From positions 11,036,101 to 11,100,100 of the forward strand of contig NC_134845.1 in NCBI RefSeq assembly GCF_965363235.1: 64,000 nucleotides of DNA, read 5' to 3'. A program made the translations under genes and the position numbers. This DNA is from Mytilus galloprovincialis (taxonomy: Eukaryota; Mollusca; Bivalvia; Mytilida; Mytilidae). The notes below the pieces were generated by a model. It searched no databases and was not told where the DNA came from. It saw only the letters and a list, made by a program, of their open reading frames with translations. Shown here piece by piece: positions 1 through 64,000 of this stretch. The first letter of the stretch is position 1, and the number at the start of each line of letters is the position of its first letter.

Positions 1-2481
1 AGATTCTTTAAAGTACTTGACATATCTGAAATCGGATCTTCTTACTTTAATCGATAGATTTTTTCTTCTTCTGGAAATAAATAATTGCACTTACTACAAT
101 GCACACGTGTTTCAATAAAGATATACGAATTTTACAACAAGATCAAGAATCAGTTTGTGTAACCAATTATTGGAAAACATGTGTCACTTAATATAAACAT
201 GATAAATAAAAGACACGATTTAATTAGACAATTCTGCCATACAAGAAAGTTTATTTGTACATAAAAGTGTAATCATTTATTTAGAAGAAATATAATTGCT
301 TGCTAATTTAAACTATATAATATCATATTGATTAATGAACTTTTAACAGTAAATACACACACACAAAAAATTCAAGTTCGAAACAGACATAATTTAATGA
401 AAATGTTGTTCGCGTATTTTGTTAATTTGTCGATGGGGTTGCTCTCTAATTATTGACCTTAACCTTATGTCAAACAAGACATCAGTTGCGATTAAATTGA
501 AATAAATGCAAATCAAACAACAAACAAACAAACAAATAATTTATTAGAGTCTCACCTCTTTAAAACATGTGATATAAAACACAATATAATATTAACAATT
601 TATAAAAGAGCCACTCTAAAAAAAGTTATGAGAGACTGTAAAAACACAGATTAAAATACATTTATATTACATCTATAACATATATCAATATATCTTAGCA
701 TAAAACACCATACTATTAAAAACAATTATACAAAAGAAAACAAAATGCAATGAACATTTCATTTCTTATTATTTTATCAGGAGTGTTAACACTATTTTTG
801 GAATGTCTCGAGTTTTGTTAAACTTTCTCACTTTTTTTTTTGTTTCTTTATAAACGGACTGCATTGCATCTTAGTGGAAGATATTAGCAAGCAAAATCAA
901 GGGAATTGTGCAAATGATGATACAAGCATGAAAATGAGCACGAAACATCATTATTATATACATTTTAAGAAAAAAACTGCTGGCCATAAGAAAATTTTAT
1001 TTTTTCAATATGGCCACCACCTTTTCTAAAATGCCTGTTTTTTCAAGATTGAAATACTTATTTTTCTGGAAAACGTTTTCTTTGACCTTCTTTAAGTAAA
1101 AAATATTATCAGGTTTGGTGGATACCTTCTCTACATGTGACGAATATACTAAAAATGAATATTTGACATGATCTGGGTTTGCACATGCGTGAAAATGTTA
1201 CAAAATTCACACACAAACATTTGAACTATTTATTACATGATTAGCGCTTTTGAGTCTTTAAGGATGTTATGAATTTGTCTGAAGACGTTTTTTGTGGGAA
1301 ATATTATGGACATAATTGTGCAAATCGTGATACAAGCATGAAATTTGGTATATGGGTGGATTAAATGATATTAAAAGAAAATCAGCTGCTGGTCATAAAA
1401 AAAAAAAAAAAAAATTCAAGATGGCCACCGCTCATTTTGCAAATGGCGTCATATCCAATTGGTAACATTTCGTATATCTTTTGAAAGCTGTGTAATAGGT
1501 ATAATCCAATGTAAGTTTTGATAAAACTTAAATTACAGTTCCTAAAGTACGAAAAAACAATACCTACAAGATAACAACCCGACCATAAAGCAGACAACAG
1601 CCGAAGGCCACCAATAGGTCTTCCATGTAGCGAGAAACTCCCACACCCGGAGGCGTCCTTTGTGCATTAAAAGTGACAACACAACGGATGCGTCCAAAAA
1701 TTGTGATTTTGAATTTATACAAGTCTGTGTTTAAAGAATAGATGAATATAATTAATTTTTCCAACAGTTTTATTCAAAACTAAAATGATTACATAGAAGT
1801 AGTACTTAACGAAAAATTATAAGGAACTGTTTATCAAGAAGTTAACTATTTTACTCACAGGCACTTTTGGCATTGACACTTCTTTTATATTTTATTTTCA
1901 TATTTAGTTTTTTTTTTTTGTAAATGCAAATTTCTTAAACTTTCAAACTTTTTTGTTATCTTATATTTTCCTGCTCCTATTCACTCAATCTTTGAGAATA
2001 CGTATAAGCGATACGTGCTGTCCCTTATCTTTATTCTAATATGAAAATAAGATTAAAGGGGCAGTGATAATTTTCTACTGATAATTTAAGATCGTTGACA
2101 TAGAAACAAGAAAGCAACAATCCAGTGAAAATAAGCTGAAATTATAAGAAATAAAAAAGTAATCTAAACACCAGGGAAAATCCATGTGGAAATCGATCTT
2201 GTGGTTTAAATTACGTACGCCTCAGTTGACACGATAAAGACGACTTGGCCTGAAATTAGCAAAGGCAAGATAACTACGATTAAGACAAAAGGTCACAGAC
2301 ATAGAATTTCAGTTATTAACTTATCACAAATTCAATCGGAGAACGAGCTGTTTGTTCATTGGAAAAAAGTTATAATTTATTTGCAAAATACCAAAATGAT
2401 TAAAATATTCATTAGGTACGGCCCTACTGTATTCTATCATATAATTGTCGTCATAAAAAAAAATACATTTACAAAACACAT
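1..2481. other. gene-free AT-rich stretch
   Basis: No convincing exon was found. The only recognisable structure is a repeated module near 900-1450, listed separately. Short open frames here lack splice sites, codon bias or recognisable motifs. Confidence 0.5.
895..1450 (+). repeat. two tandem copies of a dispersed module
   Basis: The block beginning 'gtgcaaatgatgatacaagc' near 908 recurs near 1318 as 'gtgcaaatcgtgatacaagc'. In both copies a 'gctg(c/g)tcataa' motif and then 'atggccacc' follow. The period is about 410 bp. It looks like a mussel dispersed repeat present as two adjacent copies, not coding. Confidence 0.6.
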
Positions 2482-2708
2482 TTATGCAACATTTTCCTTT
2501 CCGCCAAAAATTAAATGGTAGAATGTTATATATGTTGCTGCAAATAAGATCAAAAATATGACGAAACATACAAAATCACATATTGAAGCTGTTTGTTTCC
2601 TTTTGTTTTTCTTGTTTTCCTTTTCCTTTTCCTTTTCCACTTCACCTTTTGCCTTTTTTGTTCCTGTTTGCTTTTGGTCTTGAGTTGATGCTACATTGTC
2701 GGTATTGC
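2482..2708 (-). CDS. orphan terminal exon: Lys/Glu-rich segment plus C-terminal membrane helix
   Basis: On the minus strand a good acceptor (ctatttcag) opens a 227-bp frame in phase 1 that runs to a TAA at 2484-2482. It encodes about 75 residues: a polar start (GNTDNVAST), a strongly charged Lys/Glu stretch made of repeated 'EK' from a GGAAAA microsatellite, then a hydrophobic helix (CDFVCFVIFLILFAATYI) and a short tail ending GGKENVA. This is the layout of a last exon of a single-pass or tail-anchored membrane protein. The upstream exons are not recognised; the phase-1 acceptor matches that of the large receptor gene further up, but nothing joins them. It could be a chance frame; the charged stretch is low complexity. 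Confidence 0.4.
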
Positions 2709-2823
2709 CTGAAATAGAAAATCGAAAATTGAAAAGATTCAGTACCAGTTATACAAATATATATATACTATCCATTCTTGATCAGACAGCTGTAATTTGC
2801 TTGACGTCCAGCGTTAATATTGT

Positions 2824-2990
2824 TTTCCAAAGTCATAACGGGACAACTCTCCACAAGAGACCAAATGACACCGAAATTAACAACTAATGGTCACCGTAAG
2901 GCCTTAAACAATGAGCAAAACCCATACCGCAAAGTCAGCTATTGCAGGCCCCGAAAGGACGAATGCAAAACAATTCATACGAGAAACCTA
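2824..2990 (+). repeat. dispersed repeat family A
   Basis: Contains the family signature 'ctccacaagagaccaaatga', then 'ggtcaccgtaaggcc' and 'aaacccataccgcaaagtca'. At least eight other copies occur in this window on both strands. It is a short non-coding repeat, probably a SINE- or MITE-like mussel family; the two small open frames across it are incidental. Confidence 0.75.
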
Positions 2991-3234
2991 ATGGCCAAGT
3001 TTAAGTTATGATAGTTTGTTTTGTCAAATTGAGGGTTTGAGCCAAAGTTTTGATTTAATTATACAATAACCCATTGTCGTCTCTTACTTTTGACCTCTTA
3101 AAGCTTAACATTTATAAACAAACACAATAAAGTACAATACGCTTCATAAATAGTATACAAAAATGAGGCACAAGATATCAAAGGGACAATCAAAACAAGT
3201 AAGTGCAAGGAAAACGGACAACGCCATGGCTAAA

Positions 3235-3640
3235 GAACATTTTTTTGGCGTACTAAATTATAATCCTGGTACCTTTGATAACTTTTTACACCACTGGGTC
3301 GATGTCACTGCTGGTGGACGTTTCGTCCCTTATGGTATCACCAGTCCAGTAGTCAGCACTTCGGTGTAGACATGGATATCAATTATGTGGTCACTTTTAT
3401 AAATTGTCTGTTTACAAAACTTTGAATTTTTCGAAAAACCAAGGATTTCTTATCCATGGAATAGATAACCTTGGTCGTATATGGCACAACGTTTTGGAAT
3501 TTTGGGTTCTCAATGCTCTTCAACTTTGTACTTGTTTGGCTTTATAAATATTTTGATATGAGCGTCACTGATGAGTCTTATGTAGACGAAACGCGCGTCA
3601 GGCGTACTTAATTATAATACCGGTACCTTTCATGACTTTT
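3235..3640 (-). repeat. dispersed repeat family B
   Basis: A minus-strand copy of the family carrying 'agactcatcagtgacgct' and 'acgcgcgtttcgtctac' (seen here as the complement near 3565-3605). It shares its far end ('gtggtcacttttataaat') with the copy at 56.5-56.8 kb, so this is close to full length, about 400 bp. Confidence 0.7.
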
Positions 3641-4591
3641 TTCTTTAGTAAAATATCATCGGCTTACTTATGATTACATTAAAGTTTCAAATAAGGACAC
3701 AAACTAATGTGGAATTCAAGCATGTAGAACACACGAATTTCACTACATTGCTTTTGAAAACGAATTGTTTTTTATCATTTGAAGGACATGAAATTATTGC
3801 GCGTAGGTAGAGTTCTGTAGACGAGCACATAAACTTAAATACCACTTCCGAACACCCCAGAAATTCAAAAGTATGAGTGAACGTTTACCTTTAATGCAAA
3901 CACAATCACGATATGATTGTTGTCGTACAAATACAAAAAATTCAGAGAAAGTTATTTGTTTATTTTTGCGTCAGTTACATAAAAAGTCGTTGCAAAGAAT
4001 ACTGCTCTTCTAACTTGAGACTAAGTGGGGGAGAATTATACCACAAGAACATTCAATTCATAGATCGAAAATAAACTGACAATACCATGGCTAAAAAAAC
4101 GTCGAATATAATCACTATGACCTTGATAGTACTGGGGACTTTAATATGGATCAAGATCAGGAAGTTGTACATTTGTTAAGGAAATGGTATAAAATATCGT
4201 CTTCAATCTAAAATGAGTAAGAAAAATTGTTGCCAGGTCATCAAAGACTATATTTGATAAATAATCTCCTGGTTTTTGTTTAAATAAATGTACATTGTTT
4301 GCGACTATTCGAATATTACATTTTGAACATAATTTATATTTTTGGAAATGAACGAAAGAATGTATAGTACGCCTATTTGTAGAATAAGAAACAAACTTCA
4401 AGTTCTCTCAAAACGGATTGTGTTTGAACAGGAAGAATAAGAAGTCAATGATATAAATGGTGGTACGACGTAAAACTAATCAAATCTGATTTGTAAATAT
4501 ATTAGTTGCATCTAGTGATGAAAAAGGTAAATACTTGTATTCTAGAAAATATCGATGGAGGTATGGTGAGATGATTGAATATAGACTCATC

Positions 4592-4985
4592 ATATATACC
4601 AGGATTGAAATTTAGTATTTGCGCCAGACGCGCGTTTCGTGTATACAATACTCATCAGTGACGCTTGAATAAATAAAGGCCAAATTAGTAAGAAGTTGAA
4701 GAGCATTGAGGACCAAAAATTCATAAAAGTTTTGCAAATTAATCTAAAATAATATACTCCCGAGGAAGATATCCTTAGTATGTTAAAATGTTTTGAAGTT
4801 TTATAATCAGTTAATGTTAAATTATGACCATAATAAAGACAATTCATGTAAACATTAAAGTGCTGACTATTGAGCTTGTGATGCGATTTCTTGTCTTCTA
4901 CACAACAATTATATACATTTCGACAATAAAGAGTATCGACAGGGTGTTTGATTCCTATGGGCACACATTGAGTTCCTTTAATAAC
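4592..4985 (+). repeat. dispersed repeat family B
   Basis: Plus-strand copy beginning 'aggattgaaatttagtattt', with 'gcgccagacgcgcgtttcgt' and 'gaagagcattgaggaccaaa'. The open frames on both strands here are shadows of the repeat. Confidence 0.7.
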
Positions 4986-5133
4986 ATACTCGTTATTGTT
5001 CTACTATAAATCATATGTTATACCATACTCACAAAAGAACCTTATAATTGCAATTTTAAAACTGATAAATTAAACAACTCTTATCGGTATCTTTAGGATA
5101 TATGTTGGTTAATAATCCAGAATTTTCTAAATA

Positions 5134-6687
5134 TGTTTGATTCAGAGGTGCGATTGGCATGCTGAATTGCGATAGTCACGCTGAAATGTGATGGTCTACG
5201 CCGGAGTGCGATGGTTCTTCCGTTGAAGTATGATGGTTTGGCATGACGTTTAAATATTTAATACACCACAAAAAGAATTCGCAGGCAGGAGAAATATATT
5301 TAGTAGAATAAAGTTTCGTGCTTGAAAAGGGAAGGAATCAGAAAGACACAAAAGACCGATTCAAGCCCCCAACAGTTTTGAGCATTGAAGGTTGAGGATA
5401 TAAAAATATGTTAACTTAGCAAGTCAGCAAATCATTGGGAACAAGGCAGTTAACATATGATCATGTTATGCAGATTAACTATTCAGTATTATGTACAAAA
5501 TGTATGCAGCTAACGTTTTGTACGTCGAATAAAATATCTTGATCTTAATATCAATGTTGATAGCTTCAAGTATACTAGACATGATTTGGCTGAACAAGTT
5601 AATAATTAATAAAATTAATTGTAAGCAAAATTTCCCTTATAAATCTAGTAGAGATAAAAAAAAAAATATCCTTGAGATGAATCCTTCATTGTAAGAAAAC
5701 ATGCATTCTAAGTCTTATCTTATTGTGTTTAAAGTATTAATATTCTGCGACAGGTAAGGCTAAAACAAACCCGAATTATCGATTTGGAGCTCTTCTCGAT
5801 TTTTGCTGCTCAGCGAAGAAGAAGCTGAATTTCAAGCTTGTGACAAAACACGCGGTACGTCTCACTATAATACAATCGTAGGTTTACTTGTTGATTTTTT
5901 ATTTCTTAAAACTGTTATGATATCAGATAAATAAATGAATGAGTGTTGTGAGCAATTATAAAGACATGACAAGCCAAGAAAAAGAAACAAGGTTCGGGTT
6001 GCTCAGTCTTTAGTTTTCTATGTTGTGTTTTGTGTATTATTGATTGTCTGTTGACTATTTTCGTTTCCTTTTTTAGCCTTGGCTTTGTCAGGTTGTTTTC
6101 GTCTCATGACTTTGAATGACCCTCTAGTATCTTTCGCCTCTCTTTTACTAGTATATTTGATAATGATATGTGGACCCCTTCTTAGTTAATACTACAGACC
6201 TTCGAATCCGTTTTATCTTTCATCGCTCATGAATACTCTATATAAAAACATGTCCTCTAATTCAAATCAATTATACTTTGTATGAGCATTCAATCTATTT
6301 TCTACCTAGATTTATACTGATGTGTTTTAATCTGATAATTAACAAATTAAAAATAAAAAGACTTTGTTTTTACCTGACCGATGAAAACGATCTTTCAAAC
6401 GCAAGCTGGTCCTGCTAACGACTACACAGACACATGTCGGAAACTTTTCTTCAGACAATCGCATTTAGCTAGTAAACGCAACGACACAGTTATACAATCG
6501 TTCTTCAGCCTACCTACCATTGCACTTCAGCGTACCAACCAACCTACTTCAGCGTAGCCAATAACAAGTTAGCGTCACAATGTTACCATCGCACCTCAGC
6601 TTGTTAACAAACGCACTTCAGCATGGACCATCACACATCAGAGTGACAATCGCAGTGCGGAGTACCATCGCGGTTTGGAGTCCTACA
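5134..6687. mobile_element. foldback-like element with motif-array inverted termini (copy 1)
   Basis: The left end (5134-5246) contains degenerate tandem motifs of the form 'acgctgaagtgcgatggt'. The right end (about 6500-6687) contains the reverse-complement motifs ('accattgcacttcagcgt') in several copies. The right terminus reads '...gagtcctaca', matching the terminus of the element at 42.1-43.1 kb. The interior has no intact transposase and holds a retroelement-type 3' tail (about 5995-6165). It is a non-autonomous TIR element. Confidence 0.6.
5995..6165 (+). repeat. retroelement 3' tail fragment
   Basis: Matches in order the tail seen at 23.8-24.0 kb: 'ttagttttctatgttgtgtt', then a 'tggctttgtcagg' block, then 'gaccctctagtatctttcgc'. 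Non-coding and internal to the 5.1-6.7 kb element. Confidence 0.55.
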
Positions 6688-8465
6688 AATATACTGCCGT
6701 AACTGACCGAAAGGTACTTACTTAAGATTAATCAAATACAATCTGCATTAACTGTTCATTTCTAGTTTAAGATATTCGATAGTATAACTAGTATGTCCGT
6801 TATATAACGGGGAAACTTAAAACAAATATTTACGACAAAAGGGACGATTTGTTTTTCCTATTGTTAATTTCCCCCTCTTTATTTTATACAATTGACGATC
6901 TTTTATCTTTGTTTTAACACAACGGTAGACATCAACTACTACGAAACTTGTTCATTAACCAATTAGCACATTACATGATATATAAGGGAGTGTGACACAA
7001 TTTTGTTTTTCATCCTATTTTATGAAAGTACCCGAAACAATACAGCTTTTATCACTATGTGCTGGTCCTGCGTGTTGATAAACCTGACGATCATAAATTT
7101 TATGACATGAATTTACTAGTCAAAACTTTATATCTCCCTTTTTGATATCCACATAACCACCTTTTATTCCGTACACATTAAAAATTCTCTAAAACTCATA
7201 GTTTAATATCTTGATGGTAATCATTCGATATTCTATCCAAATTTTTATTAAATATGCTATCGAAATGTACCCAAGGGAATTTACATTAGATAAATAAAAT
7301 ATAAACGGTAATATCTATTGTGAAGATTGTTTCACATACTGATTTATTTATACTCATATATCTGTCGATAAATTTATTTTGGCCTTGCACAAGGTCGTAT
7401 TTTCTCTGAAAGGGAATAACGTATTTACAATAAATCAACTGGAAATTGGATGTATACTGATTGAAGTTTGAGGCTGAGATGCATGTTATTTTTATAAGTT
7501 TTTATTGACCTAGAACTAGCGGTCAGTAACGACCAGTTCTCTCAGATCTGTAATTACAAGTGTCTTTTTGTTGAATACCTTGCCATGTCCGGTCTGAACT
7601 TTATTTTACTTTTATTTCTGCTTTGTATCTTTCAGATGAGTTAAACTCTTTTAAACTGATTTTTACAGTTTGTTGATATGTTATGCTGTGACAACACTGT
7701 TCCAGGTATAGGAAGGTTGGAAGTGACGCCAAAACACGTGTAACCCCAGAACATGTTGTCTTTCCCTATTTAGTAGCCTGTATTTTATTGGTTGTTGTTT
7801 GATGCTGTATATATGTTTTATACAACCGTTTATCGTTGGTTTTTTTTCGCGATTTGATTACAAAATGGGCAGATTAATTTTCACTGTGTATATTTTTCGC
7901 TAAATGAAAAAAAAAACATACGCGAAAAAAACCCACTGTATTTTATTGTTAAAGTTGGAAACGGCATAAAACTGATTTATTGACATAGAATCATTTTATA
8001 TAACAGCGTGGACAAGACCATTCATTGACGCGCTCAGGTTATCAATGGACTAGGTCAGATTAGGGGAACGTTCGTCTGTAACGCCCACTTGTCACATCGT
8101 ACGTGTTATAGACATTTAAAATGTGGTATCGCCAAAGCTTCTAAACCTTGTGTGTTGATTTCACTGTTGAATACGTTAACTTTCTTTTTCTTCTCGTGCA
8201 ACCTGCATGTCTTTATATGAAAATCCCCATCGGAAGGCTCTGGCAGACTTAGTAAGAGACTTAAATCACAGTTCTGGATCAACGATGACAAATACGTTAA
8301 CGGTAAATGATTCAGTACTATTATAATTACCGACATAAGAAGTGTGGTGGTCCAAGCTGGTATAAAAAGGATTCTATTATCGGTTACACACATCGTTGTC
8401 AATAGAATGGCTTTTTAAGCGACTGCCATACTGTGAGAGGTTTAGCTAGCTATAAAATCAAGTTT
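6688..8465. other. gene-free stretch
   Basis: No exon with paired splice sites, no RNA gene and no clear repeat family. A 98-codon minus-strand frame at 8106-8402 has no recognisable motif and I do not support it. Confidence 0.4.
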
Positions 8466-8469
8466 AATT

Positions 8470-8640
8470 CACCATTTTCTACATAATAAAATGTCTGTAC
8501 CACGTCAAGTATTTAACAGTTGTTAACCATTTGTTCGATGTGTTTGAGCTTTAGATTTGCCATTTGATTACGGACTTTCCCTTTTCGACTTTCCTCGGAA
8601 TTCGGTATTTGTCTTATTTTACTTTTTGAAAATAAATACT
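8470..8640 (+). repeat. dispersed repeat family E
   Basis: Shares the ordered blocks 'gatttgccatttgattacgg', 'actttcc' and 'cggaattcggtattt..ttttactttttg' with copies at 28.8, 50.5 and (inverted) 59.7 kb. Confidence 0.6.
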
Positions 8641-8859
8641 TGTACTACAAACTTTAAAACACAGATTTCGGAGTTCGAGTCATGAGAACAATTACTAGAT
8701 GTCATTAATCAATATTTATAATCATGTCACTGAATGATGTGCTGTCAAAAGATATGACATGAGTGACCAGCACATTAAAAAAATATGAAAACAGATATTT
8801 TAATTAAATATGCACATTCTGATAGCTGTCAATCAATACAATAGAATGATTTTATATAT

Positions 8860-9005
8860 AATATATAATTAAATTTTAGGATACAAATAGGCTTACGATT
8901 TTTTTTTTGTATACTCGATAGGTAACAGTATTTAATATAATTAAATTTAAGGATGAAAATGGGCTTACAAATTACTTTGGTGTATACTCGATAGCTAACA
9001 GTTAT
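8860..9005 (+). repeat. two-copy short tandem duplication
   Basis: The segment 'aattaaattttaggatacaa' through 'gtatactcgataggtaacag' (8868-8930) recurs with changes at 8938-9001. Period about 70 bp. Minor local duplication. Confidence 0.55.
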
Positions 9006-9139
9006 ATGCATGAAATGCTTCCCGCGAAAAAAAGTGAAGAATAAACCCACGCGAAAAAAATCCTCGATACAGTGACAGTTTTCTATGTAATTTGGTCTCT
9101 TGTGGAAATTATTTGATGTGCAATATACCATATTTTCTA

Positions 9140-12054
9140 AAAAAAAATATATTTGTTATTAAAAATTTATGGGATTTTCATTCTGAGAAATGAAAAATGA
9201 AAGGTTCAACACATTCGACTATAAGTCATTTATTTATTCGAAACCGAAACCGTATCAAAACCGATACCGAAACTGGGAACGATACATTAACCAATGAGAC
9301 TTGAGTGTTAAAATTTAAAAGTGAAATTAATTTGTAAATGTGAGGGTTGTTAAGGTAAAATATTCACATAAATTCCTTTAAATAGTGCATATTTATTCAA
9401 CGTCTACTGAATACACTGGTACAAGTTATATACAATTTTAGATGTCGACATGACTTTAAATATTGTACACATTTTTAATAAAACATGTTTCTTCGAAGGG
9501 ACTGTGCACAATATAATCAATTGTTCATCTATCTAATGTGTACATTCTACAAATATTCTGCTTGTCCAAATCTTATAGTTTATTTGATCGCGGAATATAC
9601 ACGTTTTAACATTTTACTGTCTCACTAGTTTACGGAATTGTAATGTCTCTAGAGATATGTGCTACAACAATCGGGATAAGTCATCGAATCTGTGTTGTTA
9701 CCTAGCTATAAGACACTGGATTTAAGATTTCGTATTTGCAATCAGTAAATATATCTTTTTTTATGAATTCCTGTCAATCTCATTGATATTTCAATGTTCC
9801 TCAGCAAAGAGCAATGCACACAAAAACCGCATGAATATTTAGACTCAAAATTTAAAAACAAATTGACAATGCCGTGGAAAAATACGAAAAAAGACCAAAT
9901 GATAAAACACCAGAATGAAAAAAAGAGTAGAAATATAATTACTTAGCAATAAAGACCCACCACACCTGCGAGTATTATCATGTGTTTTGGAAGAGTAAGA
10001 ATATCCTGCTCAAAATATGGCACTTATATGAGTGCTCATGTAAAATACTTATGTAGTTTTAAGTGAAATTTAGTTGGTCACATTCAAGGTAAAAAGGACG
10101 GGATTTTTTTTAAGACAACTGGAAAATATCCGTCATTATATGTGAAACAGATATTTCTTAGCGGCCAACCAAATCTTTTGAACGACAATTGTAGAATTGG
10201 CCATATTTAATGTAAAGCTTAATTATTTTTTCTGCGACCATGTGGTCGATACCGCTGCCGTTGAAGGATTTCTCCCAAAGTATATCACCAGCCAAGAAGT
10301 CACCAATTCCATTTTGACTTGATTTGTAGTTGATATGATCAAGTGTTAGATTGTTAACAAAACGTTGAATATTGGGAAGAACTTAGAACTGTTACCCGAT
10401 GAATACATTACCTTAGCTATTTTTAGTAAAACCTTTTTTTGTGGGTCCTTAATGGTCTCCCCTACTTCGTTCTTTATTTGGCAATTGATTTAAGTGTTAC
10501 TGATGAGAATTTGTAGACGAGTTGCACGCCTGGCCTACAACGTTTGAATTCTGGTATCTATGATAAATTTGTTTATGCGCTAAAATTTGGAAATGACAAA
10601 TAATATTTACGTATTTAAATATCTTAATTAATTCGTTTTATTTGATTGGTGATTGGATCATTTAGTTATCGGATTGTTATAGGGTTTACCAACACCAAAA
10701 AACCACATTGTTATTAACATTATTTTGTTCATACTTTGTATCTCAACAATTAACGTAGCCAGAAATACTTTATATGTACATCATTACTAAATATATAGGT
10801 TATCTTCGACACATTAAAGAAAAAAAGTTATCAAACACGGGCTTCCGTTGCGAAAAATGCATACAGTGAACTTCATATGTCGAGATGCAGATTTCCTTTT
10901 TATTTGTGGTTATAATTGCCTTGTTTATTCATCATATCTATCTGAAAACCACATATATAAGACGGCTAAATAAAAAATTATGAAATCGTCGATCAAAATA
11001 AACTGAACAATTTCAACGATAAGATTCGAACAAGGTTTGAAAGACGTCAGCATGAGAAAAATGTAAAGTTAAAAGTATGCAAAGAATAAACATGCCTGAT
11101 AATAACTGTAAACAGTATTTTAAGTCATATCAGCATTTCATATTGTTTATAAATTGTACCAGTGTATTCAGTAGAGGTTATAACTAAATCACTACTTATC
11201 GTTTATAAAAAGATTCAGGTGAAATGATGAGTCAAGTAATTATTGATATGATACTTTCATATTTAGAACAATAAATGAATGAATGAAAAAGAAACTAATT
11301 TGAGAACCCACTCATTGTATAGGATAATTTTAACCACTCAACCATCTTTGATTTCAGAATCGTTAAATATATCATTTCAATTTTGGCTTATGGTGAAGAT
11401 GTCCATTAGGAAGCCTCTTTGTTTGGAAATATTTAGCACGACCGAAATACTCATACACTTAAGTAACTCTACTTTACTTATCTTCATGTGACTGTGTTCT
11501 AAGTGACCAGGCTGCAAGTAACATAACGTTCAGGAGTCATACAGATCGCATGACTGCATCTTTTGGGGATAACTTTCATTTCGAACACATGCACAATTTG
11601 GCTAAGAACGATTTTTACAATATTGAAATATTTGTTTCCTTTATAATATCGTAGTTTTCAACCTCAGTATGACAAGTCATTAAAGTATATTGTATGAATA
11701 TGTGTGGAGTCACAAAAGTTAAATTTCATTGTTGAATTTGGCCTTAAAAATGTATTTTTTTTAAATACGCAAAGATAATGTAAGTGTCTGTTTGGCGAGT
11801 ATTCTTTATTCGTAAACAAAATATAAATCTAAATATAAGCTCTTTCTATTTGGGTCATGCGTTTTTCTGAAAAATTCGCTTTACAATACTATGTTTTCAT
11901 AAAATATAGTACAAACAGAAGTATACGATATAAAAATAGTTCAGCTAAACTAATGAAGAAAGAAAAACATGTAAAACACCTGTTGAGTAAAACTAAAAAA
12001 ATCAAACGATTTAGAACAAAATTGATATAGAATATATAATTTTAAAGAACAAAT
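9140..12054. other. gene-free stretch below the receptor-like ORF
   Basis: Only a degenerate family B fragment near 10,490-10,560 ('gttactgatgagaatttgtagacgag') is recognisable. I looked here on the minus strand for a downstream exon carrying a fourth transmembrane helix of the 12-13 kb receptor subunit and did not find a convincing one. Confidence 0.4.
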
Positions 12055-13119
12055 TCAAATACCTTCATTCTTCTGCAGAGGATTCGAAAGTTGTTCAACA
12101 ACGTATTTGTCTTTGTTACAGCATCTTTTAATCCAATTCAACTTTCGGTAATATCTTACAGTTATAACGACATTTGATATAAGTGTTGCTCCACTTGTGC
12201 AAAGTAAAACCCACAAAAACATTCCAAAGTATGCAATTTTATCTGATGTGCTTGGCAATGATTCATTGTATAAATCTATCATCACTGTTAAACTCAATAT
12301 TGCAAATATTGACAATGTTATTTTGACGCCGCTTTCAACGGAGAGCCAAAATGTTACAAGATTTATGCATGTTATTGCAATGGTTGGAGTAAAAAACCTC
12401 CACACGTAATACGTTTGTCTTCGATTCATCTCTATTTCCAATACCACACCAGCGAAGGTTTTGTCATTCCAATGTCTGTTTGATTTATAACACTTAATGT
12501 GTTCAGTCTTTGAGATATGCCATTCACCATTTGAATGATATTGTTTAAAAAAATTATCTTTCATTTTAATGCTAAATACCTGTTCTTCGTTTTGAAGATG
12601 TTGAGCAGCAAAATTTAATTTGCAGGTTTCTGTCTCAAATGGATACCTTTCTGTATCTACCAGACAATAGGTTTTTAATATCAAATCATTCTGCCATTCC
12701 ACTAGTCCATCACTGTCGATATTAACACGTTTGTCCTCGTCTACAAAAATATTTGGATTATCTGCATAATTAATCAGGTTCACATCTGGATTCCATATCT
12801 TTGATAATGGGACTGATATTTCGTTTATTCCCTCATACAAACTGCTATTCCACGTCAAAAATTCATCAGTCCATGAAATTTTCATACCACCTGATGTGGT
12901 AAGGATTTGATCCTTCATGTTTAATGCATGAATGGTGTTTAACACAATTTCAAACTTCACCTCTATTGGTTCACTTTTATTCAAAGTTGGTCGTCTAACA
13001 TATTTGTTATAATTTTCGTTCTCCAAGATGTCTTTCCATAAAATTGTCTCATTATTAAGACAATTAACAATAAGCGTATTATAAGTGAGAAAGACAAAAT
13101 AAGAATGAATTAATTTCAT
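12055..13119 (-). CDS. Cys-loop ligand-gated ion channel subunit (nicotinic receptor-like), apparently lacking TM4
   Basis: A pentameric ligand-gated ion channel subunit of the nicotinic acetylcholine receptor-like group, expected at the plasma membrane. From the chosen Met (354 residues): signal peptide MKLIHSYFVFLTYNTLIVNC; ligand-binding domain with the hallmark WNPDVNLINYAD; the 13-residue Cys loop CLVDTERYPFETETC; then TM1 (YYVWRFFTPTIAITCINLV), TM2 (VKITLSIFAILSLTVMI) and TM3 (IAYFGMFLWVLL). Loop C shows one Cys (HIKCYKSN), not the vicinal pair of alpha subunits, so a non-alpha or divergent type. The frame ends about 25 residues after TM3 with a stop, where TM4 would normally follow a cytoplasmic loop. 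The last codons read GAA-G|GTATTTG, so a donor there and an unfound 3' exon are possible. An upstream Met at 13164 would extend it by 15 residues, but the downstream Met gives the better signal peptide. The binding domain and three helices have no introns, which fits a retrocopy origin (inference). Confidence 0.85.
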   Translation of the reverse strand: MKLIHSYFVFLTYNTLIVNCLNNETILWKDILENENYNKYVRRPTLNKSEPIEVKFEIVLNTIHALNMKDQILTTSGGMKISWTDEFLTWNSSLYEGINEISVPLSKIWNPDVNLINYADNPNIFVDEDKRVNIDSDGLVEWQNDLILKTYCLVDTERYPFETETCKLNFAAQHLQNEEQVFSIKMKDNFFKQYHSNGEWHISKTEHIKCYKSNRHWNDKTFAGVVLEIEMNRRQTYYVWRFFTPTIAITCINLVTFWLSVESGVKITLSIFAILSLTVMIDLYNESLPSTSDKIAYFGMFLWVLLCTSGATLISNVVITVRYYRKLNWIKRCCNKDKYVVEQLSNPLQKNEGI

Positions 13120-13164
13120 TTCAATTATGTTCCTTGATATTTTGAAAATGCACGCAGGGTACAT

Positions 13165-14230
13165 AGACTATTATCTAAATACTTAATATGGAAGATCTAC
13201 ACACAAACATAATTAAATTGTTAATGATAATATACACTGTGGTTTTACTTTACAAAACATTTGGAAAAGTGCCATACTTCGAATCTCGGTACGTTTTATT
13301 AATTGTTCCATATTATATAATTATAAAAAAAACACCGATTAGGTCATTAGATTTTGTTGGGTACCAGTTATGACAGAATGTTTAATCGAAACAAAATTTG
13401 ATATTGATTTAAAGACAAAATGACGCTTTGAAATTTTTAAGTCATGTGGCAAAATGCAAACAAATAAAACCTACTTTTAAACACTATATAGATTTCTTGA
13501 TAGAAATCATCTAGGTTTAAGTTTGAGAACTTTTATTTTAATTACGTTCATTTTGGTATTTAATGACGTTCAGTATATGTTGACGACGTGCGAACAACCT
13601 CTATAATAATTATCATTGGAACAATCCAATAGTGTATACCTAATACATATGGAACTATTTTCTCCAATTGAAAAAAATTAGGGATAGAACTTCAAAATAA
13701 ATTCTAGCTTACTTACATTACCCCTGTGTTAGTTATTGTCATAATATTGGCGCCCGTAGTTTGTATGCCGTCAGTTTTGAGGGAGGATTTCAATCTAATA
13801 TTTTCCTCTGAATTAAGTGGGCCACGTGAACCAGATTGTACAGTTGTAATTAATGCACTGTAGTCTATGACGTTTTGTAATTTCTTTCAAATTAGGCGAA
13901 AGATGACGACCTGAAACATTTCTTAGGTAGTAAATGTTCAAAACTTTAAGAAACGTTACCTTTGATTTCGAGGTTTGATAAAGGAACAGACGTTATGAAA
14001 CCTTCAATGGTTCTAATTTATATATCCCGGTGATCAATTTAATATAACTTTTTTTTGTATAAGATCAAACCCTATTCCAGTGAAGCTGTAAATTCTGGAT
14101 AATAATCAAATGGTATACTTTTCATTATAACATTTTCGTAAACATGAATAAAATAACTTTCCCCACTTTTCAGGTTTTTAATTGCTTGGGGATCCATTTA
14201 TATTTTACACAATCTTCAGATCGCACTAAA
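13165..14230. other. gene-free stretch upstream of the receptor-like ORF
   Basis: Presumed 5' flank of the Cys-loop subunit. I see no clear TATA box or upstream exon. The small plus-strand frame at 13188-13373 shows no motif. Confidence 0.4.
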
Positions 14231-14234
14231 TAAA

Positions 14235-14770
14235 GGCAACAGTAGTATACCGCTGTTCAAAACTCATAAATCCATGGACAAAAAACAAAATCAGGGTAAC
14301 AAACTAAAACCGAGGGAAACGCATTAAATATAAGAGGAGAACAACGACACAACACTAAAATGTAACACACACAGAAACGGACCAAGCATCAGACAAAATC
14401 CCACGAGAATAACAAATATAACATCAAAACCAAATACATGAATTTGGGATAGACAAGTACCGTGACACGTCTTATCGGAATGTGAAATTACACTCAAAAA
14501 TAAGAGAAAACAAACGACGCAACGTTAAAATGTAACACACACAGAAACGAACAATAATATAACAATAGCCATATCCCTGACTTGGTACAGGACATTTTTA
14601 AAGGAAAAAATGGTGGGTTGAACCTGGTTTTGTGGCATGCCAAACCTCGCACTTTAATGGCAATGTTAAATATAACATTGAAATGACAACATAATATTAC
14701 AGGACTACAATACAAATAAATAGGAGAACGTATTAGACAAAGAAACACATGATTAATGGATAACACAAAA
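14235..14770 (+). repeat. dispersed repeat family C
   Basis: Begins 'caacagtagtataccgctgt' and 'aaaactcataaatccatgga', with an internal near-duplicate ('aaaatgtaacacacacagaa' at about 14,358 and 14,527). Short copies of its 5' end lie near 24.72 and 57.01 kb. It abuts a family B copy. Confidence 0.65.
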
Positions 14771-14774
14771 GCAT

Positions 14775-14935
14775 CAGGTTTAAAATTCAATACGCCAAAA
14801 ACGCGCCTCGTCCACACAAGACTCACCAGTGACGCCCAGATATAAAAGATCGAAAGTGAAAAAAAGTACAAAGTTGTACAGCACTGAAGATCAAAAGTTG
14901 AAAAAGGTTGTGTCAAATACGGTTATGTTTTTATG
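14775..14935 (+). repeat. dispersed repeat family B, fused to family C
   Basis: Shows 'aatacgccaaaaacgcgcct', 'actcaccagtgacgcccaga' and 'cagcactgaagatcaaaagt'. The 140-codon antisense frame across it is incidental. Confidence 0.6.
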
Positions 14936-14984
14936 CTTGGGATAAGAACATCCTTATTATTTAGAACAATTATTACATTGGTTG

Positions 14985-15425
14985 CAATGAATTACATTGA
15001 TTTCCCAGTTAGATAAAAACCGATAATTTCACATGTGAAATAAACGTGGTTATTTCACTCTCTGACGTCATACAACAATAGGCGTTGTGTCGATAACGTC
15101 GGATCAAAACAAATTGTCAATGCGTAGGAAAAAAATATAGTTCCTTACATTTTCTACATTAATCTCATAAAAAAAAGCCATTTTCCAATGTAATAAAAAG
15201 AATAACTAATCGCCGTATTTGAATATACAAAATAAGACAACTTGTGACCGAACGCCGCTATGGATTAAACTCGTGCTGCGCACTCGTTTAATCCATGCGT
15301 TGTTCGGTCACGCGTTGTCTTATTTTTGATATTCAAATACGGCGATTGCGCACACGTTTAATCCATAGCGGCGTTCGGTCACAAGTTGTCTTTTTTTTTT
15401 ATATTCAAATACGGCGATTAGTTAT
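14985..15425. repeat. palindromic MITE-like element (copy in opposite orientation at 37.8 kb)
   Basis: The core is an inverted repeat: 'ataactaatcgccgtatttg' from 15203 is matched by its complement ending 'caaatacggcgattagttat' at 15425. Inside are repeated 'gaccgaacgccgc', 'ttcggtcacgcgttgtctta' and a second inward 'atattcaaatacggcgatt'. The left flank ('ttcacatgtgaaataaacgt', 'gacgtcatacaacaataggc') reappears reverse-complemented at 38.03-38.16 kb. Confidence 0.7.
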
Positions 15426-15429
15426 ACTA

Positions 15430-18323
15430 TAATTAATGCTATTGTAAACAGTAAATTTTATCAAATGAACAGATATTCATAATGAAACTGAAGTATTAAC
15501 TCATTACAGAAAACAAACACGAATACATAATGCAAAGACCAACACAGAATAGACACACCCGACTTGGTCCAGGCCTCAACGCAGTAAATCATAAAAATGA
15601 CGTCACATACTAACCAAGATAAAAACAACAAAAACAACAAGGAAAAGAATAAAGCGAAACGATTTTGTTTTTAATTGTAAGATCCTACGTGCCATAACAC
15701 CGACTTTAATATGGGCAGCGGGGACTTTTTGTAACTTGATTTGCTTAAATTACGGCAAAATCTAACTAATTTTAAAGAAGTTAGACTCTTTAGCCTATTC
15801 AGTTCCACAGACTTATAAGAGTTTTATCAACAATGAAATAAGACAATATGAAATTGTAGCATGAGTTGAAATTTTTGGCTGGAGTTTATACATTCTGAGC
15901 AGTGACAATTTATAGAAATACAGTATTTCAGAATATTTTTAAGTTTCCAAAAATGGTCTTGGACTATGGTCAAATTGAAAAGTAAAACAAAACCAAACCT
16001 TGCGTATATATCTATCTTAAACGTCTATTTTATTATTTCAAATAATATATATAAAAGCTTCAAACAAATGTAATGTCTTTAAAATAATAGATATTTGATA
16101 TTGTTGATAGAAGTGGTGCGCTAATAATAAATTACTCATTGAGAATGTCTTTCAATTATTGCCTTTTGATATGGCATATTTGCAATGAAAAAAATTATAC
16201 CATATTTAAAAAAAAATACAGAAATGTGCACCCCGTTTAATTAAGGATAACTGTTACATTTTTGTTTTTTCTATTTTGTAGACTCAATATGACTTACATT
16301 TGGAACCTTCAAAACTGAAGTTTAAGCAAACTGAACGCCATAAATATTATCTTAATACTCAATTATCAATATCCTTTAACGTAATTTATCGATTATTTAT
16401 AATTAAACTTGATAAACTTGTGCAAATAATATACTTTTTTTTAGATTACTTGCAGATAGTTGATAAAAATCCAATAAATAGAATAAATATTTGTAGTCTG
16501 TTTTTATGATATTCAATGCAAAAATTCGAGTGAGGCAACTTTCCAGAATGCATATACGAGTTTTCATCGTATGTTTTAGAGATCGCACTGTTTTGATGAA
16601 TGCACTTAATAAAATGAAGAAACATCGTAATTATATTTTTTGTTCAAAGCCCATGGAACAATGGAGCTGACAATTTGTATTACTTTTTACTAAATGTAGT
16701 TTTAAAAACTAAAAGTGTGAAGTGAATATGTATTTACATAAACAGAACGACATGTGCCACATGTTGAACATTTTCGCTAAACCGTCTCTAAGGAATTGAG
16801 ACCACTCGCTTTTTTTGGTGTAATAGTGATGGTAAATGCTCTGTTATCTTTATTGGGTGTAGACTTTTGTTTCTCTTTTTTCATTTTTGTCAAGGCGATG
16901 TGAGCTTGTCTTCGACATCAGAGTAACAAAATCCATTTGTCATCTTTCGTCTTTCTTCTAAATCAAGTATATTTAATCTTTTATTGTAGCTTCAGAATTT
17001 ATTTTGTAAAAAGCATATCATGCCCTAGATCAAGCTCTCAAAGTGACTTTGATGTTCTGAAATTGGGTGATTTTCTTTAAAAGATTTAGGAAAGCAGTGA
17101 TGAATGTCTAAATCGGAGAACGAATATAGTGTAATAACATTTGTGCTTGAAAAAATTGTCACTTAATGTAGAAAAAAAACTTGTTTTGCCACTTTGCCAC
17201 TTTGTTTGCCTTTATGTTATATTTTTAAGAACGAGATTTTGCAATAGTTCGACAATAATACATGAGGTTTTAGTCAATCTGTCTTTGTATTTTTCAAACA
17301 CATCATGATTAGGAGTTGGTCAAATCCGATTATTCACTGGGATCGTGAACAAACGGAAATTATTTGACACGGTCCCTTTCGGATGCTTTAAATAAAACAA
17401 GCAAGGAGTAATCGTATCTAACAATATATCAAATAACAATCTTCGGAAGTAATTTTCGATATCAGTATTTGTATTTACTTTTTTTTAATCTAATAGTTAT
17501 TGTTTCAAGACCTGAGTACATTCCATTTAGAGATAATGACATTTTTTTTTTATTAAACATGTATCAGAGCCAGGGCATTAATCAATAATATAATTTGCTC
17601 CATACGTCAATTTCATCATGTGTATGAAATCATACAAGTTTTATGCAGGCTAAAAGTCAAATGCAATACGGTTATCTCTAGTCTAATGCAAACAAAAAAC
17701 AAAAAAACACCAAAAACAAATTAGTCATTTAAGTCATACATTTTGTTTAATCTGTTTGACTTATTTTTAATATTTCTCAATGCTTACAAATTAAAAACGA
17801 GTCGTGTATGCAACAGGGTCCAAATTAAGCTATAAAGAAACTCTATGTCACCTTACAGCCTTCACCAAGGAGGGAAAAAAACAATTAAAAACGGAAAGCT
17901 TTGAAAGGCATCAACAATTGAAAAAAAACTATGTCCTTATAGATAAGAGAACACAGTAAAGGTATAAAACATGACAATCAGCAGCCAACGCAAAAAAACT
18001 GATTAAAGACTTCCTAACCTTGGACTGATACATAAATGATACCGAATGAAAGTATTAGTGTTCGCCCCGATCATCGTCTAACCCAAGAATGCTTTGATAG
18101 CACATCACTAAAAAAAGTAAATCAAAAACAGTTCAAAATGATTTGAAGCACAAAACACAAACATAACCGATCTAGGAATATTAGCAATTTCTGAAATCTG
18201 TTCGAAAGCCAATAACAACTAATAAATAAGTCGTGTTCTCCAGACATATCATTATTACTTTATTTAACACATCAATAAATAACCCTATCACTCCATTTTC
18301 TTAATGACCACATTTATTTAATA
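15430..18323. other. gene-free stretch downstream of the Hsp70 terminal exon
   Basis: Contains the 3' flank of the minus-strand receptor/Hsp70 gene. AATAAA-like strings are common in this AT-rich DNA, so I do not name a poly(A) signal. I looked here for a further Hsp70 exon, because the family normally has a C-terminal extension after the ATPase, and found none. Confidence 0.4.
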
Positions 18324-18967
18324 TCATATTCTTGTCTTCTCATATCCATATACGAGTGCACCTTTAACAGATGAGAAGACTTTGTCATTTGCAAAAATGA
18401 CAGATTTATCTTTGAAAGCATCCTGAATTTCATTCTGAACTATTGACAGTGATGAGAATCCTCCAACAATGAAAAACCGCTGAATGTTTAGCGCCTTTTG
18501 TTTTGTTATGATATGCTTGATTTCACTTATAGCAGTTCCTATTATTCTCTTAAGCGCATTATCTACGAGTCCTTTCCGTACAATCAACTTTTTCCTAAAC
18601 AAATTAAAATCAATATCCACTTGTTCCGAGTCACTTCCAGATACAGTCTTTCCATATCCATCGACAGCGTCCTTAAATGACATATCACGAAAACGTGTAC
18701 AAAGTTTGTCAAAAGTTTGTATCGGAACATTTAATGTATTGTCTGATGTCTTGCATAATTGTATACATGCTTCTTTCAGTTGTAAATAGCTTGAGGTTTC
18801 TTCTTTCTTCAGACAATCCATAGCATTTTCTCCTATTATAGACGAAAGACGATCAAGAATTCCATCACAAACTATATCGACACCACATAATTTATGGGAT
18901 GGTATAATTGGAACACCTACGTCACAATCGGTGGGTGTATGATACCCAGTTATGTCACATGTGCCGC
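18324..18967 (-). CDS. terminal Hsp70 (HSPA12-like) exon: phosphate-2 and adenosine motifs
   Basis: Acceptor ttttcag opens a phase-1 exon of 644 bp ending in TGA at 18326-18324. It completes the phosphate-2 loop with the previous exon: DLG|GGTCDIT. It then carries PSHKLCGVDIV (family counterpart of the conserved Gly-rich start of the lobe) and the adenosine motif FFIVGGFSSLSIVQ, and ends at VKGALVYGYEKTRI. The ATPase fold therefore looks complete, but the frame stops where human HSPA12A-type proteins continue for roughly another 150 residues. No substrate-binding domain of canonical Hsp70 is present, which is normal for the HSPA12 branch. ATP binding is likely; the client is unknown. Confidence 0.9.
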
Positions 18968-21900
18968 CTGAAAATAAAACTCATGTCAACTAAAAGAAAT
19001 GTTTAGTTATCAGATATTCAGTAACTTTCATTATGAACACACACAACAAATTAACAAAACAATTTTTGGCAAGTCGTTTAAACCATGTTTAATGGGTTGG
19101 ATAAAATCAACAAAAGCATCAAAGCAATCAAACCATGTATAATCCAGACAGATCGTTTATACAAAAGACTTAATGTTGATACTCATAAAAAGTTGAATAA
19201 AAAATTGATTTAAAACAATCAACATTTTCATGCTTTTGATACTGATAATTTTTATATTATATTTTTTTTCAATTGTTATGCTTCGATCTAAGACCAATGA
19301 GGATGTGCAATTGCAAAATAAAAGTAACGTTACCACCAAGATCTATAAGAAGATAGTTCTTTTCATCTACATTTTGCAGCATATTTTCTCTACAAAAGTA
19401 TTGGACGTTTTGAAAATATGCAAGTATAGCATTTGATTCATCTACAACTATCAACTGTTCTTTGATAATTCCACTCTGAAAAATACATTAATTCAAAACT
19501 TTATGCGCACTCAGCTTTAAATATAATATACTCAAACCATTCTAGTTATTTTTAGGAAAAGGAAACTCAAAGACTAATGTGTTTTAAATGCAAACAATAT
19601 TTTGTAAAACAAACTAGTTTATAAGCGTTTCTTTTTTTTTCAAATATACGTAATAAAATAAACAAGTCGTTGGAATACAATATTCAAGTTCAAATTTCCC
19701 GCTATTTTATTGGCCCAAACGTTTAATGGACCTTTACCGTATTAAAGCGCTTGACTATCGTAATATCTTCTTCACGACTATTCCAGATTTCCCGCTAAGC
19801 TTAGTGTCATTTATTTCTGATTTTACTTTTTATTTCAAACAGATTATTCATTTTTTTTACATAAATAAGGCCGTTAGTTGATTGTTCATTGTTGAAGGCC
19901 GTACGGTGACCTATAGTTGTTAATGTCTGTGTCATTTTGGTCTTTTGTGGATAGTTGTCTCATTGGCAATCATACTATATCTTCTTTTTTATATGCCTAT
20001 CTGTCGAGCCATAGATTTATAAAAAAAATCATCAAGGGTGATCAATTCCTCTTACAAAATATAAACGAAATTAATTATTCATTTCTTTAAACTGGTTGGT
20101 GTTAGAACAAGAAAACAAAGATATATATTTTTTTATATGCAGACATTTCTGGAAAAAGAGGAAGATAAGGTAAGGGTGAAAAACAACGCTTTTTCCAAAA
20201 TGTTTTGAGTGTGGTATTAAAGGTATGTTGAGGAATCAAAACCAGCCAGTGGTGTTAATCATACCTATCATAGATATTAGAAAAAAGTTTTCAATATAAA
20301 GTTGGAAGGAAAACACATTTCTTTTGTATATTGACTTTTATAATATGCACAAATATCTAACCTGTGTTTATCTCGATACAAACGTAAATATATTTTTAAA
20401 ACTTGGATTTGCTTTCTCTAAATTGATTTATGAATTATGTACAGCGATATATTACAGTTGCCTATATTTGTCACCTTTAGGGTAACCTACCAATTCACAG
20501 CAAATTCGAATGAAGCCTTTGGCATTGTCTTCCCACACATCTGGTACAGTCATCACCCAAACAACTTCGTCATTGTGTATGGTGTTGTTTTTCTGCTTTA
20601 TGTGTATAAGTGCTCTTTGTTTAAGATCATTTATCACAGCCGTATACACCTTTCTCGCATACATTGTTGTTCCATATATATCTTTTATCTCCAATTCAGC
20701 AGTGACATCCTGATATTAAAACAGTATAAAAATTAAAAAAACAATGTTAAAAGTATATGAGTAAGACTGTCAAAAGATAATGTCATTAAGTCTGATCAAT
20801 ATTACAAATAAGGTCGTGTGGCTCATTCATTAGTTCCCTATGTTTTGTTTGTTCTAGACTGTTTGTCGTTTGATATATTTTCGCGTGTTTTGCCATGACG
20901 TTGTCGGTTGATCTTCTACTTGTGTAATGAGTTTGAATATTCCTTATGTATCTTCTGCCTTTATTGTAACATAACCTCAGCACATCAATGTTAAATCTGC
21001 AAATTTTCGGAAGCAAGTTTTTGTTCTGCCATCGCCGGGATTCGAACACATGCTTTTGGGATAACGACACAACACCGCATGCACTGTGTCAATCATATAA
21101 AGCATACGTAAACCTTATTAATTAGACCATTATAGATTGACAGCGTAACATAAAGTTGTATAGTCGTTCATTATACTTTAAATCGATATGAGGGCGACGT
21201 AAATGAGAGGCGAAAGAGACCAGAGGGACATTCAACTTATACTCATAAGTTGACAATAAACTGACAACAATGGCTCTAAAAGAAAAAGACCAGCAGACTA
21301 ACAATAGAACTCAAAACAAAGAAAACTAAGATATTTGCAATACGAGCAAGACATAATCAGCCGAGCACTTATATGTTTGCATTCTTTCCGAAATGTGCCA
21401 AATAAACCGAACCTTGAAACATCGTATTTTGAAAGTTACATTTCAAATCAACCGAAAACCAAACAGATTTAAACTGTATCAACACTTTTGTCAAAAATGT
21501 GCGAAACAGTTATCCTACTGAATACCGATAAAAATGATATTACATCGCTAATTTGTTATTTCTTTTAACCAATTTTGTAATATGGTGGATATAGATATAT
21601 ATGTTACAGTAAATAGGTGAAATTAGGAATTACATGTAATTACTAAAATTTAGGAATTACAGGTAATTCCTGGTGCACTTAGTTAATACAAGTAATTCCT
21701 GAAACGGCCCAGTTATTACCAGTAATTACTAATTTTAAAATGAGTTTTTACACCTATTTACTGACTGCTAAAACAATGTTGTATTATGGTCAGATCATCA
21801 AAAGTTATGTTAATACTAACTAGAAATTCAGTTAGTACTCTTAAAATATTGAATGGTTGATTTGTATTCAAAATATCTTGAATAAATATGGACTTTCAAA

Positions 21901-24900
21901 TATTTGGTTAAACTTTAGTTTTAATCCAAAATGGTTAAAGTTGAGCATTGTACAGATAATTTTTGACCAATTTCAGCAGACATGGAAATCAGAAATGGAA
22001 AATTCTCCCAAAGCATTATGTTATAACTTTTTTCAAAAAAACTTCAAGTTTGAAGAATATTTAGACTTATTACCTTATAAAGATCAGATAACGTTGTGAA
22101 GGTTAAGAACTGGAATGAACTGTTATGTGCATTAGCTTCGAGATACCAAAAATATATATATATATTTTTTTTTGTTAAATCATCAATAAAAATGATAAAG
22201 TGAAATTATAATTTACTGTTAGTAGCCAATCTAGTTCTATTTTGTTAAATTAGCTGAGAAACGAGGTTGATGAGTTGTGCACTTGCGAGTGAATTTTTGG
22301 ACCTCATTGAATATGTATTCATGTGACCTTCAATTCAACCACTAACGGAAGATGGGTTATTGATGTATTAAGCTATTACAATTGTAAGGGTTTTGCAGAA
22401 CAAATAGTCTCGCCTACTTTTTCTGTTAATCGCAGGCTCAACAAAAATGAGGAAAAAACATTAAAATTTTCCTCTAGATACTATCTTTTGACTAGTACTA
22501 TAAGAAGCTTGTCAAAATTGGGTAAAAATCCAGGATGGTTTATAAAATCTAATGTTTTAAAAACTTTAACTGCAGAGTGTATGTAATGTTAACTGGGAAA
22601 AAACTAGTCCATTTATCATGTTTAAGAGTAATATAGGAAAAAAAGGATTTTTTTTTTACAATCTTTACTTTCGGATATTATCTTATGATCATAAACATTT
22701 AGCTTCTGTCCAAGTTTGATAGAAATCCAAGATATTTGGAGAAAGTTATTTAAAGTTTTAAACCACAGTGCATGATTGAGATTTTAGTTTAACAAAATTA
22801 TGAAAATCAATTTTGGATTGATGTCATTGTCTTGCATGCATATATTTATGGAGTTTCAAGACCTATAAAACAACCATTTTCCGGTTTCAATTCACAAACA
22901 CTAAAGAGCATGCACTTTTGATGTGCCTTATATTCCTACATTCTCAAGTAAGCTCCCTTAAAATCCCTACCCCTTTACTTTCTTATTTGGTATCTTGAGT
23001 TATGTTTTTAATTTTAAAAACAAAAACATCAAGTTAGTAAATAGCTGTAAAAATGACAAAAACAATCAGTAATTACCAGTAATCACTGAAACAACTAGTA
23101 AATACATGTAATTACTAAATTGGCTAGTAATTACAGGTATTTACTGAAATGTTTAGTGATTACGTGTAATTCCTAATTTCACCTATTTACTGTAACATAT
23201 ATAAAGCTAGGCTGTGAACACATGGTAATAGGACCTTCATGTTTACCAGTAAAAAGTATACAGGTATAACCAGGTATATTTAACATGCAAATACGTAGCT
23301 TCTATGGAGATAATACGAATAAAAAAAAAGATGTGGTATGATTGCCAATGAGATAACTCCCCACAAGAGACCAAAACAACACAGAAATTTACAACTATAG
23401 GTCACCGTACGGCCTTCAATAATAAGCAAAGCCCATACCGCATATTTGCCATAAATGTATCAGTGTTCAGTAATTGGCTTGTTATAAGACCATAATAATT
23501 GTTAAATTTGTTTATGACCGGAATAAAATAATTTTGATTCCTCGTTTATTATTGATTTCTAAGCAAACAATAATCAATAAGTACAGTTTATACAAGGAAG
23601 CTATTAAATCAAGAGTTCCAAATGGTGAAGTTGAAATCATCTCTTCATTAATTTTACGGACGCCATCACGAGTTGGTGGACCGTTATGGAATAACTGTTT
23701 CACAAATGATATCGGATATGTTCCTTACGTCGCAAATACAATCCCCTTCCCTTTCATAAATGTGACCTACCTAATTAGATTATTTACCGGCTTTGTTATC
23801 TCATAAGCAACAATGTGGTGGTGCCACATTTGGAGCAGGATCTGCTTACCCTTCCGGAGCACCTGAGTTCACCCCTAGTTTTTGATGGGGTTCGTGTTGT
23901 TTATTCTTTAGTTTTCGATGTTGTGTCATGTGTACTATTGCTTGCTGTTTGTCCTTTTTAATTTTTAACCATGGCGTTCTCGGTTTTTTTTCGATTTATG
24001 AGTTTGACTGTCCCTCTGGTATCTTTCGTCCCCCTTTTATATTATAGGGTTTTCGGCTTTTACATGGTTATGTTTTATATAAGAATTAATTATTTTCAAA
24101 GAATACTGACCATTCGTTTGTATAATTCTAATTTGAATTTCTCAAACATAAGATACGATTTCCGTTCGTCTCTTTGAACGGCAGATTTGTGTTCTTTAAT
24201 CGCTTTGTCTCCACATGCAACAAAATTTTCTAAGGTTACATTGAAGAAAACAGCTGTCGGCACCGAATCTTCAATGACGTATTCAAGTTTCTCTTCCACA
24301 AATGGCGTTTCTGGTAACAAAACAGCATAACGGGAATGCGTTGTTCCAATATCTAGTGCAATGACAGCTCGTACACCGGGTGTATTCAAACAAGTCATTG
24401 GAGGAGCAGTCAATTGGTATGATCCTGCAAATAGCAAATAAAACATATCATGTGCTTAAATGTTATTGATGTATTTCATTTTTTTACACTTCAAATAAAT
24501 CAAGCCCAAGTCTCTGTTCTTCCCTTTTAAGGTCGTCTAGCTGGTGAGTTGCAGTATTCATTAATACTAAATGGATACGTTTCGGTTCATTTTAAGTACG
24601 ACAATAATCACTTATTCACTCAAATCAATTGGTTGAAATAAAAATGTTATTGTTTCTGTTGGAAAAAAACCCGATGAATTTCATAGAATTCTTGTAATTT
24701 CCGTATTAGATAAAGTAGTATACCACTGTTCGAAACTCATAAATCGATAAAAAAAAATCCGGGTTACAAACAAAAACTGAGGGAAACGCATCAAATATAT
24801 TAAAAATATATTAAAAATAATTTCTGTATTTGACAGATTCCATACGCCGGTTAAGTACTTTGAATTAGCTTTCAGACTTATTTACAGTTGCTTACACACA

Positions 24901-27900
24901 ACAGCATTTTTCTGAAATATGGGAAGCTGTGTCTGTACAATTCTACTTCATATTATGGGTACCTTTCAATGTATGAATTTGCATTCAACAATACTGTCAT
25001 TGTTACTGAAAATTATATATCGTATGCCTATGTTTGGGTATTGTGTTCTTAAATTCCATTTTGTTTTATCCGATGGAAGGTAGATGATTGCAAAACCCCG
25101 ATATTTCATATACTATATGAGGATTATTAAAGGCAACGGATAGATTAACAAAATCGAGAAGATGAATTACATATGTACTGTCAAGGAAAGAAGTCAGAAC
25201 TAGTTATTCATTAGAGAGCATTGGTTATATGGAGTATAATATGGTCTCAAAGGGTTTTTGTTGACTATACACGTGTATTATACGTCTTACATATGAATGT
25301 CACATTTTGTCAAGGATGCATGATAGTGACACACGTAATGTATTTGTTACTTCATTTGCAAAATAATCTATAATCATCGACACAATAAACCTACCGGTGT
25401 TATAGTCATTTCTTAATTCATGTGATTGATATACACTATCCATTTTAACAGTCTTTTCTGAAATTAAAAGAATAAATTTAATTTCACAAAAGCTTCTGAT
25501 AGTAGTACAATGTGTATGGCAGTACAATATATATCAATATACTAGATTTACCTGATTTGTCATCTGTAGTTGGTTCGTGTGGTTCTTCTGAAATGTGTGT
25601 ACAGCTGGTGTTCTGCGATGTAGTTTCTGGAACCAAGGAAATAATTTTCACTTTTATAAAAATGCATAATAAATAGCCTTATGATAGTAATTAAAAAAAT
25701 AACAGATGTTTAATTCAATAATAATTATATAGTTTTCCATCTGTGAAGATTGAATTTTCTTATAATATGTATTCTTAGTTGTTTTTTCTTATTTTAATGC
25801 TCGGGCTATAATTTGGTATATATCAGATGCAGCTGTAGTTTATCTATGTTAAAAAAATATATATCCATAAAGCATATAGAAGGTCATTATACAAAAAAAA
25901 TGCAGGAAATCGAATTAACTCCAAATGATTATAGACTGTTTCCGTGGACAATAATTAGTGTTTGCTGAATTACACAACTCGACTAGAATCAACACTCTAT
26001 ATGAATGTTGTAATAGGGAATAGTAGACAATCGGGATTCATATATAAAAAAAGGAGCGAGAACAGTTGCTTCAAAAGGGGAAGACAAAACTCATCAAAAA
26101 CGTTTCAATAACAAATTAAGAACGAAGTTGATGAGTATAGTGTCTCCTTCATATGCAATTTGTCGTTACAAACCCCTTCCCCGATATATCAATGTACATG
26201 TACTAAATTTACCTGATTTTTCATCTGTAGTTTGTTCGTGCGGTTCGTCGAAAATGTGTGTACATCTGGTGTTCTGCGATACAGCTTCTGGAACCAAGGA
26301 CATAATTTTGAATTTGATGCCAATACATTACAGTAATTTCATATTTATTTCAATAAAATAGATGTTAATTTAATTATTACTAGAACACACCCGCGAAATC
26401 GCGGGCATTCAGAGCGTTGTTGGCATTATGTAAAGTGTTAACGTTGTAGGGAGAATTTCGTAAAATATTTAAATACTTGAGAATTTCAGGAAAAGTATCA
26501 AAATTCATAGATAATTGGGGACAGGAAAAAGTTTTTTTTATCCCTCCATTATTTCCAAAATTCCCATTTTTGTGTTTACTATTAATTTCAATATGAACAT
26601 ACATTTAGTATATTATGAACATTCAAGTCAGGAACCTGTAATTCGGTGGCTTTCGTCGTTTGTATATGTGTTACATATTTGGTTTTCGTTCATTTTTTGT
26701 ACATAAATAAGGCCGTTATAACTGTTTGAAATGTTTTACATTGTCATATCGGGGCCTTTTATAGTTGACTATGCGGTATGGGCTTTGCTCATTGTCAAAG
26801 GCCGTACAGTGACCTATAGTTGTTAATTTCTGTGTCATTTTGGTCTCTTGTGGAGAGTTGTCTCGTTAGCAATCATACCACATCTTCTTTTTTTAGTAAA
26901 CAATGAATCTTTGTAAAAGATTTAAAGAATGAAGAATTTCAGAAAAGGTATCAAAAGTCATAGGTACCTCCTTTATTTTTCAAAAATTCCCATTTTTTTT
27001 TTAAATTTCTATTAATTTTAATAACACATAAATAATTTTAGCGCTTATCTGTATATCATGAACATTCATTACTATAAATAAAGTATATGCTTTTTACTTT
27101 CAATTATCAGTTTACTAGTCGGCGGTCATTGGTATATTATACAGACTCTCTCTATCTAATAAACTCTGTGACCGCCGTGGAAAGTAAACTTTAAAATTAA
27201 GCAGATAGAAAATAAACTTTATTCGTAGCATATATGTATGTTCAAAGAATACAGAAAAATGCAAACCGGAAGTCTAATACGACTTAAAAATTCGCCCAAT
27301 GACGGAAACAATATCCGGATGCCTTTTTTTTTTCGTTTTTCTCCCAAAATAACTCAATCTGAATAATCATATAAATGGATGACAAATGCGACTATGCACT
27401 GTACATATAGGACACCGAGGCATGATGATTAATCTATTGTGGAAAGAAGAGAAGCGATACAAAAAATGAGTTCTTCTCGTTTAATAGTATAGATTGCATT
27501 GTTTCAATCTTTGAAGAGGAAATTTTCTTATCCTAGTAATTTTTTTATGTAATTTCTTATTGTAATGTATGGACTGAACTATAATATTAGGTTAACATGA
27601 ATTTGTATAAATCAGATGCAGCAGTAATTTATCTTTGTTAAGGTTTCATAAATCCATAACGGATATACAAAATCATTATACAAAATAAAAAAGAAAATAT
27701 CGGAGACCAGTTGCATCGACAAAAATTAGTGTTACCTGAATAACAAAACTCGTCTGAATCATACGGAATAGTTGACAATCGAAAAAATAAGCATCAGTTT
27801 ATATCGATCCGTGATGTTCAGATATAATATATCGATGACGAAGATCCAATCAAGGTAATACACAAATCTGAGGAAATCGCACGAATTTAAAAAGGAGCGA

Positions 27901-30900
27901 GAACAAGTGCTTGCAAAGGTTAAAACAAAACTCATCTAAGATATAAGGCTAATAATTTCGTAATCAAGACTTACATTTCGTCTCCAGAGAAGACTCATCA
28001 GTGACGTTGGAATTAAAAAAATCGTTTATTCAAGTTCAAATCAAGAACGAAGTTGAATAGCATAGTGTCTTTTTTTTATGCAATTTGTTGTTGCAAACCC
28101 CTTCCCCGATAAATCAATGTGCTAAATAATCTCATCATAGAAACCAGGATCGAAATTTTATATTTGCGCCGCAAGACGCGCATTTCGTCATTGAAGCTCG
28201 AAACAAAAAATGTAAGAGGCCAAATAAAGTACGGAAGTTGAAGAACATTGAGGACTAACAATTCCTTGAAATATTGCCAAATACTGCTAAGGTATTCATT
28301 CCTGGGGGTAGAAAGGCCTAAGTATTTCCAAAATTCAAAGTTTACCTGAGTTTTCATCTGTAGTTGGTTTGTGTGGAGCGTCTAAATTTTGTGTACAATT
28401 AGTGTTCTGCTCTGTTGCTCCTAAAATCAAAAAATATAATTTTAATTGTATGCAAATTCCTGACAGCCATTTCATAATAGTTTCAAGACAACATACGTTT
28501 AATTCAATAGTTATTGTATAGTTATTCAGCAGTGTAAAAGGGATTTCCTTTACCTAGTTTGTTTTTGCTGTGACTTCCTATATAATGCATTGACTGAACT
28601 ATAGAAGTTAAGTGCAACTGTAATAAGTGAATAAATCAATCAATCAATCAATCAAATCATCAATCTATCAATTTATCAAATTGATTATTTAAGTAGAAAA
28701 TCTAACGATTAACCACAGTCATTATGTTTTTCCTTGATAGAGGGTTGCTGCTCGCAAGGAGATATTAAACCAAGAGTTCCAAATGGTGAAGTTGAAATAA
28801 TTCCTTCTTAATTTGTTTACCACCATTTTCTACATTTGAAAATGCCTGTACCAAGTCAGGAATATGACAGTTCTTGTCCATTCGTTTTTGATGCGTTTTG
28901 TTATTTGATTTTGCCATGTGATTATGGACTTTCCCAATTGATCTTCCTCTAAGTTCAGTATTTTTGTGATTTTACTTTTTACATGTGACATCAAGAGTTA
29001 GTTGGCTGTTATGGAATATTAATTTCACAGATGATAGCGGATGCCAACCCCGTCCCCGTTTCGAGAATGTGAACTACCTAACTAGACTTGTTACCGAATT
29101 TGTACTAACATGAACAACACGATTGGTGCAACATATGAAGCAGGATTTGCTTACCCTCCCGGAGCACCTGATATAACCCCACGTTTTGGTCGGGTTTTTG
29201 TTGCTAAGTCTAGTTTTCGATGTTGTGTTTTGTGTAATTTGTTTGTGTGTTTATATTTTTATTTTATAGCTATGGCGTTGTCAATTTATTTTCGATTTAT
29301 CAGTTTGAATGTGCCTCTGGTATTTAAGTCCCTCTTGTTGACATTGTTTTAGGAAATTAAGACCTCATTCAAACGACAAGAATAAACAATGATATATGTT
29401 TATAATTTCATTTTATGTAATAATGCTGTATTTTAGTTTGATAACAGAATGGTAATCTTCACAATTGTTCTATATATTGAGATTTTCTTTTCTCTGCATG
29501 TACATTCAATGACGTCATTATTAAAACTCTATTGAAAGACAACGTCATAAATCAGGTGATATACGGCCAGTGACTCTTCTTTAGAAACAAGTATATCGCA
29601 AGGCAGTTTGACTATGCACAGCTGCAGTATATAAAAAATCATACGGTCAAGCAGAAACTCAATAATACCTCGTCACAGTAATGATTCTAAGGTCATCAAA
29701 TACAAAGAACTAACAGCTCTGGAAATTTGTTTACCCGTAAACCGTTACATTTGGCAAAAACCCCTGGTAAGCATAATATATTTGTTTACACCTCCTCACA
29801 AATTGATTCCTACTTAAGAATTTTTAATTTTCACTACACAACGGTTACATATGCGACACATATCAATGTGATAATAAAATAAGGAATCTGACTGGTATAG
29901 TTGCAAGAATATGAATTTTTTTTATAAACTTAAATAATTATCAACAGATAAATAGATATTTTACCTTTTTGTATGTCAGTTGTAATTTGATTTTCCATGT
30001 CAATATCATGTGTATAATCGTTTTTTGATGTGTTTGCTGAAATTTATGAAATCGTCTTTTACTTTACGAATTTTCGTGATAGTAATAAAAGGAATCATCT
30101 AACGTTTTACCACATTTTCTTATTGTTATTTCAATAAAACAGATAAAAGAATTAGTAGGTAGCATCTGTTTTGTTTTACAACTTTTGTTTATGTCACATT
30201 TTTTGAACCCTCTATATCATTTGCTGAGACTTTTTAAATACTAGCATGGACTATACTATGGTTAGAAGTGAACGTTTACTCGTCTTGGAAATTATCACAT
30301 GTGACATTATGCCTATATTCAAATCTTATCTTTTTAGCATATACAAAAGCTAGTGTATAAAAAATGCAAGCATTTATGTTAAATAATAACCCATCAATTT
30401 CATTATAAAATACAAATATGTTGACGGAAAACGTAAATTTAGCTTTCACTGCTAACAGTCATGTACCATACATATTTGCTTACACGTTACTTTCTTAGCA
30501 TCTTTTTTAACATTCATAAGTAGTTTGTCAAATGACCAATTTTCTTTTAGCTGTTCTTTAACGTCTGCAATTGAACGAATTGAACACAAAACGAAAATAA
30601 AAAGTAAGGCTCTTCCTGATGGCCATTTACTTGCTGCTTGTAGACTTAGATGGTACATAATGGTCATCAAATTTTCATTGTAGACTTAACCACTAAGTTC
30701 GCTAGAGATTAAGTGTTAGCAATTTAGAAAGAGCTGTCATTCAGAATTTGTGCGGATCTAACAGGATAACGTTGTTTGAAAGGACATTGATGTTATTTGA
30801 AGGAAAATTCCAGTCGTCGGTTTAAAAAAAAACTTACGATCAATCTTAGTCGTAAATTGTTTTGTGCAACTGACTCCGGGTATACGGATTTGGTTTAACT

Positions 30901-33900
30901 TCCAAGTTGATGGAAAATATAATGTAGGTATGTTTGTCTTAAGATTAACTCATTGATAACTGTCGGATATAATGTTATGAACACACATAAACAAATATTA
31001 TTTTGAGCTTTGTCGGATGAGACAAAACAAATTGTTCATCGAGGTAACATTGTGTCTTTAAAGATTGATGCAGTATGTGTTTGCTACTGGTTATTTGTAA
31101 TTCTTGTTTGTATCAATGACCCCAAACCGATTACCCATATAATTAAAAAAAAAAGACTTCAATATTCCTAAATCCAGAACGCCTTGTTCATACAAATACG
31201 CCACTTATAATAAAAGGCATCTTCATAATTAATAAAGTCCGTGCATCTGACAATGACAATACAACTTTAACCAGGTTTTTAAATTTAATTTACCGTGACT
31301 AGGAATACTCAAGGCCAAATATTTGTAAGCTAGAGATGCATAAGTATCGAAACATAAACAGATTTACATTACCAAAATGGACACCGTTATTTTTTTCGTT
31401 TGAATTGTTTTACATTGTCATATCGGAGCCTTTTATAGCTGACTATGTGGTATGGGCTTTGCTCATTGTTGAAGACCGTACGGTGACCTATAGTTGTTAA
31501 TATCTGTGTCATTTTGGTCTCTTGTGGACAGTGGTCTTATTGGCAATCATAACACATCTTCTTTTTTATATATACATTGTATATACATGTTTCCCATAAT
31601 GTTTACTAGAGTAGCTTAACCAAGATGTATATACTGTATACAGAGAAAATAAACACATGTTTACTGTGTTTTTCGATTTTCTTTTCAGTGTTGACAATTT
31701 ACCTGTAGTGATCTTCAAATCATATGTCCGCTTAATCACTGCACCGAAAAAGGTTTTCAATACAAGTTCATATTTTCCAAAACTATATATATGAAAGTCA
31801 CATGTGATGAATGAGTCATTTACTGCAACATTCGTTGGTATACTTTTAATTCAGCGGCGTCGTTTGTCAAAAGCACAGTAACCATCACATTTTGTTTTCA
31901 TATTTATCGACTCGTGTTTATACATTTACAAGTGCAGATAAACTTGGATAAAAACGGTGAAGAAGATAAGGTGCCGTTTAAGACATTACAATTTCTTCAT
32001 TCTTATCCACATTTATTCGATACTATTCAATTATTAATTTTAGGAACCACTCCTTACAGTAAAATAAGATGTGATGTTTTATGCTTTCGTGGATATGTAA
32101 GTCGTTAACACCGCTTTTATTGATTTTGAACTTGGGGAATCAGATACAGAAAAATACAGGTGCACTCGATCTATCGTAAAGCACAAGAGTTTTTTTTTGT
32201 ATTCTATTTGAAAGTACTCGGTTCGGAGGATGTTTTATGTTTAGATTAAAAACCGATTTTCCCTAGATGAGGCGTTCATAGATTTTTTTAACTCTTTTTA
32301 GCGTAGGACCTGATCTGAGTCTAGATAAGTTTCATTCACATTCTCTCCCATCAAAGTGCTACAACAAACCTTTTTCAAATGTATGCACTAAAAAATCGAT
32401 ATGATGCCATGTTTTATCAAAATCCTATATACATGTGTGCGATTACTATTCTTTGTCTTCTAATTGTGTATTCTTCACCGAAATTATTTGATAAATTAGA
32501 TCTACTTCTGTGTTGATTGAATCGTTAATTGTATATTATATATTATAAATATCAGGTCAAAATAAAATGTTATTATTCAAAAATTGTCATATAAACAACT
32601 AAAAGATAAAAAAACGATGAATAAATCATATTTACATAAAGTTGTTCTAACTTTTTTCAAGAACGTAATGCAAAAAGGCGTCACATGCACGGACCGGACA
32701 AAGAGTAGCTAATCCCATCTTATGTCATATAAGGCTTATCGAATATGCACTCTCTTTGATAAGAGATAACATACCCATTTAAAGAGTAACATTAAAATGA
32801 ATCAAGACATACAGAACAAAGCACATCTGGCATCAACATATCGACCTAGAGTTGCTCACTTTCAATAGGACACAGATGAATAGTTGTCTCAACGGCTATC
32901 ATACATTAACTCTATATTTATATATATATATATATTGAGGCAGTCATACAAGTTAATATGTTAAGCTAGCAAGAGGAAATGCTTGTACTAAGCCAGGAAT
33001 ATGACAGTTGTTTTCCAATCGTTTGATGTGGATAGGCTATAAATTGTTTTCTTTCAAAATATTCCCTCATGTGTATCAAACTAGATATACTAGTAAATAC
33101 AAGTAAAGTAAATATAAGAAATCGCAGTGTGAATGATAGCTTTAAAAAAACGATCATTGTTTTTTTAATCTGTTTAAATATTTTTTTTACAGTTTGTTCT
33201 CATTGTTTGCCCCTACACCACTGTCTAGATTACGGTGGATGGGAGGTTGAGCATTCGCAAACATGTTTAAACCCAACACAATATGAATGTCACTGTCCCA
33301 AGTAACACGCTTATGAATAAAATGGCATTGCTTCCGGTCTCTCATATTTGTTTTTGTTAATTGCTTTGTTAAAAAAGCAGACCATTGATTTTTTCCATTG
33401 AAGACTGTCATCTTGTGAAGATTATCCTTTTATAATTTACTACACAGTAGGGATTTTGGTCATAGTAAAAGGGCCACAAGATGATTTCACCATCGCCATT
33501 CGAATGAAACGGTAAACAAACAACGTTAAATCATACATTCAAAATCTGACATACGTCGTTTGCGCTTGCGCGTACGTTTTTGTAGCATTAATTGAAAATT
33601 GATACAAATGGTTGACACTATCCAATCAAAACGAACGTTACAAACAATGTTGCTATTATAATGTAGAGATCCACACAACTAGTATTTCGATTACCAATAT
33701 TCACTCTAGAATGTGTATAAATTTGTTCATTTGTACTTCAGACTTCGTTAATAACTTCGTTAATAACATTCTTTTATTATCATCGTTGTAAAGCTTGTAT
33801 ACTTGCATATTTAAATTATTTCATGATAATTATCTGGAAAAATTTATCAAATTACAATGATAAAAGGGTAAAATATAACGAAAAGAACTACAGATTAGAA

Positions 33901-36900
33901 AAAAAAAGGTTTTCAACAGACATTAATTCAAGTTATGACGAAATTTAATGGCTTCATGGAGTACGACAATAAATTATTTTTAATGTCTTAATCATCACCA
34001 TTCTGTAAGTGATCGCCGCTAATTAAAGCTGTTGTTATATAATTTTATTTTCGATTTATGAGTTTGACTATTTCTCTGGTATCTTTAGCCCCTCTTTTAT
34101 ATTTTGTGTACCTTTCAATGTTTGAATACGCCTTTAACAATACTGTTATTTTGCCTGAAAATGATATATCGTATGCCTGTGTTTGGGTGTGGTGTTCTAA
34201 TGGAAGGTGGATAATTGCAAAACTTCGATATTGCATATTATATATGAGGGTTATTAAAAGCAATGGATAGATAATAAAAATAAAGAAGACGAATTTCATT
34301 AGAACTGTACAGGGAAAAAAAGCAGGATCAGTTATTTATAAGAGAACATTTGTTATATAGAATATAATGTGTTCTTAAAAAGTGTTTTTGTTGACTATAC
34401 AACTGTATCATAGTATACACTGTGTATTGAAATAAAATATATCAATGTACTAGATTTACCTGATTTGTAATCTGTAGTTGGTTCGTGTGGTTCGTCTAAA
34501 ATTTGTGTAAAGCTGGTGTTCTGCGATATAGCTTCTGGAACAAAGGAAATCTTTTTAATTTTATACAAATACATGGCAGTGATATAATAGTAGTTTAAAA
34601 AAAAGATCTTTTATTCAATAATTAATATACATGTATAGTTCTACATCTATGAAGATATAATTTAATTATGCTATGTAGTCTCTGTTGTAATTTCTTATTC
34701 TAATGCAAGGATTTAACTATAATTTGGTATACCTTTTCTTTTATCCATAATGAATATTGAAAGTCAATATACAAAACAAACTAAAGGAAATCGAAATAAC
34801 TCTAAACGATTATAGACCGGTTGCGTGGACACTAATTAGTTTCCCTGAACTACACAATATAAATGTTATAATAGGGAATAATAGACAATCGGGGGAAAGG
34901 CAACCGTTTTTACTTATGTTCCAATATATTATATTAATGATGAAGATGCAAATCAAGGTAAAACATAAAATCCGAGGAAATCGCATGTATTTAAAAAGGA
35001 GCGAGAACAAGTGCTTCGAAAGGATAAAACAAAACTCATCGAAGATATTTGGCTTTAAAAAAAATCCCCGTTTCAACATCAAGTTAAGAAAGAGTTGATG
35101 AGTATAGTGTCTCCTTCTTTAGCAATTTTTCGTTCCGCTTTCTCCGATATATCACTGTACTAAATCTACCTGCTTTTTCATCTGTAGTTGGTTCGTGTGG
35201 TTCGTCTAACAATTCCGTACAACTGGTGTTCTGCGATGTGGCTTCTGGAACCAAGGGGATCATTTTTAATTTGACGCAAGTACATTACAGTCATTACAGA
35301 TGTTTAATTTAATAATTATTATATCGTTTTTAATCTGTGAAGATGGAATTGTCTTATCCTAGTAATCTTTGATGTAATTTTCAAATCCAAGATATATTGG
35401 ATGTAATTATCTTATTCGAGTAGTCTTTGATGTAATGTTTAATTGTACTGTATAGATTGAACTTTAATATCAGGTTAACATAAATTGGTATGAATTAGAT
35501 GCAGCAGTAGTTTATCAAATGTTAAAATTTCATATATATATAACGGATATACAAAATCAACATACTAAATATCGGAAACTAGTTGCGTCGACCATTATTA
35601 GTGATATATACAATCACTTAACCTAATGTTTTGATATGGAATCGTACACAATCGGAAATAGAGGCAACAGTTTTAACCTATGTTCCAATATAATATATCG
35701 AGGATGAAGATACAAATCAAGGTAATACATAAAATTTGAAGGAATCGCACAATTCAAAAAGGAGCGAGAACAAGTGCTACGAAACAAACAAAACTCATCT
35801 AAGATATTAGGCATATAATTTTGTAAGCAAGACTTACATTTTGTCTACAGAAGACTCACCAGTGACGTTGGAATTAAATACAAATCGTTTGTTAAAGTTC
35901 AAATCAAGTACGAAGTTGAAGAGCATAGTGCCTTCTTTTATGCAATTTGTTGTTCAAAACCCCTTCCCCGATATATCAAGGTACTTAATAACCTCATCAT
36001 AGACACCAAGATGGAAATTTTAAAATTGCGCCAGACGCGCGTTTCGTCTACAAAACACTCACCAGTGACGCTCGAATAAAAAAAAATCAAAAGCCAAATG
36101 AAATACGAAGTAGAAGAGCACTGAGGACCAAAATTAAAAATAAATTGTCAAATATAGCTAAGGTAACATATTTCTGAGGTAGATGAGCTTTGTTTTTCGT
36201 TCATTTTTTTTTGGTACAAGAATAAAGCCGTTAGGTTTCTCTGAATTGTGTTACATTGTCATATCGGGGCCATTTATGGCTGACTATGCGGTATGGACTT
36301 TGCCCATTGTTGAAGGCCGTACGGTGACCTACAGTTGTTAATTTCTGTGTCATTTGGTCTCTTACGAAGAGTTGTCTCATTGGCAATCATACCCCATCTT
36401 CTTTTTATATTTAGTATTTCAAAAATTTAAAGTTTACCATAGTTTTCATAGGTAGTTGGTTTGTGTTGTTCGTCTAAATTTTGTGAATAATTAGTGTTCT
36501 GCTCTGTTGCTCCTGAAGTCAAAGAAATCATTTTAATCGTATATAAACTCATGACAGCAATTTAATAAAATGTTCAATAGAACATATGTTTAATTCATTA
36601 CATTTCGATTTATGAGTTTGAATGTCACTATGGTATTTACGTCCCTCTTCTATTGTTTAGAGAAATGAAGACCTTATCCAAACGACAAGCATAAACAGTG
36701 ATATATGTTTATAATTCCACTTCATGTAATAATACTGTATTTTTTTACTTTGGTGACAGCATGATAATTTTCACAAATATTCTATACATTGAGGTTTTCT
36801 TTTCTATGTCTGTACTTTCAATGACGTCATTAACAAAACTCTATTGAAAGACAACGTCGTAAATCAGGCGATATACGGTAGTGATTGTATATCAGAAAAG

Positions 36901-39900
36901 CTTATATTGTCAAGTCAGCTTGAATATGCACTGCTGCAGTATATTAAAAAATTAAAAAGCCAAACATAAACTCCATATTATACCGGATTACAGTACTGAT
37001 TCTGAGGTCATCAAATACAACGAACTAACAGCTCTTGGCCTTTGTTAACCTTTAAACCAGTAAGTTTGACAAAAAAAACCCTGGTAAGCATAATATATAT
37101 GTATACAAGTCCACCTCTTGACAATTGGTTCCTTTTTAAGAATTTTCAAAACTATCAATAAATTTGAATATTCCATGAAGAACAATCAGACTGTCAGGAG
37201 GACAATTAACTTTGTTTGATGGATACTTAAGTGCTGGTAAAAAATCAAACCCTAAAATGGATATTGCACTAACAAACTGATTGTCAAAATTAAACACAAA
37301 TAAGATGTTTAATGCTACATATCATGCATATGTATTAAGAACTCCGCGCTTTTAAAAGTAATTTTCAGTTGCTTACACAATCCTTACTTTTCACCGGTAA
37401 AGAAAACTGTCTGGCCAACAATGTTTTATGTTATGTGTAGGTACTTTCCTGATATAAACACGCTTTAAACTGACAATGATATATTGTATACTTGTATTTG
37501 GTATTGCATACGCTATATGGGTGAAATTTAAGTTGATAGTGAGATAATCAGAATCAAGAATTTGAATAACTTTAGACCCATATTGTAAAGAAGCCGGAAT
37601 CGATAATTTATTAGAGAGTATTTATGACATGTGATGTAATGTGATTTTTCAGGATAATTGTTGTCTACAAAACGGTCCCGTATGAGTCAAATATAAATGT
37701 AGCATTTTGTTACTGTTACATGATAATAACACGATGAATATGACTTGTATAGTTGCAAAAATAGGAATGTATAATAATAGAATAATAAATCGAAAAATTC
37801 AAGAAGAGAACAAAAAATCAACGTGTGACCAAACAACACATTGATACACGAATACGCGTAACTCATGAGTTATTATCAGTGTTACTCGGTCACGAGTTGA
37901 ATACTTTTCGATATTGAATTCTTTGATTAGTTTTTTTATTATTACATTGGCAAATCGTTTGTTTATGAAATTAAAGTAAAAAGTGTAAGGAACTATATCT
38001 TTTTCTACACATTCACAATTTGTCTTGATCCGACATCTTGACAACGCCTATTGTTGTGTGACGTGAGAGGAGTTTAATAACCACGTTTATTTCACATGTG
38101 AACTTATCGGATTTTATTTCACTGGGAAATCAATGTAATTCATTGCAACCAATATATATTTATGTGCGGTTCGCGTATGATTTTTAAGGTATGTAATTTA
38201 TTCTATTGTGTTTAACAATAGTTGTAAACCGGTTTTGGTGGTCAGTATATTATAAAATTTTGCACGAGATTTAACTATCGAATTTGGGCAGTGACCATTG
38301 TCGTACGCTTTTTTTTGTATTGAAGTTTAATTTTCATTGAGAATTTCTGTTTTTGTAATGGATTAAAGTTATATGTAAAGAATTAATGTGTTTTGTATAT
38401 ATTTTGTAGATGTTTGATTGTTGTCTTTTACTGATATTTTTGATCAAATTGAGATTGTGTGATGTTTATAAAGGATTTGTTTTCAAAATATGAACTGTTT
38501 ATTATGTTTGATAAAATCTTGTGATCTCTGGATCTTGTTATTAAATTGAGATGGTCATTGCGCCTAACAGTACCTAAATATGTATTTAGTTTTCTATTAT
38601 TCAGTTATCGTTTAAAGGTACATATCTGATTGTGCTCAGATATGTATTATATACAATAAGAGAGATTTATCACGTTAATACTTTATGTTCGTTTGAACAC
38701 AGTGAATTTAGAACATCAGTAATAATTATAACCAGAATAAAAAAATCTTTTACCTTCTTGTTTGTCGGTAGTTCTTTTATTTTCTTGGTCGTTATCATGG
38801 GGACAATCTATTTTTGCTTCGTTTGCTGAAATTTATGAAATCGTTTTTTATTTTACCAAAGCTCCTGATAGTAATAAAAATATTATTGCTCTGAAATGAA
38901 GGTAATAATTTTAAATTTTAAGCAAATTTCTTATCGCCACTTAATAGCTATTTCAGTAAAATAGATGTTTAGATAAGTTGCAGAGACTACATACTTGCAT
39001 GGCCTGTACTATGATTCGACGTAATCTTATACTTGTCGTAGGTATAAGAGGGGAATACGGGTTACGTCAACGGGAATCACCATTTCTGCAATGCATCGTC
39101 CGTCAAGGAAATCAACACTCAATTAAAATACTTTGGATTCGCTAATTGTCACGGGTACCAATTGTAATTTTCGTGAATTGAGGGACAATTGTTTGACATT
39201 TGTTTTTAAGGATTTGCCAAATTCTGCAAGTCTATTACTTTATCCTCTTCTTTTAATCACATTATTGAAAAATAATAAACCCTTCAATTTTCAGTGTCAA
39301 AAGGTTGAAAGATAAGATAGAGTTTCTTCTTGTCTGATCCTTATGCTGTGAGCATGAACACGACGGGTGCCACATGTGGAGCACGATCTGCCTACTCTTG
39401 CGGAGCGCCTGAGATCATCCCCAGTTTTTGATGGGGTTTGTGTTGCTTAGACTTTAGTTTTCTGTATGTGTCTTGTGTCCTATTATTTGCCTGTTTTTCA
39501 TTTTCTTTTTCAGTCATGGCGTTGTCAGTTTATTTTCAATCTATGAGTTGGACTGTCCCTCTGGTATATATCGCCCCTTATCGTTAATACCGCACACTTG
39601 ACGTTTACTATGTACCGCGCTTTATGTAACGTCACGTCTCTTTGAAGTATTACTATGCTTTTTAATACATCTATCAAATAGTCAAGACGTCTTTTATTTC
39701 TATCACCCACTTTATGATACCCCTCTTCCGTGTTGAATAAAAACCTATCAATGTCATGATACAATTCATGCATGTTGATGCATACCTTAAATATAGCTTT
39801 AACAGCTAACAGTAATGTACCATTCATGTTTGCTTACCCACTGCGTTCTTAGCATCTTTTTCAACATTCATAAGAAGCTTATCAAATGACCAATGTTCTC

Positions 39901-42900
39901 TAACCTGTTCTTGACCGGCTGAAATTGAAAGAATTGAACAAAGTTCCTTAACGAAATGTATTACCCTTCCTGTTTAAGAAGACCAATTTCCTGCTGCGTG
40001 AAGATTTGATTAATAGTTATTAATTTCTCATTGTAGACTTATATGGTTTGATTTTACACTATTGTTTCATGTATGGATGAAGGTTGGTACCTATTAAAAC
40101 GTTCAAACCCGCTGCATTTGTTTGACGCTGTCTCAAGTCAAGAACCTGATGTTCAGTATTTGCCGTTTGTTGACGTGGTTCAGAAATGGTTCTTGTTTCT
40201 CTTTTCTAATATATAGATAGGACCTTTGCTTTTTCAGTTTGCACGGTTTTACACTAGTCAAAAAAAATATTGTTTGGGGCATTGTCGGATGGGTCAAAAC
40301 ATATGGTTCTTGGATGTAACGGGGTGTCTTTTAAGATTCATGCAGTATAAGTATGAGCCTGGTTAATATTTTTAATTCTCGTTTGTATCAATGAACCCAA
40401 ACCGGTAACCGATTTAATTGATTTTTTGTCAGTATTCCAGAACGCCATATACATAAAATCCGCCACTTATAGTATAAGAAGTCTTCATAATTATTCAAAT
40501 ACGTTTATCTTACAATTACAATACCACTTTGACCAGCGTTCTTCTTGAATTTAACTTGACCAGGAATACTCAAAGCCGAATATGTTTAAGCCAGAGATAT
40601 ATAAGAATCGAAACATAAGCAGATCTATATAACCAAAATGAACGTACATTGTATATAAATGTGGGCCACAATTCTTACTATAGTAGCTTATATTAACAAA
40701 GTTATATATGCTGTGTACGAAGACAATAAACACATTCTAACTGTGTCTTCCTATTTGCTTTTCAGTGTTAATTATTTACCTGAAGGGATCTTCAAATCAA
40801 TTGTCCGCTTAATCACTGCTCCGAACAAGGTTTTTATTACAAGTTCATATTTTCCAGAACAACATATAGGAAAGTCACATGTGATAAATGATTCATTTAC
40901 TGCAACATTCGTTGGTTTACTGTTAATTTCATCGGTGTCGTTTGGTTTGAAGATAAGGTCTATATCAATTATCTCCGGCACATCAAATATGAATTTCAGT
41001 ATTGTTTTTTCTTCATTATCAATCGTTTTCCTGTCTAAACTGTGAGAAATTTCCGGCTTATCTGAAAGTATAATATTTGTGATTTAAATTAAAACAAGTG
41101 CATCACACTATTCCTTAATTAGATATATTGAATACTACGACTTCTTGCCCTTTTTACATTGGTCAAATCTCAAGTAAACATTATTTGTATAGGTTTGGAA
41201 TACAAATTTACCTGGATCAGTTATAAACTGATCAAATTTTAAGATTTAATTCTTCAGTAACAAATATCCATCAATATTGCAGTTTAAAAAAAACAAAACA
41301 GGAAAAACAAGTGAAACTGCGAGTTACTGCTCACTGATGATACCCCGCCGCAAGTGGATAATTTCAATAGTGTGAAAATATGGAAGTAATTAGGAAACAG
41401 GAAGTTGTTGAGTGATGAATCTGAAAACGCATCACACGGTAAAAGCTATCTTGTATAAATCCTGAAACCAAATTTCAGAAATCCTTGTATTGTTCCTGAG
41501 AAAAATGTGACGAACATTTTCAACTTGGTTATCATGTGTAAAATAATACAAGTGTTCGGTAAACAGGAAGTTGTCGAGTGAATCTGAAAATGCATCACAC
41601 GGTATAGCTGACTTGTATAAAACCTGAAACCAAATTTAAGAAATACTTGTTTGTAGTTCCTGTTAAAATGTGATTAAAATTTTCAACTTGGCTATCATGT
41701 GTAAAATCATACAAGTGTTCGTGAAACCGGAAGTTTTCGAGTGATGAATCTGAAAACGCATCACACGATATAGCAGACTTATATAAACCTTGAAACCAAA
41801 TTTCAGAAATACTTGTATTGTAGTTCCTGAGAAAAATGTGACGAAAAATATTCATGGGACGGACTGACTGATGGACTGATGGACGGACTGACGGACAGAC
41901 AGACAGAGGTAAAACAGTAAAACCCCCTTTTTCAAAGCGGGGGTATAAAAATCGATATGATGCCATGTTTTATTAAAATATCTCGTACATGTGTACAATT
42001 ACAGTTCTACGTCTTCAAATTTTGCATTCTTCATCAAAATTAATTGATAAATTAGATTTACTTCTGTGTTGATTGAATCGTTAATTGTATATTATATTTG
42101 TAGGACTCAAATCTATGGCGGATTCCAAATCTATGGCAGATTCCTAATCTATGGCAAATGTGACGTTACAAACGCCAAAAAACTCAAATCTATGGTAGAT
42201 TTTTGTTTTCCCCAAATCTATGGCAGATCTTTGAAATGCGTCACAATTGAATAACGCCATATTAAATCGTCGCCCCTGCAAACGTTGGCAGAACCCATTT
42301 GAACACCATTCCAGATATAGGCATTTCCCTCGACAACAATTTGCGGATAGTCTCAAGGAAGATGTGACCTATTACTAGTATCCGGAAGGCAGGCGAAATG
42401 TGCTGTACCGCCCAACGCCCGCGATGAACAACAGCACCGCTTTTTCATCGAATTTTTAGAGAAAGGAGTTATAGAAAACATTTTAGTTTTACTGTCTACC
42501 GCCGGCAAAGTTTATAAAGTGAAAGATAAAAAAACGGATATCAATTTAATTTAAATCGTCTTTAAATAAAAAAAAAAAGATGCATTAACGAAGAAATAAA
42601 TATTACATGTACTTGAAAATTGAAACTGTTCACTTTTATTTATCATTTCTGTTTTATAAAAAAAAATACCTTCTTGTTTGTTAAGAGACTAATAGACTAA
42701 TTGGTTTAATGAATGGGTTAAACAGATACCATGCAAAGATTAGATTAAGGGGCACATCATTTCAATCTTGAAGTCTGTATTAAGGTATTTTGAATTCATC
42801 ATTCACGTTTTATTTTTACCATTACGATTTGGTTGACCATTATGGAATGTTTATTTCACAAATGTTTATAGACATGCTACCGTTGTCGTACATGTCCATT

Positions 42901-44377
42901 TGTTTAAGACAAATCATTGGTCGTATAGGTACTGCATTATTTTCCATTTGCAATAGATTTGGAAACCGTGAACATAAATCCGCCATAGATTAGGAAATTA
43001 CAAAACTTGCCATAGATTAGGATTGTAAAAAATCTGCCATAGAATTGGAATGGCATGACGTCACATTTGCCATAGATTAGGAATCTGCCATGGATTTGGA
43101 ACCCACCATAGATTTGAGTCCTACATACATATTATATATCAAGTCAATATAATGTGTCTACAACTCAAAATGGTTTTGAAAATCTTACAAGAACATTTTT
43201 ATTCAAAAGACATATCTTAAGGAAGTGAACAGCCGATAGTCTAAAAATTATCAAATAATGAGTACTTTTTCTTTTCCTTTCTTGTTACGACAAGTTACGG
43301 CAAGTTCTGTTGATTTTTGTTCGTTCGTAAGAAGTTGAGAAATCTATATTACGAAATTAAATACATTTCATACAAAATAAATTCACATTGTTTCAAATGG
43401 ATGTCAGAAACAAGCAACAAGTGCTTATTTTAATATGTCGACTTAAATCTCAGCAGTTCCAGATGAGAAAATACTTGAAAAGGTAACGGACGACAAAAGA
43501 CGATGGACGACAAACGCAAAATGATGAGAAAAACTAACTTGAGCACAGAAGGGTAAAACGCTTCAATATATGATCAAATCTGTTGTCGCACTGTGTGAAA
43601 CGATTATTTAAATCTTATCATGGCTTATGCTTTGCACATCGATTTAAATCAAGTATTTATCAATCCAAATGCCATTCATTAGGGATACTCACATTCCTTG
43701 ACATGAAGCTTTATATGTTCACTATCTACGGTTTCTTTAAAATTACTAACTCTGCAAACATATATCCCTGCATCTTCTGGTGCCAAACTGAGAATTGTTA
43801 AAGATTTGGGATCAACTGTTCTATACTTTTTTTGTATTTTCTAAGTCACATGTAATTTCCTTTTCAGGCGTGATGTGCAACCATTCAATTTTTCGGATGC
43901 AACCATCTATTGACGACATCGATGCATCGAATCGACAACTACAACCGACAAATTCGTTAACATCTTGCGGCTTGACAACAACAGAAATTGTCTTATCTAA
44001 AACAGTCAAGGCATTGATAAGAATCTAATAAAATATTATTAATTCAAAACATTTCATATAAACAATCAAAAGATAACAAACGATGAATAAATCATATTTA
44101 TATTCACAAAAGTTGTACTTACTTTTTTAAGAAATTAATGCAAAAAGGCGTCAAAAACATGAATAGACAATGATCAGCTAATCCTACATTGTGTCATATT
44201 GGCCTTATGGAATACACACTCTCATTGATAGAAGATAACATACCCATTAAAGAGTATCATTAAAACGAATACAGACATAAAGAACAAAGCACGTCTTACA
44301 TCAACAGATCGACCTAGAGTAGCTCACTTTTAATAGGACACAGGTAAATAGTTGTTTCAACGGCTATCATACATTGA

Positions 44378-44417
<40 letters not shown>

Positions 44418-46739
44418 TCTAAAAATAGCAACAATCAACATTCAATCTATCTAGATGTGGATCAGTTTGTAAATAAACTGATGCAGTTACTAAATTAAAT
44501 TATATAAGTGTCTAAGAATGTAACTTTAACACACTAATGAGTGTTATAAAATTAGTTTGTTATATTTTATATATTATTCACGCAATATTTCGCTAAACAA
44601 ATTAGCTTCATCGGGCGTGTGATATTTTTTGTCATGCATCCGATTTCACCTAGATAGATGCACAGCGATTTAATTAGTGTCAGCGATCTTTTATTTGTTG
44701 ATATAAGTGCATTGTGTCAATCTGATAAGTCACGTCTTTTTAAATGTTTTTTTACACCTTGTTCTCATTGTTTGCTTCTACATCACTGTCCTAGATTACG
44801 AGGGAGGGGGGTTGAGCATTTGAAACATGTTTCAACCCAACACAATATGCATGTCACTGTCCCAGGAAACATGATTTTAGTTGTTCCCTGTCTCTCATAT
44901 TTGTTTTCGTTTATTGTTTTGTACTAAAAGGCAGACCTTTGGTTTTTTTTTCATTTGAAGACTTTGTCATTTTGTGAAGATGTACCTTTTATAATTTACA
45001 ACACGGTACGGGTTTTGTTCATAGTAAAGGGCCACACACTGACCTCATCATTTTGTTAATTATTGATAAATATCTTATTAGCAATAATACCACAACTTCT
45101 TACTGTTTTGGAATATTACAATGACGACAGTGATTTAACAACAATACCGTAATCTTTTCCTCTAATGAGACATACCAAATAACCGTACACTGTAACTTGT
45201 TTTTTTTTAATTGTTTTTCTTTTTTTGCCATAGCATTGTTAGCTAGTTTTTGAGACTTATGAGGTTGACTTTTCCTTTGATATCTTTTGCATCTCTTTCA
45301 TAAAGAACTGAAACTGCTTTTATTTTGTTTAAGTTTTACATCAGCTATGTGTCAGATAACTTTTGTAGGTAAGGTAGTTAGATCTAGTAATATTAATGAC
45401 CTTTTAAGTTCTAAAATAATAAAAAACATATTAAAAAACGAATAAATAACTAGACGATGGTTAGTCACCAAATAATCAATTAGATTAAAATACACTCAAA
45501 TAACTGAATATTAACCTAACAAGATTGAAATAAACTGTATGACAAAATCCAACTTACCACACACGGATAGCTTATCGGGCAATATTTCAGTTTTGTCTAT
45601 AAGAACCTCCTGTTCTTCTGTGATTTCATCAAATGCAGAAATGTCAGTATCGTGTATATGTCGTGTGTTATTTGTATTGATATCCTGCACTTGCAGACAA
45701 TTGGAATCGGATTCAAGATCTAGAAGATCAAATAAATTCTTAATATACACAAAATGGCAAAAAAAAAAACAATCTGTAAAGTATAATTTTGATTTTGATT
45801 GATCATAAACTTTTAACAGATCAGATGAAGACATCGCAGTGCTGATAAATATTCCATTTTCCATGGGTAACAGTTCCACAACTTCGATGACTGCATATGT
45901 ACAGTAAACCGTTGTACTATTATCCAATTACATAGTGATGATTTAATTTGTTTGTTTGTTTGAGAAAGCCAATGATGATTACTTTATAGAAATATAATGA
46001 CAAAATACGAAAGTTATTATGTTTCTACTTTTTGAAGTTAACCCCATTAAGGATATCAGGTCAAATATCGAAATTCTCTCAATGTTATAAACTTTGATTT
46101 CAATGGAACTAACCAAATGTATAATTGCTATGTTAGTATTGTTTTATAAGCTAAAACAACTATACATGGTTTAGTTAAATTTGAAAAATATGGAATCATA
46201 AAATATTCAAGAGTACATGAAATGAGATTCTATCGTTTATTCACCACATTGTACGTCTGAATATTATTTGTTTTCACAAACACATATATACGTCGAATTA
46301 TGTAATAACTTTACGACAGATAAATTAGATAGCTGGTTTGCAAGGAATTCCATCAATATGCTACATTACATTCCCATATCGTATCTTAAGCTACGCAGAG
46401 CCCTGGCTTGGCAAAATGTTGAAGAGTTCAAAACAGAAAACGAATGACCATATCACTGATTAATCAAAACAATAATATATATATATATATATATCAGTCT
46501 AAAGATTTGCACAACGGTACTGATATAAGATGTTATAATACGAAAATGTTGTTATTAAATCGTGCTGACAAATATTTCGGCTCAACAAATGGCCTTCTTC
46601 AAGTGTTCTTTAAGTGTATATATAGATTACTAAAAAATCCAACATTTCCGGTATGAATAGTTTTAATTCATACCGGAAATGTTGGATTTTTTAGTAATCT
46701 ATATATATTTCTATACACAAGAACATTTATTATAGTGAT

Positions 46740-46781
<42 letters not shown>

Positions 46782-49700
46782 TGAACATGACTTTGAACGG
46801 CCACATGATGAATGTGGCGGGAATAGACATGTGTTTGACCGCTCAAACATACCCAACATCAAAAAGTTATGTAACAGTGCAACATAAAACAAAACTGTAA
46901 CAGTCTTTACAAAGCTTAATGTGTCATTTCAGCACGACAAAAACGTCTATTTTTGGATGGTAGTTAGCAGATAACTGTATTGTATTTCAAGCTCCAACGG
47001 CATCAATTAGTTATGTGATGGTCGCAAATTGAGTCTACCGGCGACGCTTTAGCGGAGCCAGTAAACGGGTATTTGCGACAGTCAAATCACCAATTAATGC
47101 CGTTGTCGCTTTAATTACAATATTGTTATCTCCATTCGAATGAATTGACAGAAAACAATGTTAAATCGTTGTTAAATCGTTGTACAACCTGTATACTTGC
47201 TTATGTAAATTGTATTCATGATAATTGTTTGGAAATTAAACATGTTAAATATAGCGAAGTGTTATAAAAATTAAAATAAAAAAAATCTATCGAATAATAA
47301 TGATAAAAGTGTGAAATATAATGATAACAACTACAGATTAAAAAAGTTATGACGAAATTTAATGCCTTGATGCTGTACGACAATTATTTATGTTTAATGT
47401 CTCAATCATCAACATTCTGTAAATGATCGTCGCTAATTAAAATTGTTATATAATTTAGAGGCGACATTTGCATTTAAAACACATTCTCAGACGAAACATT
47501 TGGCTACCTTTTAAACTGTAATACAGATATTAATTTAATATAGTTATAGTTTTTATTTGTGTTCCTGTTTTTTCCTTAGTTGTCACTACTCTTAGGGGAA
47601 TAACGCATTGTTGATACTGGAATAACACGCAATAAATAAGCACGAAATAGACTATGAAGAAGAGTGAATACATCAACAAGAACAACACTATTGAACAATT
47701 GAAAGCTACCTATTATATGCTATATTGTTATAGTTAAACAGTGTATGTATTAGTATTTATTTATCAAAATATCTAATTATGAAGAAAAAAACAACAAAGC
47801 ACTGCACCGCCAGTTGCTGTTCTCAAAGCACGTTTAAAACATAAAGAGTATAAAATCAAACATTTTCATCAAAATGAACAAGTTTGAAATTTGAATACTC
47901 GAATTACCTCATTAATATTCCTGAATGACTCCACTATAAAAATTTCTTAAATATAGAATTTACTAATTTTGTGCATTTTAGGTAGGTCAGGTGTCTTTTT
48001 CTGAGCATATATTTTTGGCATGCTGCAAACTTACTTTTAATGTTTCAAAATAAGTATCATTCAATCAACAACAAAACATTGTTAAATATAAAAAAAACAA
48101 GAATGTGTCCCCAGTACACGAATGCCCCACTTGCACTATCACTTTCTATGTTCAGTGGACTGTGAAATTGGGGTAAAAACTCTGATTTGGCATTTAAATG
48201 AAAAAAAATCATATCCTAGGGAGCATGTGTACTAAGTTTGAAATCGATTGGACTTCAACTTCATCAAAAACTACCTTGACTAAAAACTTTAACCTGAAGC
48301 GGGACAGAGGACGGACGGACGACCGAATGGACGGAAGAATATACGCACAGACCAGAAAACATAATGCCCCTCTATTATCGTAGGTGGGGCATAAAAATGT
48401 GTGTTCTTAAGTGAATTTCATATTCGCAGAACAAATCTTTTAAATCAGGCAGATAAATGTGAAAGGACTATTATGTTTTTATTTTTATTTTCCAAGAAAA
48501 AAAAGATCCGTAACCATCTATTTTACTTGATATTTCGGAAGAATTTAAGAAAACAAATCTCCCATACATAAACTAAATAATGTAAATGTAATTTCGTGAA
48601 TTCCAATAGAACTAAAATCAAGGTCCGTGACCCTATGCTTATATTGAAATTTAAACGTAGTCTAGAATTCTTTAACAGAATTTTCGGGAAAAGCTTTTAT
48701 CGTCGAACATTTAGACACCCCAGGTACCTTAAACAAATTTTAGATATCTCATTTACTGATTGATAAACATACAATGTAACTACGCTAGTGTATGTATTAA
48801 TTTTTCTATATTTACACAGGGACAAATCATTGAAGAAAAAAAATCATTTAGTAGATTATTTGTAAAAATGACACTAGTTTTTTTTTTTTCATTTTGAGAG
48901 CATACAAGTTAGCAAGTGATATTTGTTGTTGTTATAACGTGAGGGTACCCAAAATGCACATATTTTGACAATAATTTCACCTACATTTATTCATGATCCA
49001 GAAAAAAAATCCTCTTTTTGTTTATTGTGAAGATGTATACATAAATTGTTTAGTCCATAATAATAAATTGTATCAGATGTGGATGCTAAAAAATTCAAAA
49101 GAGTTATTGGTGAATTTACCATCTCAATCATTAAAACATTGTATCAACATTAAAACCTTTGATTTTTCAACTCTTTATACCACTATTCCACATACTAAAC
49201 TTAAAGCTCGACTGTAGAACTCGTCAGCTTATGTTTCTTTAACTAAAAAGGACACTAGACGTTTTAAATACCTAGTGAATTGATATTGAGCTGGAATTCA
49301 GCTTACTTTGTGAAAAATCATACAGAGTCAAGGACAAAATATACCGACGAGGATATCACTGCCAAGCTGGACTTTTAATTGACAACATATTTGTTGAATT
49401 TGGAGGTTTGGTCTTTAAACAGACTATTGGAATCCCAATGGGTACCAATTGCGCTCCTCTACTTGCAGATTTGTTTTTATAGTCTTATGAAGCAGAATTT
49501 ATCCAAGGGCTTGTACAGAAAGGAGAAAAGAAATTAGCCCAATCTTTTTATTTCAACTTTCGGTATATTGATGATGTACTGTCTCTTAATATTAATAGAT
49601 TCAGTGATCACTTACATTTAATATATCGAATTGAACTTCAAATTAAAGATACTACCGACACAGATAAATCTGCTTCATATTTAGACCTTTTTCTCGAAAT

Positions 49701-52700
49701 GACTACTGATGGTAGGTTGAATACCAAAATTTATGACAAACGCGATGATTTTAATTTTCCTATGGTCAACTTTCCATTTCTGTGTAGCAACATCCCAGCG
49801 GCACCAGCATATGGAGTATATGTGTCTCAATTGATACGTTACTCTAGAGCTAGCTCAAAGTACGTTGATTTTGTTGAACAAGGAAAACTGCTTTCTCAAA
49901 CGTTGCTAAGACAGGCGTATGAACCAATCAAATTAATGTCATCACTCAAGAAATTTTACGGTCGCCATCATGATCGGATTGGCCATTATGACAAAAGTGT
50001 GTCAGAAATCGTATCTGATATTCTTCCTTAGTCATAAGAACCTTCCATCATTACCGAACTAAAAAAATAAATAACACGACGGGTGCTGTATACGGTGCAG
50101 GAAATGCTTACTGTTCAAGAGCACCGGATTTCACTCCCGGTTTTTAGTGGAGTTCGTGTTGTTTCTTAATTATTATTTATAACTGTTGATGTAAATGTCC
50201 TTTGGTTTTGTGAGTCTTTGTTTACTTCTTGGTTTTAATTGTTATTGTCTTCCATTGCTCTTTTTGCTAAGTAGGTGTATTCGTTGCAATTTTGATACCT
50301 TACACCTGTAATTTTTGCAGTGGTATTAAAACAAGAACAGACGAAAAGGTGCCCCTTTTCGTAACAAGAAAAACAATGCTTTACATTTTGTAATGATTGT
50401 CTCAACTTGATTCCATGTATAACATTAATTGAATTTTCAGAAGAAAGTTTTGGCCTTATGAGTATTGTAACGAAAGGTTGGTTTGACCAGTTGTTGTCAA
50501 TTCGTTTGATGTGTTTGAGGTTTCGATTTTGCCTTTTGATTAAGCACTTTCCGTTTTATATTTTCCACGGAATTTAGTATTTTTTACGGAAGCGTATTAG
50601 CGCCACACATTTTTACTTTTTTATTTTTCTTCCTATGTTTGCGTTATAACGCAAACCTTTGCGTTATAACGCAAACCTTTGCGATATAACGCAAACCTTT
50701 GTTTTATCTTATTTCTTATTTAAGATTCAAAGGAAACAGTAGTTATTAATGGAGGAGGCTGTATATAATAAAATTTATCACTTTTGTAGTAATTGCAAAG
50801 TAAACTGCTTGAATAATTAGATCATATCAATGACTAATAATGAGCAGAATAATATAAGAAGATGTAGTATGAGTGCCAATAAGAAAACTCTCCATCTAAG
50901 TCACTATTCGTAAAAGTAAACCATCTTAGGCCGAATTACGGTCTTCAACAAGGAGCATTGGCTCACACTAAACAACACACTATAAAGGTCCCCCAAAACG
51001 ATCTCCAAGTTACTACTAGTATATATATTACAAAGAAAATTGAGTAAATTGAGGTTATACCTAAGAAAAAAATCAACCCTGCTAATATAGCTATAACCGA
51101 ATATAAATATACTTCCAAAGTAAGCTCTCGTTTGAGGACTGTGTAAAGTAGGTTACATTCAAACAAGCTACCCTTTGGCAATAAATGTATAGAATGAAGA
51201 TGTTTTATTAATAAAATTATGTTCTCTCTATTCAAATTGCTACCCAAGCATCTTAAAAAATACTTCATTATATTGAAATGAAAATTCAATGACTTTCTAT
51301 CAAAGAATCGTGATCATATTCTGAGAAAAAAATGTTTCCTTATTAATAATTCATTTTAAAGCAGAAAGATCATTTTGTCTACTAGTATTTGACTTGGAGG
51401 TTTCACAATTGTATGACATTATTTTTGATCTTTCAATTTTAATATGACTATATACTAAACTATATCTATTTTCTTGTTAAATTATATACTTTTCTGATGC
51501 ACAAATCAGTCTTAATTTATGTATAATTGCATTTCAATTATTCCATTATTCCTATGCATATTTATTATAATGATTTGGCCTTGTATGTATGTTTCTTTTT
51601 TTATCTACTAGTAAATCACATCCGAAATGAATGACAGACGGACATATATACAAAACTTAATGAATAATTGAAATAAAGATATTTGCGTTATAACGCAAAG
51701 GTTTGCGTTATAACGCAAAAGGTTTGCGTTGTAAGGCAAATGTTTGAGTTATAACGCAAAGGTTTGCCTTATAACGCAAAGGTTTGCGTTATATCGCAAA
51801 GGTTTGCGTTATAACGCAAAGGTTTGCATTTAACGCAAAGGTTTGCGTTATAACGCAAAGGTTTGAGTTATAACGTAAAGGTTTGCGTTATAACGCAAAG
51901 GTTTGCGTTGTAACGCAAAGGTTTGCGTTATATCGCAAAGGTTTGCGTTAAGGTTTGCGTTATAACGCAAGGGTTTGCGTTATAACGCAAAGGTTTGCGT
52001 TATATCGCAAAGGTTTGCGTTATAACGCAAAGGTTTGCGTTATAACGCAAACATAGGAAGAAAAATAAAAAAAAATAAATGTGTGGCGCTAATACGCTTC
52101 CGTAGTTTTTTGTGATTATACTTTTTGGAACAACAAGTTTTTGCAACTGTCAACAACGTCTCTTTTTGAATTTATGCGATTCCATTAGTATATGTAAGTA
52201 ATCTTGATTTGTCTCTTCCTAATCTATTTACTAGGTTTAAACATCAATAAACTACAGTAACCTTAATCCAATTATAAACCAAATCCTCAAAGTACATACT
52301 AAACTTCAGTTTTGTAGTAACAGTATCCGGGTCGATATTGTAACATTACTTTTCCCTTGTTTAACTTATTTGATTTGATTGCTCACATTTAATAAATCGA
52401 TATTAATCATATTCAATTTGAGAACACAATTGCAAAGCAAACTTGATGAATGATGGAAAAAGAATAATTTTGTTTAAGAGTTACTTTATAGGTTAACTAT
52501 CAAAATTAATATATTAATTTGATGTTTAGCATCTTCCTGACTTACCGCAATCGGCTTGTGTGCTGCTTCTTGTTGTTGTCATTTCTTTGTTGAAAGAGAG
52601 TTCATCATGTATGGTGTCATTTCTACTTTTAGCACCGTTTAGTTGGTGAGCAGTACAATTGATAGGTTGCTGAAGGTGGTCTGAAATAAAAACAAATTTG

Positions 52701-55700
52701 AGCGAGTTAAACATAAAAATGTTACGTTCATTTCATTTCATTTTGGGTTATCAGGTATTAGAACAAATCTAGACAAGGTGAAGGTTATTTGGAAAGGGAC
52801 GGAACGGATAAACTAGGGATTGGGGTCGGGTTCCTCCAAAATTGTGACAAGTTTCTTAGAGGATTTTAATGAATTGGACATTTATCCAAAATCAAACATA
52901 CAATAAAAACAAAAGGCTCAAATGATATTACTATTTAAAATTGAGTATCTGAAACAAAAATGTGTAAAGTATTTATGATTCTTAATACACACTACATTTC
53001 AATAAATATCCATGTATTTATCATTTTTGTCAAGAACTCAAAACTGATGTGATTCCGATACGAAATTGAACATCGAGTTTCAGGCATAGACAATCTTCTT
53101 TTACGTGACACTTAAGGTCAACATGAATCGAAACAAACGAACATATTCTAGCAAAGGTCGTAAATATTAAATTGGTAGGGAGACCTTAACTCCCAAAAGA
53201 ATACTACCCAACTTTAGTCATAAATCGTGTTTTATTTGGTATTCTAATGCAAATCATTAAAAATGGCATAATAAACTTCGTAATTCTAGTTTCAAAGGTT
53301 TTGACTCATAGAATCAAATTATCATTAAAATAAACTAATACGATAGCCCCCCAAAAAAATTAATAGAAGAAAATATATCATACGAATAACAAATTCAGAA
53401 TGGCGGATATCTTCTGAAACCCCTGGACTCCTTTATTGTCATAAAAAAGTAAATAACAAACACGATATGATGTTTATATAAAACATCTAAAATATTTACT
53501 ATCTTACCAATGTCCCGATCCGATAAACAATTGAAAAGAATCTCGACATTAAATGCGATCAACAATTACTGAATGCAATATATTTTGTCGGTAATACATT
53601 ATAGATTCGTAGTAAATATTAAAATAAACGTACCAACAGCACTTAGATAAGTATATATGGATTCATTGATTAAAAATATTTTGATAACTTAAAAATTATA
53701 AGAAACCCGTTTTATATGACTTTAAAAGCTAAGAATATTTATTGATGCGATCTTTCGAAGTTTTACTATTCATTTTTGGTCTGTATGCTGGTTCTTTAAT
53801 AATTAACTTCATTTCCAAAGAGAGTTTATCTGAAATAAGTACCGTGTAATTGTGGATCAAAAGAAGTACCAGGTTGCCGAGTACCTTCATGATACAGAAC
53901 CAGTTCTTTGCGGTCTGAAATAAAACAAATTTGAAAAATTAGACGTAAAAATAATCCTTACAGACTACTTGTTTTAAGTTTGTACATTTACGACGATTCA
54001 AGTACATATAATAGATATTTTGTAAAAGAAGTGAACAATTAGTATCTAGTTTTACAAACGTTGCCGATTGTAAATTAAAACCCGTAGACTCCAATTTGCT
54101 GTAAATACAACAGTGCATCGTTTCAATAACTTCTATTTCGATTCTTTGAATAACGAATCAGTATTTCAATTAGGAAGAGTGGTGTGAGTAAGGAAAAACT
54201 AATGTCTTAATAGAAACAACAAGTGAAACTGCGAGCTACTGCTCACTGATGATACCCCCGCCGCAAGTGGATAATATTAATAGTGTAAAAATATGGAAGT
54301 GTTCGGTAAACAGGAAGTTGTCGAGTGATGAATCTGAAAACGCATCACACGGTATAGCTGACTTATAAAAATCCTGAAACCAAATTTCAGAAATCCTTGT
54401 ATTGTAGTTCCTGAGAAAAATGTGACGAACATTTTTAACTTGGTTATCATGTGTAAAATCATACAAGTGTTCGGTAAACAGGAAGTTGTCGAGTGATGAA
54501 TCTGAAAACGCATCACACGGTATACCTGACTTATATAAATCCTGAAACCAAATTTCAGAAATCCTTGTATTGTAGTTCCTGAGAAAAATGTGACGAAAAT
54601 TTTCAACTTGGCTATCATGTGTAAAATCATACAAGTGTTCGGTAAACAGGAAGTTGTCGAGTGATGAATCTGAAAACGCATCACACGGTATAGCTGACTT
54701 ATATAAATCCTGAAACCAAATTTCAGAAATCCTTGTATTGTAGTTCCTCAGAAAAATGTGACAAAAATTTTCAACTTGGCTATCATGTGTAAAATCAGAC
54801 AAGTGTTCGGTAAACAGGAAGTTGTCAAGTGATGCATCTGAAAACGCATCACACGGTATGGCTGACATATATAAATGTTGATACCAAATTACAGAAAGGG
54901 TGGATGTGTAGTTCCTGAGAAAAATGTGACGAAAGTTTCATGGGACGGACTGACTGACGGACGGACGGACTGACGGACGGACTGACGGACGGACTGACGG
55001 ACGGACGGACTGACAGACAGAGGTAAAACAGTATACCCCCCCTTTTTTAAAGCGGGGGTATAAAAATTGTGATTGTTATAAGATATATTACTATAATTTA
55101 ATGAAGGAAAGTCGGTATGGCAGAAGGGTAAGAAAAAAAATTGTAAGATTATTTCAATTATCTATATATTCATCTAATGTTGTTTGAAATCTGTCGAACA
55201 AATAATACAGAAGTTGTAATGAAGAATTTCACAATGTCTTTTTTATACAAATAAGGCTGTCATTAGTTACAGGATACAGCTTAATAAAATTTGTACATCA
55301 TTGCTGTTCATAATAAGGATTGTTTCAAATTTTTAAACGTTTGTCATCTTTTGTTGAAGTTAAATACCTCTGACTTTAATGTGTTACTTAAAAAAAAACT
55401 AGAAGTATTTGGACTTACTATCAAATAATATCAATAGAAAGTGAATGGCAGAAAAAAATAAAGAAACGTGCAAAGGAATGAGCCAAGCAAGAGGTTAAGT
55501 CTTCTCTTAAATCGATACTAGATGTAGCTATTGTAATAGTTAAAACAAACATTTATTAAAAATGGTTTATAGACTTACCTGAGCAGTAATCTTTACACTT
55601 TATGTTTAGATCGCACAGAAGAAAAACAGTCATAAGAAAGGAACCTAAACACCACATAATAGAAACAGTTAATACAATATCATGATTGAACTATCATTCA

Positions 55701-58700
55701 AATGATTGAGAAAAAAATAATTTACAATATAATGAATATAAAGTTCAAAGGACATCATTTTGTTTAATATCTATTTAAATCCATACTAAAAAATTATACA
55801 GATCGCATAGAAAATTGTTGGTACAGTTCTATATATAATGGTACAGTTATTACAAAAGTTTCAACAAGTTAAATTTGGCAGATCACTGTGTTGGGGGATT
55901 CAAGTTATGATCACGGTTGACGTATAAAGTCATATTCTCAATTTTGTTGTGAACTTGGATACTGTCATCAGATTATTGGGGGGTGTCCGATGTTATTCTG
56001 TGGTTTACCTATTGTGATGTACTATCATATTATTTAATTCATGTATTGCTCTGTCCTGAGTATTTATCTGTACTGTATTCCTGTCACTTAATCTTGTCTT
56101 TTTAGTGGTATTTTTATCATTGTCATATTACAGAGAGGTTAGTCTAACCATACAATCAGGTTCAATACCCAACTTTTTCTTAAAATATCCAGTACCAATT
56201 CAGGAATATGGCAGTTGTTATCAAGTAGTTTGTCTCTATGTATGTTGGTGTTTGATTTTGTAGCAGTTCTATGCTGTTCTTTTTTTTCCTCTTTTTGTCG
56301 ATGTGCTTCCCTGGGTTAAGGTTTGTGACCGGAATTCGTTTTTGTTCAATCGATTTATGACTTTTGAACAGCAATATACTACTGTTGCCTATATTTATAT
56401 AGATTTATTGATATCTTTGAATAGATATACAAGTCACTAGGCTAACTATATGAAAAATTTGCAAGAACAAGAAAAGATCATGCACACTAACATAGTTACT
56501 AGGTACTAGGATTATAATTTAATACGCCAGACGTGCGTTTCGTCTACATGAGACTCATCAATGACGCTCAGATCAAAATAGTTATAAAGCCAAGTGTAAA
56601 AAGTTGAAAAGCATTGAGGATCCAAAATTCCAAAAAAGTTGTGCCAAATACGGCTAAGGTAATCTATTCATGGGATAAGAAAATCCTTAATTTTTCGAAT
56701 AATTGATACTTTTGTAACCATGCAGGAAATTTATAAAAATGACCACATAATTGATATTCATGTCAACATCAAATTGCTGACTACTGGGCTGGTGATACCA
56801 TAGGGACATATTCTATATCATTTAGATGAACAATAATATATAACATTTAAAATCATAAAACTTGCATTCAAGTAGAAACTTATCCATCTTAATGTGAATA
56901 AGGTCTTCATAAAAAAAAATATATTCAAGTTGAATAAAATAAATTGAATTTAAATTATGAAAAAAAAGCCAATTAAATCAAATATTCAATTTGAATAAAA
57001 ATTATACATAAAGGCAACAGTAGTATACCTCTGTTAGAAATTCCAGTTTATAGATAAAACAACCAGACCAATTGAATAAAGTATACCAATTAAAGTATGA
57101 TTCTAACATTCAATCAAATACAATGAATTAAGCAAACAAAGTAAGAAGATACATGAAGATGACTGAGAACATATAGTAGTTTCTTACCAAAGATTATGAA
57201 AAGAAAAATCAATCCAGTGAGTCCATTTTTATAGTTGATACGATATTTGTTTTCTAAAAAAAGAAACAATTTCTTTAAATTTACATTTTTCTTTAGTCAC
57301 AATATGATTAATATATAAAAAAGAACCGTTTGCAATCACGTCTTAAGAACCGTTTGGGAACGCGTGTTATGTTCAAAATAACATTCATACTGTTCATACT
57401 ATAATCGTTCGAAATACACTTATTTCAATTATGTCTCTAATGGTAATACAGCAACGGGATGTTCCAGTTGTCTCGGCCCCATTTCCTCGATTATGACATC
57501 GCTTAATGATCACACAATGTGTTGTCTCCAAGGGTAACTTGATGGATGCCACAATTGGATCGTAATCTGCTTATCCTACTTGGATACTTCTATAAACACA
57601 CACGATGTTTGTTAAAGTGATGTTACTCAATTTGTAGATTTGTAAGTAGCATTTTTTGCATTTTTCGTTGTCTATTTTTTTTTTTGTAAGGCGTTGTTAG
57701 TTTCTCTCAAATAATGAGTTTGTAGGTCGTTTTATATATTCCGCCTCTTTTGTACATTTTTCGGTAGTTACTTTTACAGACAATTATATAATTGTTCCTG
57801 TTGATAACGGCTTCGGTGTATGAAATTCATAAAGTGATATTGGCATCTTGTCCCGTGTTTAAATTAGAACGTGTACAAAAATGATTTAAAATAAATAAAA
57901 TAAATGTTTTAGTACGTGCGGTATGGTCTCAATTGACATAACATAGCCAAAGATATAACACCAAATTAGCTTCAAGCTATATATTTATTTGGATGTACCA
58001 AAAATTTTAAAAATCTGAGATTAAAAAAATTCGAAAAGGTTGAAATATAATTAATCATTAAACCAAAAGACTATCAACTGAAAAAGACGGCATTACATTT
58101 TTATTTTAAAAACAATATCACAATATTTCGAAGGAAGAAAGATAAGAAAGAAGTAATATTCAAACTCCCTTTCGAAAATGCAACTAAGATATTGGTGTGT
58201 CATATTTGTCTTACCACTTTGTATGTACAAAAAAACTAGACAACCGTTGGAGAATGAATATTTAGAATTAAAAACGTTTAAAGGTCACTACATGTACTCC
58301 AAATTTCAAATTATATTCGATTATAACTACATCAGGGAACTAAAGTGTCATGATACGTAAGTTACATTTCATCACAGAAGAAAAGATTAAGATCTAGCTT
58401 TGAAAAGTGTACATATCGGTGGTCATTCCATTTCTGTTAACCAAATCATGATGGTGTCTGAAAGAAATATTTCGAAGGGTAGACTCCACTTTACTGTTTA
58501 GAAAACTAGGTTAAATAGTCTTTTTGAGAAGAAATCCTCTATCATGATATAAATAGTCACCTGTTATGTTTACAGTCAGATCTACGTGTTCTACTGTTGA
58601 TTGCCTGAAACATAAAGGTTACCTCATATGAAAGTGTTTCTTGCATTTGCCTTTCCAAATGAACTAAGAAAACATTAAATTAACTTATAATACCTTAGTA

Positions 58701-61700
58701 TGTTTTTTTCTTTATACAAACAAATAAATAGCACAACCACAGACTATTTGCCAGTCAATAGTTTCAAAACATATTACCCCGATCAAACTTTTATTAAACA
58801 TATTTCCCATACTTTTTCATACTAATTTTTCATTGGACAAAAATGATGTCGTTAACTATTCTGCTTTGATTTGTGCGCTTGGAATAACGTATAATCTGTA
58901 TGTGTCTGTCGTTGTAATTTTAAATTTATACATTACCGAGTTTTGCCGGTGTTTTGTAGCTAACGTTTATCATATGCACAGGATTTTTTGTACAATGATT
59001 CTTGTCTTGGTTACAGTTATCAAAATATTGACAAATACCACACGGGTAAAAAAAAACCTGCTAGTTCATATTGTGCAGGTTTATGTTTTTTTCCAAGATG
59101 TGTACGCAGATCGACTTTTTAGAAAGTTGTTTTGTTCAGTATAATAAAACATTTAATGAATGGTTATGAGTGTAAGGGCAAATTTGAACGATACCTAGTT
59201 GTGCCCTAGTCTTCGCCGCGAGCAATAGTTAGTATATCAGGTACAACAAACTTGCTTTTACCCTCATAATCAGTCAATTGATGTGCACTATTCCCTGGTG
59301 GACTTTGAAGTCCACTGAAGAGGCTGAATGAAGAAAGTTATGGCTTTTGACAAAAATCAAAGTACTTACCTGGTTGCTGCAACAACCGGTTGGTTTCGTG
59401 ATAATATATTTTTATTGCTGGAAAGAATACAACTGTAGTCTGAAATGTAGTTTTAGAAATCGGAAATTTAAATCAGCTGGAATAGCTAGAATATATATCA
59501 GTAGTTTTTCTGTTTGAAATATTCGGATAGTTAAAAAAAAAAGAAGATGTGGTATGATTGCCAATGTGACAACTCTTCACAAGAGATTTAATGACACAGA
59601 AATTAACAACTATAAATTTGTTTATTTTCTTAAATTCGAATACTTAAAAAGTAAAATCACAAACTTCTGAACTCAGAGGAAAATCAATTCGGAAAGACCA
59701 TAATCACATGGCAAAATTAAATGACAAAACACATCAAAAACGATTTAACTGTCATCAAGAACTGTCATATTCTTGATTTGGTACAGGCATTTCCAAATGT
59801 AGAAAATGATGGATTAAACTTGGTTAATTTAAGTTGTCGACAACCTAAAACCACTTAATAAAAGAATCAAAATTTATAATCTAGGTTTCCTTCTGTAGCA
59901 AAATACACCAGTGGAACTTGTATACAGTTCAAAGTAAAGTAGAAAATGGATGCTCTCAATCACATCATACATCAGAGGTAGTATAGAATCCCAATACGAA
60001 AGAAACAATATGACAAAAATACAAATTTAAGTAATGAACCATCAAGGAAATCAAACCTATAAATGACAGAAATCTTAAGTAAAATTCGATTCTTGCAAAC
60101 GTTCTGCTATCATTGATCATCATTGTTCCTTTTTATACTTAATAAAATTATTTCGAAACATGACTGAATGCGATACAATTCGTCGGCAGAGGTCGATGCG
60201 TTATTTCATAGAATAATGTATAATTATATATATATAATTTAGTTTTCTTTACCTTTTGCTAAGGTTTCCTTGAATAAACACTTTTTCGTGTAACAAGAGC
60301 AATCTTCCTCCAATGATTTACAGTTAGATCTGTCCGTATTATTATTAGCTACAAAGGCATAACCCCTCGTATGATCACATCTACAAGAGACGTCTTTTTC
60401 TGCTGAACCGTTGATGTGAATTACTTGGCCTTCTTCATTACAGAATGATTTTAGAAATATACACTGACTGCTTACATTCTGCCATAAATTAAATCCAAGT
60501 GGCTGGAACCTTTCAGAGGAACATTTAATATTTCTGAGTCCACCTGACCATACATACTTTTGTCCTACAGATAAATATAATGAAAAGTCATCAACTTAAA
60601 AAAGTTGTATTTTTGCATTTTTAAACTATTATGTTCCATACTTGAATTTATAAAATATTAGTACAAAAGTTGTTTCATGAAATGTAGTTTATTTGGCAAC
60701 TTTAATTATGGGTAATAAGATTGTGACAATATTTTGACATTCTGCGAAACATTAAGAAGCATTCAATCTCATTTTAAATTGGTTTTAAATTTGAAAAAAT
60801 TAAACCCAAATACATGGCATTAAAAGTAATAAAAAACAAAAAACAAATTTAATAACCATACATTCTTTAATATTTACCGATTCCAGCGAATTCTGGCTTA
60901 TCATTGCTGCAGTATTCATGAGCGACCTCTTCGTTTCGAGTGCTACAGGTTGTATTTTCAGTGTTGCATAAACAGGAGTAATCCAGCGGATTCCTGGGAC
61001 AAACAACTTCTGATTGAATATATCGTTGTACATACTGCGGGCATTTAAAATTAAGAGTAGGCAAAGCTCCAATGATACAGTCGACTAACATCTGTAATAG
61101 TTTGGTTATACGAGAATTATATCATACTTCATGTACTGGGACTACATTATGTGTGAACAAGTGTTAATAAACTCTTACTAAACCCTGTTTCATTGGTCAT
61201 TGATTATATACTGATTTATTGAATTGTAATTAATGATCAATTCATTAGGCAAAAATAGAGTTCTGGTATTCCATTATTATCACAACTATCAAGATTTGGT
61301 CCATGTGCCACTTAAAATATTGTATTGTGGTATTACAGATCTGAAGTCCTGTAGAGCCAAGTTTAATCCGATGAAATAAGCCTGTCATAAAGTTGTCACA
61401 TGTTGAGACTGTATAATAAAATCAAAATTAAAAGTTGATGGGGCAGCAATGAAAAATGCCCATTGTACTGTATATATAATTCCTGAGTCTCATTCTAATG
61501 TAAAAATTACCCCGTCAATGCACTCTGTTTTTCATTGTGGATTTACTAGATTTGAACATCAGTTAACTTCTTTGTCCTTTCACATGAATTTTAAGTGTTT
61601 TGCAAATATTGGTATATGAAGATGACACATATACATTTTGAAGTAATCAGGATCACTATGGACATATTTCACATTTCAATCTTTTGATCATATTTGACCA

Positions 61701-61831
61701 GTATGAAATATACATACAAAACGCAGACATATTCAATTTACATTTTGCACTTATAATCATACTTTAGACAGCAAAATATAAACGTTAAAGAAATTCAAAC
61801 TTACGAAAATGAAAATAATGATTTTTTTCAT
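18324..61831 (-). CDS. gene model: signal peptide - Cys-rich ectodomain - TM - Ig-like - repeat linker - HSPA12-like Hsp70 ATPase
   Basis: This entry spans a minus-strand exon ladder of 27 proposed coding exons, each listed separately, with coding length 3,855 bp after discounting one extra base (about 1,284 residues). Approximate layout in residues: 1-20 signal peptide; 20-184 Cys-rich ectodomain; 185-212 stalk; 212-254 membrane helix and flanks; 255-377 charged segment; 378-572 two Ig-like modules; 573-845 linker of 21-27-residue exons; 850-1284 Hsp70 ATPase. All junctions from exon 2 to the first Hsp70 exon are phase 1, and the Hsp70 exons run 1-0, 0-0, 0-1, 1-stop. What is seen: compatible splice sites, open frames and recognisable domains. 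What is inferred: that all belong to one transcript. The weakest joint is the 6.8-kb gap between the 52.6 and 45.6 kb exons; there could be two genes. A one-base frameshift in the 43.8 kb exon could make this allele non-functional, or be an assembly error. Confidence 0.5.
19334..19475 (-). CDS. Hsp70 (HSPA12-like) exon
   Basis: A 142-bp exon, acceptor tttttcag, donor G|gtaacg, phase 0 in and 1 out. It encodes SGIIKEQLIVVDESNAILAY and ends YLLIDLG, the first half of the phosphate-2 loop. SGI directly after the previous exon's CCEL matches the family's conserved 'AGI..EQL' stretch. An ATPase core exon. Confidence 0.9.
19860..19992 (-). repeat. dispersed repeat family A (in Hsp70 intron)
   Basis: Shows 'ggccgtacggtgacctatag', 'gtgtcattttggtcttttgt' and 'attggcaatcatactatatc', the minus-strand version of the family signature. 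Confidence 0.75.
20491..20709 (-). CDS. Hsp70 (HSPA12-like) exon
   Basis: A 219-bp phase 0-0 exon, acceptor atatcag, donor gtaggt. It encodes 73 residues including EVVWVMTVPDVWEDNAKGFI, the family signature around 'WVLTVPAIW...AK', and ends ICCEL at the splice. The region forms part of lobe I of the ATPase. Confidence 0.92.
20810..20990 (+). repeat. retroelement 3' tail fragment
   Basis: Ordered match to the tails at 6.0 and 23.9 kb: 'ttagttccctatgttttgtt', 'tgccatgacgttgtcggttg', 'gagtttgaatattcc'. An inverted fragment of the same family lies at about 21.19-21.33 kb ('agaccagagggacattcaac'). Confidence 0.5.
21602..23197. mobile_element. foldback-like TIR element with palindromic 'agtaattac' arrays (copy 2)
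   Basis: Left terminus tgttacagtaaataggtgaa is matched by right terminus ttcacctatttactgtaaca. Inside both ends lie tandem motifs of the type 'ggtaattactggtaattac' (21,632-21,735 and 23,068-23,170). Flanks read 'atatata' on both sides, a possible but low-complexity target duplication. The interior carries retroelement-derived coding debris. About 1.6 kb, non-autonomous, sits in an intron of the Hsp70 part. Confidence 0.75.
21857..22560 (+). pseudogene. retroelement coding remnant captured inside the TIR element
   Basis: An 80-codon frame (IFDQFQQTWKSEMENSPKAL, then FEEYLDLLPYKDQITL) resembles the C-terminal tail seen after reverse-transcriptase domains in non-LTR elements. A second frame lies at 22,323-22,586. 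Both are short and interrupted. Assignment is by resemblance only. Confidence 0.4.
23325..23452 (+). repeat. dispersed repeat family A
   Basis: Clear copy: 'gatgtggtatgattgccaat', 'ccccacaagagaccaaaaca', 'ggtcaccgtacggccttcaa'. It lies about 130 bp from the right end of the 21.6-23.2 kb element. Confidence 0.8.
23560..24045 (+). mobile_element. retroelement 3' end (degenerate)
   Basis: An open frame ends VPNGEVEIIS ... GGPLWNNCFTNDIGYVPYV. It is followed by 'ggtgccacatttggagcagg', 'ccggagcacctgagttcacc' and the common tail 'gagtttgactgtccctctgg'. The same order of blocks recurs at 28.77-29.34 kb and, in part, at 39.35-39.59 and 50.08-50.17 kb, where it follows a reverse transcriptase. It is therefore a truncated retroelement copy. 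Confidence 0.6.
24111..24424 (-). CDS. first Hsp70 (HSPA12-like) exon: phosphate-1 loop
   Basis: A 314-bp exon, acceptor atttgcag, donor ATG|gtcagt, phase 1 in, 0 out. After a short lead (GSYQLTAPPMTCLNTPG) comes VIALDIGTTHSRYAVLL, the phosphate-1 loop of the Hsp70/actin ATPase fold, then a region with VACGDKAIKEHK and ERKSYLMFEKFKLELYKRM, matching HSPA12 order. The phase-1 acceptor lets it be spliced directly to any upstream linker exon, which is the main evidence that the linker exons and Hsp70 form one protein. Confidence 0.92.
24715..24800 (+). repeat. dispersed repeat family C fragment
   Basis: 'gtagtataccactgttcgaa' plus 'actgagggaaacgcatcaaa' match the start of the 14.2 kb copy. Confidence 0.55.
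25395..25457 (-). CDS. linker exon immediately before Hsp70 (63 bp)
   Basis: Phase 1-1, acceptor aatttcag, donor G|gtaggt. Encodes EKTVKMDSVYQSHELRNDYN plus a Thr. It has no counterpart at 34.2-34.4 kb in the duplicated unit, where about 280 bp is missing. Polar, no motif. Confidence 0.6.
25552..25626 (-). CDS. 25-residue repeat linker exon (75 bp), unit 2
   Basis: Phase 1-1, acceptor ttccag, donor G|gtaaat. Encodes ETTSQNTSCTH..EEPHEPTTDDKS. One of six near-identical 75-bp exons sharing QNT, PHEPTTD and an acidic end. Confidence 0.72.
26213..26287 (-). CDS. 25-residue repeat linker exon (75 bp), unit 2
   Basis: Phase 1-1, acceptor ggttccag, donor G|gtaaat. Encodes EAVSQNTRCTHIFDEPHEQT and then TDEKS. 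Paralogue of the 35,170 exon by position. The plus-strand frame over it is a shadow. Confidence 0.72.
26370..26480 (-). repeat. short repeat bearing 'cacccgcgaaatcgcgggca'
   Basis: Contains a small GC-rich palindrome (cccgcgaaatcgcggg) in AT-rich DNA, typical of the end of a small DNA transposon or MITE. Limits are uncertain. Confidence 0.3.
26700..26893 (-). repeat. dispersed repeat family A
   Basis: Nearly complete: 'aataaggccgttataactgt', 'tatcggggccttttatagtt', 'gactatgcggtatgggcttt', 'ggccgtacagtgacctatag', ending 'caatcataccacatcttctt'. Confidence 0.85.
28135..28330 (+). repeat. dispersed repeat family B
   Basis: 'accaggatcgaaattttata', 'gcgccgcaagacgcgcattt' and 'gaagaacattgaggactaac'. 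A related fragment ('agactcatcagtgacgttgg') lies at 27,960-28,060. The counterpart at 35.99-36.18 kb is part of the tandem duplication. Confidence 0.65.
28346..28420 (-). CDS. 25-residue repeat linker exon (75 bp), unit 2
   Basis: Phase 1-1, acceptor gattttag, donor G|gtaaac. Encodes GATEQNTNCTQNLDAPHKPT and then TDENS. Paralogue of the 36,438 exon, with which it shares the diagnostic start GATEQNTN. Confidence 0.72.
28765..29345 (+). mobile_element. retroelement 3' end interrupted by a family E repeat
   Basis: 'agttccaaatggtgaagttg' at 28,774 and 'tggctgttatggaatattaa' near 29,001 are adjacent in the 23.56-24.0 kb copy. Here they are separated by a family E repeat at about 28,825-28,990. 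The tail 'ggagcacctgatataacccc' follows. A nested insertion within the retroelement remnant. Confidence 0.55.
29965..30036 (-). CDS. 24-residue linker exon (72 bp), unit 2
   Basis: Phase 1-1, acceptor aatttcag, donor G|gtaaaa. Encodes ANTSKNDYTHDIDMENQITT and DIQK. Paralogue of the 38,754 exon; flanking intron sequence (cgatttcataaatttcag) is identical. Confidence 0.68.
30484..30564 (-). CDS. 27-residue helical linker exon (81 bp), unit 2
   Basis: Phase 1-1, acceptor attgcag, donor T|gtaagc. Contains KENWSFDKLLMNVKKDAKKV, likely helical and basic. Paralogue of the 39,838 exon with the same WSFDKLLMNV core. Confidence 0.7.
31405..31568 (-). repeat. dispersed repeat family A
   Basis: 'tatcggagccttttatagct', 'gaccgtacggtgacctatag', 'gtcattttggtctcttgtgg', 'ggcaatcataacacatcttc'. 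Confidence 0.8.
31703..31880 (-). pseudogene. decayed Ig-like exon of the duplicated unit
   Basis: The 3' part matches the intact exon at 40,780: NVAVNDSFITCDFHI, then GKYELVLKT, FGAVIKRTYDLKI and a good donor (G|gtaaat). Upstream, the sequence is shifted by one base and meets an in-frame TGA about 12 bp before the conserved ACGAAT, and the first ~140 bp of the exon with its acceptor is not recognisable. It is probably skipped; its phase-1 donor is now useless. Confidence 0.7.
32885..32936. repeat. TA microsatellite
   Basis: An AT dinucleotide run at the equivalent place to the longer one at 44.38 kb in the other duplication unit. Confidence 0.7.
32975..33050 (+). repeat. family E fragment
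   Basis: 'taagccaggaatatgacagt' and 'tccaatcgtttgatgtg' match the start of the family seen at 28.85 kb. Confidence 0.45.
34460..34534 (-). CDS. 25-residue repeat linker exon (75 bp), unit 1
   Basis: Phase 1-1, acceptor gttccag, donor G|gtaaat. Encodes EAISQNTSFTQILDEPHEPT and TDYKS. The Cys of its paralogues is Phe here. Confidence 0.7.
35170..35244 (-). CDS. 25-residue repeat linker exon (75 bp), unit 1
   Basis: Phase 1-1, acceptor ggttccag, donor G|gtagat. Encodes EATSQNTSCTELLDEPHEPT and TDEKA. Confidence 0.72.
35990..36180 (+). repeat. dispersed repeat family B
   Basis: 'attgcgccagacgcgcgttt', 'actcaccagtgacgctcgaa', 'agagcactgaggaccaaaat'. Confidence 0.75.
36205..36405 (-). repeat. 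dispersed repeat family A
   Basis: 'tatcggggccatttatggct', 'gactatgcggtatggacttt', 'ggccgtacggtgacctacag', 'ggcaatcataccccatcttc'. Absent at the equivalent place in the other unit, so inserted after the duplication or lost there. Confidence 0.85.
36438..36512 (-). CDS. 25-residue repeat linker exon (75 bp), unit 1
   Basis: Phase 1-1, acceptor gacttcag, donor G|gtaaac. Encodes GATEQNTNYSQNLDEQHKPT and TYENY. More diverged at its end than the other copies. Confidence 0.68.
37800..38165 (-). repeat. MITE-like element, inverted copy of the 15.0-15.4 kb element
   Basis: 'tcggtcacgagttgaatact', 'tcttgatccgaca', 'caacgcctattgttgtgtga' and 'aataaccacgtttatttcac' are the reverse complement, in reverse order, of blocks at 15.0-15.3 kb. 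Confidence 0.65.
38754..38825 (-). CDS. 24-residue linker exon (72 bp), unit 1
   Basis: Phase 1-1, acceptor aatttcag, donor G|gtaaaa. Encodes ANEAKIDCPHDNDQENKRTT and DKQE. Very polar, probably disordered. Confidence 0.68.
39345..39590 (+). repeat. retroelement 3' tail
   Basis: 'cacgacgggtgccacatgtg', 'ggagcgcctgagatcatccc', 'tcatggcgttgtcagtttat' and 'gactgtccctctggtata' match in order the tails at 23.8 and 50.1 kb. Confidence 0.65.
39838..39918 (-). CDS. 27-residue helical linker exon (81 bp), unit 1
   Basis: Phase 1-1, acceptor aatttcag, donor G|gtaagc. Contains GQEQVREHWSFDKLLMNVEK followed by DAKNAV. Follows the Ig-like exon in both duplication units. Confidence 0.72.
40780..41061 (-). 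CDS. Ig-like domain exon, unit 1
   Basis: A 282-bp phase 1-1 exon (94 residues), acceptor actttcag, donor G|gtaaat. Starts DKPEISHSLDRKTID, ends FGAVIKRTIDLKIPS. The pattern 'FITCDFP ... GKYELVIKT' fits a beta-sandwich with a B-strand Cys and an F-strand Tyr, although a canonical second Cys is not in the usual place. A weak Ig or Ig-like assignment by pattern, supported by its neighbour at 43.7 kb. The role of such a domain on this side of the membrane helix is unclear. Confidence 0.65.
41308..41949 (-). mobile_element. tandem-repeat element with GACGGACT tail (short copy)
   Basis: Starts 'caagtgaaactgcgagttac' and 'tgataccccgccgcaagtgg', carries diverged ~150-170 bp repeats ('cgagtgatgaatctgaaaac', 'acgcatcacac'), a 'gacggactgacgg' microsatellite and ends 'agcgggggtataa'. 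The ends form a short inverted match (tacccccgc / gcgggggta). Same family as 54.2-55.07 kb. An antisense frame with SVCPSVRPSV is an artefact of the microsatellite. Confidence 0.75.
42099..43125. mobile_element. foldback-like TIR element with 'aatctatggcagatt' arrays (copy 3)
   Basis: Perfect terminal inverted repeats: tgtaggactcaaatctatgg at the left and ccatagatttgagtcctaca at the right, continuing imperfectly for about 65 bp as tandem 'aatctatggcagattcc' motifs. The other duplication unit has an uninterrupted version of the target near 32,530, so this is an insertion of 1.03 kb after the duplication. A retroelement fragment (HYDLVDHYGMFISQMFIDML near 42.8-42.9 kb) lies inside. No transposase. 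Confidence 0.8.
43693..43996 (-). CDS. Ig-like domain exon with a one-base poly-A frameshift
   Basis: Acceptor ctgttttag, donor T|gtgagt. The length is 304 bp where 303 would keep the phase-1 ladder. The first part reads DKTISVVVKPQDVNEFVGCS with WLHITPEKEITC. The last part, in the next frame, reads SLTILSLAPEDAGIYVCRVS, the classic F-strand 'DxGxYxC' of Ig domains, and ends LHVKE. The frames meet at a run of seven A's (43,827-43,833); one A fewer would join them. It is either a true inactivating mutation or a homopolymer error in the assembly. Confidence 0.75.
44381..44416. repeat. TA microsatellite
   Basis: An uninterrupted AT dinucleotide run, in an intron. Confidence 0.9.
45558..45719 (-). 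CDS. acidic linker exon before the Ig-like exons (162 bp)
   Basis: Phase 1-1, acceptor cttctag, donor G|gtaagt; 54 residues. Includes DLESDSNCLQVQDINTN, DISAFDEITEEQEVLIDKTE and LPDKLSVC. Strongly acidic, no known domain. This stretch has no counterpart in the downstream duplication unit. An upstream open frame continuing to 45,927 is not supported by a start or acceptor. Confidence 0.6.
46472..46494. repeat. TA microsatellite
   Basis: AT dinucleotide run at the left flank of the 46.6 kb palindrome. Confidence 0.85.
46617..46707. repeat. perfect 42-bp palindrome with 7-base loop
   Basis: Arm 46617-46658 contains 'aaaaaatccaacatttccgg' and arm 46666-46707 is its exact reverse complement, around the loop 'agtttta'. 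Outer sequences match only loosely. Probably the centre of a MITE or foldback insertion; flanked by TA microsatellites on both sides. Confidence 0.9.
46741..46782. repeat. TA microsatellite
   Basis: A long AT dinucleotide run; translates as repeated IYIYIY in an antisense frame that is not a gene. Confidence 0.9.
46990..47113. repeat. small imperfect palindromic element
   Basis: Left 'caacggcatcaattagttat' is matched by right 'accaattaatgccgttgtcg', with 'gtcgcaaat' / 'atttgcgac' inside. It is unusually GC-rich in the middle. A MITE-like hairpin. Confidence 0.65.
48100..48396. mobile_element. short TIR element ending 'gtggggcat'
   Basis: Left 'gaatgccccac' and right 'gtggggcataa' are inverted; the interior holds 'ggacggacggacgaccga'. 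I recognise this as a common bivalve non-autonomous element. The 61-codon frame across it is not a gene. Confidence 0.7.
48960..50170 (+). mobile_element. degenerate retroelement with reverse transcriptase and 3' tail
   Basis: The reading order is clear although frames are broken. NIKTFDFSTLYTTIPHTKL (about 49.14-49.21 kb) is the RT motif with the first catalytic Asp. GIPMGTNCAPLLADLFL follows near 49.43, and FNFRYIDDVLSLNI near 49.56 is the catalytic YxDD box. MVNFPFLCSNIPAAPAYGVY and SLKKFYGRHHD (49.75-50.0) form the C-terminal part. Stop at about 50,030, then the tail 'acgacgggtgctgtatacgg'. Stops near 49.28-49.48 show it is dead. It lies in the presumed intron between the 52.6 and 45.6 kb exons, in the opposite orientation to the gene. 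I read it as Penelope-like or related; the class is tentative. Confidence 0.8.
49699..50031 (+). pseudogene. longest intact frame of the reverse transcriptase remnant
   Basis: 110 codons covering the C-terminal thumb-like region: KIYDKRDDFNFPMVNFPFLC, IPAAPAYGVYVSQLIRYSRA, KFYGRHHDRIGHYDKSVSEI. No endonuclease motif is visible downstream in frame. Confidence 0.75.
50465..52135 (+). repeat. family E repeat split by an inserted element
   Basis: The left part ('gattttgccttttgattaag', 'ttccacggaatttagtattt') stops at 50,585 and the right part ('gttttttgtgattatacttt') starts after 52,103. Joined, they follow the order of the uninterrupted copy at 28.85-28.99 kb. Confidence 0.65.
50586..52103. mobile_element. 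foldback-like TIR element with 'gcgttataacgc' palindrome arrays (copy 4)
   Basis: Left terminus acggaagcgtattagcgcca is matched by right terminus tggcgctaatacgcttccgt; identity continues through 'cacacatttttac' and 'cttcctatgtttgcg'. The left array (50,637-50,702) has about three and the right array (51,682-52,052) about nineteen units of the palindrome tttgcgttataacgcaaa. Flanks 'agtattttt' and 'agttttttg' suggest an 8-9 bp target duplication. The interior has no transposase; its frames are not supported. Confidence 0.85.
52546..52680 (-). CDS. juxtamembrane exon (135 bp)
   Basis: Phase 1-1, acceptor atttcag, donor G|gtaagt; 45 residues, DHLQQPINCTAHQLNGAKSR, then DELSFNKEMTTTRSSTQADC. Ser/Thr-rich, no known domain. 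Last exon upstream of the 6.8-kb gap rich in transposons. Confidence 0.65.
52720..53842. other. intron, no feature seen
   Basis: AT-rich DNA without recognisable repeat or exon. Confidence 0.4.
53843..53914 (-). CDS. juxtamembrane exon (72 bp)
   Basis: Phase 1-1, acceptor tatttcag, donor G|gtactt (weaker than the others). Encodes DRKELVLYHEGTRQPGTSFD and PQLH. Resembles the stalk exon at 59,370 (both have a 'YHE..R.' core before QP), suggesting a duplicated short exon on either side of the membrane helix. Confidence 0.5.
54218..55066 (-). mobile_element. tandem-repeat element with GACGGACT tail (long copy)
   Basis: Starts 'caagtgaaactgcgagctac' and 'gatacccccgccgcaagtgg'. Four copies of a ~168-bp unit begin at about 54,299, 54,466, 54,635 and 54,802 ('gtgttcggtaaacaggaagt'). 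A 'gacggacggactgacgg' microsatellite follows (54,945-55,018) and the end is 'agcgggggtataa'. The 168-bp period is a multiple of three, so an antisense frame stays open for 210 codons; this is an artefact, not a gene. Confidence 0.85.
55579..55644 (-). CDS. transmembrane exon, second half (66 bp)
   Basis: Phase 1-1, acceptor ggtgtttag, donor G|gtaagt. Encodes GSFLMTVFLLCDLNIKCKDY and CS. The hydrophobic run continues from the 57,188 exon and ends at a polar, basic flank. Confidence 0.65.
56510..56815 (+). repeat. dispersed repeat family B (near full length)
   Basis: 'ttaatacgccagacgtgcgt', 'gagactcatcaatgacgctc', 'agcattgaggatccaaaatt' and the far end 'aaaatgaccacataattgat'. Confidence 0.75.
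57010..57065 (+). repeat. family C fragment
   Basis: 'aaaggcaacagtagtatacc' matches the start of the 14.2 kb copy. Confidence 0.5.
57188..57253 (-). CDS. transmembrane exon, first half (66 bp)
   Basis: Phase 1-1, acceptor tttttag, donor G|gtaaga. Encodes NKYRINYKNGLTGLIFLFII and F. With the 55,579 exon it makes one helix of about 22-24 apolar residues (GLTGLIFLFIIF joined to GSFLMTVFLLC), the only membrane span found after the signal peptide. Other frames of this exon contain stops. Confidence 0.68.
57640..57790 (+). repeat. retroelement 3' tail fragment
   Basis: 'aaggcgttgttagtttctct', 'aataatgagtttgtaggtcg' match the general tail order at 23.9 kb, poorly conserved. Confidence 0.4.
58561..58590 (-). 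CDS. possible 30-bp stalk exon
   Basis: If the acceptor is 'caacagtag' and the donor G|gtgact, this phase 1-1 exon encodes EHVDLTVNIT. A longer version from the better acceptor at 58,604 has a phase-1 stop and the wrong length. Plausible but weak; leaving it out does not disturb the frame. Confidence 0.25.
59370..59417 (-). CDS. stalk exon (48 bp)
   Basis: Phase 1-1, acceptor ttctttccag, donor G|gtaagt. Encodes IKIYYHETNRLLQQP after a split codon. Upstream use of 'tttcag' at 59,440 would give 70 bp and break the frame. Confidence 0.5.
59534..59615 (+). repeat. dispersed repeat family A (truncated)
   Basis: 'gaagatgtggtatgattgcc', 'cacaagagatttaatgacac', 'gaaattaacaactataaatt'. Confidence 0.75.
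59630..59815 (-). repeat. family E repeat
   Basis: Reverse complement of the 28.83-28.99 kb copy: 'aaagtaaaatcacaaacttc', 'aagaccataatcacatggca', 'aacacatcaaaaacgattta', 'ggtacaggcatttccaaatg'. Confidence 0.75.
60253..60564 (-). CDS. Cys-rich ectodomain exon (312 bp)
   Basis: Phase 1-1, acceptor tctgtag, donor G|gtaaag; 104 residues. Key stretches: KYVWSGGLRNIKCSSERFQP, SSQCIFLKSFCNEEGQVI, DVSCRCDHTRGYAFV and LEEDCSCYTKKC. Nine Cys and NxS/T sites (QNVS, INGS, NNNT) suit a secreted, disulfide-bonded domain. I recognise the 'CRCD.TRGY ... EDCSCY.K.C' order as one recurring in predicted bivalve surface proteins, but I know no named domain or ligand for it. Confidence 0.78.
60878..61091 (-). 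CDS. second coding exon: signal peptide remainder and ectodomain start (214 bp)
   Basis: Acceptor attacag, phase 0; donor G|gtaaat, phase 1. Begins MLVDCIIGALPTLNFKCPQY, continuing the signal peptide of the first exon, then has VVCPRNPLDYSCLCNTENTT and YCSNDKPEFAGI. Even Cys spacing and glycosylation site suit an extracellular protein. Confidence 0.78.
61805..61831 (-). CDS. first coding exon: start of signal peptide (27 bp)
   Basis: ATG at 61831-61829 encodes MKKIIIFIF and meets a consensus donor (gtaagt) in phase 0, exactly the phase of the next exon's acceptor. Joined, the start reads MKKIIIFIFMLVDCIIGALP, a typical basic-hydrophobic leader with a likely cleavage soon after. Too short to be found as an ORF. 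The rest of the first exon upstream is 5' UTR. Confidence 0.72.
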
Positions 61832-62159
61832 GATGATATATCATGTTCAGGCTGCACACAGAAATCGGTACCGCCAAACTACAATGAAAAAAATAATATT
61901 AAAAGTACTGCAAATAAGTATAAGTAATATCATGCATATAAAAAAAAATTATATGGTCCAAATTAAATACTCATATGATTCTGCCGTGTATAACCAAACG
62001 AGTATATGATTATACTAATATCGTCGAGAACATTTGAAAACACTAAATTAACAGTTTACGAATTTGTTTATTTATCATAAAGAGGTTGCTGACCATACGA
62101 GACATGTGTTTAACTACTCGTGAGAATATGATATCGCTTGATATCAACTCTCGTTATTC

Positions 62160-62405
62160 AATTGAGGCCTCGGTGGCCGAGTGGTCATAGAGGTACAATT
62201 TTGTATAACTAGCTGGTCATCACTGAGGTTGTGAGTTGAATCCCGCACGGGACAGTTACAGCTGCTGCAGTTGTCAGTTCCCTACCAAATGTTGGTGGCT
62301 CTTACCGGGCAGTCCGGCTTTCTCAAATAATAAAAAAACTGACCGCCACAAAATAGCACAATAATGTTGAAAGTGGCGTTAAACATCTATCAACTAATCA
62401 ATCGT
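62160..62405 (+). repeat. tRNA-derived SINE
   Basis: The head contains the Pol III A box tggccgagtgg (62174-62184, exact to consensus TRGCNNAGYGG) and a B-box-like gagttgaatcc (62233-62243) 48 bp later. The body ends 'gttgaaagtggcgttaaaca' and 'ctatcaactaatcaatc'. The tRNA fold is not intact (long variable part), so this is a SINE rather than a tRNA gene. It is about 330 bp upstream of the receptor start codon, opposite strand. Confidence 0.85.
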
Positions 62406-62409
62406 TATT

Positions 62410-63470
62410 TAATCAAAATAGTAATAATATACATGCTAAAGGCTAAAACCAATCAGTAAGAAACATATAAAGGTTAAAATGAAATTTTACGGAATCGCAA
62501 GAACATCAAAAGTAACATTGAACTGGGCTGTTGATATGAATAGCGTTTCCTACTTCACATTCATCATTCAACCATCCCTCTCTCAGTTCAAATGTTACAC
62601 TCAGAGATCAGTAGTTTATTTTACACGCGAGACGATCATTTTGGTATTTGAAGATCTAAAACAACGAAATGATTTGCTCGAGAATTGAGACACATTGTAT
62701 AAATAATTAATCAGTGATGGGCGCCGTTATTATAATATTGTGACGATGTCGGTATTTATTTTTTTATTTTTCTGTTATAAAGAGACCAAATGACACAATA
62801 ATTAACAACTAAAGTTCAGGTCTCCGCAAGGCCTTCAAAAATGAACAAAGCCAATACTGCATATTCAGCTACAAAATGACCCTAAAATTATAAATGTGAA
62901 ACACTTCAAACGAGAAAAGTAACGGTTTAACTTCTGTACAAAACAATGAACGAAAACAAATATCTTGTTATTTATTAATTTTTGGTGGAGCAGGATATTT
63001 TAACACGTTATATGACAAAAAACAAGAATAACGGATTTGTGATTTTCTTTGGTCCCGACATTTTGTCAATGTTGCACGTTAATATATTTCAAACATGCAT
63101 TATTGATAGGCTATAAAGGGGGTTGTTTTGCTTTCTCAGACGATTCTTATCAAGTTTACTTCTTGAATAATACCCAAATAGCCTTGATTACAGAATATTA
63201 TAGCATTATTCATGTGATGAGAAAATGAAAGGACTGCTTTCATTTTGCAATATCAAAGTTCTTAAGAACGTGTCACTGTTCATTAAGAAATTAGGTAAAA
63301 TATTGTGATTAATATGATTATATGTTAACATTGTTTTGTAGAAACCATTATTATGACTATGTATTTTTGCCTCTTGTTGCACATGTAAATATGTGTCTGA
63401 GGCCGTGTTCACACCAAACGCCATGTACAGTAAACATGTTCACAATTACACGGTAGGTATAGTGTCCGGC
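62410..63470. other. stretch with one degraded family A copy, otherwise empty
   Basis: A family A copy at about 62,780-62,965 ('aagagaccaaatgacacaat', 'caaggccttcaaaaatgaac'). No exon, promoter motif or other gene recognised. Confidence 0.45.
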
Positions 63471-63559
63471 TAGGATCGGTTTTTTTCGAGTGATTCGGTC
63501 CATTTTTTTCGAATGTAGTTCCACGGGTAGTAAGGTCGTCATATCGAGTAGCGTTTAGT

Positions 63560-63850
63560 ACAGTGATTTTGTCATAGTTTGGTTAAGTTGGTCATGAATA
63601 AGTTATGTTACTTCCCAAAACGATTGCCTCAGTTCTTTTGAAATGAGCAGATAAAAAGCAAATTAAATGTTTGAATCTATATTGTTAATCAAACTATCTA
63701 AATTGAAATTCTTGTTTTAAAGAATTAAACGCAGGATAACCAAAATATCCAAATTGGTATGGTTCGGTTAAGCGATTGACATGGTTCAGTTAAGAGTCTA
63801 GAACTTCGTCATGGTTTTGGTTACATTTGTCATGGTTTAGATCCAAATTA
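63560..63850 (+). repeat. degenerate array of 'catggttyggttaag' motifs
   Basis: Seen as 'catagtttggttaagttggt', 'atggttcggttaagcgattg', 'catggttcagttaagagtct', 'catggttttggttacatttg', 'catggtttag'. It may be one end of another motif-array element that runs off the window. Confidence 0.45.
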
Positions 63851-64000
63851 ATACATACTTGTGGCACTTTAAAATTGATAGTTTGTTTGTAATGGATTGT
63901 GAAAAATTAAAGTAATACAATTAACTAATTGACTAAAGAGGAAAATATGCCAAATTTAGTGGGAGTAAACGGTAAATCGTACATTCATATAGTTTTGTAC

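Follow-up and report, generated by a model that had tools for sequence, protein, structure and literature searches.

The locus described here lies on contig C8 of the 1.38-Gb genome of Mytilus galloprovincialis, within a 64-kb stretch (C8:11036101-11100100) that was analysed as a whole and is called the window; positions given without a contig are counted from its first letter. Twenty-seven exons with AG/GT borders follow one another on the minus strand from 61831 to 18324, a span of 43.5 kb, and their translation, with one base of an A run in the exon Ig1 omitted, yields a model protein of 1,296 residues. Two deposited M. galloprovincialis proteins correspond to parts of this model, P0006 (425 aa, LOC143085068) and P0009 (648 aa, 'heat shock 70 kDa protein 12A-like isoform X3'), and were taken as NCBI annotation on account of their RefSeq-style LOC and isoform names. 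The exons are given in gene order, each followed by its support, where placement refers to the AG/GT borders and relatives to the single-chain proteins described further below.

61805..61831, minus: e1, start codon and first half of the signal peptide (MKKIIIFIF); placement, identical in P0006
60878..61091, minus: e2, end of the signal peptide and start of the Cys-rich ectodomain; placement, relatives, P0006
60253..60564, minus: e3, main Cys-rich ectodomain exon and query for the family search; placement, relatives, P0006
59370..59439, minus: e4, juxtamembrane, phase 1 in and phase 2 out; relatives, P0006, phases repeated at the second locus
58561..58604, minus: e5, juxtamembrane, phase 2 in and phase 1 out; relatives, P0006, phases repeated at the second locus
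57188..57253, minus: e6, first half of the transmembrane helix; placement, relatives, hydropathy, P0006
55579..55644, minus: e7, second half of the transmembrane helix, absent from P0006; placement, relatives, hydropathy
53843..53914, minus: e8, cytoplasmic tail exon; placement, relatives, P0006
52546..52680, minus: e9, cytoplasmic tail exon, one copy here and three in M. edulis P0001; placement, relatives, P0006
45558..45719, minus: e10, cytoplasmic tail exon; placement, relatives, P0006
43693..43996, minus: Ig1, I-set exon with a 1-nt frameshift at the A run near 43835, then a stop; Pfam, PDB, P0006 terminus
40780..41061, minus: Ig2, second module, judged Ig-like by eye and unmatched in databases; placement, relatives
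39838..39918, minus: c1, linker exon with the Met start of P0009 inside; placement, P0009
38754..38825, minus: r1, linker exon; placement, P0009
36438..36512, minus: r2, 25-residue linker repeat; placement, P0009
35170..35244, minus: r3, 25-residue linker repeat; placement, P0009
34460..34534, minus: r4, 25-residue linker repeat; placement, P0009
31703..31851, minus: truncated Ig2 copy from the tandem duplication, excluded from the model, its acceptor unconvincing by eye
30484..30564, minus: c2, linker exon, copy of c1, absent from P0009; placement, relatives
29965..30036, minus: r5, linker exon; placement, P0009
28346..28420, minus: r6, 25-residue linker repeat; placement, P0009
26213..26287, minus: r7, 25-residue linker repeat; placement, P0009
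25552..25626, minus: r8, 25-residue linker repeat; placement, P0009
25395..25457, minus: r9, final linker exon, absent from P0009; placement, relatives
24111..24424, minus: H1, Hsp70 domain, phosphate-1 motif DIGTT; placement, hhalign, P0009
20491..20709, minus: H2, Hsp70 domain; placement, hhalign, P0009
19334..19475, minus: H3, Hsp70 domain with the connect motif DESNAI and DLG as its end; placement, hhalign, P0009
18324..18967, minus: H4, Hsp70 domain, GGTCD and VGGFSS, stop five residues past the nucleotide-binding domain; placement, P0009

The order, coordinates and strand of these exons had been proposed in a sequence-only reading of the window, and the deposited proteins bear them out, mostly letter for letter. 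P0006 is sequence-identical to e1-e6, e8-e10 and the start of Ig1 as far as the stop, and P0009 is identical to the window from Met601 in c1 to the end, minus c2 and r9. Every exon has such letter-for-letter support except e7, Ig2, c2 and r9 (Ig1 and c1 in part), and these four are matched in the relatives P0001 and P0002. The motifs named in the reading, ALDIGTTHSRYA, DLG/GGTCDIT (the stroke marks the exon border) and VGGFSSL, were all found in the window. Its claim that all junctions from the second coding exon to the first Hsp70 exon are in phase 1 was slightly too broad, as 21 of the 22 junctions between e2 and H1 are in phase 1 and e4/e5 is in phase 2. The signal peptide and single membrane helix that it had described agree with hydropathy, by which the model has exactly two hydrophobic segments, at residues 1-24 and 231-261.

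The model was searched against 5.8 billion proteins, and among 5,239 candidates five matches were obtained. Four of these hold ectodomain, helix, tail and Hsp70 domain in one chain. They are P0001 (M. edulis, 1,259 aa), P0002 (1,194 aa, whose 3,749-bp contig has no introns) and the two M. californianus proteins P0003 (1,061 aa) and P0004 (894 aa); the remaining match is an Ig protein of a snail. Since the gene spans 43.5 kb in the genome, the P0002 contig must derive from spliced RNA or a retrocopy. A mussel protein carrying the ectodomain together with HSPA12, which the earlier reading had proposed to look for, was thus found as a single protein in M. edulis and M. californianus, in addition to P0002. 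All four relatives have, like the model, exactly two hydrophobic segments by hydropathy, the signal peptide and one helix. Identity to P0001 and P0002 amounts to 96-97% in the ectodomain, 86% in Ig1, 73-74% in Ig2, 50-67% in the linker and 85-86% in the Hsp70 part; a 27-residue exon that the relatives have between e10 and Ig1 could not be matched convincingly to the window. The divergence from M. edulis, much greater in Ig, linker and Hsp70 than in the ectodomain, had suggested that a paralogue might have replaced the 3' half. This was rejected as being without support in the assembly, since the sole close genome match of H4 is H4 itself, the next best among the matches listed being 34% identical.

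At the locus itself NCBI annotates two genes, and the split between them coincides exactly with a frameshift in Ig1. This 304-nt exon carries one surplus A in the run near 43835, by which the frame shifts and runs into a stop; the sequence-only reading had the exon present and in its right place in the order, but overlooked the lesion. P0001, P0002 and P0003, the relatives that have an Ig1 exon, read through the site. The frame is also kept if Ig1 is skipped, and the model protein is continuous only with Ig1 skipped or the surplus base omitted. According to the NCBI annotation, a short receptor ending in Ig1 would be followed by a separate gene for a soluble HSPA12-like protein with its start in the linker. 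P0006 and P0009 are indeed separate entries, each matching the window letter for letter. However, P0006 terminates exactly at the frameshift, and P0009 begins at a Met within a phase-1 cassette exon that has an acceptor site, with no first exon of its own. Moreover, M. edulis and M. californianus encode the relatives as single proteins, and at a second locus, described below, a membrane exon and an Hsp70 exon are in-frame direct neighbours. We therefore judge two genes to be improbable. The proposal of one gene for a receptor with an Hsp70 tail is thus well supported by the relatives and by the second locus, and is qualified at this locus by the Ig1 frameshift and the two-gene annotation. P0006 also skips e7, and by hydropathy its membrane helix is gone. 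For annotation in general, one frameshifted cassette exon can break such a gene in two.

A second explanation takes the frameshift at face value: it would disable the long form in this individual or in the species, leaving the short receptor or forms that skip Ig1. The stop within the 304-nt exon points this way, as does the divergence from M. edulis, which is 14-50% for Ig, linker and Hsp70 and 3-4% for the ectodomain; M. californianus P0004, which reads to the Hsp70 domain without either Ig exon, is an example of what an Ig1-skipping form could look like. On the other hand, the model has no further frame lesion, its remaining exons and the splice sites are intact, most catalytic motifs are kept, and the surplus A may be a one-base assembly error in the run. 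A damaged allele is an unlikely explanation, although one to be taken seriously.

The part of the protein between the membrane and the Hsp70 domain is built from cassettes. Ig1 matches Pfam I-set (25.1 bits against a cut-off of 23.7, E 1.8e-5), with titin as its best PDB match (9.4e-12), while Pfam and PDB searches with Ig2 gave nothing significant; of the Ig-like modules that had been read from the sequence, the first is thus confirmed and the second found no Pfam match. The Ig part behaves as a cassette, because P0004 lacks both Ig exons and yet continues into Hsp70. The linker is acidic (pI 4.6) and contains an old tandem duplication, in which ~45.0-34.1 kb corresponds to 33.5-24.9 kb with ~72-87% nucleotide identity in collinear blocks. 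Given this duplication and the three copies of e9 in P0001, the length of the tail varies by cassette duplication and splicing.

The introns of the same gene hold repetitive sequence. In the large e9/e10 intron, an open frame on the plus strand at 49483-50031 resembles, by eye, a reverse transcriptase fragment (YIDD), with no Pfam match, and a 20-bp palindromic unit, TTTGCGTTATAACGCAAAGG, is arrayed at 51682-52051 (~19 copies) and 50638-50701 (~3 copies). Related tandem arrays of 163-bp and 168-bp units lie in two introns, at 41393-41847 and 54283-54938, and are possibly parts of a mobile element.

Hsp70 proteins are known as soluble chaperones, and the identity of the C-terminal part of the model, residues 858-1296, was examined at several levels. 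By hhalign it aligns with E. coli DnaK (94%, E 1.2e-7, 187 columns), and it matches the NCBIfam model HscA at 5e-9, though far below that model's own cut-off; taken alone, it has no Pfam HSP70 match at E<=1 and no match in a PDB sequence search. A protein search with the Hsp70 profile returned only three proteins at E<=1e-3 among 4,289 candidates, all of them from Mytilus. One study lists DxGTT, GGxT and LxGG as phosphate and adenosine motifs and EPxAA as a conserved connect motif (PMC12692333). The window has DIGTT and GGGT for the first two, and IVGG with I for the L of LxGG; the connect motif is unmatched, as the window reads ESNAI with the glutamate retained. In P0001, DLSGGT replaces the DLGGGT of the phosphate-2 motif, as it also does in P0002, which is of M. 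edulis type. Because of ESNAI in place of EPxAA, and of DLSGGT in M. edulis, the domain may hydrolyse ATP weakly or no longer at all. The Hsp70 part is acidic, with a pI of 5.8, against a group mean of 7.17 in the same study (PMC12692333).

When H4 was searched against the genome, at least 101 matches were found, itself at 100%; the others listed are 20-34% identical, the best at 3.1e-19, with frames of HSPA12-like appearance. The search with H4 of the second locus yielded at least 151 matches. We take these ~150 H4-type exons to be HSPA12, a label drawn from the NCBI names of P0009 and P0010 and from general features of the group. The likeness of the window gene to HSPA12A and HSPA12B lies in the DxGTT, GGxT and VGG motifs and in these related exons; it differs from them in being fused to a receptor, in having the nucleotide-binding domain only, in ESNAI for EPxAA and in its acidity. 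An Hsp70 orthogroup is reported to have a mean of 68.1 genes per bivalve versus 4.4 in others (PMC8382680).

The sequence-only reading had described a full Hsp70 ATPase core. The nucleotide-binding domain is there, but the HSPA12 C-terminal (substrate-binding) domain is missing: five residues follow the nucleotide-binding domain in the window gene and 15 at the second locus. For comparison, 38 other HSPA12-type loci, chosen and not random, were taken from the 99 other H4 matches listed, and the extension was scored by run-on residues or by tblastn. A C-terminal extension of ~146 residues (range 143-152) occurs at 31 of the 38 and is absent, in the stretch read, from seven. The first 27 loci, all with the extension, had left out rows with short frames or stops; 11 such rows were then added, of which seven were without and four with it. 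In one paralogue the extension matches positions 401-474 of Pfam HSP70, the substrate-binding region. Absence of the C-terminal domain was considered as a hallmark of the receptor and rejected, since those seven loci also lack it. The tail of the receptor therefore ends in the nucleotide-binding domain only, a state that a minority of mussel HSPA12-type genes share, and this is an HSPA12-derived domain, not a complete HSPA12 protein. The seven added loci that end right past the nucleotide-binding domain are L051-L056 and L058, at C14:68.89, C5:44.99, C8:93.05, C14:68.82, C12:36.16, C8:56.92 and C8:78.33 Mb.

The receptor-Hsp70 arrangement recurs at C8:2.285-2.295 Mb (L038 and L039), 8.8 Mb from the window. 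This second locus was spotted by a same-strand pair of ectodomain and H4 exons 6.4 kb apart (C8:2287660/2294033), and it repeats the order within ~10 kb: an ectodomain exon with a hydrophobic start, e3, two small exons, a membrane exon, H1, H2, H3 and H4 lie on one strand, the start-codon exon being absent from the reading. The two small exons share the odd phase-2 junction of e4/e5. From e3 to H1 the frame is open over all junctions, with the membrane exon joining H1 directly and in frame, and neither Ig nor linker exons occur in the reading. The three Hsp70 introns have the same places and phases at both receptor loci, the H1-H4 borders of the second having been read from its sequence. Joined without three residues at exon borders, the Hsp70 part of the second locus matches Pfam HSP70 at 35.9 bits (cut-off 20.6).

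A possible third locus lies on C6, where an ectodomain exon at 74.8626 Mb is followed on the same strand by HSPA12 exons at 74.831-74.805 Mb. No membrane exon was placed between them, and this candidate retains the C-terminal domain. Its H4 (L028) and the H4 of the second locus form a group (UFBoot 80), and the window clade joins these two with a support of only 55, so that one fusion event and several are indistinguishable. In a later genome search with H1, inspected by eye, only the matches at C8:2.29 Mb and on C6 adjoin an ectodomain exon, the window's own divergent H1 being unlisted. By count, an HSPA12 exon lies downstream of 3 of 163 ectodomain exons (random mean 1.1-1.2, maximum 5), which is no excess over chance. 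The case for putative receptor-Hsp70 genes is instead one of sequence continuity at two loci.

The ectodomain belongs to a large family. At least 163 e3-type exons were found in the genome as the union of two queries, the first of which scored at least 150 among 209 candidates; excluding the queries themselves, they are 34-56% identical to one or other query. A protein search with the ectodomain gave six matches among 354 candidates, namely Mytilus proteins and P0002. Related ectodomains (42-49% identity) occur in P0007 and P0008, M. galloprovincialis proteins named 'Hypothetical predicted protein' and 'titin'; in P0007 a membrane helix and then Ig domains follow. These two differ from the window gene in having no Hsp70 and in I-set domains that are more numerous and better matching. 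An AlphaFold2 model of the ectodomain was poor (pLDDT 35), and confident only around the membrane helix. Two randomly picked members of the family were read over 20 kb, and showed an I-set exon ~13 kb downstream in one and a Roc-like P-loop exon ~9.5 kb downstream in the other.

The Roc-like exon scores 26.5 bits, just under the Pfam Roc (PF08477) cut-off of 27.0, and has at least 132 matches in the genome. Of the 163 e3 exons, at least 35 have it on their own strand within 60 kb on the downstream side; one has it upstream, and none has it on the opposite strand. The counts were built from listed matches, and family size and pair counts are therefore lower bounds. Random placement (200 placements each, with the sizes of contigs C3 and C7 assumed and those of C10 and C13 corrected) gave a mean of 0.56-0.63 and a maximum of 4. 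With 100 kb instead of 60 kb, the exon was downstream of 36 of 163 and upstream of 8 of 163. Ig exons of the P0007 kind accompany 3 of 163 (random 0.02). Death domains were considered as tails and rejected: only one of the 163 exons has such a domain up to 60 kb downstream, and random placement gives a mean of 0.54-0.57. From their position, the Roc-like exons are probably spliced to the ectodomain; they resemble Roc-type GTPases, and the tails of these sister loci would be GTPase-like, not Hsp70.

Two regions stand out within the family. At C12:26.09-27.39 Mb, 11 e3 exons lie on the minus strand and each of them is followed, at a distance of 6-21 kb, by a Roc-like exon that shares 87-100% identity with the query, which suggests recent tandem amplification of this cluster. 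At C14:46304729-46330449, on the minus strand, fifteen Ig exons of near-equal score lie downstream of the e3 exon C14:46357762, possibly forming a many-Ig receptor.

We consider it probable that the window holds one gene for a type I receptor, with an HSPA12-type nucleotide-binding tail serving as a switch, within a modular mussel family in which the Hsp70 form is rare. In such a receptor the Cys-rich ectodomain would bind a ligand outside the cell and the single helix would cross the membrane. With ordinary topology, the Ig, linker and Hsp70 parts would be in the cytoplasm, and the tail there would consist of an optional I-set cassette, phase-1 linker cassettes and the terminal HSPA12-type nucleotide-binding domain. 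A signal could pass via this flexible, acidic and length-variable tail to the ATPase-type domain, where binding of ATP or ADP would set the shape of the tail and so govern the docking of cytoplasmic partners or the clustering of receptors. Client folding is unlikely to be its role because the substrate-binding domain is missing. Because Hsp70 takes the place that a GTPase-like exon has in sister loci, a nucleotide-dependent switch would be the simplest common role of the two kinds of tail.

The fused Hsp70 domain might instead steer endocytosis and sorting of the receptor, and not signalling, comparable to HSPA12A on SorLA. In the vertebrate pair, HSPA12A binds acidic clusters of the SorLA tail in an ADP/ATP-dependent manner and alters endocytosis (PMC6345817), so that there, too, a type I receptor has an HSPA12 ATPase acting on its cytoplasmic tail, and the linker of the mussel protein is likewise acidic. 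However, the clone that bound SorLA consists of the C-terminal 163 residues of HSPA12A (PMC6345817), the part that is absent here; in vertebrates two proteins are bound through that region, whereas the mussel protein appears to be one covalent chain without it. We regard a trafficking role as rather doubtful.

On a wider and more tentative view, to which we give somewhat less than even confidence, mussels would have a receptor system of their own, in which one ectodomain is combined through phase-1 cassettes with interchangeable tails, many of them Roc-like GTPases and a few Hsp70 ATPases, and the Hsp70 fold is used as a transmembrane signalling switch. We know of no counterpart for such a use of this fold. 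In the open-access literature searched, no description was found of a receptor-HSPA12 fusion or of the ectodomain family, and this large mussel receptor family is apparently undescribed so far. If the proposal is true, the nucleotide-binding domain of Hsp70 can be a signalling switch and the mussel gene offers a ready test system; mussels, as filter feeders living among microbes, would have a very large family of receptors that naturally suggests itself for immune recognition; and the expansion of HSPA12 in bivalves would be explained in part as raw material for receptor building.

Elsewhere in the window, an uninterrupted frame of 370 aa on the minus strand at 12058-13167 encodes a subunit of a Cys-loop ligand-gated channel (Pfam Neur_chan_LBD 3.3e-39, Neur_chan_memb 2.3e-14). 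It is apparently intronless across both Pfam matches, and possibly a retrocopy.
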